DNA of 48,866 nt, taken from a virus. The notes under the pieces are model-generated. The model searched no databases. It was not told where the DNA came from and saw only the letters and a list, made by a program, of their open reading frames with translations. Every line of letters begins with the position of its first letter. Within the stretch, counting starts at the first letter, position 1. Shown piece after piece: positions 1-48,866 of this stretch. The stretch lies in the IMG/VR virus record IMGVR_UViG_3300022750_000018, positions 1 to 48,866 of that record; one strand, 5' to 3'. Both the position numbers and the translations under genes were made by a program.

Positions 1-132
1 CGGCGTGGAAATCAATGTTTCCGACGATGACGCCGTCCACAATATGGCCATATTAGCCAAAAATCAGGACGGACTCAAAGAACTATACAGGCTTACTTCG
101 AAAGCGCATCAGCAACCACTAGCCACCAAGAC
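1..132. repeat. Terminal overlap, 5' copy (contig closure)
   Basis: The first 126 bases are identical to 48736-48861. After that the 5' copy reads CACCAAGAC and the 3' copy CACAAGAC, a one-base difference. The overlap lies inside the polymerase gene. Only the 5' version keeps that reading frame open, so the missing C at the far end is most likely a contig-end error. This is the signature of a circular or circularly permuted genome assembled as a line, not of a biological long terminal repeat, although a short physical redundancy cannot be excluded. Confidence 0.93.
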
Positions 133-2569
133 AGGCAGCATCCCGAGGCTCTATCAGAACGATATTCGCCGCGCAAGCGACAATCTCATTTTTCTGGCAG
201 GGGAAGTCTTAGACGGCGAGTTTTTACAAGAGGTTGGTGCCTATATCGATATCAATCCTGGAAGCAGGATTCTGGCTGCCAAAAAACGGCTAATTGCCGA
301 TAAGTATATGCTTGGGATTATTAACACAGCGGACAACTACTTCGCTTATGAGGAAGATCGTGACACATTCGAATTGGCTTGCCGTGGTGGCTTGAAGCCT
401 ACGCCACAGCATATCATTGAACTTGACCCTAACGATTGTGCCGGAGCAATCGCCGCTCAATGCGAAGGATTGACCCTGCCTGTCGCACCGATGATCCGCG
501 CAGAAGGGAATCTAGAAGAACTATGCCGTGCTGGGATTAAATTCCGCAAGATGGAAGCCAACTGGAGCAAGGAATATGAAGACCGCCTTTTATACGAGCT
601 TGAGCTCATTAAGTCGAAAGACTTCGAGAGTTACTTTATCATTGTTGCTGACATGGTACAGTATGCTAAGCAGCACATGCTGGTTGGGCCAAGTCGAGGT
701 TCGGCAGCTGGCTCCCTCGTCTGCTATCTTGCCCGAATCACTGAAATTGATCCTATCCCGCCGAAGCTATACTTCGAACGATTCATTGACGTCTCCAGAA
801 CCGACTTGCCTGATATTGACTTAGACTTCCCTGATAATAAGCGCATTATGGTTTTCGATTATATGGCAGAGAAGTATGGCGCAAATAACACTGCCCACAT
901 TGGTACGATCTCTGTATTTAAGCCAAAGTCAGCACTTATTCAAGTCTGCAAGAAATTGAACATACCGCCATCGGCCACGCATGCTGTTAAGGTAGCGATG
1001 ATCGAACGCTCATCAGCTGACGCTCGCGCGAATAACTGCCTTGGCGATACGTTCGAGCAGACGGAGCCGGGACGGGAATTCATCGCCTTATACCCACAAG
1101 TTAAGACAGCATCATTAATCGAAGGCCATGCCAGCCATACAGGCGTGCACGCCGCTGGTCTGTTGGTCTGCAACGACGAGATCACGAACTATGCGACGGT
1201 AGACGCGAATGGGATCGCCCACGTCGAGAAAGGCGCTGCTGAAACGCTTGGGCTATTGAAGATTGACGTTCTTGGGTTAAGGACACTATCCGTTTTGGAA
1301 GACAGCGGCCTAAATATCGATTGGTACAGCTTGAAGTTTGACGATCCTAAAACATTCGAGATATTCAACGAGGAGCGCTTATGTGGAATATTCCAGTTCG
1401 AAGGCAATGCACTCCGGTCGATTACCAAGGCAATTAAATTCGATACCATTAACGAGATCGATGCTGTCACGGCGCTTGCCCGGCCTGGACCATTTATTGG
1501 CGGTGTTACTGAAGAATATATTAAACGGCGCAATGGCAAGAAGTACAAAGCCATTCACCCGCTCGTCGAGAAGCAGATGTCCGAGACATATGGCCTTCCA
1601 GTATATCAGGAGCAGACGCTGGCGATCGTTCGTGAGATTGGGAAATTCGACTGGAAGGAAACGTCCATCATCCGCAAGGCAATGTCCAAGTCGATGGGGA
1701 ACGAGTTCTTCGAGAAGTATTGGCCTAAATTCAAGAGCGGTGCGGAAAGCCAAGGGATCGAGGAAGCGGAAGCACGACAAGTCTGGGAGTTGATTAATGC
1801 CATGGGATCGTGGCAGATGAACAAGGCGCATACGTTTTCTTATGCTGTAATCAGCTATTGGACAGCCTATTTTAAAGCCCATCACCCATTGGAATTCGCT
1901 GCTGCCAATCTTCGTAATGCGAAGGACGAGGACAGCGCGACCGATCTTTTGCGCGAGATCGCCAAGGAAGGCATTGAATATATCCCTTTCGATCTTGAGC
2001 ATTCGGTTGAAAATTGGTCTGTTAAAGATGGCAAGCTGTTGGGCGGATTCCTTGCTTTGAAAGGCATTGGCGAATCGAAAGCTAAGAAGCTGATCGAAGC
2101 CCGAGACGCGCGCACACTTACGCAAAAACAGAAAGACGATATTGCGAAAGCGGCAAACACCTATGGTGATATCTTCCCTATCCAGACCAAGTTTGGCCAT
2201 ATGTATGCCGATCCAAGCGGCAATGGCATCTCGGGCGATATCCATCGCATTGAGGAGTTGGACGAAACGAAGATGAAGCAATGCGTTATCATTGCCGAAT
2301 TAATCAGCAAGAATCCACGAAGTCAGAACGAAGATGTATTGGTGAAGAAGCGCGGTGGCAAGATCGAAAAAGAGCAGCTTGAATTCCTTGACCTTCGCTT
2401 TAAGGATGACACTGGCGTGATAGGCGGCAGGATCGGGCGCAAGGATTATCAGGCGATTGGGAAAGACCTTCTGGAGAATATCCCTGTTGGTGCGCACCTC
2501 CTCGTCAGGGCAAGCTTTTATAATGATATCCGGTATTTATTTGTCAAGAAGTGGAGGCTGTTAGAATGA
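1..2569 (+). CDS. DNA polymerase III alpha subunit (DnaE-like), main part
   Basis: This is the replicative polymerase. The gene starts at 48557 and crosses the contig join, giving about 915 residues, shorter than the roughly 1160 of bacterial DnaE. Numbering in the joined protein: N-terminal PHP domain; conserved GPSRGSAAGSL near 290; catalytic aspartates in PDIDLDF near 330 and KIDVLGL near 482; helix-hairpin-helix LKGIGESKAKK towards the C-terminus; then an OB-fold-like tail. The PHP metal sites look degenerate (HLRLRTEYS where HLRxHS is expected; TDQ instead of TDH), as in E. coli, so proofreading should come from the adjacent DnaQ-like gene. Its stop overlaps the next gene by ATGA. Confidence 0.95.
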   Translation, partial: GVEINVSDDDAVHNMAILAKNQDGLKELYRLTSKAHQQPLATKTGSIPRLYQNDIRRASDNLIFLAGEVLDGEFLQEVGAYIDINPGSRILAAKKRLIADKYMLGIINTADNYFAYEEDRDTFELACRGGLKPTPQHIIELDPNDCAGAIAAQCEGLTLPVAPMIRAEGNLEELCRAGIKFRKMEANWSKEYEDRLLYELELIKSKDFESYFIIVADMVQYAKQHMLVGPSRGSAAGSLVCYLARITEIDPIPPKLYFERFIDVSRTDLPDIDLDFPDNKRIMVFDYMAEKYGANNTAHIGTISVFKPKSALIQVCKKLNIPPSATHAVKVAMIERSSADARANNCLGDTFEQTEPGREFIALYPQVKTASLIEGHASHTGVHAAGLLVCNDEITNYATVDANGIAHVEKGAAETLGLLKIDVLGLRTLSVLEDSGLNIDWYSLKFDDPKTFEIFNEERLCGIFQFEGNALRSITKAIKFDTINEIDAVTALARPGPFIGGVTEEYIKRRNGKKYKAIHPLVEKQMSETYGLPVYQEQTLAIVREIGKFDWKETSIIRKAMSKSMGNEFFEKYWPKFKSGAESQGIEEAEARQVWELINAMGSWQMNKAHTFSYAVISYWTAYFKAHHPLEFAAANLRNAKDEDSATDLLREIAKEGIEYIPFDLEHSVENWSVKDGKLLGGFLALKGIGESKAKKLIEARDARTLTQKQKDDIAKAANTYGDIFPIQTKFGHMYADPSGNGISGDIHRIEELDETKMKQCVIIAELISKNPRSQNEDVLVKKRGGKIEKEQLEFLDLRFKDDTGVIGGRIGRKDYQAIGKDLLENIPVGAHLLVRASFYNDIRYLFVKKWRLLE

Positions 2570-2994
2570 GTGAGCGCAACGCATATGCAACACTGAAAGA
2601 GAAGGTTTTCCGGCCTCGGGATCGCGTAAGCAGGGTAGAAAACGCGCTAGAAACCGGAATGCCAGACGTCAACTATTGTATTGACGGCTTCGAGGGCTGG
2701 ATCGAGATTAAATACCCTGTTGAGCCGAAGCGCGAAAGCACGCCATTATTCGGATCGAATCATAAATTCTCGCAAGATCAGCTTAATTGGATTTTGGCGC
2801 AACGAATTGCGAAAGGAACTGTCTGGTTATTTTTGGTTACAGATAAACGGTATTTACTCGTTCATTCATCTTGGGCAGACGCAATAAACAATATGACGCT
2901 TGCAGCAATAATCAAATTGGCAACTTGGGAAGCGCCGAAGCCTAATCGAGACAAAACAAAATGGGAAGAATTATGGAAACTGTTGAAGCTTTAA
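2566..2994 (+). CDS. VRR-NUC / PD-(D/E)xK family nuclease
   Basis: The protein is 142 residues. The start chosen overlaps the polymerase stop as ATGA. A conserved nuclease core is visible: an early glutamate in VENALETG, then GMPDVNY, then WIEIKYP, which reads as E, PD and ExK. This matches small phage VRR-NUC proteins that cut branched or Holliday-type DNA. It lies between the polymerase and an SNF2 helicase, an arrangement common in phage replication-recombination modules. Structure-specific activity is inferred from the family. Confidence 0.8.
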   Translation: MSERNAYATLKEKVFRPRDRVSRVENALETGMPDVNYCIDGFEGWIEIKYPVEPKRESTPLFGSNHKFSQDQLNWILAQRIAKGTVWLFLVTDKRYLLVHSSWADAINNMTLAAIIKLATWEAPKPNRDKTKWEELWKLLKL

Positions 2995-4490
2995 GCAAGT
3001 TCAAGACAAAGCCATACGATCACCAGCTGGAGTGCTTAAATCTGCACGGCGACAAGAAGGCGTTCGCGCTCCTCGCTGAAATGGGCACGGGCAAGACTTG
3101 GATTATCATAAATAACATCGCGGAGCTATGGGCGAGGGGCGATCTGGACGCCGTTATCGTCTTCGCACCCAACGGCGTGCATACGAATTGGACGCTGATC
3201 GAACTAGAAAAGCATATGCCTGATTGGGTGCGATATCGGGCTGCGGCTTGGACTGCTTCACCGAATAAGAAAGAGCGTGCTGCCCTTGAGTCGCTTTTCG
3301 ACTCGAAGGATAGCACTGAGCTTCGAGTGCTGACGATGAATTGGGAAGGGCTTCAACATAAGCGATCGATCGAATTCGCGGAGCGATTCTGCAACACGTC
3401 CCGGCGCTTAATGATCGTTGGGGACGAGATCGACGCTGTAAAGAATCCGACTGCCTTACGCACTAAGAGCCTGATGAAGTTGAAGAAGTTCAGCGAGTAT
3501 CGTCGCGGCATGACCGGGACGCCAGTGGACGGATCGCCCTTCTCGCTGTTCGCGCCATTTACATTCCTGGACGAAACGATTCTGGGCACGACAAGTTATT
3601 TCGCATTTAAGGCCGAATATGCCGAGATGCTGCAGCCCGGCAATCCATTGCTAGATCATATTATGGCTAAAACTCGCGCTCGCTTCACACCACAGGTGGT
3701 GGCTACAGGAGCCAATGGCCGTCCGAAGTATCGTAACCTCGATAAGCTTTCCCGTCTTATCGCACCGCACTCATTCCGGGTGTTAAAGAAAGACTGCCTC
3801 GACCTTCCTGAGAAAATCTATAAGACCGTCATATTCGATATGACGCCTGCGCAGAAGACCATATACGATCGCGCGAAGGACGAATTGCGATTGGAGTTCG
3901 AAGGCAACGAAACGCCATTCAACAAGCTTGCTGCGATGACTAAACTCTCTCAAATAACATCTGGATACTACATCCATCCGTTATCCGAGACTCCAGTGAG
4001 AATCGAAGGCGATAATCCTAAGATGGATATACTTGTTGACCGAGTGCAGGCTATTATTGAGCAAGGCGGCAAGGTTATCATATGGGCACGCTATCGAATC
4101 GAGATTGAAGATATCGTTGCTCGCCTTTCTAAATTAGACGAAACAAAGGTGGTGCAATATTATGGAGACATTAAAAAACGCGATCGAATTGAAGCAATCG
4201 AGTCCTTCGAGCGAGGCGACGCAAACGTGTTTGTTGGAAATCAGCAAGCTGGTGGCACTGGGATCACACTCGTTGCCGCCTCCTATGTCATCTACTTCTC
4301 CAACAACTTTAGCATGCGCGACAGGCTACAGTCTGAGGATCGCGCTCACAGGATTGGCCAGACTGAGAATGTTACTTACATCAACATCGCGGCAAAAGGG
4401 ACGATCGACGAACATGTAATCCGCACGCTAGGGAATAAGAAAGACGTTGCGGACGAGATTGTTGATATTGGGCTGGAGATGTTTAAATAA
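2973..4490 (+). CDS. SNF2/DEAD-box family DNA helicase (ATPase)
   Basis: The protein is about 505 residues. Motif I is AEMGTGKTW, motif II VGDEID (DExx box) and motif III MTGTPVDG. The second RecA lobe carries VIIWARY, GGTGITL and the motif VI signature QSEDRAHRIGQ, which is specific to SNF2 enzymes. No accessory DNA-binding domain is obvious. The start at 2973 is preceded by GGAAG and overlaps the nuclease gene end by 22 bases; an alternative in-frame start lies at 2961. It probably remodels forks or recombination intermediates. Confidence 0.92.
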   Translation: METVEALSKFKTKPYDHQLECLNLHGDKKAFALLAEMGTGKTWIIINNIAELWARGDLDAVIVFAPNGVHTNWTLIELEKHMPDWVRYRAAAWTASPNKKERAALESLFDSKDSTELRVLTMNWEGLQHKRSIEFAERFCNTSRRLMIVGDEIDAVKNPTALRTKSLMKLKKFSEYRRGMTGTPVDGSPFSLFAPFTFLDETILGTTSYFAFKAEYAEMLQPGNPLLDHIMAKTRARFTPQVVATGANGRPKYRNLDKLSRLIAPHSFRVLKKDCLDLPEKIYKTVIFDMTPAQKTIYDRAKDELRLEFEGNETPFNKLAAMTKLSQITSGYYIHPLSETPVRIEGDNPKMDILVDRVQAIIEQGGKVIIWARYRIEIEDIVARLSKLDETKVVQYYGDIKKRDRIEAIESFERGDANVFVGNQQAGGTGITLVAASYVIYFSNNFSMRDRLQSEDRAHRIGQTENVTYINIAAKGTIDEHVIRTLGNKKDVADEIVDIGLEMFK

Positions 4491-4519
4491 AATATTTTCA
4501 TATTTATGTAAGAAAAGTG

Positions 4520-4548
4520 TTTACTTTTGCAAAACGATGGAGGATACT
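4520..4548 (+). promoter_or_regulatory. Sigma70-like promoter, early type
   Basis: TTTACT (4520-4525), a 17-base spacer, then GATACT (4543-4548). The whole block from about 4504 to the leader motif is a diverged duplicate of 41482-41567. The two copies keep the -35/-10 spacing, TTTCTG(T/C)AGCAA and TCTTACAACTTAGAATGAAAGGA. It serves the 62-residue gene at 4596 and probably the genes beyond it. Confidence 0.72.
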
Positions 4549-4569
4549 TGTTTCTGTAGCAAGAATCTT

Positions 4570-4588
4570 ACAACTTAGAATGAAAGGA
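4570..4588 (+). promoter_or_regulatory. Repeated 5' leader element (copy 1)
   Basis: ACAACTTAGAATGAAAGGA lies 7 bases before ATG 4596. The AAAGGA part acts as Shine-Dalgarno sequence. The upstream ACTTAGAATG is conserved beyond what ribosome binding needs. The same element occurs before nine other genes in this genome. Confidence 0.85.
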
Positions 4589-4595
4589 TTTAAAA

Positions 4596-4784
4596 ATGTT
4601 TTTCGCTCATATATCAGGTCTTGGCTTTGTTCGCTTCTTTAGTGTTGACGGAGGCCAAACTCAAAAAGTATTTTTTACAACCGACGTTGAAGCGGCAACT
4701 CGCTGGCCAACTGAGAAAGCCCTTGTTGAAGAAATAAACGGCGACCTAACTGGTTTTAAAATTCTTAGAATAGAATTTATCTAA
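4596..4784 (+). CDS. Hypothetical small early protein (62 aa)
   Basis: No family recognised. It is a mixed-charge soluble protein beginning MFFAHISGLGFVRFF, with no membrane segment or cysteine motif. It stands alone behind its own promoter and conserved leader and is followed by another promoter, so it is probably a monocistronic early gene. Such genes often encode host-takeover or antidefence factors, but nothing in the sequence shows this. Confidence 0.65.
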   Translation: MFFAHISGLGFVRFFSVDGGQTQKVFFTTDVEAATRWPTEKALVEEINGDLTGFKILRIEFI

Positions 4785-4790
4785 AATAAC

Positions 4791-4820
4791 TTTACTTCCC
4801 AATTAATTTAGGCGCATAAT
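4791..4820 (+). promoter_or_regulatory. Sigma70-like promoter
   Basis: TTTACT (4791-4796), an 18-base spacer, then CATAAT (4815-4820). Transcription would start near 4827, ahead of a strong terminator hairpin at 4850-4885 and then the gene at 4904. The GGCGCATAAT block also appears near the minus-strand promoter at 37934. Confidence 0.65.
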
Positions 4821-4849
4821 AAATCGTCCTATTGAGGGAAATGCTTTGA

Positions 4850-4885
4850 ACAACCGTGTTACATCCCCGTCACGGTTGTCTTTTT
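4850..4885 (+). terminator. Factor-independent terminator or attenuator in a leader
   Basis: The stem ACAACCGTG/CACGGTTGT (9 bp, perfect) has a 12-base loop and is followed by CTTTTT. It sits about 25 bases downstream of the predicted start from the 4791 promoter and just before the leader motif of the 4904 gene. It either ends a roughly 60-nt RNA, attenuates the downstream operon, or stops read-through from upstream. Confidence 0.8.
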
Positions 4886-4901
4886 AAAACTTAGAATGGA
4901 G
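4886..4901 (+). promoter_or_regulatory. Repeated 5' leader element (copy 2, short form)
   Basis: AAAACTTAGAATGGAG immediately follows the terminator T-run and precedes the ATG ATG at 4904. In this copy GGAG replaces AAAGGA as the ribosome binding site. Confidence 0.75.
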
Positions 4902-4903
4902 TT

Positions 4904-5140
4904 ATGATGGCCAACGGCATACTAAAGATCAAACGAACAAGCGATCAGTCTGTTGAGATCACGTTCATGAGCGCCCGGCAAGCTTCCGAGTTTCAGAACA
5001 AATGCGAAGATTTACAAGACGGGATAACGCCAAAGGAAGAAGGCATATCCGGCTATGACGAACCGCGCGAAGGCTATAAGCCAATCACCGATCGTATGCG
5101 GCAGGACGAGGCTGGCATGAGTGATGGAGACTTTGTATGA
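4904..5140 (+). CDS. Hypothetical small protein (78 aa)
   Basis: No family recognised. It is hydrophilic and acidic in the second half. Two adjacent ATG codons (4904, 4907) could both start it. Its stop overlaps the next start as ATGA, so it heads a tightly coupled run of small genes to 6277. Confidence 0.65.
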   Translation: MMANGILKIKRTSDQSVEITFMSARQASEFQNKCEDLQDGITPKEEGISGYDEPREGYKPITDRMRQDEAGMSDGDFV

Positions 5141-5400
5141 GCGAGCCTATTAAAATAAATGATCTTGTCGTGGTGAATAAAACGGGTTCGTGCCAATGCA
5201 CTGTCGGGATGGGAAAGATTTTCACCGTTAAAGAAATTCTTCAAGGATTTTTAGAATGCGGAATCTGCAAAACAATTGTTCGTGGTGGAATCGTTGCCAC
5301 GTCTGAAAGTGGCTGGACTTGCGAAATAAAACGGCTGACTAAGATAGACGGCTTCGATCCCGACGTTGTTGAGCAGGAAGACTTGGAGTTGGCAATATGA
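5137..5400 (+). CDS. Hypothetical small protein with cysteine pairs (87 aa)
   Basis: A CQC pair near residue 20 and CGIC near residue 42, plus a further cysteine (WTCEIK), suggest a possible metal-binding fold. It begins with a beta-rich segment (INDLVVVNKTG) typical of small SH3/KOW-like phage proteins. It is ATGA-coupled on both sides. Function unknown. Confidence 0.65.
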   Translation: MSEPIKINDLVVVNKTGSCQCTVGMGKIFTVKEILQGFLECGICKTIVRGGIVATSESGWTCEIKRLTKIDGFDPDVVEQEDLELAI

Positions 5401-5540
5401 ACATACGCTCATGGCTGTATACCATCGCGGAATTGATGGGAGACTATCGTGCTATCAAGAATGGCCGGATCGGGCAGAGGATCGCTCGACGGCTGGCAGG
5501 GCGTGTAACGGGCAAATTACTTGGGAGGATTTTTCGATGA
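5397..5540 (+). CDS. Small basic protein (47 aa)
   Basis: The ATG at 5397 overlaps the previous stop (ATGA). The product is strongly basic with an RIGQRIARRLAGRVTGK segment. Short Arg/Gly/Ala helical proteins of this type are common in phages and may bind nucleic acid or membrane. I know of no demonstrated function. The frame is supported by the coupling on both sides. Confidence 0.6.
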   Translation: MNIRSWLYTIAELMGDYRAIKNGRIGQRIARRLAGRVTGKLLGRIFR

Positions 5541-5728
5541 GAATAAAAGGCATTTACATTGGCGCAGGATTAGGAGCAACAGCTTACGAAGTCCAGATTC
5601 ATAAATTGGTGATTCGAATTCTCCGCCCTAAATTATACTTTTGGCCATATAGACATTTTCTTACTGGAAAATTAGTTTTCCCTGAAGCGATCGGATTTAG
5701 AATTTACCCTGTGAATTACACAACTTAG
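5537..5728 (+). CDS. Hypothetical small protein (63 aa)
   Basis: The start chosen is ATG 5537, coupled by ATGA to the 47-residue gene. A longer in-frame opening from 5366 would overlap two genes and is unlikely. The sequence is aromatic and basic, with no clear transmembrane segment and no known family. Confidence 0.55.
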   Translation: MRIKGIYIGAGLGATAYEVQIHKLVIRILRPKLYFWPYRHFLTGKLVFPEAIGFRIYPVNYTT

Positions 5729-5737
5729 AATGAAAGG
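5720..5737 (+). promoter_or_regulatory. Repeated 5' leader element (copy 3)
   Basis: ACAACTTAGAATGAAAGG lies 7 bases ahead of ATG 5745 and overlaps the end of the preceding gene. No convincing -35/-10 lies directly upstream, so this copy may work only in translation. Confidence 0.8.
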
Positions 5738-5744
5738 CAATATC

Positions 5745-5969
5745 ATGACAAAAGTAAAGAGAACAAAACCATCCGCAGCATTATTGGCGAAGCGCCGCGC
5801 GAAAGAAATCTGCACGCCTGTTATGGATTCCGCTTATAAAGACAGGCGTGCATTTATCAACAGCGTCAGCCCATTCATTAAGGGCGAGAAAGAAGAGTTA
5901 AAATTCTTTAAGGTTAAGGTGATGAGCATCTTCACAGGCGCGAGCGATCAGGATCGGGTGGCTGTATGA
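5745..5969 (+). CDS. Hypothetical basic protein (74 aa)
   Basis: The start at ATG 5745 follows the conserved leader. The N-terminal third is Lys/Arg-rich. No family recognised. It is coupled by ATGA to a 21-residue membrane peptide. Confidence 0.6.
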   Translation: MTKVKRTKPSAALLAKRRAKEICTPVMDSAYKDRRAFINSVSPFIKGEKEELKFFKVKVMSIFTGASDQDRVAV

Positions 5970-6031
5970 ACGCTGACTGGCTTCTATACATAATCATCGC
6001 TCTTATCATAGTCGATCTTGTCCTGGACTAG
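5966..6031 (+). CDS. Very short membrane peptide (21 aa)
   Basis: The ORF MNADWLLYIIIALIIVDLVLD is one hydrophobic helix with acidic ends. It starts by ATGA overlap with the upstream gene and ends 2 bases before another short membrane ORF. Coupling and composition support expression; the function is unknown. Confidence 0.45.
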   Translation: MNADWLLYIIIALIIVDLVLD

Positions 6032-6033
6032 CC

Positions 6034-6141
6034 ATGAACTACTTTCTATGGACATTCTGTTTCTGGACGGGCTTCCTTGGTTTCGCAACCTTGGAGGCGT
6101 ATCTTTTCTATCTAATCCTTGGAGGATTTCCAATTGTTTAA
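6034..6141 (+). CDS. Short membrane peptide (35 aa)
   Basis: ATG 6034 opens a very hydrophobic, aromatic peptide (MNYFLWTFCFWTGFLGFATL and onward), probably a single helix or hairpin. Its 3' end overlaps the next gene by 8 bases and contains that gene's GGAGGA ribosome binding site. Confidence 0.45.
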   Translation: MNYFLWTFCFWTGFLGFATLEAYLFYLILGGFPIV

Positions 6142-6277
6142 AAATCAACCGATAAAGCACGTCTCAGGCAAATATGGAAAGGTAAAATCTCGTGGTCACT
6201 TCCCAGATACAATCATCATCGAGTTCGAAGACGGCAGCGAAACAGAATGCTACTTTAAAGAAGCGACGCCAGCGTGA
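6134..6277 (+). CDS. Small SH3/KOW-like hypothetical protein, TTG start (47 aa)
   Basis: TTG 6134 is preceded by GGAGGA at a 7-base spacing, which decides the start. The product has a central KYGKVKSRGHFPDTIIIEF segment and an ECYFKEA end, like small beta-barrel phage proteins. Function not known. Confidence 0.55.
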   Translation: MFKNQPIKHVSGKYGKVKSRGHFPDTIIIEFEDGSETECYFKEATPA

Positions 6278-6554
6278 CCGATCTCATGAAATTGTATGTC
6301 GTTGCGGTTGTTATTCTTTCCCTCATCGGATGTTGGGCGGTAAGTGCAAAGGGCTGGCATGGGTCGAAGTCTACTGGTCGGAGCATTATGGTGGTGGTGA
6401 TTGCGCCATATGCTCCAACTTCCAAGAGCGCGACACCACCTGCGAGGTCGTCGATGGGGGTGAGCCGCCAACGGAATGCGCAGCGTTCAATACTCATCTA
6501 GGTTATCACGGCGTGCCTGTTCCGAAACGGTTGAAAAGAAAGAGTTGGGGATAA
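6192..6554 (+). CDS. Cysteine-rich zinc-binding hypothetical protein
   Basis: The C-terminal 85 residues are clearly coding: CRCGCYSFPHRMLGGKC, DCAICSNF, TTCEV and TEC form several Cys/His pairs expected to hold zinc. The start is uncertain. GTG 6192 has GGAAAGG upstream but overlaps the 47-residue gene by 86 bases. ATG 6330 would cut off the first cysteine cluster. No other standard start lies between them. It is probably a DNA- or protein-binding accessory factor. Confidence 0.6.
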   Translation: MVTSQIQSSSSSKTAAKQNATLKKRRQRDRSHEIVCRCGCYSFPHRMLGGKCKGLAWVEVYWSEHYGGGDCAICSNFQERDTTCEVVDGGEPPTECAAFNTHLGYHGVPVPKRLKRKSWG

Positions 6555-6555
6555 T

Positions 6556-6915
6556 ATGCAGAAGGCTTTAGCATTAGAAGGTGGATTTCACCCCGGTGTT
6601 TTATTCATCATCGTTAAGCGCAAGCTAGGCGTTAAGCGATTTTCAGGCGGCAAGGAAGTCTGGATTAAATATACGCGGGCGAGGCCGGGTTGGGCAACGC
6701 CTGAATCATTAACAAAATTCTGGAAAGAAAGCAAACGCATGACGGCGCTTACAGGAATACAGCATTCAGTCGATCACATCGTGCCGTTGGTTAATCATCT
6801 CGTTTGCGGGCTTCACTGCGAAGACAACCTAATTGTCAGGCCGCTATCGGAGAACGTCCGCAAGTCTAATCTATGGTGGCCTGATATGCCTTATGAACAG
6901 CCGGAGCTATTCTAG
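6556..6915 (+). CDS. HNH endonuclease-like protein (119 aa)
   Basis: The C-terminal half holds an HNH-type motif: SVDHIVPLVNH, VCGLHC, NLIVRP and SENVRKSNLWWPDMP. The DHIVPL histidine pair and the later asparagines match small phage HNH nucleases that act on DNA, either as homing enzymes or in recombination and packaging. It ends the plus-strand block and meets the minus-strand DUF1353 gene tail to tail with a 4-base overlap. Confidence 0.75.
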   Translation: MQKALALEGGFHPGVLFIIVKRKLGVKRFSGGKEVWIKYTRARPGWATPESLTKFWKESKRMTALTGIQHSVDHIVPLVNHLVCGLHCEDNLIVRPLSENVRKSNLWWPDMPYEQPELF

Positions 6916-7394
6916 TAAGACTGATCGTAATAAATCCCTTGCTCACAGATAGGCTTCCCATGAAAGTATTGATTCCCGAACAGCTTCACTCCCATATACA
7001 TCATCGCTGCTTTCCATCCGGGCACGCCGCAAGCGATAAGCGCATTGCGCAATACGGTATCAGCCCAAGGACGCTCAATCACGAATGGCTCGCGGGTAAA
7101 GAGATCGCACGCCTGAATTCCGATCCAAGGAGAATAGAGAGCGTCGTGCAACAAGCCAGCACGCCTGCCGATGTCGCCAAACATGAGATAGGCGAATGGG
7201 ATTTTCGGAACGCTGCAGAAATCGGTTACAAAATATTCCGGTATGATAACCTCGACAACCTTATTGAGCGCATCATCTTTAACATAAACATAGAATGGCT
7301 TGGTCGTTTGCCAGTAAATCTCTGCCGCTTTCCCTTCTTTATCGGCAAATCCCACTTCATCCGCGCTTAATCTGCTCTGAAACTCTATTTTCAC
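6912..7394 (-). CDS. DUF1353 family protein (160 aa)
   Basis: GTG start at 7394 with GAGGG upstream. The family signature is visible: YFVTDFCSVPKIPF followed by RRAGLLHDALY. DUF1353 proteins are common in tailed phages, often beside lysis or tail genes, with no proven role. It is the last gene of the minus-strand lysis block. Confidence 0.8.
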   Translation of the reverse strand: MKIEFQSRLSADEVGFADKEGKAAEIYWQTTKPFYVYVKDDALNKVVEVIIPEYFVTDFCSVPKIPFAYLMFGDIGRRAGLLHDALYSPWIGIQACDLFTREPFVIERPWADTVLRNALIACGVPGWKAAMMYMGVKLFGNQYFHGKPICEQGIYYDQSY

Positions 7395-7447
7395 GGCTAT
7401 CCCTCACAGGGCAATGTTCTAACAAACGATAATTTATTTCTAATACG

Positions 7448-7933
7448 TTAGGCTTCGCGAGTTGACGATTGAGCGGTGGTTTTCAGCAATGGCAGCGCAT
7501 AATCGATCTCAAAATCGCAATTCGGATAACGATATGCAGCAACCCGGCTCCGATCGAACGGCGCAATGGAAACCTTGTCGCCTTGGTTTCCGCCTAACAC
7601 CATCAGCCGTCCGCGATCGTCCTGCCCAACGACGAATCCAACATGGCCGCCACCTTCCCGATTAAAGACGACAATGCAGCCGTATGTCGGACGATCTAGC
7701 GCAATGCCGAATTCCTTCCACTTCAGAGCCCGATAATATTCCTTTGGATATTCCATGAGCGAGACTTTAAAGCAATACGCAGCGAACACTCCGCACCAAG
7801 GCGTGCTATCGTCCGACCACCATGCCTTTAATGTTGCAAGCATCTTTACGATCTCGGGCGCGGAATCCTTTCCGGGAATCTCTCTGGTGCCAAGGTATGA
7901 TCTGGCGACAGCTAGCCATTGCGGTTCAAGCAT
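7448..7933 (-). CDS. Endolysin, NlpC/P60-CHAP-like (TIGR02594 type)
   Basis: The protein is 161 residues from ATG 7933, which overlaps the upstream membrane gene by 8 bases and has GAGG before it; an in-frame upstream ATG at 7993 is less likely. The catalytic cysteine is in STPWCGVFAAYCF (Cys47) and the histidine in GGGHVGFVVG (His97). This is the layout of cysteine peptidases that cut peptidoglycan cross-bridges. There is no signal peptide, so it needs a holin. Two small membrane genes lie directly upstream. Confidence 0.85.
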   Translation of the reverse strand: MLEPQWLAVARSYLGTREIPGKDSAPEIVKMLATLKAWWSDDSTPWCGVFAAYCFKVSLMEYPKEYYRALKWKEFGIALDRPTYGCIVVFNREGGGHVGFVVGQDDRGRLMVLGGNQGDKVSIAPFDRSRVAAYRYPNCDFEIDYALPLLKTTAQSSTREA

Positions 7934-8240
7934 CGTTGCGCCTCGATAGGTCTTCTTCAACCCTTTGCGCCCTGCAATAATCAACAAGCTCATTTAGCAG
8001 AGTCAATACGAAAACGAGAATCCCAAACCACATAATTATATTCGGAGTTCCATTCGCATAAATCAGAGCGCCCACGCAAGCCGCAAATAGGCCAACAATC
8101 TTGATTATGTTCTTCGTATTTATCTTTGCTTCCAGCGCGATTAACAAGCTGGCGACGGCGATCGAGTAAAACACAGTCTTATTGCCTAGCCCATTAGGGA
8201 AATATTGAATCAGTAAGTCATGCATGATTATCCAACCCAT
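7926..8240 (-). CDS. Three-helix membrane protein, holin or holin partner
   Basis: The protein is 104 residues with three predicted hydrophobic segments (about 22-38, 45-63 and 68-88) and a charged C-terminus (CRAQRVEEDLSRRNDA). ATG 8225, 2 bases after the previous stop, is a possible alternative start. Its position between a holin-like gene and the endolysin suggests a lysis role, such as pore former or antiholin. No spanin was recognised. Confidence 0.65.
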   Translation of the reverse strand: MGWIIMHDLLIQYFPNGLGNKTVFYSIAVASLLIALEAKINTKNIIKIVGLFAACVGALIYANGTPNIIMWFGILVFVLTLLNELVDYCRAQRVEEDLSRRNDA

Positions 8241-8575
8241 TTTCTAAGTTGCGTTTTGACAACTTCTATCATGTCTTTATAGCTAATCTGCAATATCAAT
8301 TTGTTAGCTTTAGCGATGATAAGAAGGCCGAAAGCCCCGGAAGCAAACAAGACAAAATTCCGAATCGAAGGATCGACCGGATTCACCTTGCTGTAGTGCG
8401 CAACAATCGCTTCACCCATATAGATGCCTGCGAATATGCTGGCGATAAAAGAAGTCAGGATGTATCTGAACTTCATCTTTTCGTCGAGATAGCGGAGGGA
8501 AACGAACGCACCGCCGATGGCTGGCAAATATTCGAGAACCTTCTCGCCGATTTTCAGCCACCAGTCGTCGTTCAT
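8228..8575 (-). CDS. Putative holin (115 aa)
   Basis: ATG 8575 is preceded by GGAG at 6 bases, which favours it over ATG 8590/8587. Three hydrophobic segments: LPAIGGAFVSL, a helix with FIASIFAGIY, and NFVLFASGAFGLLIIA. The GG-rich first helix resembles the LydA-like phage holin group. It is coupled to the hydrolase gene upstream and the second membrane gene downstream. Confidence 0.65.
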   Translation of the reverse strand: MNDDWWLKIGEKVLEYLPAIGGAFVSLRYLDEKMKFRYILTSFIASIFAGIYMGEAIVAHYSKVNPVDPSIRNFVLFASGAFGLLIIAKANKLILQISYKDMIEVVKTQLRKWVG

Positions 8576-8586
8576 TTTTAACTCCA

Positions 8587-9450
8587 TCATTGCGTCTGCG
8601 TTATTTGGCGAATCATTTCAGCACGCTCTGCTGCTGTTATAGCGTGGCCAATATTCCATTCCTTGTATACAACCTTCGCAGAAGGTGAATGCAATTCTAT
8701 TGCCGCTTTTGCCTGCTCTCCGTGAATCTTTGGAGAGGTTGTATCCAGAGTCCCTGCATTCAGGTAGACAGTCGCACGCCCGATGCTGTTTAGAAGTCTC
8801 GCGCGAGGAGAGCGATTCACATAAATAGGATCGTCATCATTCACTGGTGCAGCGCCGAGGCCTGCCACCATGTCATTTTTAAGCGAGTTGTCAGAAGTCC
8901 CGGCATATAAAAGAGCAAGATCGAAAATCGGCAAATATAAAGAGGCTCGTCTAACAACACCGGGATATTTCCCCATGAAGTTCATTGCTGCCATCGTGCC
9001 ACCGGAATACGCAATTATATCGACATTAATGACGCCTGTTAGATATTTAACCCGGTCAACAACGGCCTTAATCTCATCAATCGAAGAATCTGAGCCTAAT
9101 GCCTGCGCCGTATTATTAACGCCTTTAAAATTGGGCGAAACGACAACAACCCGATCCATCTGCGCCAGTTCAGGAAAGTCATTCGGCGCTTGACTCATCG
9201 TTCCCGACCAAGAATGCAAAAATAAAATTATACGGTTGGCATTCGCTTTCGCGAAAAATCGATAGGGGATTGCTGGATTAAGGTTGTCGCCTTCTGTCCA
9301 ATATGTCCCATTCGTCACCATGCTGACTGGATAAGTAAAGCCAACGAGACGAGACTGAATATCGTCCAGCTTCGCGAGAACATCTTCTTCGGAGGAATAG
9401 CACGCCGTGCTTATTAAAAGCAGGAGAGCAAGAGCGAGTCTCTTAATCAT
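8587..9450 (-). CDS. Exported alpha/beta-hydrolase (esterase/peptidase-like)
   Basis: The protein is 287 residues. The N-terminus MIKRLALALLLLISTAC reads as a signal peptide, with a cysteine at 17 that could be a weak lipobox. The hydrolase core shows an oxyanion-type FLHSWSG (77-83), nucleophile Ser149 in AYSGGT, Asp236 in GTLDTT and His269 in IGHA. The substrate is unknown. Position beside fibre and lysis genes suggests action on host surface polymer or envelope lipid. Export of a phage enzyme is unusual. Its start overlaps the 45-residue gene by 8 bases. Confidence 0.75.
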   Translation of the reverse strand: MIKRLALALLLLISTACYSSEEDVLAKLDDIQSRLVGFTYPVSMVTNGTYWTEGDNLNPAIPYRFFAKANANRIILFLHSWSGTMSQAPNDFPELAQMDRVVVVSPNFKGVNNTAQALGSDSSIDEIKAVVDRVKYLTGVINVDIIAYSGGTMAAMNFMGKYPGVVRRASLYLPIFDLALLYAGTSDNSLKNDMVAGLGAAPVNDDDPIYVNRSPRARLLNSIGRATVYLNAGTLDTTSPKIHGEQAKAAIELHSPSAKVVYKEWNIGHAITAAERAEMIRQITQTQ

Positions 9451-9580
9451 CGCTTTCTTCCTTTGGTGCTTGGATTACATCAGGCTGCTCTTCTTGGAAA
9501 GTCTCAGTGTTTTTGTCAATGTCTTTTTTGCTATCAACGGAGCGCCATCCAGTTCCGTCTTTCTTTAATGCGTAAGCCAT
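9443..9580 (-). CDS. Small fibre-associated protein (45 aa)
   Basis: AAGGAG precedes ATG 9580. The start MAYALKKDGTGWRSVDS is a pattern seen in short phage proteins placed behind tail fibre genes, sometimes annotated as fibre assembly pieces. The rest is acidic. It is coupled to the fibre gene upstream and the hydrolase downstream. Confidence 0.7.
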   Translation of the reverse strand: MAYALKKDGTGWRSVDSKKDIDKNTETFQEEQPDVIQAPKEESDD

Positions 9581-9590
9581 AATGTTCTCC

Positions 9591-10610
9591 TTAAAGGTTA
9601 ATCTCGAAGCCTTGAATCCAACCGTTCCCGTTTGCTGCAGACGTGTTGGCGTAATATATATTTGCCGATTCTAAAATAAAATCAAAATTTGTTGTTTGAT
9701 ACGTTGTTGTCTGACTTATCGCAGGAGGAGGATTCGTCAATGATCCAGCACCACCATAGGAATTATTTGGCGCAAGAATCATCGAGCCTGCTGAATTTTG
9801 GTTCGATATTTGGCCTTGAATCTTTGCAGCAATTGGCGGTGCATAGGCTGAAATAGAAGTAGCAACCCACGTTGGAGGATTCGTGGCTGTTCCTGCAACA
9901 CCAGAAAAAGCAATCGGAAGATTCAAAACATTGCTTCCGGCAGCAACCTTATATTGCCAACTGCGTCCTGTTTGAATAAATGAAAGCGGAAATTTACTTC
10001 CTGTGTTATCCGTCTTAATTACGCCGACCAACGCGAAATGCGTATATCCAGAGGGCAGAGTTGGTGCCGTTGCGCTCGCCGATAATAGCCCTGCGATTGT
10101 TGTTCCATTCCAAATTATGTAACTGTATAGCCAAGTGTTGGCAGGGATAACGCCTGTATCGTAAGCATTAGCAGCGCCTGTTGCAGCACTATTAATTGTT
10201 ACATTTACGCCTGTCACGGTCTTATAAGCACCGCCCGCGCTTTTTAATACAACAGCGTCCGCAGTGATTAAAACAGAAGCATTCGTGCCTGTTGCTGAAG
10301 CATTAAGATTTTTAAACGCGCCTTGTGTCCCGCCAGAGCTAATCGCGCTGATGGCATTCGTGATGGCCGTCACTAGTGCCGAAACGGTTAATGCATCTGT
10401 AATATTCGTCGCTTGATTATCAGCGACGAACTGGGCGACAGCAGCCGTTATTTTCGAAGATTGTTTAAGGGCTTTATTTACAAGTTTCCTTTTCGCGATC
10501 CCGGCCTTGTTGCCTGTGGCTTGGTCTCCGTCAGCAGCATATTGTGCGTCGTCATAAATGTCGGTGGCCGAAGCTGTGTCAGCAAACGGTAGAATGTTAG
10601 AAGTTGCCAT
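9591..10610 (-). CDS. Tail fibre protein (339 aa)
   Basis: The N-terminus (residues 1-85) matches the attachment region common to many phage tail fibres: NILPFADTASAT, YAADGDQATGNKAGIAK, then LVNKALKQSSKIT and AQFVADNQ. The rest is Ser/Thr/Ala/Asn-rich beta-structured sequence. There is no chaperone domain and no visible enzyme motif. It follows the DUF2612 baseplate gene, the normal place for a fibre. Confidence 0.8.
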   Translation of the reverse strand: MATSNILPFADTASATDIYDDAQYAADGDQATGNKAGIAKRKLVNKALKQSSKITAAVAQFVADNQATNITDALTVSALVTAITNAISAISSGGTQGAFKNLNASATGTNASVLITADAVVLKSAGGAYKTVTGVNVTINSAATGAANAYDTGVIPANTWLYSYIIWNGTTIAGLLSASATAPTLPSGYTHFALVGVIKTDNTGSKFPLSFIQTGRSWQYKVAAGSNVLNLPIAFSGVAGTATNPPTWVATSISAYAPPIAAKIQGQISNQNSAGSMILAPNNSYGGAGSLTNPPPAISQTTTYQTTNFDFILESANIYYANTSAANGNGWIQGFEINL

Positions 10611-10622
10611 TTTGTATTCCTC

Positions 10623-11291
10623 TTATGCTGGTATTATTTCGATTGGCCATGATCCCTGATCCCAGCCTTTCAGTAAATCGTTGTTAACATCCCAAGAGAA
10701 GATTGGGCCATTATCCGGTGCAACGTCATAGCTGTTTATTCTAACGCCTTCTGGCTTCAGAGGTATATAGCCGCCTGTCAATAAAGCGAATGTTACGGCA
10801 TCCAGATTAAGCCCGAATATCGCAACGGTCATCGACATATCCTGATTGTCCTGGATAACGATCTGTGAATTGTCGCCAAAAGCTTGCCGCCAAACGGCAT
10901 ACGCGCCAGGAATAGAGCCGTCCCAAGTGTTGGCGGCAATCTTCGCTTTTAGCAATATGCGATAGGAATCGTCTGGCAAGCTAGTCAGGCCGGAAGTCGG
11001 ATCGAATTCCCCAATCCACGTTCCTGAGTCCCATCCTGTGGTTGCCGCATCATCCCAGCTGAAATAAACACCAACCAAAGGGATCGCAACATTACGCGAA
11101 CGGCCTATCCATTCACCGACTTTATCTAACTGGACGCCTATGGCGGAGTCGATGTCGAAGGCTTCTGGCAGGCTTAAAATAATCTCTTGGAGCTTAACCA
11201 ATGGATTTAAGCCTGCCAGAGCCATCGCCATATATTTCGGCCTTTGGTTGTGCTCGCTTGTGATTAAATCCTGATATTCTGCTAAGGTCAT
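10623..11291 (-). CDS. DUF2612 family baseplate protein
   Basis: The protein is 222 residues. Typical features are QLDKVGEWIGRSR, the paired WDSGTW and WDQGSW motifs, and YRILLKAKIAANTWDGS. The family sits between gpJ-like baseplate and fibre genes in Bcep781-like phages and is thought to link the fibre to the baseplate wedge. Its start overlaps the end of the gpJ-like gene by ATGA. Confidence 0.85.
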   Translation of the reverse strand: MTLAEYQDLITSEHNQRPKYMAMALAGLNPLVKLQEIILSLPEAFDIDSAIGVQLDKVGEWIGRSRNVAIPLVGVYFSWDDAATTGWDSGTWIGEFDPTSGLTSLPDDSYRILLKAKIAANTWDGSIPGAYAVWRQAFGDNSQIVIQDNQDMSMTVAIFGLNLDAVTFALLTGGYIPLKPEGVRINSYDVAPDNGPIFSWDVNNDLLKGWDQGSWPIEIIPA

Positions 11292-12463
11292 ACGACGATA
11301 ATCGTTACATCAGCCAAGGCTGTGAATGGGACTTCGTTAAAAGCGATTGCAATGTCCGCTGTTCCGAAGGCGCCAGCGTTCTTCTTAATGCGCAGAAGGT
11401 CGATCTCGAACGTATTGCCTGCGACCGTTCCGCCCAAGTTGGCAGGGCTGAATAGGCGGTTGATATAAACGTCCTGCCCAATATCCATATTGGCAACATA
11501 ATCGACCAAAGCCTGTTTAATCAGGTCGGCGTAACCCGTTGTATAGCCAAGCAAGGCGTGCACAGTAACTTCGATGCCAATCGTAACGACCGTTGGACGG
11601 TAGAAATTAATCACATTAGGCACGCCATATTCGTCGAACGTGGTGATGGAAGTTGTTCCATAGGTCGTCGTGCCGGGCGTCTTATGAATCGCGATCGCGT
11701 CCGCGATAGCCTGTGAATCGCCTGATTCCGCAACGATAGAGATCGAATGCGCTGGAAGGCCGTCTGCATCCGTTCCTGATCCGTCATTCTCATAGCCTTT
11801 AACTCGACCAACTCCTGCCACTGCCTTAACAGCACCAACCGTGCCGTCGAATACAGAAAGCGAAGGCAAAGCGGTAGAAGACGATTGGCGAAGGCGCAAC
11901 TGCGCGTCCGTCTCGACCGGAGCGCCGGGAACAGCAGCCAATACGTTATTAACCGTTTGCCAGCCCAAGGTCGGCGTGCCAATCTTGTTAATGGTAGAAG
12001 CGCCAGCAGTGATCGCGCCTATCGTATCAGATAACGCCGTGACAGTAATTTCGCCGCCAATCGGGATAAGCACCGAAGCCGGAAGATTCCATTTTTGGCC
12101 GAGTGTGTCTTCAGCCTGCCCATTCGTGATTGTCGTTCCGGGTTGGCCAACAATGAACAGGTCAGCTTCTGAATAAGTAGCGATCGCGCGGGCGATCCCG
12201 TTAATCTTTACATTGCGAGATAAGCCGACACCTTGCGCTGTTGACGGGCTGAATGCGTTATACGTCGCGGCAGCAATCCCCATTGTGTCATAGATAGCAG
12301 CAGCCTGAACAGCAATCCACTGGCCGTCTTGGGAATCCGCTTCGAGATAGATGTCGTCACCATATATGTTCCTGTATTCGTCCTGTAGAAATTCCAAGAC
12401 GGTCGGATAATCCGGGAAATGGAATCCAGTCGCGTCGATATAGCAAAGATCAGCAATCGCCAT
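11288..12463 (-). CDS. Baseplate J-like protein
   Basis: The protein is 391 residues of the gpJ/gp6 baseplate wedge type. It shows the N-terminal YRNIYGDDIYLEADSQDGQW segment, ETDAQLRLR in the middle and the VKAVAGVGRVKGYEN region with a following acidic stretch. It is coupled to both neighbours. Confidence 0.88.
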   Translation of the reverse strand: MAIADLCYIDATGFHFPDYPTVLEFLQDEYRNIYGDDIYLEADSQDGQWIAVQAAAIYDTMGIAAATYNAFSPSTAQGVGLSRNVKINGIARAIATYSEADLFIVGQPGTTITNGQAEDTLGQKWNLPASVLIPIGGEITVTALSDTIGAITAGASTINKIGTPTLGWQTVNNVLAAVPGAPVETDAQLRLRQSSSTALPSLSVFDGTVGAVKAVAGVGRVKGYENDGSGTDADGLPAHSISIVAESGDSQAIADAIAIHKTPGTTTYGTTSITTFDEYGVPNVINFYRPTVVTIGIEVTVHALLGYTTGYADLIKQALVDYVANMDIGQDVYINRLFSPANLGGTVAGNTFEIDLLRIKKNAGAFGTADIAIAFNEVPFTALADVTIIVV

Positions 12464-12819
12464 TATAACACCTCATTGATCGTGATCGGGCCATATATTG
12501 TGTCGATCTCTATTTGCACGGCTAGCGTCCTATTGTCAGGATTGAATTGCGATCCATAATCGGTTATCGAGGAAACGCCTTGCGTCTCCAGAACATGAGC
12601 GCGAATCGTATTGTCAGCAGTCGTTTGCTGTTGCTTTCCCAATACACCTTCGACCCATGGCATTCCTTCCTCTATGTCCAGAAACCATTCCGTCAGCCAT
12701 AAGCGCAACCGGGTTAAAACGGCCTGCGCTACGCCAACCGGATCGTCCTTATAAAAGTTTACCTGCCCTTGGCCAAACGAATAATCGTCCGTTCCGGCTT
12801 CTAACCGACGATAACGCAT
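12463..12819 (-). CDS. Baseplate wedge protein, gp25-like
   Basis: The protein is 118 residues. Features: WFLDIEEGMPWVEGVLGKQ and a conserved C-terminus of alternating beta strands (NPDNRTLAVQIEIDTIYGP). Size, position before gpJ and the W-x2-D/E-x4-G-x-P-W pattern fit the small wedge protein of contractile tails. Confidence 0.8.
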   Translation of the reverse strand: MRYRRLEAGTDDYSFGQGQVNFYKDDPVGVAQAVLTRLRLWLTEWFLDIEEGMPWVEGVLGKQQQTTADNTIRAHVLETQGVSSITDYGSQFNPDNRTLAVQIEIDTIYGPITINEVL

Positions 12820-13499
12820 TATGGAACTGGCCCGCCAGAAGTTCCAACGCCTGTATCAACGCCAGTATGTTTATGCGTCGCAAAGGTGATCCCATTAAAG
12901 ACTTGCTGACCGCTCAACTGGTTGTAATTCCCGGTCTGATTAGTCACACCTACAATGTTCACAATTGGAGCCTCGATGTTAATTGCGGTTGTTGCTTTTA
13001 ACGAAATAGTTCCGCCAGAAATACGAACATAATTCGTTCCAGCGTCATTGCGTAATTCTACGCTATCCGCAGAGACATTAGCTAGTTTTTTCGGCTGGCT
13101 TGTCGGCGCTAGGATCGCGAAGGCGTCACTCAAGTCGTGCATACGATCGTCCACGGCTTTTTGCACGCCTCCAGACTGCCACCAGCCATCGATGCAGCGC
13201 GATCCGAATACAACGAGAACTTCATCGCCTGCGGCAATCGGGAAAGTTAAGGCATAGCCGCCACCACGAGGCCATACAATCGGAACGTCAACCAGAAGAG
13301 GCAGATTCACCAAGGAAGTCGATCCATCAGGCGCAAGCGTCTCACCCTTAATCGCAGGCTGCACGCTGACTGTCTGTGCTTCAAGATCGGCGGACGTTAC
13401 AATTCCGGGCAGCGTAGTCCACATTCCGGCCTGATGACCTTCCATCGCGAGCCGGAGCGCCTCTTCTGCGTCGTCTAATTCCTCACGCCGATCGATCAT
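12819..13499 (-). CDS. Baseplate central spike (gp138/gpV-like)
   Basis: The protein is 226 residues. The N-terminal OB-fold region (residues 25-110) carries the family pattern MWTTLPGIVTSADLEAQTV and GDEVLVVFG. A repetitive beta-helix follows (SGGTISLKATTAINIEAPIV). The end has THKHTGVDTG, where the HxH pair would hold an iron ion at the tip, as in P2 gpV and phi92 gp138. It punctures the outer membrane on sheath contraction. Confidence 0.85.
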   Translation of the reverse strand: MIDRREELDDAEEALRLAMEGHQAGMWTTLPGIVTSADLEAQTVSVQPAIKGETLAPDGSTSLVNLPLLVDVPIVWPRGGGYALTFPIAAGDEVLVVFGSRCIDGWWQSGGVQKAVDDRMHDLSDAFAILAPTSQPKKLANVSADSVELRNDAGTNYVRISGGTISLKATTAINIEAPIVNIVGVTNQTGNYNQLSGQQVFNGITFATHKHTGVDTGVGTSGGPVP

Positions 13500-14422
13500 A
13501 TTGTGTCAACCTCTTGCCCTTTCGGAGCGGAAGCGTCCACGTCCAATAATGTTAAATCACAAAACCAATCATTCCCGCGTGTGTCGCCTAAAAACTCAAC
13601 CTTGTATAGACGATAGATGCCGTCTACAGAAAGCCCAACTGGTTGAGCGCCGGGCGCGTCGGTCGTTGGTTTTTCTTCGTCCTTCAACTTAGCCAACCGG
13701 ATGTCGTCGGAATCAATCTTTACACGGCCTGCGATCTTCAGCATTGGATTGAGCAGGCATCGGGCTTTCACGCCTTTCGTCGTTTGCTCAGGCGTATCGA
13801 TCAGGCCTGTCCGTGCATTAAGCACGACGGCCTCTGAAGGCAACAACGAGCGGAGCTTAACCATCTGCAATTTGTTATCCTGAATCGACCATGTGCTGCC
13901 TGTCTGACTAGCAACCTTGCGAAGGATAGAGCGTGCATTGCCATACATAACCTTGCCACGTGGCAGGCGATCCGTTCCGAGATCGTCGATAAAGCCGCGA
14001 TTGGTATTCGTCATTGAACTCAGTGCTGCGTCCGCGATATTGCCCTGCGTCGCGCCAGCTGATATTGTTTTGTTAATAATGGCGAAGTTATAGTCTTGGT
14101 CACCGTCCGCTGCTCGTATGTCGAGATACGTGTCCACACCGTTTTCGCGTCCATATTTCGCCTCCTTAATATTGCCTTGAAAGACAACGCCGAAATTCTC
14201 TTCATATCCGGCCTGCAATGTTATAAGGTTAAATTCCTTCTCAATTCGATTGGCTGTATCGCGAGCGACATTCCATATGCGAATCGCGGCAACATTCGGG
14301 CTTTGCGCATCCGACTTTTTGACCTGAAACGTAATCCGCAACTGGCTAAAATCCAACGAGAAATCATTATTGGAAACGAGTAGCGTGCATTTACGGAGAT
14401 ATTGTTCAGGATTACACTTCAT
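13496..14422 (-). CDS. Baseplate hub protein (gp44/XkdQ-like)
   Basis: About 308 residues from ATG 14422, inside the end of the previous gene; ATG 14437 is an alternative. The N-terminal beta domain (FSLDFSQLRITFQVKK, then IRIWNV) and the later domain with GNIADAALS and LGDTRGNDWFCDLTL follow the hub proteins that carry the spike. Its position directly before the spike gene agrees. Confidence 0.8.
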   Translation of the reverse strand: MKCNPEQYLRKCTLLVSNNDFSLDFSQLRITFQVKKSDAQSPNVAAIRIWNVARDTANRIEKEFNLITLQAGYEENFGVVFQGNIKEAKYGRENGVDTYLDIRAADGDQDYNFAIINKTISAGATQGNIADAALSSMTNTNRGFIDDLGTDRLPRGKVMYGNARSILRKVASQTGSTWSIQDNKLQMVKLRSLLPSEAVVLNARTGLIDTPEQTTKGVKARCLLNPMLKIAGRVKIDSDDIRLAKLKDEEKPTTDAPGAQPVGLSVDGIYRLYKVEFLGDTRGNDWFCDLTLLDVDASAPKGQEVDTI

Positions 14423-14717
14423 ACAATACGTCCGCACCGAAGCCTAAATTATCCAGCGTTGGCACGGCATAGTCGTCCCCATCGGCCACAACGTAAAGCA
14501 GGCCGGGGACTCCAACATACGAATATTGCGAAAGAAGATTCGCGCCCGTAACCAGAGGAACATTCATAATAAGAGGATTATTATCCTGATCGTAGAAGTC
14601 GATTATCCATCCAGCGTCTGGAGCATCGTTCCAACGGCTCACAAGGATATAGTCCGTGCCGGATAAGCTTATCGTAAAGCGCTGTGGGACATTCGTTAAT
14701 GGAAGTTGTAATATCAT
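14412..14717 (-). CDS. Baseplate plug-like protein (DUF6983 / Pam3 gp18 type)
   Basis: The protein is 101 residues. Features: LPLTNVPQRFTISLSG, ILVSRWND, WIIDFYDQDNNPLI and VPLVTGANLL, then LGFGADVLYEV. The family sits between Dit-like and hub genes in simple contractile tails, where it plugs the hub channel. Confidence 0.75.
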   Translation of the reverse strand: MILQLPLTNVPQRFTISLSGTDYILVSRWNDAPDAGWIIDFYDQDNNPLIMNVPLVTGANLLSQYSYVGVPGLLYVVADGDDYAVPTLDNLGFGADVLYEV

Positions 14718-15241
14718 CCGAATAATTCCCTGAGCGCCGACTTCTTCTTAACGGTTGGTGTTGCCTTTTTCGTCCCGGCATTTTGCGTCTTTCCGGTCTT
14801 ACCTGCCATGCGCTGACGCGAGCGCGGAGGGACGGAGGTTACTTCAACCCTGACTGTAATTATTTCTTGGATCGTCGCTACGATCTGCAGGATGTTTTCG
14901 GTCTTATCGTCTGTCGTATTCCCGAGAGACTTGAACAGCATATTTCGATAAATGCGTTTGCCCGTTACGACATCGAACGGCACACGAGAAGCCTGCAAAG
15001 CGAGTAGACGGTCATAGGTCTCAGCCAACGGCAATAAATCGTCGCTGAACATTAATTCTACAACGAGGCCAACAGGCTTTTTATAAGCATGGTCTGTTAT
15101 CGCCGCGCCTTCCTGAACCGGATGCTGCGTGATCTCTAATTCATCGGTTCCGACTTCCCTCACCGTGACTTGCGCAGAGAATCCTCCAACCTGACGTTGT
15201 GGGCGAATTACAGCCGTTGTTTCAGGAGTAAAGCCAGCCAT
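14714..15241 (-). CDS. Dit-like tail/baseplate protein
   Basis: The protein is 175 residues. It has the pattern TEYPVQ-like EITQHPVQEGAAITDHAY, then LVVELMFSD, and a long central domain. The tail is basic and flexible (Lys/Thr/Ala-rich, 140-170). It lies next to the tape measure, the usual place for the distal tail ring protein. Its ATG overlaps the tape measure stop. Confidence 0.78.
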   Translation of the reverse strand: MAGFTPETTAVIRPQRQVGGFSAQVTVREVGTDELEITQHPVQEGAAITDHAYKKPVGLVVELMFSDDLLPLAETYDRLLALQASRVPFDVVTGKRIYRNMLFKSLGNTTDDKTENILQIVATIQEIITVRVEVTSVPPRSRQRMAGKTGKTQNAGTKKATPTVKKKSALRELFG

Positions 15242-16701
15242 TATTTTGCCGCCCCTTTCATATTCCGCACCATGTCGTCATTTATCCGGCCTTGATGCCC
15301 GCCGACGATCGCCGCCGCCTGTTTTGGGTCTTGAACGCCATAAACGTTGATATCGGTTTTCTGCTGCATATTCGAGACCGCGCCGCCCAATCCTGTCCTG
15401 GCTTGCGGACTTGGGGCAAGCTGGCCTTGATTCTGCGTGACGGCACTAGGAACGAACTGCTTCGCGGTATCGCCTAAGTTGGAGACGATATTGCCCGCGT
15501 GCGTTAATGCGCCGCTAAAGTCGCCATGGATAAGATCGCTCAATGCGCCGAATCCTTCGAACATGTTCATGAAGAATGCGGTCAGCAAGTTATGGATAAA
15601 ATTAATGGCCGTGCCTAATGCATCGAAGAATGGCATCCACTGAGACCAATCGAACAGGCTGTCGCCGCCTTCTTTCCAAGTTAGGAAGTCGTCCACCAGA
15701 GCGAGAATTGCGACACCGAGCGCAGCCAGCACGCCCAACGGTGAGGCAAGGATCGTCGCGCTCAAAAGCTTCCAGGCAATTATTGCGAGCGCAATCTTCC
15801 CCAGCCAGCCGTCCGTGGCCTGATTGATTTTATCCAGCCAGCCGATAAACGTTCCAATCGCGCCGAAGACGATTCCGAATACCCGCACGGCAAGTGTTAT
15901 CATCGACTGCGCGAGGCGTAGGATTATTTCTAGGATTGGCGATATGGCATCAACAATCTTGGGCGCAACGTCGATCGCGAATCGGGTGAACTTCTCCATC
16001 ATTAATGTCAATGGAATAAAGAATTTCGCCGCGATCTTCTTGCCTATACTGCCCAAGACCATGTGCATCCGATCCCAAGCATCCATAAACTTGCCAGCGT
16101 CTTCTGCTGCTTTGTTTATTTGATCCTGATCGAACAGCGTGTTGAATTCGTCTTTCAGGCCTGCCACGTCGCCTGTAAGTGTATCGAGTAGTGTCTTGTC
16201 TAGTCCGAGGCGCTGGAGGATAGCAGACTGCTTGCCGCGCTCCAAGCCCTTAATTGCGTCACCAACTTCCCAAACAAGATCGGTCGCTGACTTCAGCTGC
16301 CCATTCGAATCCTTTACGCTGACACCAATCTCTTTGAATATCTTCTTCGCGCGGCCTAGCCCAAGCGCGGCATCGCCTGCAGACTTGCTGAATGTTTCGA
16401 GAGAGGCTTGCGCAGTAGCAACGTCCGAGCCGGAAAGCTGGGCAACATAGCCAAACTCTTGCACGGCGCCAGCTGTAGAATTGATACGGTGCGCAAGATC
16501 GCCGAGATCGTCCATCTGTTCAGCCACACCTTGCGTGAACATGAATATCCCGGTCGAAGCAGTAGCGACGGCAGCAGCAATCCCTGCCACGCCGATAGCG
16601 GCAACAGAGAGGAAAGACTTGAAGGATTTTTCAGAATTGGCATCGACTTCGAAACCGAGGCCAACAAGGAATTCTTTAATGGTATCAGCTGAACCAGCCA
16701 T
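15241..16701 (-). CDS. Tape measure protein
   Basis: The protein is 486 residues with a hydrophobic N-terminal region (AAIGVAGIAAAVATAST), a long helical middle and hydrophobic helices near 290-345 (LAIIAWKLLSATILASPLGV). The usual rule of about 1.5 angstrom per residue suggests a short tail near 70 nm. Its ATG overlaps by one base the stop of the frameshifted chaperone extension, as expected for G/GT then tape measure order. Confidence 0.88.
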   Translation of the reverse strand: MAGSADTIKEFLVGLGFEVDANSEKSFKSFLSVAAIGVAGIAAAVATASTGIFMFTQGVAEQMDDLGDLAHRINSTAGAVQEFGYVAQLSGSDVATAQASLETFSKSAGDAALGLGRAKKIFKEIGVSVKDSNGQLKSATDLVWEVGDAIKGLERGKQSAILQRLGLDKTLLDTLTGDVAGLKDEFNTLFDQDQINKAAEDAGKFMDAWDRMHMVLGSIGKKIAAKFFIPLTLMMEKFTRFAIDVAPKIVDAISPILEIILRLAQSMITLAVRVFGIVFGAIGTFIGWLDKINQATDGWLGKIALAIIAWKLLSATILASPLGVLAALGVAILALVDDFLTWKEGGDSLFDWSQWMPFFDALGTAINFIHNLLTAFFMNMFEGFGALSDLIHGDFSGALTHAGNIVSNLGDTAKQFVPSAVTQNQGQLAPSPQARTGLGGAVSNMQQKTDINVYGVQDPKQAAAIVGGHQGRINDDMVRNMKGAAK

Positions 16702-17311
16702 TATTCTTGCGCCTTTTGATAACGGGTTTCATTCTCGTGCTTAACGGTGAGAGCGTCATTCATAAGGGCAACGTCAGCAATGTCCAACGTGCCGTCGATT
16801 AGGCTTTCATATTTACACAATCCGTTCAATACGGGACGGAGTAGCCAATCTTCCCCATCCGGCAGTTCGACCCATTCTACACCGTTTTTTGTTCGGATTG
16901 GAGTGGGTGTAAAGCCGAGCGGATTGCGGGAATAAAATCCTGAAAGTTAGCCTTTATCCCGCCAAACACGATCTTCAACTCATCTTGCATGGTGAGATCA
17001 TGATACATCAGAACCCCATTCGTCCGAAGCGGCGCGAAGCCCGTTCCTTGGCCTAGATCGATACTTGTAATATCCAAGAAGCTATCAATGATGAAGTCAG
17101 CGTCTTCGTCTTTCAGTTTGCTCAACCCAACACCAAGTGTTTCGATTGCCTTAATGCCTAAGTCTTCGCGATCTTCGCTCTCCATGCTTTTAACATCTTT
17201 CGTTATCAACTTAAAGAGCGGAGCGAAATCCGCGATCGCCGGAGCGAGACGGCGAATTACATGGAATTGTTTCCGCGCGGACATCTTACCATAGGTGAAT
17301 TTTTTATCCAT
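16701..17311 (-). CDS. Tail assembly chaperone, frameshifted GT-type product
   Basis: The 144-residue G-type frame ends at 16877, but a -1 shift on the A6 run at 16890-16885 opens a further 61 codons to TAA at 16703-16701. The fusion would be about 203 residues. In the zero frame the run reads CAA AAA ACG, so a lysine tRNA on AAA can slip back one base and read AAC next. The extension begins NGVEWVELPDGEDWLL, is protein-like and stops one base into the tape measure start. Size and place match lambda G/GT logic. Confidence 0.82.
16877..17311 (-). CDS. Tail assembly chaperone, unshifted G-type product (144 aa)
   Basis: The unshifted product is an acidic, helical protein (MDKKFTYGKMSARKQFHVIR at the start, then many Asp/Glu). 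It follows the tube gene with a 2-base gap. The family binds the tape measure during tail assembly. The C-terminus SEQKTV is cut by TAG just after the slippery A run. Confidence 0.82.
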   Translation of the reverse strand: MDKKFTYGKMSARKQFHVIRRLAPAIADFAPLFKLITKDVKSMESEDREDLGIKAIETLGVGLSKLKDEDADFIIDSFLDITSIDLGQGTGFAPLRTNGVLMYHDLTMQDELKIVFGGIKANFQDFIPAIRSALHPLQSEQKTV

Positions 17312-17313
17312 GA

Positions 17314-17766
17314 TTACAACTCAGGAGTTCCGACACCCAGCAAGCCAACAACTTTGATTGCGTGGAAAGTCCATTCGATCGGTTGCGCTTCTGTGCCATA
17401 TTCAAGATCAGGAAGCTTCGCAAACGCGACCTGTTGAAGAGTCAGGAAATCGCCTCGGGCGATATCGCGTAAGGTGATTGTGTTCTTCCCCCAAGCCAAG
17501 CTCGAAAGCTTCTGGAATTGGTATGCTGCCATCAGGATCGCGTTTGCGGCAGACGACTTAAGAAGGCGAACCGTGACAAGCGCAGAATCATCCGCACGCA
17601 AGCTGTGGATGCCGTCGCCATTCGCGCCCACCGTCATGATGTTCTTATCGTCGATCGGCGCAATGGTGATACCTTCCTCTGCAGCCGCCGCTCCAGAGCC
17701 TAGATTAGCATAAACGCCCGGCCCAGCGATCGCAGCAGTTATGTCTTTAAAGCTGTAAGATGACAT
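17314..17766 (-). CDS. Tail tube protein (DUF3277)
   Basis: The protein is 150 residues. Family pattern: YSFKDITAAIAGPG, then DKNIMTVGANGDGIHSLRADDSALVTVRL and WTFHAIKV. It lies just downstream of the sheath gene in transcription order, the usual sheath-tube pair. Confidence 0.87.
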   Translation of the reverse strand: MSSYSFKDITAAIAGPGVYANLGSGAAAAEEGITIAPIDDKNIMTVGANGDGIHSLRADDSALVTVRLLKSSAANAILMAAYQFQKLSSLAWGKNTITLRDIARGDFLTLQQVAFAKLPDLEYGTEAQPIEWTFHAIKVVGLLGVGTPEL

Positions 17767-17779
17767 GATCTATTCCCTC

Positions 17780-19255
17780 TTATCGATTAACATTGATGAT
17801 GGCATCGACTTCTTGGATGGCACCTGCCAGCTTTAAAGCGATCGTCATAGGAGGCGCAACGCGAGCTTCGCGATTCGCTTGTGGCTGCGCCGCCATTGGC
17901 TGGGCATAGATGTAATAACCTTCGGAAAGCGTATCGCCCTGAGCCAGCTGGCCGAACGGATCGCCATTCCACTGACCGCCTGCGACCAGACCGTTGTTGA
18001 TCGCTTCTTCACAAACAGAAGCGGCAACATTAACAAGTTGATTCATCCCGGCATCGGTCTGAGGGACTTTCGTCTTTGTCTGGTAAAGAAGGTTATACAG
18101 GCTGTTTTGCAGAGCGTCCTGAAACCAGTCAAGCCCGTGCATTTCGTCGAAGTAGGCTGGGCCAGACATAACGCCATATTGAATAATCGCTGTATCGTTA
18201 TTGTAATTAACGAATACATTAATGCGCTTAGTTTTCAGCGTATTGGCTTGCGTTTCCGATAATGTTTCGGCAACAATCCCCGGCTCCTGCTTATACATCA
18301 GGGTGATTGTTGAGCGATTCGCATCGAAGTTGGTGCTGAAGGCACGCCCGAAGTAAGAGGCGATCGCGTAAGCATTAGCGGAATATTGCGTCACAGTGCG
18401 ACGACGGCTTAAGGCTTTCGCCTGACTTCCGAAGTCGGTTGTATAGGCAGCGTCCAACGCCAGCGTGTTTGTATCGGTATAACCGAATAGACGGCTGACA
18501 GAGGCCGCTTCTATAAAGCCGGACACAGCCAGAGACTGATCTACAGTAGGCATAACACTCGCCGCGAACATAAGGCCATACCAACTTGTGGTAAGATCGG
18601 CCAGAGCGGTTGCTGCTTGTAAAGGCGTTTCAGCGACTGCGCCATTAGTAGGCGAAAGCGCGGTGGCAACCGTTCCTTTAAGCAGGGCAGAAATATCGAC
18701 GCCGGAGCCTGTTGCGCTATAATAGGTCAGAGTCGAAGTGACGCCAGTGGTAGCGGAGACAGTAACGAAGCGCTGACCATCCCATGTCACAGTTCCCGCG
18801 CCCGCAAGCGCGGTCGTAATGCGAGTGGCAACTTGGTTTAGGTTAGTATCGGTCGAGAAGTTTAACGCGCTCAGAGTTTTAAGCACGCCGTCGATCGTGA
18901 TCTTCGTGCTACCAGTCGTGATCGCTGTCCAGTTAGCCATCGCCTGTTCGCCAACGGTAAGGATGCCATGGCGTAAGCGGGCAGCAGAAGCGGTTCGCAA
19001 CCAGCGGCCAATACTCAACAGCAATGGCTTAGGGCTTTGCGCATAATACAGAGCAGCCGCAACGTATTCCGGCGCGGACGTTCCGAAGTCTGCCGCTACA
19101 CCTTCCAGAGTCGTGTACGTGCGAATACGCTCTGTGGCATCGATGACGGACGAATCGCCCATGATTAATAGAGTTCCGAAGCCACGGCGCTGGGCAGCGA
19201 GCACGGCCAGATTGATTACTACTCGAATGAGACGGCCTACCGATAAACCTGCCAT
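17780..19255 (-). CDS. Tail sheath protein (DUF3383)
   Basis: The protein is 491 residues. It has the family's N-terminal pattern (VVINLAVLAAQRRGFGTLLIMGDS, with conserved RIRTYTTLEGVAADFG and AALYYAQSPKP) and the C-terminal domain with FVNYNNDTAIIQYG and LGQLAQGDTLSEGYYIY-like segments. AAGGAG precedes the start. This sheath type identifies a Bcep781/AP22-like contractile tail. Confidence 0.9.
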   Translation of the reverse strand: MAGLSVGRLIRVVINLAVLAAQRRGFGTLLIMGDSSVIDATERIRTYTTLEGVAADFGTSAPEYVAAALYYAQSPKPLLLSIGRWLRTASAARLRHGILTVGEQAMANWTAITTGSTKITIDGVLKTLSALNFSTDTNLNQVATRITTALAGAGTVTWDGQRFVTVSATTGVTSTLTYYSATGSGVDISALLKGTVATALSPTNGAVAETPLQAATALADLTTSWYGLMFAASVMPTVDQSLAVSGFIEAASVSRLFGYTDTNTLALDAAYTTDFGSQAKALSRRRTVTQYSANAYAIASYFGRAFSTNFDANRSTITLMYKQEPGIVAETLSETQANTLKTKRINVFVNYNNDTAIIQYGVMSGPAYFDEMHGLDWFQDALQNSLYNLLYQTKTKVPQTDAGMNQLVNVAASVCEEAINNGLVAGGQWNGDPFGQLAQGDTLSEGYYIYAQPMAAQPQANREARVAPPMTIALKLAGAIQEVDAIINVNR

Positions 19256-19299
19256 GATTCTTACTCCTTGTTAAACTTCCATTATGTTATATTAAATTG

Positions 19300-19329
19300 T
19301 TTACTTTGGGTGAAAATTAATATTATACT
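19300..19329 (+). promoter_or_regulatory. Sigma70-like promoter for an orphan small gene
   Basis: TTTACT (19300-19305), an 18-base spacer, then TATACT (19324-19329), on the strand opposite the structural genes. It is followed 13 bases later by a copy of the conserved leader. Confidence 0.7.
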
Positions 19330-19342
19330 TAGCGCGTCTTCC

Positions 19343-19361
19343 ACAACTTAGAATGAAAGGA
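19343..19361 (+). promoter_or_regulatory. Repeated 5' leader element (copy 4)
   Basis: ACAACTTAGAATGAAAGGA, identical to the copies at 4570 and 41549 although it lies in the middle of the late region. It precedes ATG 19367. Confidence 0.85.
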
Positions 19362-19366
19362 TTATC

Positions 19367-19441
19367 ATGACACTCACAGCGATCGCAGGGCTTCTGCTAA
19401 TAAAGTTTATTGTGTCAATGACCCTGATGTTCTTAGATTAA
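19367..19441 (+). CDS. Orphan 24-residue membrane peptide
   Basis: The ORF encodes MTLTAIAGLLLIKFIVSMTL plus MFLD, a single hydrophobic helix. It is the only plus-strand gene between 6915 and 38067. It has a full promoter, the conserved leader and a 4-base tail overlap with the convergent fibre gene. Expression is well supported; function is unknown. Early membrane peptides often block superinfection or hit host membrane proteins, which is only a guess here. Confidence 0.6.
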   Translation: MTLTAIAGLLLIKFIVSMTLMFLD

Positions 19442-21681
19442 AAAGGGCTTGGCAAGGCAATGCTGTCTATGCTCTGGAAAGCCTCTGGTGACTCGTGGAC
19501 GGTGTTTCCTGAGTTAGCAAATATCACTTGCTGCCTTACATTAAGCCTTGCCGTCACAGAAGAGACCGTGGTGCCTATAGTATTGGGCGCAATAAAAGTT
19601 CCGGTAGTAAAATACCATGCTTGAGTCGGGCTAATGTAGTACAAGTACCCGAACGTAGTGGCCGCCCCTCCGCCCGCCCCGGCTATGGATATTTTAGAGC
19701 CGTGGTCTGTAGGGCTTAAAGGCGTTGATGCATCGAAGGTTATTAAAGAATCACCTGCAGTGGCTGAAACGGTCACGTTGCGGGCAGCTTTGTTGCTGAC
19801 TTTCATTATTCCTGCTGTAATCTTATCTTCATATAAGGTTGATACGTCAAAAATCTTTTTGTATTTAATGCCGATGTCTGAGGATAAAAGCCTGTTATAT
19901 AAGCTCCTCACTTGCTCTCCAGTTGAGGAAGTGGCTTGCCCTTCAAGCGTTGAATATTGATCCCTTGATGATGTGTTCGCACTAGGAATAGTTGCGACAA
20001 AGTTTTTTGCCCTTGTCTTGAAAGTGGACCAGGGCGGAAGATTCCAGAAACTATTATAATAACCTTGCAGAGTCGAGAATGTGCCTGCTGCATAGTTCGT
20101 GTAATCGTTAGTTCCTAAAGCTAGTATTGCAGATGTTGCGTATTGAGAAGCTAGATTCGTGCGAATAGCGTGATCTGTGGCGGCATTCGTAACATAATAC
20201 TCTAAACGATCGTTAGCAGCCGATAGATTAAGGACGGGAAATGCTGCGCCGATAGAACGCTCAGCAACTCCTGCGCGCCTTGATATGTCACTTGGACCAT
20301 CAACTTCCCCACGGCTTGAACGTGAATCGCCAACACCAGCAGGGGACTCAATCGTAGATAACCCGATAATTGCTGCCGGGCGAATGTGGTATATATTGGA
20401 AGGCGATACGGCGCGATAGTATCCGACGCTAGTATTAGTGCCTGGGTCGCTAGCCACCGGGTAGGTAAACGTGTTCGCGTCAACGCGGGAGATACGGAAT
20501 TTACCGTTATATCCAGTCGGGACGGCGTTCACAACTTCTATCATCTGGCCTGATAAAAAGCCTTGAATGCCGTTAGAGCGGACAACAGTAACTAGCCCGG
20601 TTCCAGCGTTATAAGTCGGCGTGCTACTTGGAATGCTTACAAACTGAACCACTCCCGCCTCGGTTGTAGCCCCTGGGTCACTAACTAAAGGCACAGTGAT
20701 AGCATTTGTGCCGGAAACAGTCGCAACATAATACCCGTTAATTGCGGAAGGCGTGAAACCGGAAAGGATTGCCCGGACGTTAGTTGTATCTGTTCTTTTG
20801 TGGTTAGGCAGCTGAACGGTTAAAGTGCCGCCTGACGTACTCGCCCATGTGGCACCCGTAGAGACTAAAGTCCCCGGAGACATAGATAAGAGAGAAAGCT
20901 GGGTCGCGTTAAGGTTGTATAGGTTTAAATGAGTATTGGCGGCGTTGTCATTTAAGAACATCAACTCGTTGCCTTGCTCGTAGAAGCTAGCAAAATCGCC
21001 ACCAGTGCAAGCCGGAATGCCTCCGGTGCCACTTTCAAAAGTCCATACTTTGAAGTCCGCCCCGCGTGGAATAGGCGGCGACAGGCTGGCTGCATCGGAC
21101 TCAAGCGTTTTTAGGCCTGTTCCGGGAACTGTTCCGGTATTGCTCCCTGTCCAAGTAACAGCTTGAGGAGTCGACCCTATAGGGTACTCGACTTTGGCCT
21201 GTACTGAGTACGGATTGGCGCTACCGCTCTCGTCATAGCGCATCGCATTCACGTAGACGAGTTTTACTTGGGATAAAGAATCATCGAAGTTTTTATGAAT
21301 TGACACCGATAAAGCCTGCGCGCCTGTCTTGCTTGTCGGGAAGCATGTTTCACTGGCGATGTTGCGCCATGAGGCAGGCAAAAACCTGTCAACAGAATCT
21401 ACTTTTCCAGCCAGAGCGGTAGATGTGGCAGAGGATATCGGCTTGTTTGCGTCGCTAGTGTTGTCTACATTCCCAAGGCCAACGCTCGATTTAGTTGGCG
21501 CAGTCCAAGTCCCGTTGCCTGTCCAGAATGTTGAGCCATTGGCATTCGTTCCGCTATTTAAATGGCTTGGCGCAAGATTCCCTTTAACCTGAGTGGCAAG
21601 ATCGATCTGCGTTGCCGCTGGAGCGACGGCGCTGAAAAGAAAGGGGATTAAAGTAAGATAAGCGACTAATTTTTTAAACAT
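19438..21681 (-). CDS. Tail fibre/spike with SGNH (GDSL) hydrolase domain
   Basis: The protein is 747 residues. Residues 25-95 are classic fibre shaft sequence (LNSGTNANGSTFWTGNGTW, VGLGNVDNTSDANKP). Two related modules follow around 275-345 and 355-420, each ending SDPG. The SGNH esterase shows block I GDSRSS (451-456), block III GTND (522-525) and a C-terminal His729 in TVHESPE. It probably removes acetyl groups from host surface sugar. The first 22 residues look like a signal peptide, which is odd for a virion protein. Confidence 0.8.
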   Translation of the reverse strand: MFKKLVAYLTLIPFLFSAVAPAATQIDLATQVKGNLAPSHLNSGTNANGSTFWTGNGTWTAPTKSSVGLGNVDNTSDANKPISSATSTALAGKVDSVDRFLPASWRNIASETCFPTSKTGAQALSVSIHKNFDDSLSQVKLVYVNAMRYDESGSANPYSVQAKVEYPIGSTPQAVTWTGSNTGTVPGTGLKTLESDAASLSPPIPRGADFKVWTFESGTGGIPACTGGDFASFYEQGNELMFLNDNAANTHLNLYNLNATQLSLLSMSPGTLVSTGATWASTSGGTLTVQLPNHKRTDTTNVRAILSGFTPSAINGYYVATVSGTNAITVPLVSDPGATTEAGVVQFVSIPSSTPTYNAGTGLVTVVRSNGIQGFLSGQMIEVVNAVPTGYNGKFRISRVDANTFTYPVASDPGTNTSVGYYRAVSPSNIYHIRPAAIIGLSTIESPAGVGDSRSSRGEVDGPSDISRRAGVAERSIGAAFPVLNLSAANDRLEYYVTNAATDHAIRTNLASQYATSAILALGTNDYTNYAAGTFSTLQGYYNSFWNLPPWSTFKTRAKNFVATIPSANTSSRDQYSTLEGQATSSTGEQVRSLYNRLLSSDIGIKYKKIFDVSTLYEDKITAGIMKVSNKAARNVTVSATAGDSLITFDASTPLSPTDHGSKISIAGAGGGAATTFGYLYYISPTQAWYFTTGTFIAPNTIGTTVSSVTARLNVRQQVIFANSGNTVHESPEAFQSIDSIALPSPF

Positions 21682-21691
21682 GATTTAATCC

Positions 21692-22066
21692 TTAATACTG
21701 ATAAAAAGCGGTTAGCGCGTCGTCATTCGAGGCATTCGGTGCGAAATTGATTAGCGTTATTGTATTGCCTGCGAAAGTATAGTCCCCATTTGTTATGGTT
21801 ATTAGCATGCCGTTAAAAAATAATTGAAGCGATCCGCTCGCGGGCTCATGCGCGAGCGTGAAGGACTTGTTGACGCCGTTCTTCGCCCCCGTTGGCGTTT
21901 CCTCGCCTGAGAATAGATAACTCGATCCGCCACCGCCGATCGCATCAGCCAATTGTTGAAGATTGCCTTGCCAAACAACAGCGCCGTCTCTGCTGACAGG
22001 AATAATATCCGTCAATAAAAGTGGAAGGTCTGGTGTTGGGAATTGACCAATTCTTAAGTTTGCCAT
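21692..22066 (-). CDS. Fibre/collar-associated structural protein (124 aa)
   Basis: The N-terminus has the fibre-type pattern IGQFPTPDLPLLLTDIIPVSRDG. The C-terminal half is a beta domain (KSFTLAHEPASGSLQLFFNG) seen in fibre and receptor-binding proteins. It lies between the neck terminator-like gene and the SGNH fibre and may be an adaptor. Confidence 0.65.
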   Translation of the reverse strand: MANLRIGQFPTPDLPLLLTDIIPVSRDGAVVWQGNLQQLADAIGGGGSSYLFSGEETPTGAKNGVNKSFTLAHEPASGSLQLFFNGMLITITNGDYTFAGNTITLINFAPNASNDDALTAFYQY

Positions 22067-22067
22067 T

Positions 22068-22826
22068 TTAAGCCTCTACTTGGAATACATCTGTTTCATT
22101 GACAAGCATTAAATCGCCGTTGGCGTTAATGGAAAACTCAGCACCGCCCGTGTCCTGACTAAGCTGGAAGAAATCGCCTTCCGCATTTACGATAAAGAAG
22201 CCGTCACCCAGCAAGAATAATGAATCATCACTCGGAACCGTGCCTGCTGAAAATTCCCTGAACAGAGCAGGATCGTAAAGGTCTGTAATTATTATACCGC
22301 TAGCGCCGATGAAAGATAAAACATTATATTCGCGGCGAACTTCACGCGTGAAGTTTAATGTCAGGTCTTGCCGATCGTACCATATGTCATTTATCTGCTC
22401 AGGAAGATGAACGATCCCGTCTTCCCCTTGGAAGGCGACGCCGTTTTGCCGTAAGACATAGCGATTCTGCTCAATCTCTAGGCCGTCGCGGAGCATACTT
22501 GCATAGCCCATGGCGTTTGGGCCATAGAACGTCGCTAGCAATTCGATGTTTTCATCGCGACGCAGTATACCAGCCTCGCCATTTTCGTTGGTTAGAACAC
22601 TCGCGTTTGCGTCGGAATTCACCGCCTGCCACCCGAATGCGCACCAATCGATATTATTCTCAGGCTGCTTTGGAGGATTAGGCTGCCAGCGAGGACGAAC
22701 AAGCTTTCCCTCGATCTCGGTTATTCCAACGATCATCTTCTGAAAAAAATTTCGAAGCTGCTTATCGGTCGGATCGATATTCGGGACTAAATATCCGCCG
22801 TTGGCCGTGCTATTAGAATTAGCCAT
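22068..22826 (-). CDS. Neck/tail terminator-like protein with C-terminal extension (252 aa)
   Basis: The first 180 residues follow the phage neck terminator (LIC_12616-like) pattern: LRNFFQKMIVGITEIEGKLVRPRWQPNPP, DWCAFGW, then NIELLATFYGPNA and LRDGLEI. Residues 195-252 are an added beta-rich piece. The start overlaps the previous gene by 8 bases. Family assignment is from recognition only. Confidence 0.6.
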   Translation of the reverse strand: MANSNSTANGGYLVPNIDPTDKQLRNFFQKMIVGITEIEGKLVRPRWQPNPPKQPENNIDWCAFGWQAVNSDANASVLTNENGEAGILRRDENIELLATFYGPNAMGYASMLRDGLEIEQNRYVLRQNGVAFQGEDGIVHLPEQINDIWYDRQDLTLNFTREVRREYNVLSFIGASGIIITDLYDPALFREFSAGTVPSDDSLFLLGDGFFIVNAEGDFFQLSQDTGGAEFSINANGDLMLVNETDVFQVEA

Positions 22827-23193
22827 CGGTTGCGCGCACCATAACGGCGATTATCTTTACATAACCGGTGCCCCAGTTGCTCCAATCGTCCACGATCTTT
22901 ACCTGCCAGCGCAGATTCTGGTATACAACAATGTCGGAATAATTTCCTGCACTATCAGACGACAGAATAACCTTGGAATAGATTCGGATCGCGTCATGCG
23001 TGCGTAGTGCCTCGGGCAAGCGCTCGATGTCTTTCCCGGATGCTGCTTGAATAACGCCTGTGGCGTCAACAGCAGCATTTTCATCCAGCGCCGTTTCGCC
23101 ATCGTCATTTACATGATAAGGACGGCGAATGATAGAAAATGCTGTCTGAAACTCAGCGCAATCTAGGGCTTCGGAGACGTCTAATGTCGCCAT
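22819..23193 (-). CDS. Head-tail connector/completion protein (124 aa)
   Basis: Acidic N-terminus, then IRIYSKVILS and YQNLRWQVKIVDDWSNWGTGYVK. This pattern is seen in small head-closure proteins of Bcep781-like phages between the gp10-like and terminator-like genes. No finer function can be seen. Confidence 0.6.
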   Translation of the reverse strand: MATLDVSEALDCAEFQTAFSIIRRPYHVNDDGETALDENAAVDATGVIQAASGKDIERLPEALRTHDAIRIYSKVILSSDSAGNYSDIVVYQNLRWQVKIVDDWSNWGTGYVKIIAVMVRATDG

Positions 23194-23678
23194 TAATTCG
23201 ACCTCAATACATATTTAATTGAATTTAGCAATTCACCTGTGCGAATAAGGGCTTTCTCGCCCTTCTGGCCTCTACGCTTACGCGCGGCGATCGTGCCGTC
23301 TGCCAGCTTCTGGAAGCCAACTTGATTCACTATGCGCTGTTTAACCGTCGTTTGGGCGTGCAATCCGAGACGATTCAATCCTTTATTGACCGCGCTCGCG
23401 TCGAATGTAGATAATGCCTCAACTGCAGCAGCTTTAAGTATCGCGGGGGCTTGCTTCGATGCTTCTTTCGCGCCCGGAACGAGGAAGGGACGCGCTGGAA
23501 TATTCTGTGCAGGACTTCCGGTCTCATGGATTCTTCCTAATGCTGCGTTGCCGATAGGTTCACCCGGACGGCCATTCGCAGCCTGTGGTATTCCGACCAA
23601 CACTTTATTCTCGCCGATCCCCTTCATCGTGCGGAGAAGCTGGCCTGTGAAATCCTTCGTGACCTTAACGCCTTTCAT
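23193..23678 (-). CDS. Tail completion / virion morphogenesis protein (gp10/gpG-like)
   Basis: About 161 residues from ATG 23678, which overlaps the DUF4054 stop as ATGA. Features: KVLVGIPQ, IGNAALGRIHETGSP, IPARPFLVPG and LIRTGELLNSI, the usual pattern for HK97 gp10/Mu gpG-type proteins that finish the head-tail joint. Confidence 0.82.
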   Translation of the reverse strand: MKGVKVTKDFTGQLLRTMKGIGENKVLVGIPQAANGRPGEPIGNAALGRIHETGSPAQNIPARPFLVPGAKEASKQAPAILKAAAVEALSTFDASAVNKGLNRLGLHAQTTVKQRIVNQVGFQKLADGTIAARKRRGQKGEKALIRTGELLNSIKYVLRSN

Positions 23679-24040
23679 AGCTGGATCGCTCCGATCCCGA
23701 TCATCTGCACCAACTGCCAATATTGTTGACCATAGAGCGTGCGATTGTATTGCCCGGCGCCAGTTACTGCGCCAGCGTTATCCGAATAGGAGATCGCGAC
23801 ATCACCAACTTTTTTCTGTGTTACGAAACCAGTGTTGCCCGTCCCAGCGCCTGCTGCCATGAGACTAGAGAGGGAAAGATAATGCGCTGTAAGGAGATAC
23901 AGGCCTTGGGTGTAATAGTCACCCCAGCGACATTCGCCAACGGATAGTTCTGCGAGCGAACTCCAAAAAGTTACAGCCGCATCGGGAAAGCTTGCGGCTG
24001 TAAATTCAGGGAAGGCAGCCCGGAAAGCCGGGATGTCCAT
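23675..24040 (-). CDS. DUF4054 head-tail connector protein
   Basis: The protein is 121 residues with the family pattern FRAAFPEF at the start, AELSVGECRWG, LYLLTAHYLSL, VGDVAISYS and the C-terminal YGQQYWQL. DUF4054 proteins are the adaptor after the capsid genes. Confidence 0.87.
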   Translation of the reverse strand: MDIPAFRAAFPEFTAASFPDAAVTFWSSLAELSVGECRWGDYYTQGLYLLTAHYLSLSSLMAAGAGTGNTGFVTQKKVGDVAISYSDNAGAVTGAGQYNRTLYGQQYWQLVQMIGIGAIQL

Positions 24041-24042
24041 TT

Positions 24043-24417
24043 TTAGCCTTTAGCTTCGATAAGTTCTTGCAGGCCGTTAAGCACGCCTGCTCGATTTTTA
24101 CCAGCAGCTTCCTTAGTCTTCAATTCGATCAACTGATCTTTCGATAAGTCTTTCGCATTTTCGACCACGGTCGCGACATTGCCAACCAAAGCAGGATCGC
24201 CTTCTGACTCATCTTCTTCGACTTCTGTTACATCGCCGATAGAATCAACCCAGCCAGCTTCCTTGTATGTAGCGAAAGCAGAGCTTTCAGCGACAGCAGC
24301 AGGAACGTCTTCAACCTTGCCTATAAAGACACGGCCTTCTTCAACGCCTTCAATTCCAAGGAACTGAACAGGACGATTAAAGATTGCAGCAAACACTTCT
24401 TTTTTCTTTTCAGCCAT
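24043..24417 (-). CDS. Putative head-associated protein (124 aa)
   Basis: Acidic protein. The C-terminal 40 residues (DLSKDQLIELKTKEAAGKN) resemble a short SAP/HeH or Rho-N-like helical domain, as found in small structural proteins next to capsid genes. It lies between the major capsid gene and DUF4054. No clear family. Confidence 0.55.
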   Translation of the reverse strand: MAEKKKEVFAAIFNRPVQFLGIEGVEEGRVFIGKVEDVPAAVAESSAFATYKEAGWVDSIGDVTEVEEDESEGDPALVGNVATVVENAKDLSKDQLIELKTKEAAGKNRAGVLNGLQELIEAKG

Positions 24418-24428
24418 GATATTTCTCC

Positions 24429-25394
24429 TTAGATGCCATCACGATACAGCACGGTTTCTGGGAAGATGAATTCGATTTCACCATACGCCCAAACATACGG
24501 AGCGTGGAAGTTGATCGAATGATAGTATGTAGCTTCGCGGCGCATCGGCACCATAGGGAAGCGGAGATACTGTTCATCATTCGTATAGGCGATCATCCGG
24601 TCAGTGCCACCAGCACCGATACCAATCAGGCGCTTCATTGGCACGAACTGAACGTTTGCGCCGCCTTGTTGGAATGCAATATTATTCTTCTGAACATATT
24701 GCAGGATCGAAGTATCGGTGTTGCTGATACGTTGCGAAGCCAGATAAGCCAACTTAGCAGGAGGCAAGCCGACAGTTGTAGGCATTACGGCATAGGCAGA
24801 TGCTGCCCAGTTAGACGCCAACAGTTCGTTGATGTCGCGCAGGATTTGATCCGGCGTTTTATTCGCCCAAGGTGTAGTGCTGCCTGTGCCGTCTGCAACA
24901 ACCAGAGCGGAAGCAACCTGAGCGCTGTTTAGCAGGCCTGTTACGCCTAAGAAAGCGTCACCGATATAGACATAATTGTCTGTTTCCAGATTCCATTTCT
25001 GGATCAGGGCGCGTTGCTGAGTTACATCGATTGGCTGCAACAGAAGGCGACTGCGATCCAACTCAATGCTGGAATAAACCAGTTCGCGAGCGGCTAGGCG
25101 CAACGGAGTCACTACGCGCTCGCCGTTGATGCTCAATCCGGGAATCGAATTGGTGCTTGGGGAAATCCAAGGAATGCCCTGAGCTTCTTGCGTCCCAACA
25201 CCGCCGAAAGAACTACGCACGAAGGATGTGCTTTCATTCGCGAAGCTTACGTCAGAGCGCAACTTAATGTCGCGGCTCCAAGTAAACTGAGTTAGAGGCA
25301 TGTTCAGCTTTGTGTCCATGACGTCAAGCTGGCTAACAAAATAGCTCAACCCGGCGTCAATGGTCTTGATTAATTCTGCATCGTTTGTATGCAT
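24429..25394 (-). CDS. Major capsid protein (DUF2184)
   Basis: The protein is 321 residues. Family pattern: LNMPLTQFTWSRDIKLRSDV, ERVVTPLRLAARELVYSSIEL and the C-terminal MVPMRREATYYHSINFHAPY. It follows protease and cement genes in order. It is probably the most abundant virion protein. Confidence 0.9.
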   Translation of the reverse strand: MHTNDAELIKTIDAGLSYFVSQLDVMDTKLNMPLTQFTWSRDIKLRSDVSFANESTSFVRSSFGGVGTQEAQGIPWISPSTNSIPGLSINGERVVTPLRLAARELVYSSIELDRSRLLLQPIDVTQQRALIQKWNLETDNYVYIGDAFLGVTGLLNSAQVASALVVADGTGSTTPWANKTPDQILRDINELLASNWAASAYAVMPTTVGLPPAKLAYLASQRISNTDTSILQYVQKNNIAFQQGGANVQFVPMKRLIGIGAGGTDRMIAYTNDEQYLRFPMVPMRREATYYHSINFHAPYVWAYGEIEFIFPETVLYRDGI

Positions 25395-25417
25395 TTTATT
25401 TCTCCGGTTTAAGCTAT

Positions 25418-25912
25418 TTAAAGAATTTCGATTTCAGCGACGTTATTCGCGTCTTTACCGTTTACTGCCCAAGTCACGCCGGGAAGCACTACGCTGTTTG
25501 CGCCGTCTGCAGTCGCTTCTAACTGACCGAATACGTTTGCAGAAACAGTTGTTATACGCATGTAAACCGGAGCGCCGCGCACTGGAGTGCCGACGAAGCA
25601 AATTACATTAATATAACCTTTCTTGAAAATTGTTTGCGCTTGGGCAATATCGACCAAAGGCGAGACTGCATTTTGCGGAGTTGCGCTCGTGCCAGCCTGT
25701 ACAGCAGAACGGGCAAGAATACCGGCAAATACACCTACTGCGTCGCCAGAAGCGATGCCAGTGAACTTACCAGTGCTGCCTGAAAACTTAACAGGCCAGC
25801 CGTAAAAGACGTTGGTTGCATTGGCGAAGAATCCTGCTTCCAGAACACTCAGCAACTCGCGAGTGACGAAACCGGGAAAGCCTGCTGGTGCTAGTTGACC
25901 GATGATAGCCAT
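25418..25912 (-). CDS. Capsid cement/decoration protein (gp24-like)
   Basis: The protein is 164 residues, Gly/Ala/Val-rich, with a repeated beta pattern. Features: FPGFVTRELLSVLEAGFF, VGVFAGILAR and GYINVICFVGTPV. It lies directly upstream of the capsid gene, the usual position of a structural cement protein in this phage group. Confidence 0.72.
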   Translation of the reverse strand: MAIIGQLAPAGFPGFVTRELLSVLEAGFFANATNVFYGWPVKFSGSTGKFTGIASGDAVGVFAGILARSAVQAGTSATPQNAVSPLVDIAQAQTIFKKGYINVICFVGTPVRGAPVYMRITTVSANVFGQLEATADGANSVVLPGVTWAVNGKDANNVAEIEIL

Positions 25913-25926
25913 ATTCGATTACTCCT

Positions 25927-27129
25927 TTAAGCTTGCTTTTTCCAAAACTCGTCAACACGTGCTTGCACGGTCGCAGGAGTATCGGCTTTTGGTTTATGTA
26001 AAGACAGCTGATCGATCGTCACAGCCTTAGTTGAAGCGGAATCGTTTACACGAATATTTTTCAACATATGGGCAGCGCCAACGAAGGCTACATCCACTGC
26101 ATTAGCGGAATTGTAATCTACTTCCTTGCCGAAAGTAAACATTTCAATAACTTTCTTGCCATCAGTAGTTTTGTAAGCAGCTTTCAGAGCATCAACCTTA
26201 ACGGTCGCGGAGTTCTGCACGCCCGGTGCTAGGATTTCAGCCAGAGCGAAGGTGTCAGCGTCAGCCACTGTATTAGGCTTTTTCTCCAACTCTTCCTTTT
26301 CCAGCTTCTCGCGAGCAGCTTTCGCATCCGCAGTTTCGACGGTCTTGCTTTCGCCTTCCTTTTCCTTCTTGATATCGGCAAGCGCGTCCACGACCTTGGT
26401 CAGGCCAGTCGCGATCGTCGCCATGTCGGTTGTCAACTTTCCCACTGTATCGGTCAATGTTTCCAGAGCCTTATCAGTGGTGGTTGTGGATTGCTTTCCT
26501 TCATCTTCCAATTCGCCGTCATTAACAGCCTTGGTAAAGAAGGCGATGAGCTTTTCTTTCGCAGTCATGGTTTCTTTCTCCGTAGGTAAAAATGCGGCGT
26601 GATCCTGAATAGCACAAAGAGCGCCGCAACGTCCTCTTGGTACCAATGCTACATGGTTGCCTCGTATGTTCTTTTGACGAACACGGCCTTTTGCTTCTTG
26701 AAAATATTGGGCTTCATACCCGAGAGAGACTTCACGAAGGCCACGATTCATTACTGCTTCGACCGCTTGCGCATCGTTGATAAGTATGTCACTTACTAAA
26801 AGATTGACATTTGCCCCGTCGCCCGCGCGAACATTAAAGATAGTTCCAACGGCGTGCGTCTTCCAATTCGTTGAATTTATCTCTTGTTCTTTTGGGTGAA
26901 GGAAGCTTAATGTCTTGCCTTCGAAGCTTGCCATTGTCTCAGGGTCAAGGATGTCGGCAGCATCACGGCTTGCAACTATACGTCCATTGGCGGCTTCGAA
27001 TCCGGGAAGCTCTGTATTCGCGTAAACAAGTTCACCCGGCCTCGCGAGAGGGACGTTCTTGCAAACGAGGAATCCTTCAGCAGTTTTGCTGATGTTCTCC
27101 GATAGCATGGTGGTGAAATTGAATTTCAT
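25927..27129 (-). CDS. DUF2213 capsid maturation protease with scaffold-like tail
   Basis: The protein is 400 residues. The N-terminal half (1-190) has the DUF2213 pattern LARPGELVYA, GKTLSFLHP, LREVSLGYEA and NHVALVPRGRCG, which belongs to prohead protease-like folds. Residues 190-300 are a charged helical region (KKEKEGESKTVETADAK) suited to scaffolding. The promoter at 27138-27166 puts the transcript start almost on the ATG. Confidence 0.85.
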   Translation of the reverse strand: MKFNFTTMLSENISKTAEGFLVCKNVPLARPGELVYANTELPGFEAANGRIVASRDAADILDPETMASFEGKTLSFLHPKEQEINSTNWKTHAVGTIFNVRAGDGANVNLLVSDILINDAQAVEAVMNRGLREVSLGYEAQYFQEAKGRVRQKNIRGNHVALVPRGRCGALCAIQDHAAFLPTEKETMTAKEKLIAFFTKAVNDGELEDEGKQSTTTTDKALETLTDTVGKLTTDMATIATGLTKVVDALADIKKEKEGESKTVETADAKAAREKLEKEELEKKPNTVADADTFALAEILAPGVQNSATVKVDALKAAYKTTDGKKVIEMFTFGKEVDYNSANAVDVAFVGAAHMLKNIRVNDSASTKAVTIDQLSLHKPKADTPATVQARVDEFWKKQA

Positions 27130-27137
27130 AGTTTTGT

Positions 27138-27166
27138 ATTATTTACTTGTTTTTTGAAAAAGTAAA
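27138..27166 (-). promoter_or_regulatory. Promoter abutting the DUF2213 start
   Basis: On the minus strand: TTTACT (27166-27161), a 17-base spacer, AATAAT (27143-27138). The predicted start point is within a few bases of ATG 27129, and no Shine-Dalgarno sequence is present. It resembles the promoter at 30180-30208 in boxes, spacing and following bases (AATAATAC, then A/C-rich). Confidence 0.6.
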
Positions 27167-27170
27167 CATT

Positions 27171-27641
27171 TTAATATTGCTGATATGCTGAACCATCCCA
27201 GACCACCCTTCGACGACCGCCCAGCAACAATCCGAGGGTTGCGCCTAAGTCTAAGCCAAGGATGTTAAGGCCATAGAGTCCGAGCACGCCATCGAACGCC
27301 ATCTCGAACTCACAACCGGGCCATGCGCCTGTAGGGTCTAGTGTTATCGTGCGATTACCCGCGAGCGATCCTGTCAAGCGCAGAAGGCTAGGCGATTTCA
27401 GAGGGCTGACCGTCATATTGCCGCCGACCACCAACGATCTCGCCCAGAACGGTCGAACAGGCTGCCAGAAGTAAGTCGATCCGAAAGATGAGCATAGAAC
27501 GAGATCGCGCTTCTCACCAAACAGGTCTGTTACACGAGAGTACTTGTCTACATAATCAGCGCTGGGCGTTGGAAGTGTTGCGACCGTATATGCGCCATCA
27601 ATGATCGCCGAGGCGGCAGGCGTTTCGAATGGCCCACTCAT
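27171..27641 (-). CDS. Hypothetical virion-region protein (156 aa)
   Basis: No firm family. The C-terminal half (LRLTGSLAGNRTITLDPTGAW, then GLYGLNILGLDLG and RRRVVWDGSAYQQY) reads as a beta-sandwich of the kind found in phage surface proteins. It lies between MuF and protease genes and is coupled to the 110-residue gene upstream by ATGA. Confidence 0.6.
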   Translation of the reverse strand: MSGPFETPAASAIIDGAYTVATLPTPSADYVDKYSRVTDLFGEKRDLVLCSSFGSTYFWQPVRPFWARSLVVGGNMTVSPLKSPSLLRLTGSLAGNRTITLDPTGAWPGCEFEMAFDGVLGLYGLNILGLDLGATLGLLLGGRRRVVWDGSAYQQY

Positions 27642-27970
27642 GCGATGCTCCAGCGAGATGTCGTGCCCGATCCGCCAGTGCGCGTTATGCGAATGTCTGT
27701 AACGCTAGAAGTCAGGCGACTTTCCGAATAGGCAGTCACAGCGCCGTTGGGCCAAGGTTGCCACGTGGTCTGTTCGTCCAAGGAATATTCAACCGATACC
27801 GTGTCGCCATTCACTGGTGTAATGCTTACAGTTGAAGGCAATGGGCAGTTGGCCATATTTACAATAACTGGTGTCGCGTTTAATAGCACGCCTTTGTTGA
27901 AGGCTAGGCCTGTCATTACATTTGTTTGCCCTTCGATGTTTGCTGCAGTTTTCGTTCGTAGTGTTCCCAT
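27638..27970 (-). CDS. Hypothetical Ig/beta-sandwich-like protein (110 aa)
   Basis: Features: VSVEYSLDEQTTWQPWPNG and SSVTDIRITRTGGSGTTSRW, like short beta-sandwich domains on capsids. Together with the next gene it forms a two-gene insertion between MuF and protease. Possible capsid decoration. Confidence 0.55.
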   Translation of the reverse strand: MGTLRTKTAANIEGQTNVMTGLAFNKGVLLNATPVIVNMANCPLPSTVSITPVNGDTVSVEYSLDEQTTWQPWPNGAVTAYSESRLTSSVTDIRITRTGGSGTTSRWSIA

Positions 27971-27973
27971 GGT

Positions 27974-28693
27974 TTAATCCTCCACGCCGGGTATGATAGG
28001 AATGGCGAAGCACCGACAATTAGGAAACTCGCCTGGATTCCCTGTCATCCCGTCCGACAATGTCGGAGGACTGTTGAACTGGAAGATTTTACCATCCATT
28101 TCTGCGTGGCTTGGGCGTACATCCCCATCCTCCGCTGTTTGCCACCTGTAATACTCGATTCCGGCTTCCTGACTTCTGGCCTGCGTTATGAAGGCATTTG
28201 CCTTCGCTGTTTCTGTACGGGCGATGAGCGTGGCTCGACTCTTTGTGACACCTTCTGTTGCAGCCAACATTTCAGCGATCTCGGTCGATCGCGTACCATC
28301 CAGCGCCGCTTGCATGGCAAGATTCTGTGCCCGCTCTCCGGCCTGTATAGGCAACGACTTTATTAGGCGCACTTGTTCAGCCTGAAGGCTAGGCACGACG
28401 GCATCAATAGAACGATCCAGACGTAGATTAGTGCTTATGATCTTGGCTTGAGCGTTGAAGGCTTGTTGATTGCGGAGCGCTACAGCGCGGATCATTCTGT
28501 TGGCAGCGCGTAATGCCCAAGGCGTTAAGGCGTCCGCATAGTTCTGCAACATCCTCATCATTCCGGCTTCGTCCACAAGCTTATCGCCGTCCACATGATT
28601 GCTAACGATCCCGGCGACAATAACGGCTATCTTACGGAGCTCCCTTGCATAGCTCTCTTCGGTCGTGCGCGCGGTGGCGAATTTACTTGCCAC
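27974..28693 (-). CDS. Phage Mu F-like minor head protein
   Basis: The protein is 239 residues. The C-terminal domain is diagnostic: ATLIARTETAKANAF, YYRWQTAEDGDVRPSHAEMD, then the NPGEFPNCRCFAIPI end. It is carried in the prohead with the portal, whose gene it overlaps by 11 bases. Confidence 0.9.
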   Translation of the reverse strand: MASKFATARTTEESYARELRKIAVIVAGIVSNHVDGDKLVDEAGMMRMLQNYADALTPWALRAANRMIRAVALRNQQAFNAQAKIISTNLRLDRSIDAVVPSLQAEQVRLIKSLPIQAGERAQNLAMQAALDGTRSTEIAEMLAATEGVTKSRATLIARTETAKANAFITQARSQEAGIEYYRWQTAEDGDVRPSHAEMDGKIFQFNSPPTLSDGMTGNPGEFPNCRCFAIPIIPGVED

Positions 28694-30173
28694 GTCCGAC
28701 CAACCGTGCTACCGCATCAACCACCTTCTGGATAGGCGTCTTCGCCTTCTTAATTGCGGAATTGGCCTGCTCACCCGCGAGGATCGCATTCGGATCGGAC
28801 TCAATCGCCATCGGATCAGGAGGATTGTCGATCGCTTCCTGAATCATTTCATCCGTAATGTTGGTGCCGATCCCGGTAATCTCGGACTGCTGCTTGAATT
28901 CCTTCATCGCTGTAGGAATGTCGAATATGCCGTCTGCCAGTGCCTTGGAGATTGTCTCACCGTTCGACTTAGCAACTATTGCCTTTTCAGAGTCGTCCAA
29001 CTCAACGAGCGGATTGAACTTAAAATCGAAGTCCTCTGGGACGTCCGAGGCGAACAATGAACGGTAAAGGATGGCCAACACTTTAGCCATGCCAACACGC
29101 ATTGAATTCTCTTGCTTGCTGTTTATCGTGTTGCTGTATTGTTTCATCGGCGCTGAACCATCCGAGAAGCCTGCAGGGCTTTGGCCGAATAATCGCACGA
29201 GCGGGATTTCCGTGGCGCCGGAAAGCTGCTCACCGAATTGATTTATAACGTCCGCTAGGCCCGCGAATGAATAGCTGTTCGTGCTGAATTCATCGTTCTT
29301 GTCAATAATTGTAAGCCCTTCGCTGGACTGTAACAACCGTACATATTGGAACATCTTGATAAGGTTTTCTTCCATCTGTCCGCCAGCAGCGAGGATGGAG
29401 CGAAGCCCTTCCACCGAGATCGTACGCAGATAGGCTTTGTTCACTAGATTGGCCGCGCCCGCCGAGGCAGTATCGAAGTTCATCAGGCGATCTTCTGTCC
29501 GTTCAATTACAGACATGCCCCAATGTTCTTCGCGGAGGCTTTCCCAATAGGGAAGCCCAATGCCAATATCACGGATTACCCGGCTATGGTGAATGCGTAA
29601 GCCTGTCATTCCTTCTGTAATCAGGTCATAATACATAGGCAAGCCCATCTCTGGTCCATCCGGTATAAGTTCCATCATGGAAGGTGTAACAGACCAGCGG
29701 TCATAAACAGTAACGCCCGTGAACTGATCCTTCGCGATCGAATCCATTCGGAGTTCCGTGCTTAATAGCTGGCCTTTAATCTGCACGACGCCAATTGCGC
29801 CACCATACAGGCGTGCCCACTTCTTAGAATCACAGAAGGAGTTCCATATGCCTAAATCTGTAAGCTTTTTCTGTAGCTTGGCGATCTTCTTTGGATCGAT
29901 CTCGCCTAAGATTTTAACGCCTGCTGCCGTCATGTCCTCAGCGACCGAGTCAACAATACGGCCTACAATCCAATTGCCACGGTAAGCGGAATCTAGCTTA
30001 AGGCGGTTGCGCGTTAGGAGGGAGGTGTGGAATGTCCCCTCGGACATTAGGTTGCTAACTTGTCCGGGCGAATAGCCCATACGGGCAGCAACGTTCGCGA
30101 AGCCGTCATTCACCCTAGCCATGTTAGGATTATGGGCAGGAAGCTTGGGCGTTACCTTGCGGACGTTTTTCAT
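28683..30173 (-). CDS. Portal protein (DUF1073 / Acb1-like N-terminal family)
   Basis: The protein is 496 residues. Features: NVAARMGYSPGQVSNL, YRGNWIVGRIVDSVAEDMTAAG, ARLYGGAIGVVQI, SGATEIPLVRLFGQSPAGFSDG. The database family name mentions anti-CBASS Acb1, but this is the portal-type protein; the Acb1 nuclease is a separate family. The start codon has no Shine-Dalgarno site, and a promoter ends just before it. Confidence 0.88.
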   Translation of the reverse strand: MKNVRKVTPKLPAHNPNMARVNDGFANVAARMGYSPGQVSNLMSEGTFHTSLLTRNRLKLDSAYRGNWIVGRIVDSVAEDMTAAGVKILGEIDPKKIAKLQKKLTDLGIWNSFCDSKKWARLYGGAIGVVQIKGQLLSTELRMDSIAKDQFTGVTVYDRWSVTPSMMELIPDGPEMGLPMYYDLITEGMTGLRIHHSRVIRDIGIGLPYWESLREEHWGMSVIERTEDRLMNFDTASAGAANLVNKAYLRTISVEGLRSILAAGGQMEENLIKMFQYVRLLQSSEGLTIIDKNDEFSTNSYSFAGLADVINQFGEQLSGATEIPLVRLFGQSPAGFSDGSAPMKQYSNTINSKQENSMRVGMAKVLAILYRSLFASDVPEDFDFKFNPLVELDDSEKAIVAKSNGETISKALADGIFDIPTAMKEFKQQSEITGIGTNITDEMIQEAIDNPPDPMAIESDPNAILAGEQANSAIKKAKTPIQKVVDAVARLVGRGK

Positions 30174-30179
30174 TCTGGT

Positions 30180-30208
30180 ATTATTTACTGCCTTGTAAGA
30201 AAAGTAAA
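30180..30208 (-). promoter_or_regulatory. Promoter abutting the portal start
   Basis: On the minus strand: TTTACT (30208-30203), a 17-base spacer, AATAAT (30185-30180). The -10 box ends 6 bases before ATG 30173, so the transcript would have almost no 5' leader. The same layout is found before the DUF2213 gene. Confidence 0.6.
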
Positions 30209-30213
30209 ATGTT

Positions 30214-31668
30214 TTATATCAGGCTATCCCAAGCGGCCAATCCTTCGAGGTCGCCTAGCATATCCTTAATGGCATCCATCATTGGATCGATCTGATCATC
30301 GTTTTGGTGGGAATCGTCCCGGCTAAAACATTCGCACTCGAACACGAAGTCCGTCACCCAAGGCGCGGATTCAGGAATCCATACATATCCGGCCTCGATC
30401 GATGGTGCTCCGTCCTGTACACGTGTAAGCTTATCAATGTTGCGCTCGATGCCCGTTACTGGAATATGGCCTTTGGTTTTTAGCGTCTGGATCAGACCTG
30501 TGCCGGATGCCTTATCCTCGATCTTCATGCCTCGAAGCTCTCCGCTCGTATTGCGTACAGGATCGACCGTCTTGCATTTTATCCAGAAGTCTTTTGCTCT
30601 TTGGAGTAGCTCCGGCGCTTCCCACTTACCACGAATCTGGTCGAGCAGGTATATGCGCCCGTCTAAGCCCATCCCCCAATGCTGGAACACGCTGTAGTCA
30701 TTATGCTGCTTAACCTTCATGGCAGTGTCGCCATAGACCATTCGGTATTTGAGAGGAGGCACTCGCCCATAGCGCTTAAACCATGTGCCCTGAATAACCT
30801 GACCGCCGACTATTTGCGGGTTTTGTTGGTACAAGGCATTCCAGTTGTGGCTATCCATTATGGTCTTGCGCTCTAACAGAAAGCCCAAGGATTTATGTTC
30901 AGGGAATAGCGGCTCACCTTGTTTGCGGTGCTTCTCGTCCTTTTCGGCTATGGCAGGGTAGCTAAATACTTTTACATTCTTCTCGATCGCGCGTAATCGT
31001 CCAATAGGATCGTCAATATGCCAACGGGTCAATATGCACAACAGACCTGCATCCTCGGAGAAGCGACTGAAGAAGTCGTCTGTAAACCAATCCCATGTCG
31101 ATTCACGGACGGCCTCTGAGCCTGCTGCCTCGCGGCCTTTGATCGGGTCATCGATAATGCCTAAATCTAGCCCTTCACCTGTAATCGATCCACGCACGGT
31201 TGTGTTCCTGAAATAGCCTTCCCGGTCTACATATTCAAGCATCTCGCGGTTGCGCATGTATTGTCCTGATATTGTAACGACATTCGAGCTATTGATTCTT
31301 GTTCCAGGGAATACGGCCTGATAGCGCTTGCTATCGTATATGCGCTGGAGGCGTAGGTTGGCGCGCACACCTAAACGGTCGGAAAACGAGGCATAGATCG
31401 TCCGAAGGTCTGGATTATGGCCAGCCAGCCAAGCTACCAAGTCAATAATCTGATACGACTTGCCATGCTGAGGAGGTGCTTCAATAACGTATTTCGGCCT
31501 TAGCCCTGCCTTAAGCTCGCCAACAAATTGTGTTAAAATGCCAGCAATTTCGCGTTGCCACCAGCCCTTTTTCATTTTAGGGTTCATATGCTGACGAAAC
31601 GCCCAGAAGTCCTTGCGGGCTTCCCGGATCGCTTGTTGCTCTAAATATTCGATGTCCTCAAGATTCAT
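30214..31668 (-). CDS. Terminase large subunit
   Basis: The protein is 484 residues. Walker A is APPQHGKS (64-71), Walker B LGIIDDP (169-175). The C-terminal nuclease starts at MVYGDTAMK with further acidic residues (DKASGTG). It is the motor and cutter for DNA packaging. Its start overlaps the small subunit gene by 11 bases. Confidence 0.93.
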   Translation of the reverse strand: MNLEDIEYLEQQAIREARKDFWAFRQHMNPKMKKGWWQREIAGILTQFVGELKAGLRPKYVIEAPPQHGKSYQIIDLVAWLAGHNPDLRTIYASFSDRLGVRANLRLQRIYDSKRYQAVFPGTRINSSNVVTISGQYMRNREMLEYVDREGYFRNTTVRGSITGEGLDLGIIDDPIKGREAAGSEAVRESTWDWFTDDFFSRFSEDAGLLCILTRWHIDDPIGRLRAIEKNVKVFSYPAIAEKDEKHRKQGEPLFPEHKSLGFLLERKTIMDSHNWNALYQQNPQIVGGQVIQGTWFKRYGRVPPLKYRMVYGDTAMKVKQHNDYSVFQHWGMGLDGRIYLLDQIRGKWEAPELLQRAKDFWIKCKTVDPVRNTSGELRGMKIEDKASGTGLIQTLKTKGHIPVTGIERNIDKLTRVQDGAPSIEAGYVWIPESAPWVTDFVFECECFSRDDSHQNDDQIDPMMDAIKDMLGDLEGLAAWDSLI

Positions 31669-32143
31669 GGTCTATCACTTTTTCATACATTAACAAGGGC
31701 AATCCTCTTTCCTGACATATCGCGGCAACCTCTTCGTCTGACAGATCTTTCTTGTTCGTCTCGACTTGGAATGGAGCATTCGGATCGCTGCTCACTTCCG
31801 TTTTGTCTCTCCAATCGAATCTATTCTTCATGTTAAATATCCAGACGGTCGCATTGCCTTCACGCAATCCAGCCGCCATTTCACGCCCAACTTTCTCCCA
31901 CCAGACCTGACAGAGCACCTTGCACTGCCTTACGGTTTCCCGAAAATCTTCACTGTCTGCCAGTAAAGTTTCCCATGCTGAATGGTAAATTCCTAACCTT
32001 GCTTGGCACTCGACGGCGCTTCCTCCGTCCTGAGCAATATCACGCATAATATTTTGCCAGCCTTCCGGCAAATCTTCAACAGTCGTTCTTGGCCTTCCAA
32101 CTGCCCGTTTTTCTGCTGGCTTTTCAGCCTTCTTTTTCGCCAC
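31658..32143 (-). CDS. Putative terminase small subunit (161 aa)
   Basis: GTG start with GGAGAG upstream. Lys-rich N-terminus with an AT-hook-like RAVGRPRTT, a helical region with a GIYHSAWETLLADSEDF turn, then ATVWIFNMKNRFDWRDK, which is typical of phage small terminases. It lies immediately before the large subunit and just after the inverted repeat at 32182-32294, a candidate recognition site. Confidence 0.78.
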   Translation of the reverse strand: MAKKKAEKPAEKRAVGRPRTTVEDLPEGWQNIMRDIAQDGGSAVECQARLGIYHSAWETLLADSEDFRETVRQCKVLCQVWWEKVGREMAAGLREGNATVWIFNMKNRFDWRDKTEVSSDPNAPFQVETNKKDLSDEEVAAICQERGLPLLMYEKVIDHES

Positions 32144-32181
32144 AATTTCTCTCCAAAAAATATACGCACCCCCATCAATTC

Positions 32182-32201
32182 CGTTCCGTGCTTTCCGCGC
32201 T
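32182..32201 (+). repeat. 20-bp inverted repeat, left arm
   Basis: The arm CGTTCCGTGCTTTCCGCGCT is the exact reverse complement of 32275-32294. The two arms are 73 bases apart, and the spacer is very AT-rich. Each arm contains repeated TTCCG units. It is in the longest clear gap between genes, beside the small terminase start. Confidence 0.92.
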
Positions 32202-32274
32202 CACTATACGCTTTCTATCTTAATTAAATAACCACTATTTCTCTTTATTTTAATTTTTAAAAAATCACATTAGC
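32202..32274. other. AT-rich spacer inside the inverted repeat
   Basis: About 73 bases, mostly A/T, including runs of T then A (TAATTTTTAAAAAATCA). On the minus strand TATAGT just inside the left arm could be a weak -10 box for the terminase operon. No ORF. The base composition would also suit a melting site. No open frame or RNA gene is seen in the rest of the gap (32144-32405). Confidence 0.6.
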
Positions 32275-32294
32275 AGCGCGGAAAGCACGGAACG
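32275..32294 (-). repeat. 20-bp inverted repeat, right arm
   Basis: Plus-strand AGCGCGGAAAGCACGGAACG, a perfect match to the reverse complement of the left arm, with mismatches immediately outside both ends. The short CGGAA unit is present twice. Confidence 0.92.
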
Positions 32295-32405
32295 CTTTTT
32301 GCTAAGTCTTTGTTTTTCACAAACTTTTAAAAAGTAAATAGTTTTCGAAATAAAAAGTTTTGACGACGAAGTTAGTGCTTACTTTCATTTATTTATTGTG
32401 TAACG

Positions 32406-34574
32406 TCAAAATGGCTCTTTTGGTAGTTTTTCGAGGTCAAAAACACGGTCAATTTCCTTCTTAGAATACACGATAAATTTAACACGATTTATGATCCACC
32501 TTCCGTCGCTAGAAGCATAATTCCTGTTAACAGAATACCCTGCCCGATCCATCGCATTCGATAACTTAGCGCGTGCTTCCTGCGCCTTCATCCCTTTACT
32601 CTCGGCCATCGATATTACAATATTAGCGCCAATATGGTCAGGATAGTTTAAATCATTAAGGATATCGTCCAGCCAAGCATCGCCGACCAGCCCGGCACTA
32701 ACAACCGTCTTATGCGCCGCCGTCTTTCGCTGGCCATTAGAGGCATTGAACTTCGATATATCGCGCGCATTCAGGAACGCCGCTACGTGCGTATCCCCGC
32801 CATCCAGATTAAACCACCCCCATAAGTCGTCGAAATAAGCGCGCATAATCGATTCATCAGAGAATCCCATCTCACGCATAGTAGCGCATTCAATCACGTC
32901 ATACCGCCTATCACCAGCCGGAATATAAATCCCAGAGGATAGATGGTTCGTGGTAATAATAACGCCGCAGAACATTCTTACGGTGAACTTCTGGCCATAT
33001 TTAGGGTTGATTGAAGTCGTATCGGGATTCCCTGCAATTAAAACCTTCGTTTTCTCATTAAAAGCCCACTTCGTCATTTCCGCTAGATTAGCGGCCTCGG
33101 ATATCCGCACAAGAACGGAAGCGGCGAATTCATTAAAGTTCGATTCCAGCGCGGAAGGATCGATGTTGGCGACGTTCCAAACGCCGATGGCCGGGCAAGC
33201 CATCTCGACAGCAGTATCTTTCCCCACGCCCTGTTCACCCGCCAAGAGGAGTGCGAATCGCGTCTTCTCCCAAGGCTTCTGCACCCGGTGCGCCATATAG
33301 TCCAGGAACTGATCCGCATCACCTTCCTTATTGAAGACACGACGAACGTGCTCGACGAACGGTTGCGCCATGCGCGGATCGCCCAATTCAATCGTCGCAG
33401 GCCGATAGGTATTAAACAACGCACCACCAGCCACGTCCACAATCTCGCCATTGCGGCAATCCTTACCACGCGTGTAATCCTCATCGATCGATGGATCAGC
33501 CGTCATACTCGTCACCAGCTGATTCTCTTGCAGCCATTGGCTAGCCTTAATGATCTTGCCTTCGTCATTAACGGGCGAGACAGCCGCATCCACCGCCGCA
33601 GCAATACAATAGGAAGTCGTTGGGCGATATATGTAATTATTGCCGGGCATATAATAGACAAAATTACCGATTGGTACTTCACCCTTCTTGGGTGCCCAAC
33701 CTGCATCGATGGCTGCCTTAACAATCGTACCGAGTGTAAGCTCTTTCTCATTATTAACCTGTGAAAGCTCGTAAAACGCCTCTTTCATTATCGATTCGTG
33801 GTTGCGGCCTTTCTTGCCGCCAGCCTTATCTGACCAGACTTGATAGACTTCCCAAGCTTCGTCTACCCGCTGAAACGTGCGTCCGAGTATTATGCCGACC
33901 GAGCGCCAGAGATCGCGATCGTCCGAGGGAATAACGTCCAGCATTGAAGCCACCTGCTCGATCGTGTACTTCGAGTTGTACATGTCGTCCTTGCGTTTCC
34001 GGCCTCGCGTCTCCTTGCGACGACTTAGGTGCGACGGCAATATTCCTATCTTTGGCTGTTTCTCGTCCCATGAGTAAAATCCTCCAGACCGATGCCGCGA
34101 CGGAGCAGCCACAATATACCCTCCATCATTCCGAACGTCCACACCTTTGCCCAGCGTATTGGAAGACGTTTTTAGAGCGGAGTTATATTGAAAGATGACG
34201 TGCATTCCTCCCGAGCCAGTATGGGCCATCAATGTATCGGGCTCGCCGTTGTCGCCAATCGCCTCTAGCCAACTCTCCGCACCAAACTTGCCTTCCCCTA
34301 TGTCTACATCGATGACAGTGATACCGGAGATTTCCCCGGTAACAATGGCAATGTTGCTAGGCTCTGACCCCTTGCCGAACCATTGCTCGATCTTGCTCAG
34401 GTCTCGCGATGCCTCTTTTAGGCCACGCGCCAATCGTGGGTGCTTACCAGCATCACCACAATTTGCCACACCGCACGTGCAACTTAGATCGTCCTTGACC
34501 GTATGCAAGGGGAAGACGTAAAAACCACGGGTAACATATTCTATTGCTGCTTTTAATACTGCTTCATTGGTCAT
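32406..34574 (-). CDS. Bifunctional primase-polymerase / SF3-like helicase
   Basis: The protein is 722 residues. The N-terminal Prim-Pol domain (1-190) has DVD at 89-91, GSGGMHVIF with His125 and a CTC/C cluster at 32-39. A PriCT-type helical domain follows near 205-285 (YTIEQVASMLDVIPSDDRDLW). The C-terminal helicase has Walker A GEQGVGKDT near 445 and NHLSSGIYIPAGDRRYDV. It makes primers and unwinds DNA at the origin. It ends the minus-strand replication operon. Confidence 0.9.
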   Translation of the reverse strand: MTNEAVLKAAIEYVTRGFYVFPLHTVKDDLSCTCGVANCGDAGKHPRLARGLKEASRDLSKIEQWFGKGSEPSNIAIVTGEISGITVIDVDIGEGKFGAESWLEAIGDNGEPDTLMAHTGSGGMHVIFQYNSALKTSSNTLGKGVDVRNDGGYIVAAPSRHRSGGFYSWDEKQPKIGILPSHLSRRKETRGRKRKDDMYNSKYTIEQVASMLDVIPSDDRDLWRSVGIILGRTFQRVDEAWEVYQVWSDKAGGKKGRNHESIMKEAFYELSQVNNEKELTLGTIVKAAIDAGWAPKKGEVPIGNFVYYMPGNNYIYRPTTSYCIAAAVDAAVSPVNDEGKIIKASQWLQENQLVTSMTADPSIDEDYTRGKDCRNGEIVDVAGGALFNTYRPATIELGDPRMAQPFVEHVRRVFNKEGDADQFLDYMAHRVQKPWEKTRFALLLAGEQGVGKDTAVEMACPAIGVWNVANIDPSALESNFNEFAASVLVRISEAANLAEMTKWAFNEKTKVLIAGNPDTTSINPKYGQKFTVRMFCGVIITTNHLSSGIYIPAGDRRYDVIECATMREMGFSDESIMRAYFDDLWGWFNLDGGDTHVAAFLNARDISKFNASNGQRKTAAHKTVVSAGLVGDAWLDDILNDLNYPDHIGANIVISMAESKGMKAQEARAKLSNAMDRAGYSVNRNYASSDGRWIINRVKFIVYSKKEIDRVFDLEKLPKEPF

Positions 34575-34938
34575 TGCAACAAGTCCTTATAGCTTTTAAC
34601 TTCCCAACATGAACGTGACGCCCTGCCAATTCGCTCGAAGTCGGCAATCCTGCTTCAACAGCGAGCGTCTCGCAACGCAGACAGACCAACTTTCCAATTG
34701 GTGGCTCTGATAGAAAATTGAGCTTATCGGCATGTCCTGTAAAATGATTCCCACAATATGCTTCGACAGCCATATGGGAATTTTTAAACATGGTTATAGT
34801 GCAGGCACGCCGAGGGCGATGGATTAGGATCGCGAGCTTATTATCCAAGAACGGAAGAGCAGAAGCCCAAGGCATTCTAAATTGATTATAGCTTGGGCTT
34901 CGTGTTTTCTTTTCCGCTTGTAGCTTAATTTTCAGCAT
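34564..34938 (-). CDS. Hypothetical protein with Cys/His pairs (124 aa)
   Basis: ATG 34938 with GGAGGTGG upstream is preferred over ATG 35013. YCGNHFTGHADK and VCLRC form a possible zinc site, with CC near the end. It overlaps the primase start by 11 bases, so it is probably made together with it. Role unknown. Confidence 0.6.
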   Translation of the reverse strand: MLKIKLQAEKKTRSPSYNQFRMPWASALPFLDNKLAILIHRPRRACTITMFKNSHMAVEAYCGNHFTGHADKLNFLSEPPIGKLVCLRCETLAVEAGLPTSSELAGRHVHVGKLKAIRTCCNDQ

Positions 34939-35248
34939 CACCCACCTCCATATCAACAGTCTTCTCCACCCCAGCCAATTCCTCGATCTCCCATAGCATC
35001 TCCATCCGGCCATTGCCAGTCTTCAGCTGTTCGCGTAACGCCTTTAGAACGTCGTCGATCGATATCATCTTAACGGCTTTCCACTTGCCTGCACCTTCGA
35101 CACCGGACGAACAGGCATCATTGATGTGATCCTGAGCCATCGACCAGTCAGCTTCCGTGCCGAATCCCATCCCAACCGAGAATTCGCAGCCTTCATCCGG
35201 CGAGAATATCACGACAGCCTTATAAACAGGCATTTCGAATTTTCTCAT
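34925..35248 (-). CDS. Hypothetical protein (107 aa)
   Basis: Acidic, mixed alpha/beta protein (VYKAVVIFSPDEGCEF at the start). It is coupled by ATGA to the DUF1508 gene and overlaps the next gene by 14 bases. No family recognised. Confidence 0.6.
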   Translation of the reverse strand: MRKFEMPVYKAVVIFSPDEGCEFSVGMGFGTEADWSMAQDHINDACSSGVEGAGKWKAVKMISIDDVLKALREQLKTGNGRMEMLWEIEELAGVEKTVDMEVGDAEN

Positions 35249-35433
35249 CTCGATGCCTGCGTCACGATCTGGAAGCCATTCTCCTGAACGCCTTTCAATA
35301 TAGCATCAACTGTATCGATTGCCGATTGGCGGCGCTTATAGCCTTCCGACTGAGCAACAATCTCGCCATTGCGTGCAACAATATGGAAATACCATTGGCC
35401 ATCTTTAACGCTCTTAAATATATTGATCTTCAT
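35245..35433 (-). CDS. DUF1508 (YegP-like) family protein (62 aa)
   Basis: The start at ATG 35433 is set by AAGGAG. Family pattern: FKSVKDGQWYFHIVARNGEIV, SEGY and SAIDTVDAI. Small alpha/beta proteins of this type occur widely in bacteria and phages, with unknown function. It is the first gene after the 35451-35491 terminator. Confidence 0.78.
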   Translation of the reverse strand: MKINIFKSVKDGQWYFHIVARNGEIVAQSEGYKRRQSAIDTVDAILKGVQENGFQIVTQASR

Positions 35434-35450
35434 GCCATTCTCCTTAAACA

Positions 35451-35491
35451 AAAAGCCCATATCCGGCTACAACAACGAAATATGGGCTTTT
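35451..35491 (-). terminator. Factor-independent terminator (near-symmetric)
   Basis: A 12-bp stem AAAAGCCCATAT/ATATGGGCTTTT has a 17-base loop. The minus-strand reading ends in a T-run (GGGCTTTTTG). It falls between the ssDNA-binding-like gene and the DUF1508 gene, with the latter's ribosome site just beyond it. It may reduce transcription into the primase part of the operon. Confidence 0.8.
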
Positions 35492-35502
35492 ATTAAACGC
35501 GA

Positions 35503-36324
35503 TTAAAACTTCTCACTATCGCTTCCGGCAACGCTTTCTTCCATTGGAGGAGCAACTTCTACGCCACCAGCAACAACGTCAGCGTTAAACTTCTTCGCTT
35601 TAGCATAAGCAGCGCCGTCCGTTACTGGCTCAACCAGCTGGATCGTTACGCCGTGCCATTTGCCTTTGTCGTTTTCCTCCTTAACGCTGCCGATCTCATA
35701 AATGTGGCTGAACGAGGATGGCGTGAAAGGATTGCCGTTTGCGTCTTTTAACTCGATGCCGCTAATCAGAGACAACCAGCGCTTGGACTTCTTAATCTGC
35801 GTGCTGCCTAGCGAGATTAAAGCCGGAACCCACTGGCCTGAGTTCGTCTTAGCCAATACGAAGTGATTGCGGGTATCGGATAAGAAATCGAACTTTGGGC
35901 GCCCTTCTGCGTCCAGAACGTCTTTCGTACCCTCTGGCACATCAATCAGCAACTTGCCATTTACGTTAATGACGTTCGGAACCTTGCCTGCGTCCACGTC
36001 CGATCCGGGATATTGACCGCGATAGCCACCACGATTCGGTGCCCAGCGTAGGAATGCGCGCTGGAATGCCACTGGCATAACGAGCACGGTCTTGTATAGC
36101 TCATTCGTGATCGAGTTAATAAACATGCCCGCTTTAGCGCCTTCCACGCCGCCGTCCGAAACTTCTTGGCACTGAGGCGATAATGGCTGGAGCAGGCTGA
36201 TGAATGGAATGGCCAATGAGTTCTTGTCCACACCCTCCAGACCGGCACCAGCGTCCTGAGAGAAATCTAAAGCCTGACCAACTGCTGTATTGTTTTTTGC
36301 TGCTACGTCTGTTTTTGCAACCAT
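35503..36324 (-). CDS. Conserved phage protein, possibly ssDNA-binding (273 aa)
   Basis: Features: SLAIPFISLLQPLSPQCQEV, VLVMPVAFQRAFLRWAPNRGG, NHFVLAKTNSGQWVPALISLGSTQIKKSK and an acidic C-terminal tail (PPMEESVAGSDSEKF). This type is common in phage replication operons, and the acidic tail is a feature of single-strand binding proteins. The role is inferred from context. AAGGAAG precedes the start. Confidence 0.65.
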   Translation of the reverse strand: MVAKTDVAAKNNTAVGQALDFSQDAGAGLEGVDKNSLAIPFISLLQPLSPQCQEVSDGGVEGAKAGMFINSITNELYKTVLVMPVAFQRAFLRWAPNRGGYRGQYPGSDVDAGKVPNVINVNGKLLIDVPEGTKDVLDAEGRPKFDFLSDTRNHFVLAKTNSGQWVPALISLGSTQIKKSKRWLSLISGIELKDANGNPFTPSSFSHIYEIGSVKEENDKGKWHGVTIQLVEPVTDGAAYAKAKKFNADVVAGGVEVAPPMEESVAGSDSEKF

Positions 36325-36350
36325 GATAATTCTTCCTTTATGTTAAGATT

Positions 36351-36857
36351 TTATTTCTTACTAATCTTTGCGACCCAGACTGGCGTTGCCCCGAACAGAT
36401 CGATAGGAAAGGGTTTCCCAGCACTAATCTGTTCTTTGGCGAAGGCTTTCAATGTTTGAGCATGAACGCCTTCTGATAGGGTTGGGTTTAAACCATCAGA
36501 CAGCAATCTTTCATACATAGCGATTGCTGTCTGCTTCTCACCCTTCCCGTATTCCAGACCTAAACTAAGCTTAAGTAGACCGCCGAAGCCGTTGTCCTCT
36601 AGCCATGCATAGGCCTGCAATTTATTCGCTGTTGGGATTGAAATATACACTTCTTGCGTGACGCGCAATTTCTCTCCAGTTTCCAGCGTGTATTCCTTAA
36701 TTCCCAGTTCGTGCATAGCACTGGGAATCGCTTCCTCGCGGAAGTATCGTGCCTTTTCCTTAAGAACTTTTAATGCCAGCTCCGCTTCCTCAACAGCAGC
36801 ATCCGCATCGAGCAGGTTCTTAACCAAGCCCGTCATATCGTTCAATGAGATGCTCAT
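36351..36857 (-). CDS. DUF7173-like phage protein (168 aa)
   Basis: The N-terminal coiled-coil (VEEAELALKVLKEKARYFREE) is followed by IPSAMHELGIKEYTLETGEKL and YISIPTANKLQAYAWLEDNG. The C-terminus has VHAQTLKAFAKEQI and PIDLFGA. Such proteins travel with the ssDNA-binding-like gene in many phages. Related entries carry a gp2.5-like name, but binding is unproven. Confidence 0.68.
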   Translation of the reverse strand: MSISLNDMTGLVKNLLDADAAVEEAELALKVLKEKARYFREEAIPSAMHELGIKEYTLETGEKLRVTQEVYISIPTANKLQAYAWLEDNGFGGLLKLSLGLEYGKGEKQTAIAMYERLLSDGLNPTLSEGVHAQTLKAFAKEQISAGKPFPIDLFGATPVWVAKISKK

Positions 36858-37312
36858 GATGGCTCACCTTCTAGCGCGACCCTATAACGAACGATGTCTG
36901 ACATTAAGCCATACTGTTTCCAGTCCATGTTTTCAACAGGCGCTTTATAAAGTTCACCGTCACGCCTTTCGATCTCAACGACACGACGAGAATCTTCCAT
37001 TTGCGGGCTTTCGGCTAAACCGTCCCAATCTCTCCATGGGCCGTATTTCATCCCCGCATCAGAACCAGACAACGGTTCAGCTGTAGGAACAATCCCCATA
37101 CTAAACGCAATCGCGCCTAGAATATAATCCTGCATAACGCCGTTCTGCCCAAGGATAGCGACCGTCTGAGCGCCGCTGGCCTTACCGTCCACAAACATCT
37201 GGATCAGGTCGCGTGCAGTAATGACCTTCTCCTCTCCGAGTGTGGCGACGTCGATCAATCGTTTTGTGGCCGAATGTATGTTGACCACTTTCCCTTCTTT
37301 ATCGAGACTCAT
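36854..37312 (-). CDS. Hypothetical protein (152 aa)
   Basis: ATG 37312 (ATGA overlap with the previous stop) is favoured over 37333. Mixed alpha/beta, with WRDWDGLAESPQ and VVEIERRDGELYKAP in the second half. No family. It is part of the minus-strand replication operon. Confidence 0.6.
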   Translation of the reverse strand: MSLDKEGKVVNIHSATKRLIDVATLGEEKVITARDLIQMFVDGKASGAQTVAILGQNGVMQDYILGAIAFSMGIVPTAEPLSGSDAGMKYGPWRDWDGLAESPQMEDSRRVVEIERRDGELYKAPVENMDWKQYGLMSDIVRYRVALEGEPS

Positions 37313-37515
37313 GATGCCCCTTTCGTTACGCAAGCATAACCAGAATCTGACTCATCAATAAAATCTGATTCGTCCTTGGTTATTTTTAATAAAATCTGCA
37401 TCCCATCGAAAGCACCAATGCATGTTTCTTCGCTTTCGAATGGGCCTCTTGAAATTTCGCTTATGCTTGTTTTCAAAGTTTCAGCGAGTTTTTCTTGGTC
37501 AATATTAATTACCAT
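37309..37515 (-). CDS. Hypothetical acidic protein (68 aa)
   Basis: The start at ATG 37515 follows a minus-strand copy of the conserved leader. An in-frame ATG inside the leader (37530) would add 5 residues. Acidic, no known domain. Confidence 0.6.
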   Translation of the reverse strand: MVINIDQEKLAETLKTSISEISRGPFESEETCIGAFDGMQILLKITKDESDFIDESDSGYACVTKGAS

Positions 37516-37521
37516 TTTATT

Positions 37522-37540
37522 TCCTTTCATTCTAAGTTTT
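37522..37540 (-). promoter_or_regulatory. Repeated 5' leader element (minus-strand copy A)
   Basis: The minus strand reads AAAACTTAGAATGAAAGGA, 6 bases before ATG 37515. It shows that the element is used in both transcription directions. A short palindrome (CAAGCAA-A-TTGCTTG, about 37545-37559) lies upstream. Confidence 0.82.
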
Positions 37541-37569
37541 TATGGCAAGCAAATTGCTTGACACACCCG

Positions 37570-37902
37570 TTAAAGAATCACACTACTAATAGTGTACCTC
37601 TTGATATTACGATCCCACTTTAGGACACGGAACTTGCCCTTTAGCTTTCCAAGAATAGCGAATGCCACGCCCATGATGGTCGGATCGCCTAACGCTAGGA
37701 TGCTGTCACCAGCTTCATAGTCGTAAGCCTTTAAAGCCTCGGTCATCTGGCGCACTAAATCCTGAGTCGCGTGAAAGCTTGCCTGAGGAGGCATCATCGT
37801 GATTAGGATTCCGTGCTCAGCCGCCGGGCTTATATTTACGGATGGAACATAACTATCTCCAACCTTGCGATTGGGAACTTGCGTTACATATACAGTTGCC
37901 AT
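37570..37902 (-). CDS. Hypothetical conserved protein (110 aa)
   Basis: First gene of the minus-strand replication operon. Beta-rich (VYVTQVPNRKVGDSYVPSVNI), with an ALGDPTIMGVAFAILGK segment and a basic end. No family recognised. Its ATG lies inside the conserved leader motif itself (CTTAGAATG). Confidence 0.6.
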   Translation of the reverse strand: MATVYVTQVPNRKVGDSYVPSVNISPAAEHGILITMMPPQASFHATQDLVRQMTEALKAYDYEAGDSILALGDPTIMGVAFAILGKLKGKFRVLKWDRNIKRYTISSVIL

Positions 37903-37912
37903 TCTAAGTTTT
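37900..37912 (-). promoter_or_regulatory. Leader element with start codon inside (minus-strand copy B)
   Basis: The minus strand reads AAAACTTAGAATG, and this ATG is the start of the 110-residue gene. The purine-rich ribosome site AAAAGG is upstream rather than downstream of the motif. So the ATG within the motif can be a real start. Confidence 0.7.
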
Positions 37913-37933
37913 CCTTTTATTTACTACGAATTA

Positions 37934-37963
37934 ATTATGCGCCAAGTAAATAGAAAAAGGCAA
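37934..37963 (-). promoter_or_regulatory. Minus-strand promoter of the replication operon
   Basis: TTGCCT (37963-37958), an 18-base spacer, CATAAT (37939-37934). A TTTACT also lies within the spacer (37950-37945). It faces away from the plus-strand promoter at 37998, so the two form a divergent control region. Confidence 0.58.
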
Positions 37964-37997
37964 ACTATTTCGCAATTAAAAATAAATCGTTAAATGC

Positions 37998-38027
37998 TTT
38001 ACTTTTATATTTTATTAAGCCTATAAT
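37998..38027 (+). promoter_or_regulatory. Plus-strand promoter of the accessory operon
   Basis: TTTACT (37998-38003), an 18-base spacer, perfect TATAAT (38022-38027). The leader motif begins 17 bases later. It is the best -10 match in the window. Confidence 0.75.
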
Positions 38028-38044
38028 AATTACATGTTCGATTT

Positions 38045-38060
38045 ACAACTTAGAATGGAG
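38045..38060 (+). promoter_or_regulatory. Repeated 5' leader element (copy 5, short form)
   Basis: ACAACTTAGAATGGAG, then TAGGAA, ahead of ATG 38067. It is the same short form as at 4886. Confidence 0.8.
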
Positions 38061-38066
38061 TAGGAA

Positions 38067-38822
38067 ATGGAAGAGATAATTCAAAAGGTTCAAGCATTAT
38101 TAGCCACTGCCAATTGCGCAGGCGCCAGCGACCAAGAGCGTGAGACGGCAATGCGCTTCGCCCATAAACTATTAGTAAAGCATAATATGTCGATGGAATC
38201 GATCGACGCCGCTTCGAATCCTCGTGAGGCGCAAGACTTGGAATCGCACGGAATGGTTTGGGCACGCCAGATCGCGAAGGCCGTCGCTGAATTGTTCTTC
38301 TGCAAATACTACTTTAGCGATGTTTACCGCAATGACAAGACTTGGCTTAAGAAGGTAAATATTTCCAGCCATAAATTCGTCGGAAAGCAATCCAATGCCA
38401 TTACAGCCAAAGAATTATCCAACTATCTGATCAATTCCACCTTCCGCGAAGGCTCGCGCCGGATGAAGGCAGAAGACGAATTGAAGCCCTATCAATGGCG
38501 CATGGACTTCTGCAAAGGCGTCTCCAACGAAATTCAGAATCGCGCATATGAAATGCGCCGGGACGCCCAGAAAGAAAATGAAGCGCCAGCCGCGCAATCA
38601 GCAACCGGAACATCGATCGTCTTAGCCGATTATTATAAGGCCGAAGCGGAAGCCAATAACGAGTTCATAAAAAAGACGGTTGGAGAATTGGTTAGTGTTC
38701 GCGGATCGCAAGGAATTAGCAATGCCGACGCCTTTAATTCTGGTTCAGAATTTGGCCGCAATCTTCCATTAGCCAGCGGCATCTCTGATAATCGCAAGAC
38801 GCAATTGCGCTTAACAAAGTGA
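38067..38822 (+). CDS. DUF2786 family protein (251 aa)
   Basis: The N-terminal DUF2786 domain (1-45) has the pattern IQKVQALLATANCAGASDQE and ETAMRFAHKLLVKHNMS. A longer middle domain contains FVGKQSNAITAKELSNYL. Such proteins are frequent in phages with no proven role; some are thought to bind nucleic acid. It heads the plus-strand accessory region behind the strong promoter at 37998. Confidence 0.82.
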   Translation: MEEIIQKVQALLATANCAGASDQERETAMRFAHKLLVKHNMSMESIDAASNPREAQDLESHGMVWARQIAKAVAELFFCKYYFSDVYRNDKTWLKKVNISSHKFVGKQSNAITAKELSNYLINSTFREGSRRMKAEDELKPYQWRMDFCKGVSNEIQNRAYEMRRDAQKENEAPAAQSATGTSIVLADYYKAEAEANNEFIKKTVGELVSVRGSQGISNADAFNSGSEFGRNLPLASGISDNRKTQLRLTK

Positions 38823-38852
38823 TCACGGACACCCGTGCATATATAACTTTGA

Positions 38853-38972
38853 ATGCGCAGGGAGCGCGGCAAGAGTGGCATTGAATGTATCGTTATTGAG
38901 AGCGACTGGCCTGACTACGATAAGCATTTACAGATGCTTGCTGATCGAGTGGATGGAGTGCCGACCGAATAA
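38853..38972 (+). CDS. Short hypothetical ORF (39 aa)
   Basis: ATG 38853 encodes MRRERGKSGIECIVIESDWP and 19 more residues. A degenerate leader (ATAACTTTGAATG) covers the start, and no ribosome site is seen. The IESDWPDY segment looks protein-like. Confidence 0.4.
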   Translation: MRRERGKSGIECIVIESDWPDYDKHLQMLADRVDGVPTE

Positions 38973-39016
38973 CCAATAATAGCTTTAGTAGTTTTTAGCA
39001 ACTAGAGGATAAATAG

Positions 39017-39151
39017 ATGAAAAGTGATAAAAAAAGATATTGGGCGTGCGTTCATTGCGATTTATTGCGAAAGATGACAGAGCCGGTTTCCAAAACTTGC
39101 CCTCGTTGCCATATCAAGAATTCTCTAAAACGTGCGACAGATGACGCCTAA
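39017..39151 (+). CDS. Small zinc-ribbon protein (44 aa)
   Basis: AGAGGA precedes ATG 39017. Two CxxC pairs, CVHC and CPRC, 18 residues apart, with a basic end (KNSLKRATDD). Short zinc ribbons in phages often bind DNA, RNA or RNA polymerase; the target here is not known. Confidence 0.6.
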   Translation: MKSDKKRYWACVHCDLLRKMTEPVSKTCPRCHIKNSLKRATDDA

Positions 39152-39168
39152 CCCCAAGGACAACACAC

Positions 39169-39585
39169 ATGAACAATGCAGACGATATACGCAAGGGATT
39201 TGAGGCTGAGTTTAAGCAAATAATCAGCGGGTCAGAATCGCTGCTGGTACGGTTTCCTTATAGAGACAGGCGGTATGTTGATTGGAATACTGAACACTGC
39301 TGGCTAATGTGGAAAGCCGCCATTGAATCCCAAGCCACCCGCATCGCCGAACTTGAGGCCGCCATAACTTGGATAAGCGTGAAAGATGCGTTGCCACCAG
39401 AAGGTATATACGTGTTCTTTTACTCAAGCACTTATCACACTGATCCTGGCATTAGCTATCACACCGGCACGCAATGGGAAAGCGAAGATGGAATGCCAGA
39501 GGAGCAGGAAGTCGAATATTGGGCATACATAAACTACCCAACTCCACCAGCCATAGCCTTATCGAAGGATCAGAAAAATGAGTAA
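39169..39585 (+). CDS. DUF551-like phage protein (138 aa)
   Basis: The C-terminal half has the DUF551 pattern: TWISVKDALPPEGIYVFFYSS, EDGMPEEQEVEYWAYI and PTPP. The N-terminal half carries FEAEF and WLMWKAAIESQ, typical of the mosaic small proteins of phage accessory regions. AAGGA precedes the start. Function unknown. Confidence 0.68.
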   Translation: MNNADDIRKGFEAEFKQIISGSESLLVRFPYRDRRYVDWNTEHCWLMWKAAIESQATRIAELEAAITWISVKDALPPEGIYVFFYSSTYHTDPGISYHTGTQWESEDGMPEEQEVEYWAYINYPTPPAIALSKDQKNE

Positions 39586-39764
39586 TCGAGAAATTCGCTT
39601 GGGTCGAATGGAAAGACTAAAAGCGAAGTAAATGGCAGGCAAGAATTAATGTAAACAAGAAGCCAATATTTTTAGGCGTATATACAACTCCTGAATTGGC
39701 ACATGATGCCTATAAAAAAGCATCAATCGAGCTTTTGGGGGAGTTTTCATATTATGCAAAATAA
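39582..39764 (+). pseudogene. AP2-domain remnant of an HNH homing endonuclease
   Basis: One frame reads FAWVEWKD, stop (39618-39620), then KRSKWQARINVNKKP, FLGVYTTPELAHDAYKKA and a GEFSYYAK end. This is the AP2 DNA-binding domain that follows HNH in many phage homing enzymes. No HNH part remains, and the in-frame stop cuts the domain. It is a decayed fragment, with its tail under the start of the next gene. Confidence 0.7.
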
Positions 39765-40041
39765 AGAATTATTCGTGATTGTACCTATTGAGCCGACACA
39801 AGAGATGGCCGATGCTGGATTCTCCAGATATAAGCGCACAACCGTAGGCGCATATGAGGTCATGATTGCAGCCGCCCCCTCTCACAATCTCGCCATCATT
39901 GACAAGGGGGAACTTGAGGCGTTGAGGGCTAAGCTAGAGCATTATCGAGATGCACTGTCTTATATTTCACAGCCTTCACAGGACAGCAATTTATTGTGGT
40001 GGCAGGAAACTGCACGAACTGCGCTAAAGGATAATTTATGA
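39754..40041 (+). CDS. Phage accessory protein with IAAAP motif (95 aa)
   Basis: ATG 39754, with GGGGGAG upstream, is preferred over 39703. The pattern IVPIEPTQEMADAGFSRYK and YEVMIAAAPSH is common in short, rapidly shuffled phage proteins that carry modular N-termini. Function unknown. It is ATGA-coupled to the next gene. Confidence 0.6.
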   Translation: MQNKELFVIVPIEPTQEMADAGFSRYKRTTVGAYEVMIAAAPSHNLAIIDKGELEALRAKLEHYRDALSYISQPSQDSNLLWWQETARTALKDNL

Positions 40042-40388
40042 ATAACGATAAAGTTTTAGAACTGGCAATAAAAGTATACGCAGAGACGCACGGAGGGATG
40101 GCATTAGTGCCGGATGAAAGCTATAAGCGATATCTACTCGCCTTCGCCCAAGCGCTTAATGAGCATAGGGGCGAGCCTCTGTTATATGTCCGGATGAGAG
40201 ACGGTGAAGTTGATTGGTCAGAAGATTGCGTTAGCCCAGACACTTCCTGCGGCGATAGCTATGAGCTTGAAGAAGGTTACACAGCCGTTCCACTCTACGC
40301 CGCCCCTGTTACTCCTGTAGGGGATGAGGTGGATGCAGACTTTAAATCCATGTTTTGGCGGCAAGTTGAGCGGACTGAAAACTTATAG
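40038..40388 (+). CDS. Phage accessory protein (116 aa), possibly 3'-frameshifted
   Basis: Features: LLAFAQALNEHRGEPLLYVRM and GYTAVPLYAAPV, typical of mosaic phage proteins. The frame stops at 40388, but the -1 frame continues open to 40549 without a stop. One extra A in GAAAACTT (40377-40384) would join them into about 172 residues. See the next entry. Confidence 0.6.
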   Translation: MNNDKVLELAIKVYAETHGGMALVPDESYKRYLLAFAQALNEHRGEPLLYVRMRDGEVDWSEDCVSPDTSCGDSYELEEGYTAVPLYAAPVTPVGDEVDADFKSMFWRQVERTENL

Positions 40389-40549
40389 CGGATATTAATT
40401 TTGTGTCTGATGAGCATATAACCGTTGGGGATAAGGCTGGAAGTGAATTGCTAGATATTGTCGCGAGCAAAGCGCTTGAAACATTAAACCATTTCCCGCC
40501 CCTACCTAAGCACCCTATACCTGCTATCCATCAACAAAAGGAATCATAA
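40379..40549 (+). CDS. Frameshifted continuation or separate GTG ORF
   Basis: Open frame reading KLIADINFVSDEHITVGDKA and on to a Pro-rich end (PPLPKHPIP). A GTG at 40403 would give 48 residues, but there is no ribosome site. The stop overlaps the ATG of the oxidoreductase gene. It is either the true C-terminus of the upstream protein separated by a one-base deletion or a separate short gene. Confidence 0.4.
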   Translation, partial: KLIADINFVSDEHITVGDKAGSELLDIVASKALETLNHFPPLPKHPIPAIHQQKES

Positions 40550-41466
40550 TGAAAATATACGGAGCCGGAATAGCCGGACTATTAGCAGCAAACGCCTTCC
40601 CAACAGCGCAGGTCTTCGAAGCAGGCCCGGAAGGAAGCACGACGCACAAAGCTCTTCTCCGCTTCCGCTCTTCCGCAGTAGGCGATGCTGTTGGCATAGA
40701 CTTCAAAAAGGTGAGAGTGCATAAGGGCATATGGCATGAAGGGCGCTTCATGACACCCAATATTCAATTAGCTAACTTGTACAGCCAGAAAGTCATCGGG
40801 CGCATAGCAGATCGCTCAATCTGGAATCTCGATTCCGTCGATCGCTATATTGCGCCAGAGGATTTTATCGAGCAGTTGGTGGATCGATGCCGCAATCGCA
40901 TAACGTATGATGCAGCCATAGGCGAAGTCGAGTTGAGCGATAGATCGAAAGAATCTGAGCCTGTGATAAGCACCATCCCGATGCCCGTTCTTGCTAACTA
41001 TTATTCAGGCAAGCAATATCTTCAAGCCCATAATATTGAATTTAAGTCAGCGCCAATCCATGTTGTGCGCTTCCGGGTATTCGACTGTGAGGCTTACCAG
41101 ACTATTTATTTCCCCGGAAAGAACACAGGTGTCTATCGCGCAAGCATAACTGGCGACATGTTAATTATCGAAGTGGCCGATGGGCATGCATCATTTCACC
41201 TTGAAGAAATAACGACTGCTTTCGGGATTGACCTTGGACAGATAGACGAGATCGAAAAGGTCAGCCAGCGCTTCGGAAAGATTGCTTCGATAAATGACAA
41301 ATGGCGCCGGAGGTTTATATTTGAAACGTCTCACGATCAGGCAATATATAGCCTCGGGCGCTTCGCAACTTGGCGAAATATCTTGCTCGATGACGTGCTA
41401 AAGGACATCAACGTGATTAAGAAGCTCATGAACGGCACATCTTACGAGCGGAAACTTGCTCAATAA
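40549..41466 (+). CDS. FAD-dependent oxidoreductase-like protein (305 aa)
   Basis: The N-terminal dinucleotide-binding loop MKIYGAGIAGLLAANAF, then VFEAG, is the GxGxxG...E Rossmann motif for FAD. VISTIPMPVL and the late YSLGRFATWRNILLDD resemble the amine-oxidase/UDP-galactopyranose mutase fold. The substrate is unknown. AAAAGGAATC precedes the start. It lies in the same accessory region as a divergent ThyX and an Nmad5-like gene. Confidence 0.75.
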   Translation: MKIYGAGIAGLLAANAFPTAQVFEAGPEGSTTHKALLRFRSSAVGDAVGIDFKKVRVHKGIWHEGRFMTPNIQLANLYSQKVIGRIADRSIWNLDSVDRYIAPEDFIEQLVDRCRNRITYDAAIGEVELSDRSKESEPVISTIPMPVLANYYSGKQYLQAHNIEFKSAPIHVVRFRVFDCEAYQTIYFPGKNTGVYRASITGDMLIIEVADGHASFHLEEITTAFGIDLGQIDEIEKVSQRFGKIASINDKWRRRFIFETSHDQAIYSLGRFATWRNILLDDVLKDINVIKKLMNGTSYERKLAQ

Positions 41467-41495
41467 TTTATTTTAACAATTATGTAAGAAATATG

Positions 41496-41524
41496 TTGCT
41501 TTATGGAAACCATTGGAGGATAAT
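41496..41524 (+). promoter_or_regulatory. Sigma70-like promoter (duplicate of the 4520 promoter)
   Basis: TTGCTT (41496-41501), a 17-base spacer, GATAAT (41519-41524), followed by TTTCTGCAGCAACGAAACTC and the leader motif. It is a clear sequence duplicate of 4504-4588. Confidence 0.75.
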
Positions 41525-41548
41525 GATTTCTGCAGCAACGAAACTCTT

Positions 41549-41567
41549 ACAACTTAGAATGAAAGGA
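41549..41567 (+). promoter_or_regulatory. Repeated 5' leader element (copy 6)
   Basis: ACAACTTAGAATGAAAGGA followed by ATTATC and ATG 41574. The identical motif and ATTATCATG spacing occur at 19343. Confidence 0.85.
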
Positions 41568-41573
41568 ATTATC

Positions 41574-41774
41574 ATGGTTAAGCTAGAAAAGGTTAATCCA
41601 AAGCCATTAATCGTAATTACTATTGATTACGACACTGCTCTTTGCCTTGGTGTTTTAATTAACAGAAATATCACAGAAGAATCTAAAATAACAGGAAGTC
41701 AAACTGACAATCCTGTCGTTACCGATTTAGGCAAATTAGCAGACGAACTTACATCATTATTGGCAGGAGATTAA
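41574..41774 (+). CDS. Hypothetical small protein (66 aa)
   Basis: The start is set by the leader; a longer in-frame opening from 41493 runs through the promoter and is rejected. Mixed sequence with PLIVITIDYDTALCLGVL. No family. Confidence 0.6.
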   Translation: MVKLEKVNPKPLIVITIDYDTALCLGVLINRNITEESKITGSQTDNPVVTDLGKLADELTSLLAGD

Positions 41775-41775
41775 A

Positions 41776-42261
41776 ATGAACACGAATTTACCAGAAATTA
41801 AAGTTATGAGCACCAAGGATTTGGTGAAAGAATACAACGAACGCACTGGCAAGACCGTGAAGAAATTCTCGACCCGTGCGGTTGGTGAGCGCATGGTGGC
41901 GGAGGCTCGCGTTAAGTCTGGCCTAATCGATAAGGTAAGCCCATCGATCCCGGAAATTAAGCCCGGCACCCCGATTGAAGCGCCGTTGCCCAAGAAGCTT
42001 TCCAACCGATCCGACGCAATCGCCCGTACTTGGACGGTGAAGGCTGTTGCCGATAAACGCGCCAAGCGTGATGGTGTAACGGTTGATAGCCACTTCTATA
42101 AATCCGTATTGGCAGCATTTAAATTCCTTGGACTCCCGCAAGAAAAGCATATCAAGTTCCGCATGGAATTGAAAGCGACAGGCGAAGCAGTTTGGAAAGA
42201 TGAAAAGAATCCGAATGGATTAAAGTTCAAGATCGTCAAACAACAAGATTTACCAGTATAA
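41776..42261 (+). CDS. Conserved phage protein (161 aa)
   Basis: The N-terminal motif MSTKDLVKEYNERTGKTVKKF with STRAVGERMV recurs in many phage and prophage proteins of unknown role. The C-terminal half (FYKSVLAAFKFLGLPQEKH, then RMELKATGE) is a compact basic domain. It may bind DNA, but this is not shown. Confidence 0.6.
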   Translation: MNTNLPEIKVMSTKDLVKEYNERTGKTVKKFSTRAVGERMVAEARVKSGLIDKVSPSIPEIKPGTPIEAPLPKKLSNRSDAIARTWTVKAVADKRAKRDGVTVDSHFYKSVLAAFKFLGLPQEKHIKFRMELKATGEAVWKDEKNPNGLKFKIVKQQDLPV

Positions 42262-42271
42262 TATCGAGCGA

Positions 42272-42291
42272 GCCGGGACGCGATTCCCGGC
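42272..42291 (+). promoter_or_regulatory. GC-rich hairpin between genes
   Basis: A 7-bp stem GCCGGGA/TCCCGGC with a 6-base loop and no T-run. It lies between the stop at 42261 and the leader at 42295. It may protect mRNA ends or act as a weak pause site. Confidence 0.55.
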
Positions 42292-42294
42292 GCT

Positions 42295-42313
42295 ATAACT
42301 TAGAATGAAAGGA
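42295..42313 (+). promoter_or_regulatory. Repeated 5' leader element (copy 7)
   Basis: ATAACTTAGAATGAAAGGA, ahead of ATG 42320 and directly after the hairpin. TATAAT at 42257-42262 is in range of a weak promoter, but no good -35 box is seen. Confidence 0.82.
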
Positions 42314-42319
42314 AGTGTC

Positions 42320-42601
42320 ATGAGGCATCAAGATATTAATGGCCACATACTTGGAACGGGCTCGTCAATACAGGTCGATTCCGTAACTTTAAAATTAAGT
42401 CGCGAAGACGCTTACGCGCTTTGCAATCTTCTTGGCGATTCAGACTTGGATAAAAATGTTCACGGCTATTTGGAATTAGACCAGATTGAAGCATTGAAGA
42501 GAATAGGCCGCGATCTAGGAATTTTCGTTGACCATTCAACCCGTCATAATTTGGGCGTTTTTAAGATTTCAGTGACGCCAGTCGAGAAGGATCAATCATG
42601 A
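42320..42601 (+). CDS. Hypothetical protein (93 aa)
   Basis: ATG 42320 follows the leader; an in-frame ATG lies inside the leader. Features: VTLKLSREDAYALCNLLGDSD and IEALKRIGRDLGIFV. No family. It is ATGA-coupled to the ThyX-like gene, so it may act with it. Confidence 0.6.
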   Translation: MRHQDINGHILGTGSSIQVDSVTLKLSREDAYALCNLLGDSDLDKNVHGYLELDQIEALKRIGRDLGIFVDHSTRHNLGVFKISVTPVEKDQS

Positions 42602-43317
42602 AAGTCACACTCATAAACCATACGCAAAATGCTGCCGAGTTGCTGCTATTTACGAAGAGCACAAGGCTTCAATTGAACTCGGTTTTAATGAATTCAATTG
42701 AAGAAATGCCTGAATGCGATAAAATGTCCGAACTCGAATACATGGCCAATACGATCCCTTCCTCGTGGGAGTTCGTCGATTACACGTTCCTCATCGAAGG
42801 AGTCAGCCGTGCTTATACGCACCAACAGGTAAGAACGCGAGCCGCGAGCTACGCCCAGCAGACCATGCGTGTGTTAGACATGGGCGAGTTTGATTATGTT
42901 TATAGCGACGCGATCTTGGCTGATGTTGAGGCCAAGCGTTGCGTTGATAGTTGTTTGAAAGGAATTAAGAGCCATTATCGTGAGTTGATTCTTCGTGGAA
43001 TCGCACCAGAAGACGCCAGAGGCATCCTGCCGACCAACATAGCCACCAATATCGTCTGCAAGTTTAACCTGCGCACGCTATCCGAATTGGCGAAGTCCCG
43101 CACCGGAGGCCGCACGCAAGGCGAATATCAGAAAGTGATTAACGCCTGCATCGATGCCGCGCTAGCCGTCCATCCTTGGGCAGAGAAGTTTCTGTTTACT
43201 CAATCTCGTGATTACTTTCAGGAGATTGAAGAATTCGCCTTGCGCAAATTCCCAGACTTAAAAGAGCGTGGTGAGTTGCTGAAGATCGTAGATAAAATGC
43301 GGAAGGAATCGAAATGA
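42598..43317 (+). CDS. Divergent flavin-dependent thymidylate synthase (ThyX-like)
   Basis: The protein is 239 residues. It has the ThyX core SRAYTHQQVRTRAASYAQQT (70-89) and the downstream ILPTNIATNIVCKFNLRTL. The usual RHRxxSxxxxS signature is changed to RTRAASYAQQT: His to Thr at 80 and the final Ser to Thr at 89. The family methylates dUMP using FAD, NADPH and methylene-folate. The changes could mean a diverged thymidylate synthase or a related base-modifying activity. Confidence 0.75.
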   Translation: MKVTLINHTQNAAELLLFTKSTRLQLNSVLMNSIEEMPECDKMSELEYMANTIPSSWEFVDYTFLIEGVSRAYTHQQVRTRAASYAQQTMRVLDMGEFDYVYSDAILADVEAKRCVDSCLKGIKSHYRELILRGIAPEDARGILPTNIATNIVCKFNLRTLSELAKSRTGGRTQGEYQKVINACIDAALAVHPWAEKFLFTQSRDYFQEIEEFALRKFPDLKERGELLKIVDKMRKESK

Positions 43318-43619
43318 TACGCAAAGACGGAAGATTCACGATCTATATGATCGAAACTCGCTCGCCGAATTATAGAAGTGGCGAATGGTTTAAGGCGTCG
43401 ATGGATCATTATTACAGGAGTAAATACGAGAACGGCTGCATGTTAGCTTCTGCGCCTTGCTGGCAGGAAACGAACGTGACGGGAACGTATGATAAACTCC
43501 GCGCGATCGACCTGTGCGCCAAGATTCAAGCTGATCATCCGAAAGAAGATTTCCGTGTTGTTGAAGTAAAAATCGAAATGCTTACAACAAGCGTTTGTGA
43601 GTTTCCGGGAAAGGCATGA
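43314..43619 (+). CDS. Hypothetical protein (101 aa)
   Basis: ATGA-coupled to the ThyX-like gene. Aromatic N-terminal half, three cysteines, C-terminal VVEVKIEMLTTSVCEF. No recognised family. Confidence 0.58.
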   Translation: MIRKDGRFTIYMIETRSPNYRSGEWFKASMDHYYRSKYENGCMLASAPCWQETNVTGTYDKLRAIDLCAKIQADHPKEDFRVVEVKIEMLTTSVCEFPGKA

Positions 43620-43777
43620 ACATCCCCTCAACAGGCAGCAACCCAGCGAAGACGAAGTTCTTCCGGGAAGTGGCGACGGCCTTCGAATTCCTCGCGGTCT
43701 TCTATACGCTCTCGGAGGAAGACCAACAGGCAATAATGGAACACATCACTCAACTACAGGCAAAGGTATTGAAATGA
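43616..43777 (+). CDS. Small hypothetical protein (53 aa)
   Basis: ATG 43616 overlaps the previous stop, and its stop overlaps the next ATG (43774). The sequence is a helical protein (FFREVATAFEFLAVFYTLSE, then ITQLQAKVLK). A longer opening in another frame from 43597 covers the same DNA, but the two ATGA overlaps favour this frame. Confidence 0.55.
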   Translation: MNIPSTGSNPAKTKFFREVATAFEFLAVFYTLSEEDQQAIMEHITQLQAKVLK

Positions 43778-44022
43778 ACATAAAACCAATTGCAATTATT
43801 TCAGATTTATCCCTCGGTAAATGCGCCGAAGTTATGCAAGACATGACAAAAGGATACACGCTTGACACCAATCTTTATGCTCTTAATTCTTTAGAATTAT
43901 GGACATATCAAAGAAAATCAGAAGCAGGTTGGGTAGACGTTGATCCTGAATTCATCGAACATTACCGTCTAAAAGGGCAAAAAATACGCCCTGTTTATTT
44001 AATAAATGAGGAGCAGTCATGA
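43774..44022 (+). CDS. Hypothetical protein (82 aa)
   Basis: The start at 43774 is set by ATGA coupling. Features: IAIISDLSLGKCAEVMQDM and SEAGWVDVDPEFIEHYR. No family. Confidence 0.55.
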   Translation: MNIKPIAIISDLSLGKCAEVMQDMTKGYTLDTNLYALNSLELWTYQRKSEAGWVDVDPEFIEHYRLKGQKIRPVYLINEEQS

Positions 44023-44156
44023 TACACTTATTTATTTCTTTTTGCTGGGGGATGTCTTTCGGAATAGGTTTGGCATATTTATCAAGAAAGAATAATGTGA
44101 TTGGGCTTATATGGATTGCCATCGGCATTCTTTTCTTACTCCAAGGGTATGCATGA
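44019..44156 (+). CDS. Small two-helix membrane protein (45 aa)
   Basis: ATG 44019 after GAGGAGCAGTC. Two hydrophobic segments (LFISFCWGMSFGIGLAY and VIGLIWIAIGILFLL) around a basic loop SRKNN. Start and stop overlap the neighbouring genes by 4 bases. Confidence 0.55.
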   Translation: MIHLFISFCWGMSFGIGLAYLSRKNNVIGLIWIAIGILFLLQGYA

Positions 44157-44641
44157 ACATAATAATCCTAGACATTGATAATTGCGTCAGCGGAGACGGC
44201 GATCGTATCAGGTTCATCCGCAAGGGCGAAGCCGATCCAGATAAAAAGTATCACGATTATCACAGCCTTGCCTTAATGGATAAGCCCGGTAATGCGCAGT
44301 TATTCCGGCGTCATCTTTGGAGCGAGGAATTACGATCGAAATCGCCGATAATCGTATTCAGCACGGCGCGGCCAGAAGCTTGGAGGACGATGACGAAGGC
44401 TTGGCTTGGCATGCATAAGATCGAATACAACAGGCTATATATGCGCCCGGAAGGGATGCATGAATCAGCGGTTTACGTTAAGAGGCATTTGCTTAAACAA
44501 ATCCTCACGGACTTTCGGGTAAGCACCAAAAACATAGTTGGTGCTTATGACGATAGGCAGGACATCATAGCGATGTACAAGGAAGCAGGCATTAAGAACG
44601 CGCAAGTTAAATTTATCCACACTAACCACATTGAACAATAA
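44153..44641 (+). CDS. HAD-superfamily phosphatase (162 aa)
   Basis: Motif I ILDIDNCV (nucleophile Asp7, Asp9), motif II IIVFSTARP (Ser70/Thr71) and motif III VGAYDDRQDIIAMYKEAGI. The layout resembles the phosphatase half of T4-type polynucleotide kinase (3'-phosphatase), without a kinase part. It could repair nucleic acid ends or act on nucleotides. ATGA-coupled to the membrane gene. Confidence 0.75.
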   Translation: MNIIILDIDNCVSGDGDRIRFIRKGEADPDKKYHDYHSLALMDKPGNAQLFRRHLWSEELRSKSPIIVFSTARPEAWRTMTKAWLGMHKIEYNRLYMRPEGMHESAVYVKRHLLKQILTDFRVSTKNIVGAYDDRQDIIAMYKEAGIKNAQVKFIHTNHIEQ

Positions 44642-44652
44642 GGAGTTATACC

Positions 44653-44835
44653 ATGATCATTAATCCATATGCTCGTCAAACTTTAAGTCCAGAAGCTTCA
44701 AAGCAATGGCATGAAAATCGCGCTTTCGAGAAGCAACAGAATCGTTGCACGGATTTTAGTCAGAAGCGCAACAGCCCTCGTGAATGCGCTCGCCGTGTTC
44801 GTCAGATGGCGCGTGATGCTGGGAGGACGGTATGA
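44653..44835 (+). CDS. Small basic protein (60 aa)
   Basis: AAGGAG before ATG 44653. Rich in Arg/Gln/Asn; C-terminal ECARRVRQMARDAGRT is a basic helix. Possible nucleic acid binding. Coupled to the next gene by ATGA. Confidence 0.6.
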   Translation: MIINPYARQTLSPEASKQWHENRAFEKQQNRCTDFSQKRNSPRECARRVRQMARDAGRTV

Positions 44836-45341
44836 AAGAAGCGATAAAACACGTAGCAGAATTTAGAGTTGGCCCGCCTTTAAATTTAAGGGCTGACACT
44901 TATGTTACCATTTACGATAAAGGAGGTGCGCAAGCGTCTGGCGTTGCTAGCAGGTTCAATTGGAGCGCAACTGGCGATCTTAACGAGATAGTTGCGTATA
45001 TCATTGGAACACAAGATAAAGCAGCGAACCCCACGCAAGCAAAAGTGACAGCAGCCACGATCCTCGCTGAGATGGGGCAGACCTATGCGGAACGGAATAA
45101 AGTCTATGGCAGCAACTATAAGATGGTTGGGCCGATAATGAAAATTCTATTCCCTGATGGCGTGCCAGAGCACTTACCATTTACAGACCAGTTCCATCTT
45201 TTCGAGCTAATCCTCGTTAAGCTTTCCCGGTTCGCAATCAGCGGCCTAACCCATGTTGATTCGATTCATGATTCTGCCGTTTATGGCTCCATGATCGAAG
45301 CAATTTTACACAACGAAGAAGAAAGGAAGCAGCATGAGTAA
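44832..45341 (+). CDS. DUF6378 domain protein (169 aa)
   Basis: The N-terminal part is beta-rich. The C-terminal domain has the family pattern AERNKVYGSNYKMVGPIMKIL, HLFELILVKLSRFA and HVDSIHDSAVYGSMIEAI. This helical domain is widespread in phages and may belong near MazG/nucleotide-handling proteins, but its activity is not established. It overlaps the SDR gene start by 8 bases. Confidence 0.75.
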   Translation: MKEAIKHVAEFRVGPPLNLRADTYVTIYDKGGAQASGVASRFNWSATGDLNEIVAYIIGTQDKAANPTQAKVTAATILAEMGQTYAERNKVYGSNYKMVGPIMKILFPDGVPEHLPFTDQFHLFELILVKLSRFAISGLTHVDSIHDSAVYGSMIEAILHNEEERKQHE

Positions 45342-46020
45342 TATTATTGTAACAGGCGGAAGTAGCGGCCTTGGAAAGGAAATTGTTGAAGTTCTTCGTC
45401 AGGACGGTCATCGCGTATTTAATTATGATGTTAGCAACGGAGATCATGTTTGCTATCCAAATTTAAGAGATGCTGGGTATTACCTTTTTGGTGATGTTGA
45501 TGTCCTAATCAACTGCGCCGGAATCAACAAGATCGACTATCTTGAAGACGTCATGGAACAGGATTGGGATCAGGTCATGGAAATAAACGCTAAAGGCATA
45601 TTCAAAATGTCTCAAGCGCTTCTTCCTCAGCTGATCGAATCCCAAGGCACCATCCTCAATATCGTCAGCAACGCCGCGCACATGCCGATGACGAGCAGTC
45701 TCGCGTATAACGCCTCCAAGGGCGCGGCGCATATCATGACCTTGCAACTGGCGCGTGAATTGACGAAGCGCCATGGCATCACGGTCTTTGGGGTCGCCCC
45801 GAACAAGCTTAAAGGCACCAAGATGTCTGAGAGCATAGACCAGCAGGTGGTGCGCACGCGTGGCTGGGATTTAGAGACTGCGCAGAAGTATCAACTGGCA
45901 GGATTATTGGCCGGAGAGGAGACCGATCCGAAAGAGGTTGCCGGATTGATCGCTTATCTACTACAATCGAAACAACGGCATAAATATCTCACTGGCACGA
46001 TTTTGCCATATGGGCTTTAG
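45334..46020 (+). CDS. Short-chain dehydrogenase/reductase (228 aa)
   Basis: A complete classical SDR: cofactor loop TGGSSGLG (7-14), NCAG (60-63), catalytic Ser112 in NIVSNAA, and Tyr125/Lys129 in YNASK. It should be an active NAD(P)H-dependent reductase. The substrate is unknown. A full metabolic SDR in a lytic phage is uncommon, and its overlap with DUF6378 suggests it is part of the accessory operon. Confidence 0.9.
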   Translation: MSNIIVTGGSSGLGKEIVEVLRQDGHRVFNYDVSNGDHVCYPNLRDAGYYLFGDVDVLINCAGINKIDYLEDVMEQDWDQVMEINAKGIFKMSQALLPQLIESQGTILNIVSNAAHMPMTSSLAYNASKGAAHIMTLQLARELTKRHGITVFGVAPNKLKGTKMSESIDQQVVRTRGWDLETAQKYQLAGLLAGEETDPKEVAGLIAYLLQSKQRHKYLTGTILPYGL

Positions 46021-46029
46021 TCGTTTTAC

Positions 46030-46047
46030 ATAACTTAGAATGAAAGG
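46030..46047 (+). promoter_or_regulatory. Repeated 5' leader element (copy 8)
   Basis: ATAACTTAGAATGAAAGG lies before ATG 46053 of the GIY-YIG gene, 9 bases after the SDR stop. So even a mobile endonuclease gene uses the phage leader. Confidence 0.8.
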
Positions 46048-46052
46048 CATAA

Positions 46053-46706
46053 ATGGCAATTCTTTATCTACTTGAATTTAGTTCTGGCAGACTATATGTT
46101 GGCTTAACGAGAGGAAAACTCTCGAAGCGGATTGCAGGCCATAAAAAGGACGCATTCAAAAGGATGAGGGATTTGCCAATTTATAATGCTTGGAGAAAAT
46201 ATGGCGATCCAAAAATCTCAATAATTCAAGAAGGCTCAATTGAGGAAATTGCTCAAGCTGAAATTAACGCAATCATTGATTTAAATTGCAGAGTTCCTAA
46301 TGGCTATAACATTGCCTTTGGAGGTTCCATATCTCCTATGAAAACACCAGAATGCCGGGCAAAACTTTCTATTAACAATCCAATGAAGAGAAAGGAAATT
46401 CGAGAAGCAAGGTCTGGAGAAGGCCATCACTCCAAATTGCCTGAACAAAGAAAAAGAGCAAGCGAGCAGCAAAAGAAAAGCAATAATATGAAATCTGATT
46501 CCGCCAAGCTTAAATCTTCTATAAGCCATAAAGGCAATAAACATTCTGAAGAAACGAAATTAAAAATGAGTTTGGCTGCAAAAGGAAGGCCGATTAAATT
46601 TGAGTTAAGTCCTGAGAATTTAGCAAAGCGTGGCGCGGCTATACGCGCAGGCCATGCCAGACGGCGTGAAGCTTTAACTTTAAAGAAAGGTATTGAAAAT
46701 GAATGA
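46053..46706 (+). CDS. GIY-YIG homing endonuclease (217 aa)
   Basis: The N-terminal nuclease has LYLLEFSSGRLYVGLT (GIY and YIG positions as LYL and YVG), LSKRIAGHKKD with the catalytic arginine, EINAIID with the metal-binding glutamate, and GYNIAFGG. The basic C-terminus holds NUMOD3-like repeats (HSEETKLKMSLAAKGR). It is a free-standing mobile gene between SDR and VOC genes. Confidence 0.9.
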   Translation: MAILYLLEFSSGRLYVGLTRGKLSKRIAGHKKDAFKRMRDLPIYNAWRKYGDPKISIIQEGSIEEIAQAEINAIIDLNCRVPNGYNIAFGGSISPMKTPECRAKLSINNPMKRKEIREARSGEGHHSKLPEQRKRASEQQKKSNNMKSDSAKLKSSISHKGNKHSEETKLKMSLAAKGRPIKFELSPENLAKRGAAIRAGHARRREALTLKKGIENE

Positions 46707-47220
46707 AGAATTAAAACCATTAGTGTTCCGCATAGAGCAATTGGCTATTGCTCCTCTGTCCTCAGACCGGGCAATTCATCTCCTGCAGGAGATCGGCATC
46801 GATCCCCGCTCGTGGGTGCTGGATACAGTCATCGCTGAAGGCTCTGTGTTCGGCATTAAGGATCAAACGAATGTGGCCAATCTCAGCTTCAACTATGAGA
46901 TGCTAACGCAGGCGAAGGAGTTCGAGATTCTGCAATACACGCAAGGCGCCAACTGGATGGGCACCCGTGGGCCAAGCGCCAGCCACATCGGAATGCACGT
47001 ATCGGCTGAAGAACTTATCAGATGGCGTGCTAAGTTCGCCGAGCTAGGCATCGACGTTGCGCAGGAAGTCAACACGCTCAGCCACTCCAACCCTGTTATC
47101 GCAGGCAAGCGCTCTTACAATTATGTCATATTCGATACACGTGACATCCTCGGCATCGACCTTAAGTTCATCGTCCGTAAGAACTTAACTGACGAAGTCA
47201 TCACCACTCCTAACGATTGA
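46699..47220 (+). CDS. Putative VOC/glyoxalase-fold protein (173 aa)
   Basis: Paired beta-alpha modules: EFEILQYTQGANWMG, SHIGMHVSAEELIRWRAKFAE, then NYVIFDTRDILGIDLKFIV. The second half looks like a VOC metal-binding module (His near SHIGMHV, Glu/Asp later). No substrate can be named. ATG 46699 is used; ATG 46693 is also possible. The ribosome site is GAAAGG at the end of the GIY-YIG gene. Confidence 0.55.
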   Translation: MNEELKPLVFRIEQLAIAPLSSDRAIHLLQEIGIDPRSWVLDTVIAEGSVFGIKDQTNVANLSFNYEMLTQAKEFEILQYTQGANWMGTRGPSASHIGMHVSAEELIRWRAKFAELGIDVAQEVNTLSHSNPVIAGKRSYNYVIFDTRDILGIDLKFIVRKNLTDEVITTPND

Positions 47221-47231
47221 AAGGAACTATC

Positions 47232-47786
47232 ATGAGGCTATCGAATGCAATAAGAGAAGATTTTGTTGAAAGTGTAATGTCTGGAATCCCTGTCCTTCAT
47301 AAATATAGCAAAAGCGAAGCAGTGCGGGAAATTGTTTCCGCTATGGAAGAGCAATTGCCAGACGACATTAAGAAGTTTGCCAAATGCCATCCTAATTTAA
47401 TCAAGAGAGAAAGAAATTGGAGCCTTAAAGAACTTAAATATGATTGGATTTCTGAAGGTAAATATGCTCGCTCTGATTATCCATACGCATATACCATAGA
47501 TCATGAATCAGTCGAGAGAATCGACACGACAAAATGGGTTGATTTGAAAAAGGCAGCAGACAAGGAAAAAGAAGAAAGAAAAGAGCTTGAAGAGCGTTTA
47601 AAGCAGATAACCAATTCATGCAATAGCCTGAAACAACTGAAAGAAGCCTTGCCTGAGTTCGAAAGTTATATGCCAGAAGAAGCAGAGACCGTCCGCAACC
47701 TTCCCGTTGCCGCTGGCTCAATCGTGACCGATCTATTGGCTGCAGGATTGAAGATTCCGAAAGGCGATAAAAATGCCAAAGTTTAG
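47232..47786 (+). CDS. Nmad5-like protein (putative nucleotide-modification-associated)
   Basis: About 184 residues from ATG 47232, preceded by GAAAGGAACTATC. The start MRLSNAIREDFVESVMSG and the C-terminal third with a coiled segment, LKEALPEFESYMPEEAETVRNLPV and a final LLAAGLKIP follow the Nmad5 layout, a domain predicted to take part in phage base modification. It overlaps the next gene by 14 bases. Assignment is by recalled pattern and should be tested. Confidence 0.55.
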   Translation: MRLSNAIREDFVESVMSGIPVLHKYSKSEAVREIVSAMEEQLPDDIKKFAKCHPNLIKRERNWSLKELKYDWISEGKYARSDYPYAYTIDHESVERIDTTKWVDLKKAADKEKEERKELEERLKQITNSCNSLKQLKEALPEFESYMPEEAETVRNLPVAAGSIVTDLLAAGLKIPKGDKNAKV

Positions 47787-48021
47787 CAGAACATTCGCAG
47801 TCAACAACGACGAAGACGAAGTTGTCTTCACGATCGGCAAGCAATACCCTTCAGACCAGACAAGCGTTTTGCAAGCTGAAACCTTAATAGACGGATTACG
47901 TTATTCACACGTGCACGAATGCAGCCCCGGTCAAGCCCTCTTCGCGCTGGAGAAGATTCAGCAGGAAGACGCTGAGGGATTTTATAAAGCCAAGCTTGAC
48001 TTAAAGGAAACGCTACAATGA
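47773..48021 (+). CDS. Hypothetical acidic protein (82 aa)
   Basis: Features: RTFAVNNDEDEVVFTIGKQYP and DAEGFYKAKLDLKETL. No family. It sits between the Nmad5-like gene and the exonuclease, ATGA-coupled to the latter, so it is probably co-translated with the replication genes. Confidence 0.58.
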   Translation: MPKFSRTFAVNNDEDEVVFTIGKQYPSDQTSVLQAETLIDGLRYSHVHECSPGQALFALEKIQQEDAEGFYKAKLDLKETLQ

Positions 48022-48560
48022 GCAAAGACCTAATTCTGGACACGGAAACAACAGGCCTGTTGAAGCCGAATGTCGTCGATCTTGATAAGCAGCCGAAGAT
48101 AATTGAGCTTGGCATTATTGTCGTCGAAGACGGAAAGATCACAGGCCGTCATAACTGGCTAATCAACCCGGACGAAGAGATAACGCCGGAAATTACTAAG
48201 ATCACAGGCATTAAAAATGAAGACTTAATTGGAAAGCCCCTATTCCGTGAGATACTTGCTCAGGTTGAGCAAGTCTTTTCAGGGGCAGATCGCATGATCT
48301 GCCATAACGCTCCGTTCGATCAGGGCATGTTGGAAGTGGAATTGAAGCGGTGCGGAAGAACGGGCTTCCCAATGCCGCCAGAAGTGATCTGCACGGTGCA
48401 GGAGTATAAGCACTTATTCGGCGGTAAATGGCCGAAGATGACGTTGCTGTATGAAAAAATTGTCGGCAAGCCGTTGGAGCAAACGCACCGCGCCAGCGAC
48501 GACTGCGAGGCTCTCTGCGAGATTCTTACGACTGATGGATTCTTTGAGTTGAAGATATGA
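48018..48560 (+). CDS. DnaQ-like 3'-5' exonuclease (DEDDh)
   Basis: The protein is 180 residues. Exo I LILDTETTG (Asp8, Glu10), Exo II ICHNAPFDQGM (Asp101), Exo III HRASDDCEAL (His157, Asp162). All catalytic residues are present. It is the proofreading subunit for the phage polymerase, whose gene overlaps this one by ATGA. Confidence 0.92.
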   Translation: MSKDLILDTETTGLLKPNVVDLDKQPKIIELGIIVVEDGKITGRHNWLINPDEEITPEITKITGIKNEDLIGKPLFREILAQVEQVFSGADRMICHNAPFDQGMLEVELKRCGRTGFPMPPEVICTVQEYKHLFGGKWPKMTLLYEKIVGKPLEQTHRASDDCEALCEILTTDGFFELKI

Positions 48561-48866
48561 TCCACCTCCGTCTCAGAACAGAGTATTCGTTCGGCGAAAC
48601 GTTTGCCCCAATTCCACGGATCGTAAAACGTCTTAAGGAATTGGGCGTGACGCACGCGGCCATCACGGATCAATCCACCTTTGGCCACGTTAAATTCTTC
48701 GAGGCGTGCAAGAAAGAAGGCATCCATCCAATCCTCGGCGTGGAAATCAATGTTTCCGACGATGACGCCGTCCACAATATGGCCATATTAGCCAAAAATC
48801 AGGACGGACTCAAAGAACTATACAGGCTTACTTCGAAAGCGCATCAGCAACCACTAGCCACAAGAC
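48557..48866 (+). CDS. DNA polymerase III alpha subunit, 5' part (crosses the join)
   Basis: Starts at ATG 48557 overlapping the exonuclease stop. It begins MIHLRLRTEYSFGETF, the start of the PHP domain. The frame joins the 5' end of the contig at 48736 = position 1, giving 916 codons in total, a whole number. The last few bases of the window lose one C and so break the frame; this is the contig-end error described for the terminal overlap. Confidence 0.93.
   Translation, partial: MIHLRLRTEYSFGETFAPIPRIVKRLKELGVTHAAITDQSTFGHVKFFEACKKEGIHPILGVEINVSDDDAVHNMAILAKNQDGLKELYRLTSKAHQQPLATR
48736..48866. repeat. Terminal overlap, 3' copy
   Basis: It repeats positions 1-132 with one missing C near the end. 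Removing it gives a unit genome of about 48,735 bases. Confidence 0.93.

Follow-up and report, generated by a model that had tools for sequence, protein, structure and literature searches.

The closest described counterpart of the leader considered here is the Start Associated Sequence (SAS) of cluster K mycobacteriophages, first described in 2011 and still lacking a mechanism (Pope et al. 2011, PMC3203893). Like our leader, it is a short asymmetric repeat, present in 7-19 copies next to the starts of non-structural genes (PMC3203893; PMC11373665; PMC12699233). The cluster K SAS also includes the Shine-Dalgarno (SD) sequence while being conserved past the part that pairs with 16S rRNA, and some of its copies are coupled to promoters (ESAS), just as a subset of the copies described below lies behind promoter-like boxes. 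The two differ in sequence and layout: the SAS consensus is GGGATAGGAGCCC, 3-9 nt from the start codon, with the SD inside the repeat, whereas here AACTYAGA plus an SD begins about 21 nt from the start and the 8-mer is a module apart from the SD. No 17-bp inverted repeat of the SAS kind was found here. Because the consensus GGGATAGGAGCCC is not matched, this is not a cluster K SAS by sequence, and our best reading is that the element resembles SAS in kind, the nearest known kind, but with a new sequence. A 26-bp repeat upstream of the starts of 8 hypothetical genes in one arm of the genome of Citrobacter phage Mordin was likened to SAS by its authors (PMC4611695). That repeat, however, is unrelated in sequence, belongs to an unrelated phage and is longer, and modularity was not demonstrated there.

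In the standard leader of T7 gene 10, AACT stands 23 nt upstream of the ATG. The translational enhancer of that gene (g10RBS Enh) resembles our 8-mer in being a short element just 5' of the SD; 16S pairing was proposed for it and later found unsupported, S1 is the current proposal for its action, and it is not needed in Agrobacterium (PMC8748333). It serves one gene rather than a regulon, though, has only AACTT in common with the element here, and is A/U-rich where the 8-mer is strict. With the extended SD motifs of Staphylococcus aureus, the ribosome-binding signal exceeds the core SD as it does here, but that extension pairs with the anti-SD (PMC13009471), which the extra part of the present leader cannot do.

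The window analyzed here is a stretch of viral DNA of 48,866 nt with a terminal overlap of 126 nt (1-126 = 48736-48861), so that it probably represents a whole circularised genome of some 48.7 kb. PHROG matches (sheath phrog_205, terL, portal, protease and primase) mark it as a contractile-tailed phage, with families like Pam3 gp32/33/34 and a replication cassette containing a DnaE-type polymerase and ThyX, together with SNF2-like helicase and DnaQ-like exonuclease genes recognized from sequence. Its dominant SD words are AAAGG and GAAAG, as expected if the host's 16S tail is of the CCUCCUUUC type. No close nucleotide relative of this phage was found in the phage collection.

Ten exact copies of AACTTAGAATG are present in the window, all of them just 5' of a start codon, and with up to one mismatch the same sequence matches 13 times where 0.71 matches are expected. 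A first-pass annotation had described ten near-identical leader copies, and ACTTAGAATG is indeed exact at 10/10 of the sites that it listed; its sites are real, although its plus-strand positions run 2-3 nt early. The likeness is narrower than was claimed, since AAAGG[A/C] continues only seven of the ten copies. GAG follows at 4888+ and 38047+, which have only AACTTAGAATG in common with the others, and at 37910- the SD (AGGA) lies upstream of the motif, whose own ATG (37902) is the start codon. The longer form ACTTAGAATGAAAGGA, with up to three mismatches, has 7 matches against 0.44 expected, a number that 0 of 100 dinucleotide shuffles reach; five are exact (4573+, 19346+, 41552+, 42298+ and 37537-), and those at 5723+ and 46033+ have a terminal C. 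Counted from the first base of AACT, the likely start codons of the ten copies lie 24, 16, 23, 22, 20, 23, 23, 21, 23 and 8 nt downstream.

Five copies have the form AACTTAGAATGAAAGGA. On the plus strand these precede a 62-aa ORF (4572..4588, start 4596), with a sigma70-like TTTACT(4520)-17-GATACT(4543) upstream; a 24-aa hydrophobic ORF (19345..19361, ATG 19367) that is antisense between the sheath and tail-fibre genes, with TTTACT (19300-19305) and TATACT (19324-19329) 18 nt apart upstream; a 66-aa ORF (41551..41567, start 41574); and a 93-aa ORF (42297..42313, start 42320) one gene ahead of thyX, where a hairpin GCCGGGA..TCCCGGC lies directly 5' of the leader. The fifth, on the minus strand at 37522..37538, precedes a 68-aa ORF (start 37515). 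The form AACTTAGAATGGAG, with a GGAG-type SD, occurs on the plus strand before a 78-aa ORF (4888..4901, start 4904), where it follows an inverted repeat AACCGTG..CACGGTT, and again at 38047..38060 (+) before a 251-aa DUF2786/DUF7168 gene (phrog_421, start 38067), with a promoter-like TTTACT-18-TATAAT upstream at 37998-38027. The form AACTTAGAATGAAAGGC precedes a 74-aa ORF (5722..5738, +, start 5745) and a GIY-YIG homing-endonuclease-like gene (46032..46048, +, start 46053). The remaining copy of AACTTAGAATG (37900..37910, -) supplies the start of a phrog_5888/Pam3_gp32-like gene. An unlisted AACTTAGA is also present at 8243-8250 (-) before a holin-like gene, where it doubles as coding sequence of the upstream gene.

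That the ATG at 37902 is a real start, as the first-pass annotation proposed, agrees with the orthologues in the related contigs L103 and L105, which start at the same place. At the other sites the inner ATG is missing from most relatives, and the ORFs that begin with it at 4888 and 38047 are only three and two codons long. A role as the start of an upstream ORF is ruled out by these inconsistent frames and lengths and by its absence from most relatives; the inner ATG is fortuitous at most sites and a true start only at 37902 in the window.

Uncultured relatives were gathered with the phrog_4828 protein as query. They have a common cassette order (phrog2378 - phrog5888 - phrog4828 - g41776 - thyX - HAD - SDR - dnaQ - dnaE - nuclease - SNF2), with protein identities of about 32-74% depending on the gene and GC contents of 49-65%, and they carry AACTCAGAAAGGA or variants of it before genes. 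A pattern scan for AACTCAGAAAGGA-N(4-8)-ATGAAA added further members of the same clade. Counted over whole records, AACTYAGAANGG occurs in dozens of copies in 19 records and its reversed pattern once, and no copy is found in eight named phages with related cassettes (Tedan, Pluto, RHph_I65, 023Pt_psg01, WTB, BcepF1, Bas100 and E2005-C). The motif search in relatives that the first-pass annotation called for thus has an answer: absence of the ACTTAG part there had been set beforehand as grounds for abandoning the idea, and the opposite was found, the part being present, mostly as ACTCAG. Relatives selected by tail sheath, mostly virion-region DNA, have no copies of ACTTAGAATG. An exact ACAACTTAGAATGAAAGG appears in one other IMG/VR contig (L008), where it is coding (QLRMKG) at a gene end in an unrelated virus, and we dismiss this match as chance. 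A literature search for AACTCAGAAAGGA gave no match.

In the relatives and in this phage, the conserved part takes the form AACTYAGA and marks certain non-virion genes, standing some 21 bases upstream of their start codons. Among the protein-selected relatives, AACTNAGA stands before an ORF start in 52 of 55 copies, mostly at 19-23 nt, where shuffled 8-mers average 5.8. AACTCAGAAAGGA with up to two mismatches has 34 matches before an ATG, and 0-2 when its 5' seven bases are shuffled. In a relaxed set, AACT and AGAA (except its G) are kept in 47-51 of 51 copies and GG in 41-44, per-position figures that are indicative only, the set being similarity-selected and about one fifth background by its own controls. 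A short asymmetric repeat in many copies within a few to about 25 nt of starts, as expected of an SAS-type element, is therefore what we find.

What follows the 8-mer is much less constant. In L105, L099, L094, L096 and L100, AACTNAGA is followed by AAAAGGAAAC, AAGAAGGAG, ATTTTTGGAG, ACTGGAGG, ATTGGAG or ACGGAG, and across the relatives its 3' neighbor may be AAAGGA, GGAG, GAAGGAG or no SD at all. L105 has AACTCAGAATG as a start at 9839- and L100 has AACTCAGAACCATG at 1878, both without a clear SD, and L105 also carries a tandem pair, AACTCAGAAAGGAG-AACTCAGAATG. An ATG lies directly 3' of the 8-mer at L103 3424-, L105 9839- and 37910- of the window. In the clade, the 8-mer and SD are sometimes 6 nt apart, in reversed order, or found with the SD missing. 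Seen against this variation, the window form AACTTAGA-ATGAAA-GGA is the same element with the SD about 4 nt further downstream; its distance from AACT to the start is still within the clade's range.

This separability bears directly on whether the leader is an extended Shine-Dalgarno sequence and nothing else. Many rDNAs have CTCCTTTCTAAG after the anti-SD, and CTTAGAAAGGAG is complementary to it, so that the leader could in principle pair beyond the core; the dominant SD words of the window fit a CCUCCUUUC-type tail, and with an extended, precursor-length tail CTTAGA...AAGGA pairs at -10.9 rather than -9.6 kcal/mol, a gain of 1.3. RNA-Seq-mapped tails do reach ...UUUCUA in several species (PMC6288834). 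In most of the species examined, the mature form of such a tail stops at CCUCCUUUCU(A) or CCUCCUUUCUA (PMC6288834; PMC5732282). Against the mature CCUCCUUUCU tail, however, the duplex energy is -9.6 kcal/mol with or without AACTTAG, the commonest form AACTCAG has a C-A mismatch, AACT is conserved though unpairable, and the 8-mer persists where the SD is shifted away from it, precedes it or is missing. Of the 84,980 species genomes scanned, just two have a 16S tail that could pair with the entire AACTYAGAAAGGA block, a lower bound because some assemblies lack 16S. Elsewhere in 16S, the only match seen was TCTCAGTT, in one unrelated 16S. The whole block is not complementary to known mature tails. 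By these comparisons, 16S-tail pairing explains the SD half only and the 8-mer does not need it. The extended-SD explanation is already weakened, and we consider it quite unlikely. The first-pass suggestion that the 5' part does more than pair with 16S fits both lines of evidence: AACTYAGA is kept while the SD changes in sequence or spacing or vanishes, and the 5' half adds 0 duplex energy, with tails matching the whole leader near-absent in hosts.

Alternatively, the 8-mer could belong to the transcription signals of the phage, as a piece of a promoter, a start-site element or an operator, and lie near starts because 5'UTRs are short. The window copies at 19345, 38047, 4572 and 37910 do lie 15-30 nt behind promoter-like boxes, boxes of the form TTTACT/TTGCC...[CT]ATAAT precede a subset of sites, and over the pooled sites [CTG]ATAAT is more frequent 18-50 nt upstream than it is at other starts (12 of 78 against 20 of 584, p=1e-4). 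The fifth base is T in 10/10 copies in the window and C in 10/10 in L105 while mixed in other members, and such uniformity within one genome is expected for a co-evolving trans factor. Against a transcriptional role, such boxes are absent from most copies, many copies stand a few nucleotides after a stop codon inside operons, with no promoter-like boxes (for example L114 6571 and L128 6859), the tightest spacing is that to the start codon (19-23 nt), and at 37910-, L103 3424- and L105 9839- the ATG comes directly after the 8-mer. The boxes have no fixed spacing, standing 15-60 nt upstream of only a subset of copies, and the 8-mer is no palindrome of the kind expected of an operator. Copies both behind promoters and within operons suggest an element tied to the start codon rather than to transcription, and the distance to the start codon, as the constant feature, favors translation. 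We therefore regard a promoter or operator role as unlikely.

Striking hairpins adjoin some copies (42297 in the window, L098 3515, L102 10159 and L132 6807), as might be expected if the leader were an mRNA processing or stability site, cut by an RNase or shielding from one together with the adjoining upstream hairpins. But upstream folding energy is as at other SD-bearing starts (mean -6.4 against -5.7, p=0.44), and we give this explanation very little weight. Hairpins are not enriched across the set, and we therefore do not count them as a regular component of the leader.

Among 153 orthologues of terL, portal, protease and sheath genes, not one has the 8-mer in front of it, and the 8-mer is likewise absent from dnaE, SNF2 and SDR orthologues; it precedes 6 of 11 orthologues of phrog2378, 8 of 12 of phrog4828, 6 of 12 of g41776, 3 of 8 of dnaQ and 2 of 11 of thyX, the 10/10 for thyX in the motif-selected set coming from a biased sample. 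The element thus marks non-structural genes only, as SAS does, and the first-pass observation that virion operons lack the leader holds, with the qualification that the copy at 19345+ lies antisense within the virion block. In the window, a small ORF separates one leader from g41776 and another leader from thyX, and from this gene order small genes appear to have been inserted between the leader and the conserved gene. If leaders and small-gene cassettes were simply copied around the genome, the shared sequence could be a functionless family resemblance: the regions before 4572 and 41551 have 75% identity over 77 nt, L105 has its tandem copy, and small ORFs of the window stand between leaders and conserved genes that bear the leader in relatives. 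Most copies, however, have unrelated flanks and yet are identical over 8-11 nt, and the motif is kept at a fixed distance to the start across phages of about 32-74% protein identity and 49-65% GC, which makes neutral copying highly improbable.

The reading that we favor, and consider reasonably probable, is a clade-specific start-associated sequence that would act in mRNA at translation initiation and mark a non-virion regulon. Its position, strand, gene class, clade-wide conservation, separability from the SD and lack of complementarity to known mature 16S tails are read from the sequences themselves. The leader would comprise two modules, the 8-mer AACTYAGA (AACTTAGAATG in this phage) and, usually, an ordinary SD just 3' of it. 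We infer that the 8-mer is read in RNA during 30S binding; at about -21 to -14, upstream of the SD, it would lie where mRNA leaves the 30S platform. Both S1 and bS21 lie near the mRNA exit site. The predicted reader would be a sequence-specific factor, either a phage RNA-binding protein or a component of the host 30S such as S1 or bS21, that boosts translation of the marked genes or sets its timing, leaving virion genes unmarked. The strictness of the 8-mer and its uniform fifth base in the window and L105 fit a dedicated factor better than they fit the loose preference of S1. A Pfam scan of 20 non-virion proteins gave no known RNA-binding domain and no candidate reader. It is possible, if doubtful, that the clade encodes or recruits an RNA-binding factor that recognizes AACTYAGA at the 30S exit side and switches the non-virion regulon, with the fifth base co-evolving.

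Under our preferred reading of a start-associated translation signal, AACTYAGA is probably a phage-specific tag for the timing or strength of translation of the genes that it marks. The overlap of SAS with the SD has made the two hard to tell apart, and in this clade they are separable. The clade thus offers natural variants for deciding whether phages have a second, non-SD code in the 5'UTR that chooses which genes are translated. Should the 8-mer prove to enhance or regulate translation independently of the SD, it would also be of use as a part for gene expression.

At a number of sites in uncultured relatives that carry the leader, the elements upstream of it follow a common order, with a promoter-like TTGCC-N17/18-[GC]CATAAT followed by a hairpin at about +1 and then by the leader itself (L098 at 2876, L101 at 10982, L103 at 4557, L113 at 5012, L114 at 6352, and similar sites). 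The hairpin differs between these sites, CGGTC..GACCG being one example, and may represent a 5'-terminal stem-loop conserved with compensatory changes. Within the window, two promoter-to-leader regions on the plus strand, each preceding a small gene (4486-4592 and 41462-41571), share about 75% identity, a likeness that looks as if the entire leader cassette had been duplicated.

An antisense ORF encoding a hydrophobic peptide of 24 residues (MTLTAIAGLLLIKFIVSMTLMFLD; 19367-19441, plus strand) lies between the sheath and tail-fibre genes and has promoter-like boxes and a leader of its own. An eleventh copy, AACTTAGA, is found upstream of a holin-like gene (8243-8250, minus strand), where it doubles as the coding end (QLRKWVG) of the gene upstream; it is either a chance occurrence or an additional site.

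Among 84,980 species genomes scanned, only two were found to have a 16S tail complementary to AACTTAGAAAGG, one of them deltaproteobacterial, with a 16S gene (L146, from MGRG01000014.1) whose tail, CCTCCTTTCTAAGTT, shows full complementarity.

Positions 1-126 and 48736-48861 are identical, so the record probably represents an entire genome in circularised form, about 48.7 kb long; its ends split the phage's DnaE-type polymerase gene. An Nmad5 (nucleotide modification associated) domain at 47232-47786 (plus strand, E=2e-11) suggests that the phage DNA may be modified.

Follow-up and report, generated by a model that had tools for sequence, protein, structure and literature searches.

In the window, by which we mean the whole stretch of viral DNA analyzed here (48,866 bases, in a record classed as linear), the inverted repeat at positions 32182 to 32294 is probably a phage replication origin, for which the adjacent primase-helicase would act as the initiator, as judged from sequence comparison and from analogy with characterized systems. 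An origin built from iterons and served by an initiator-helicase is a known kind; we found no description, in the literature searched, of a variant from uncultured phages in which the arms covary with the recognition helix. Replication origins are unknown for most tailed phages, above all for uncultured ones, and here comparison alone points to both an origin and its initiator.

The earlier note had described a perfect 20-bp inverted repeat with an AT-rich core, and both features were confirmed. Arm 1 (CGTTCCGTGCTTTCCGCGCT, 32182 to 32201, plus strand) is the exact reverse complement of arm 2 (32275 to 32294, minus strand; AGCGCGGAAAGCACGGAACG as read on the plus strand), with 20 of 20 positions complementary and a gap of 73 bp. 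The core that fills this gap (32202 to 32274), which we propose as the strand-opening region and whose minus-strand reading aligns with the cores of relatives, has 78% A+T compared with 52% for the window, corresponding to the 99.9th percentile, and five other places in the window are equally A/T rich. The repeated TTCCG units that had been noticed do exist, but they are in fact part of 9-bp units, TTCCGTGCT and TTCCGCGCT, which stand in tandem within each arm. In particular, each arm carries an outer iteron-like unit, TCCGTGCT (32185 to 32192 on the plus strand in arm 1 and 32284 to 32291 on the minus strand in arm 2), and an inner one, TCCGCGCT (32194 to 32201 on the plus strand and 32275 to 32282 on the minus strand), so that oppositely oriented tandem short iterons lie on either side of an A/T-rich stretch, as in an iteron origin. 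At gaps of 40 to 130 bp, this is the top-scoring inverted repeat of the window (score of 20, with the runner-up at 12), and 40 window-sized sequences drawn from a first-order Markov model reached 13 at most; about 6e-6 exact 20-bp pairs would be expected by chance at gaps of up to 130. The paired 9-bp unit is confined to the two arms in a search of the whole window allowing up to 3 mismatches, and the single 8-bp units, with one mismatch allowed, occur 107 times against 86 expected, which is barely over chance.

The order of genes on the minus strand is primase-helicase, element, terS, terL, and portal. The element is placed 3' of the stop codon of the primase gene (32406) and, as previously claimed, adjoins the gene of the small terminase subunit TerS (161 amino acids [aa]; 31658 to 32143, minus strand; PHROG 309), whose GTG start (32143) lies 38 bp downstream of it; we regard TerS as a neighbor and not as the main user of the site. 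The large subunit, TerL (484 aa), is encoded at 30214 to 31668 on the same strand (Pfam Terminase_6N/6C, PHROG 38). The position between a terminase and a primase-helicase operon is correct insofar as both flank the element, but the two are not divergent, both genes being on the minus strand.

The primase-helicase (722 aa; 32406 to 34574, minus strand), characterized with Pfam, PHROGs, AlphaFold2, and Foldseek, combines a Prim-Pol domain at its N terminus and a DUF5906/VapE-like SF3 helicase, both identified by Pfam, with a predicted C-terminal winged helix; an SF3/D5-type helicase and candidate initiator is thus encoded beside the site. The winged helix, our proposed iteron-binding domain, spans about residues 618 to 709 (32448 to 32723, minus strand) in AlphaFold2 models. 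In the model of the whole protein, with a mean pLDDT of 76, residues 633 to 705 form a helix-strand-helix-helix-wing arrangement in which residues 664 to 677 (AQEARAKLSNAMDR, with the motif EARAKL; 32544 to 32585, minus strand) occupy the position of the recognition helix, and the C-terminal domain folded alone reaches a pLDDT of about 90 over most of its length. Foldseek matched the isolated domain mostly to winged-helix proteins, weakly (best E value, 0.4). For the whole model, the C-terminal region of the NrS-1 polymerase ranked first, this being the solved structure nearest to the helicase part, and PriRep1 of SaPI5 was also among the matches.

In four relatives (L089, L090, L092, and L184), a separate gene of about 125 to 145 aa just 3' of the primase resembles the primase C-terminal domain, with 26 to 27% identity to primase residues 608 to 713 where aligned, L184 having been judged by eye; its product is possibly a free-standing origin-binding protein or specificity partner. 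In two others the primase occupies two open frames (L015 [G025], 3080 to 5250, with an internal TAA; L112 [G018], 3689 to 6180, with overlapping frames), which may be genuinely split genes or the result of sequencing errors. Roseobacter phage RDJL3 encodes a PrimPol-helicase related to the window primase (L228, 5986 to 8322; OK283305.1) that is publicly labeled "integrase," which is probably a misannotation.

Searches with TerL and the primase gathered about 170 related loci, a number that includes overlapping segments of single contigs; most primase-bearing contigs were examined nearly whole, and elements were called by a mismatch-tolerant scan. The resulting set comprises 26 elements, namely, that of the window and 25 from relatives, the arms of L088 and L091 having been placed by hand and the rest by the scan. 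As to the suggested search for the same repeat in relatives, the exact arm has no match in viral contigs, since the arms diverge while the layout is kept, and it is this layout that recurs in the 25 elements. The core is recognizable in much of the set and the arms mostly differ in sequence, with units such as TCCGAGCT in L112, GGCCGTG in L111, CGAACGTG in L100, and a repeat of GCACTATTA in L099. The gap measures 69 to 76 bp in 13 elements and 80 to 88 bp in 8. A core-plus-arm profile built from eleven elements recovered two elements absent from its training set, L081 and L016, with E values of 2e-10 and 3.5e-8, as well as L176 (E value, 0.002). The scan gave no clear element in several primase-bearing relatives (e.g., L095, L096, L107, L108, L116, and L117), nor was a comparable element found beside distant PrimPol genes in six isolated phages, and cultured phages gave no DNA match near the element and none to the primase C-terminal domain. 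Arm length peaks at 39 bp, with one mismatch, in the element at 2162 to 2315 of L034/G024, a 25-kb contig in which no primase was detected; either the contig is incomplete or a different initiator uses the element.

Because the element usually sits between the primase and terminase modules, we looked for loci that discriminate between the two. The earlier note had given prominence, in its title, to a packaging site, in which TerS would bind the inverted arms and TerL would cut nearby (cos) or headful packaging would start (pac). Sites of both types often adjoin terS or lie inside it, the element is located near terS in most relatives as in the window, and lambda-type cos/cosB likewise has repeated protein sites with A/T-rich DNA beside terS. 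However, among TerL-related loci, counted only with at least 1.5 kb upstream, the element was present in 6 of the 8 with a primase and was missing from 51 of the 53 without one (Fisher P = 1.3e-5), the two positives being the family-like element of L034 and, in L049, a 15-bp repeat that the profile does not support. Over whole contigs, A/T-cored inverted repeats numbered 10 in 155 kb within 3.5 kb of a primase and 2 in 676 kb elsewhere (P = 2e-6); one of these last two, in G011, is actually primase proximal, since the contig ends overlap inside the primase gene. The ends of G011 cut this gene and share about 37 of its residues, and the contig is therefore circular or terminally redundant. Furthermore, the layout stays constant beside at least six TerS families, that is, PHROGs 309 (window), 51 (L008 and L112), 1482 (L186, L185, L205, and L207), 606 (L190), and 3064 (L214 and L034), together with a PHROG 15261-like small gene without a named function (L227, L226, and L088). 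The element also occurs in G016 and L176, in which no TerL was detected with the eleven TerL queries used. By these counts the element follows the primase and not the terminase; different from lambda cos, it shows no tie to a TerS family, and no nicking site was identified. A packaging site is thus unlikely, even if a double role is possible, given that the element usually adjoins terS.

The arm sequences bear on the identity of the binding protein. Within the arms of the 26 elements, internal repetition shows at lags of 9 and 10 bp (z = 2.9 and 4.9) and at no other tested lag, a periodicity that fits iterons read from one face of the helix. The window, L098/L008, L009, and L112 share the EARAKL recognition-helix motif and TCCGNGCT arms, and the window, L009, and L112 agree in arms and helix despite TerS proteins of PHROG 309 and PHROG 51. 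A DVKRKL helix is common to L091, L190, L227, L016, L015, and L081, whose arms contain CCGTGT-like units; in particular, L091 and L190 have nearly identical arms and unrelated TerS proteins (window-like PHROG 309 type versus PHROG 606), even though the L190 element is 5' of the primase and in the opposite orientation. In the sequences compared, this grouping cuts across overall primase relatedness: residues 1 to 600 of the window primase are 75% identical to L091 versus 65% to L098, whereas residues 608 to 722 are 50% identical to L098 versus 44% to L091.

Pairs with at least 60% identity over helix 2 and helix 3 had a mean arm similarity of 8.5 versus 6.1 for the remainder (label permutation P = 1e-4, with shared ancestry not removed), and restriction to pairs with a helicase identity of 0.70 to 0.90 gave means of 7.9 versus 6.0. 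The 0.6 cutoff was picked after the continuous correlation between arms and helix (Mantel type, all pairs) had been seen to be weak, with a Spearman coefficient of 0.15 and a partial P value of 0.066, since in most pairs the arms show no measurable resemblance; a clear result came only from contrasting the similar-helix pairs. Similar arms were found in none of the 7 pairs with the same TerS family and different primase helices, against 10 of the 53 with different TerS families and similar helices. As far as these sequences and models go, arm sequence appears to follow the predicted recognition helix of the primase winged helix, not TerS.

Two further readings make use of the position and symmetry of the element. 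A regulator, perhaps the primase itself, could bind both arms, loop the core, and control terS transcription, for which the location in the terS leader and the commonest gap of 69 to 76 bp, about seven helical turns, would be suitable, this phasing being suggestive only over gaps that range from 54 to 113. However, the element is not fixed in place or direction with respect to the two genes, being 5' rather than 3' of the primase in L100, L104, L111, and L190; a scan for sigma-70-like promoters found none at 31900 to 32700, and arms that track the primase's own helix would be unexpected for a separate regulator. Such an operator accounts for less than an origin does, and we consider it quite improbable. 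An RNA hairpin, with a 20-bp stem and a 73-nucleotide loop serving as an mRNA terminator or as a processing or stability element, would explain why the fold is far better than that of shuffled sequences (z = -7.8) and why both arms change together across relatives, but internal repeats of 9 to 10 bp would be unexpected in a stem, the core flips its orientation relative to the genes between phages, and the loop is far longer than in intrinsic terminators, in which a G+C stem with a short loop precedes a U run; no such terminator was called at this stem. We give this hairpin very little credence. No Rfam family reached its gathering score; the matches, far below threshold, were limited to look-alikes of microRNA hairpins and a single CRISPR repeat, and we rejected them as generic long hairpins. 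Of the three readings that had been offered, namely, a packaging site, an operator, and an origin with paired protein sites, the last is the one that agrees with an element tracking the primase and its predicted domain. The suggested GC-skew analysis does not help to place the origin, since the minimum of the cumulative skew, near 38 kb, coincides with a change of gene direction.

On the origin reading, and by analogy with SaPI Rep, for which such a mechanism has been proposed, and with Cch2, for which part of it has been shown, it is possible to hypothesize that primase-helicase molecules occupy the iterons of the two arms by means of the C-terminal winged helix, that two helicase rings would assemble on the oppositely oriented arms and face each other across the core, and that the initiator-helicase would melt this A/T-rich stretch, with priming outwards in both directions. 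Elongation could then pass to the phage DNA polymerase III alpha homologue, an 854-aa protein encoded at 5 to 2569 (plus strand); an SNF2-type helicase is encoded near it, at 2961 to 4490.

The SaPIbov1 origin, in the 2012 work of Ubeda et al., reportedly includes iteron sets that face opposite ways on the two sides of an A/T-rich region of about 80 bp. SaPI Rep is described in PMC7581432, which cites Ubeda et al. 2007, as an initiator-helicase whose C-terminal DNA-binding domain recognizes short iterons directly downstream of the rep gene and which is presumed to bind as a pair of hexamers. The window resembles this system in its initiator-helicase with a (here predicted) C-terminal DNA-binding domain, in a putative iteron origin directly 3' of the initiator gene, and in the structural match to PriRep1. 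It differs in being a phage genome and not a satellite, in the fusion of PrimPol to the helicase, in units of 9 to 10 bp, and in long, often exact arms, and the phage element is in some relatives placed 5' of the initiator gene instead. In SCCmec, the C-terminal domain of Cch2 binds direct repeats 3' of the helicase gene at a putative origin with only three AAGTG iterons; the direct repeats are required for binding and the inverted repeats are dispensable (PMC7581432). The polymerase associated with Cch2 is a separate protein, unlike the PrimPol-helicase fusion of the window. For NrS-1, itself a PrimPol-helicase, the accessible text of PMC7102993 reports an 8-nucleotide recognition sequence that occurs twice in the genome, once per strand, and is suggested as a possible origin, recognition having been shown on a single-stranded template for priming; iteron arms are not among the features described there.

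The perfect symmetry of the arms, up to 39 bp, exceeds the need of separate iterons, and contact with the whole arm or active upkeep is conceivable. More tentatively, and with doubt prevailing, these elements may constitute a widespread family of interchangeable phage origins: the winged helix and both arms would change specificity together, the core would be kept, and the arm symmetry would be actively maintained, e.g., through extrusion of hairpins or copying of one arm from the other, with the arms then acting as structure in addition to binding sites. Some 26 putative natural origin/initiator pairs of differing specificity could allow the recognition of bases by individual residues to be deciphered, and they make it possible to test small phage-derived replicons, each with its own specificity. 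Elsewhere in the window, the plus strand carries two possible host-metabolism genes, for a ThyX-type thymidylate synthase and a short-chain dehydrogenase (42598 to 43317 and 45334 to 46020, respectively).
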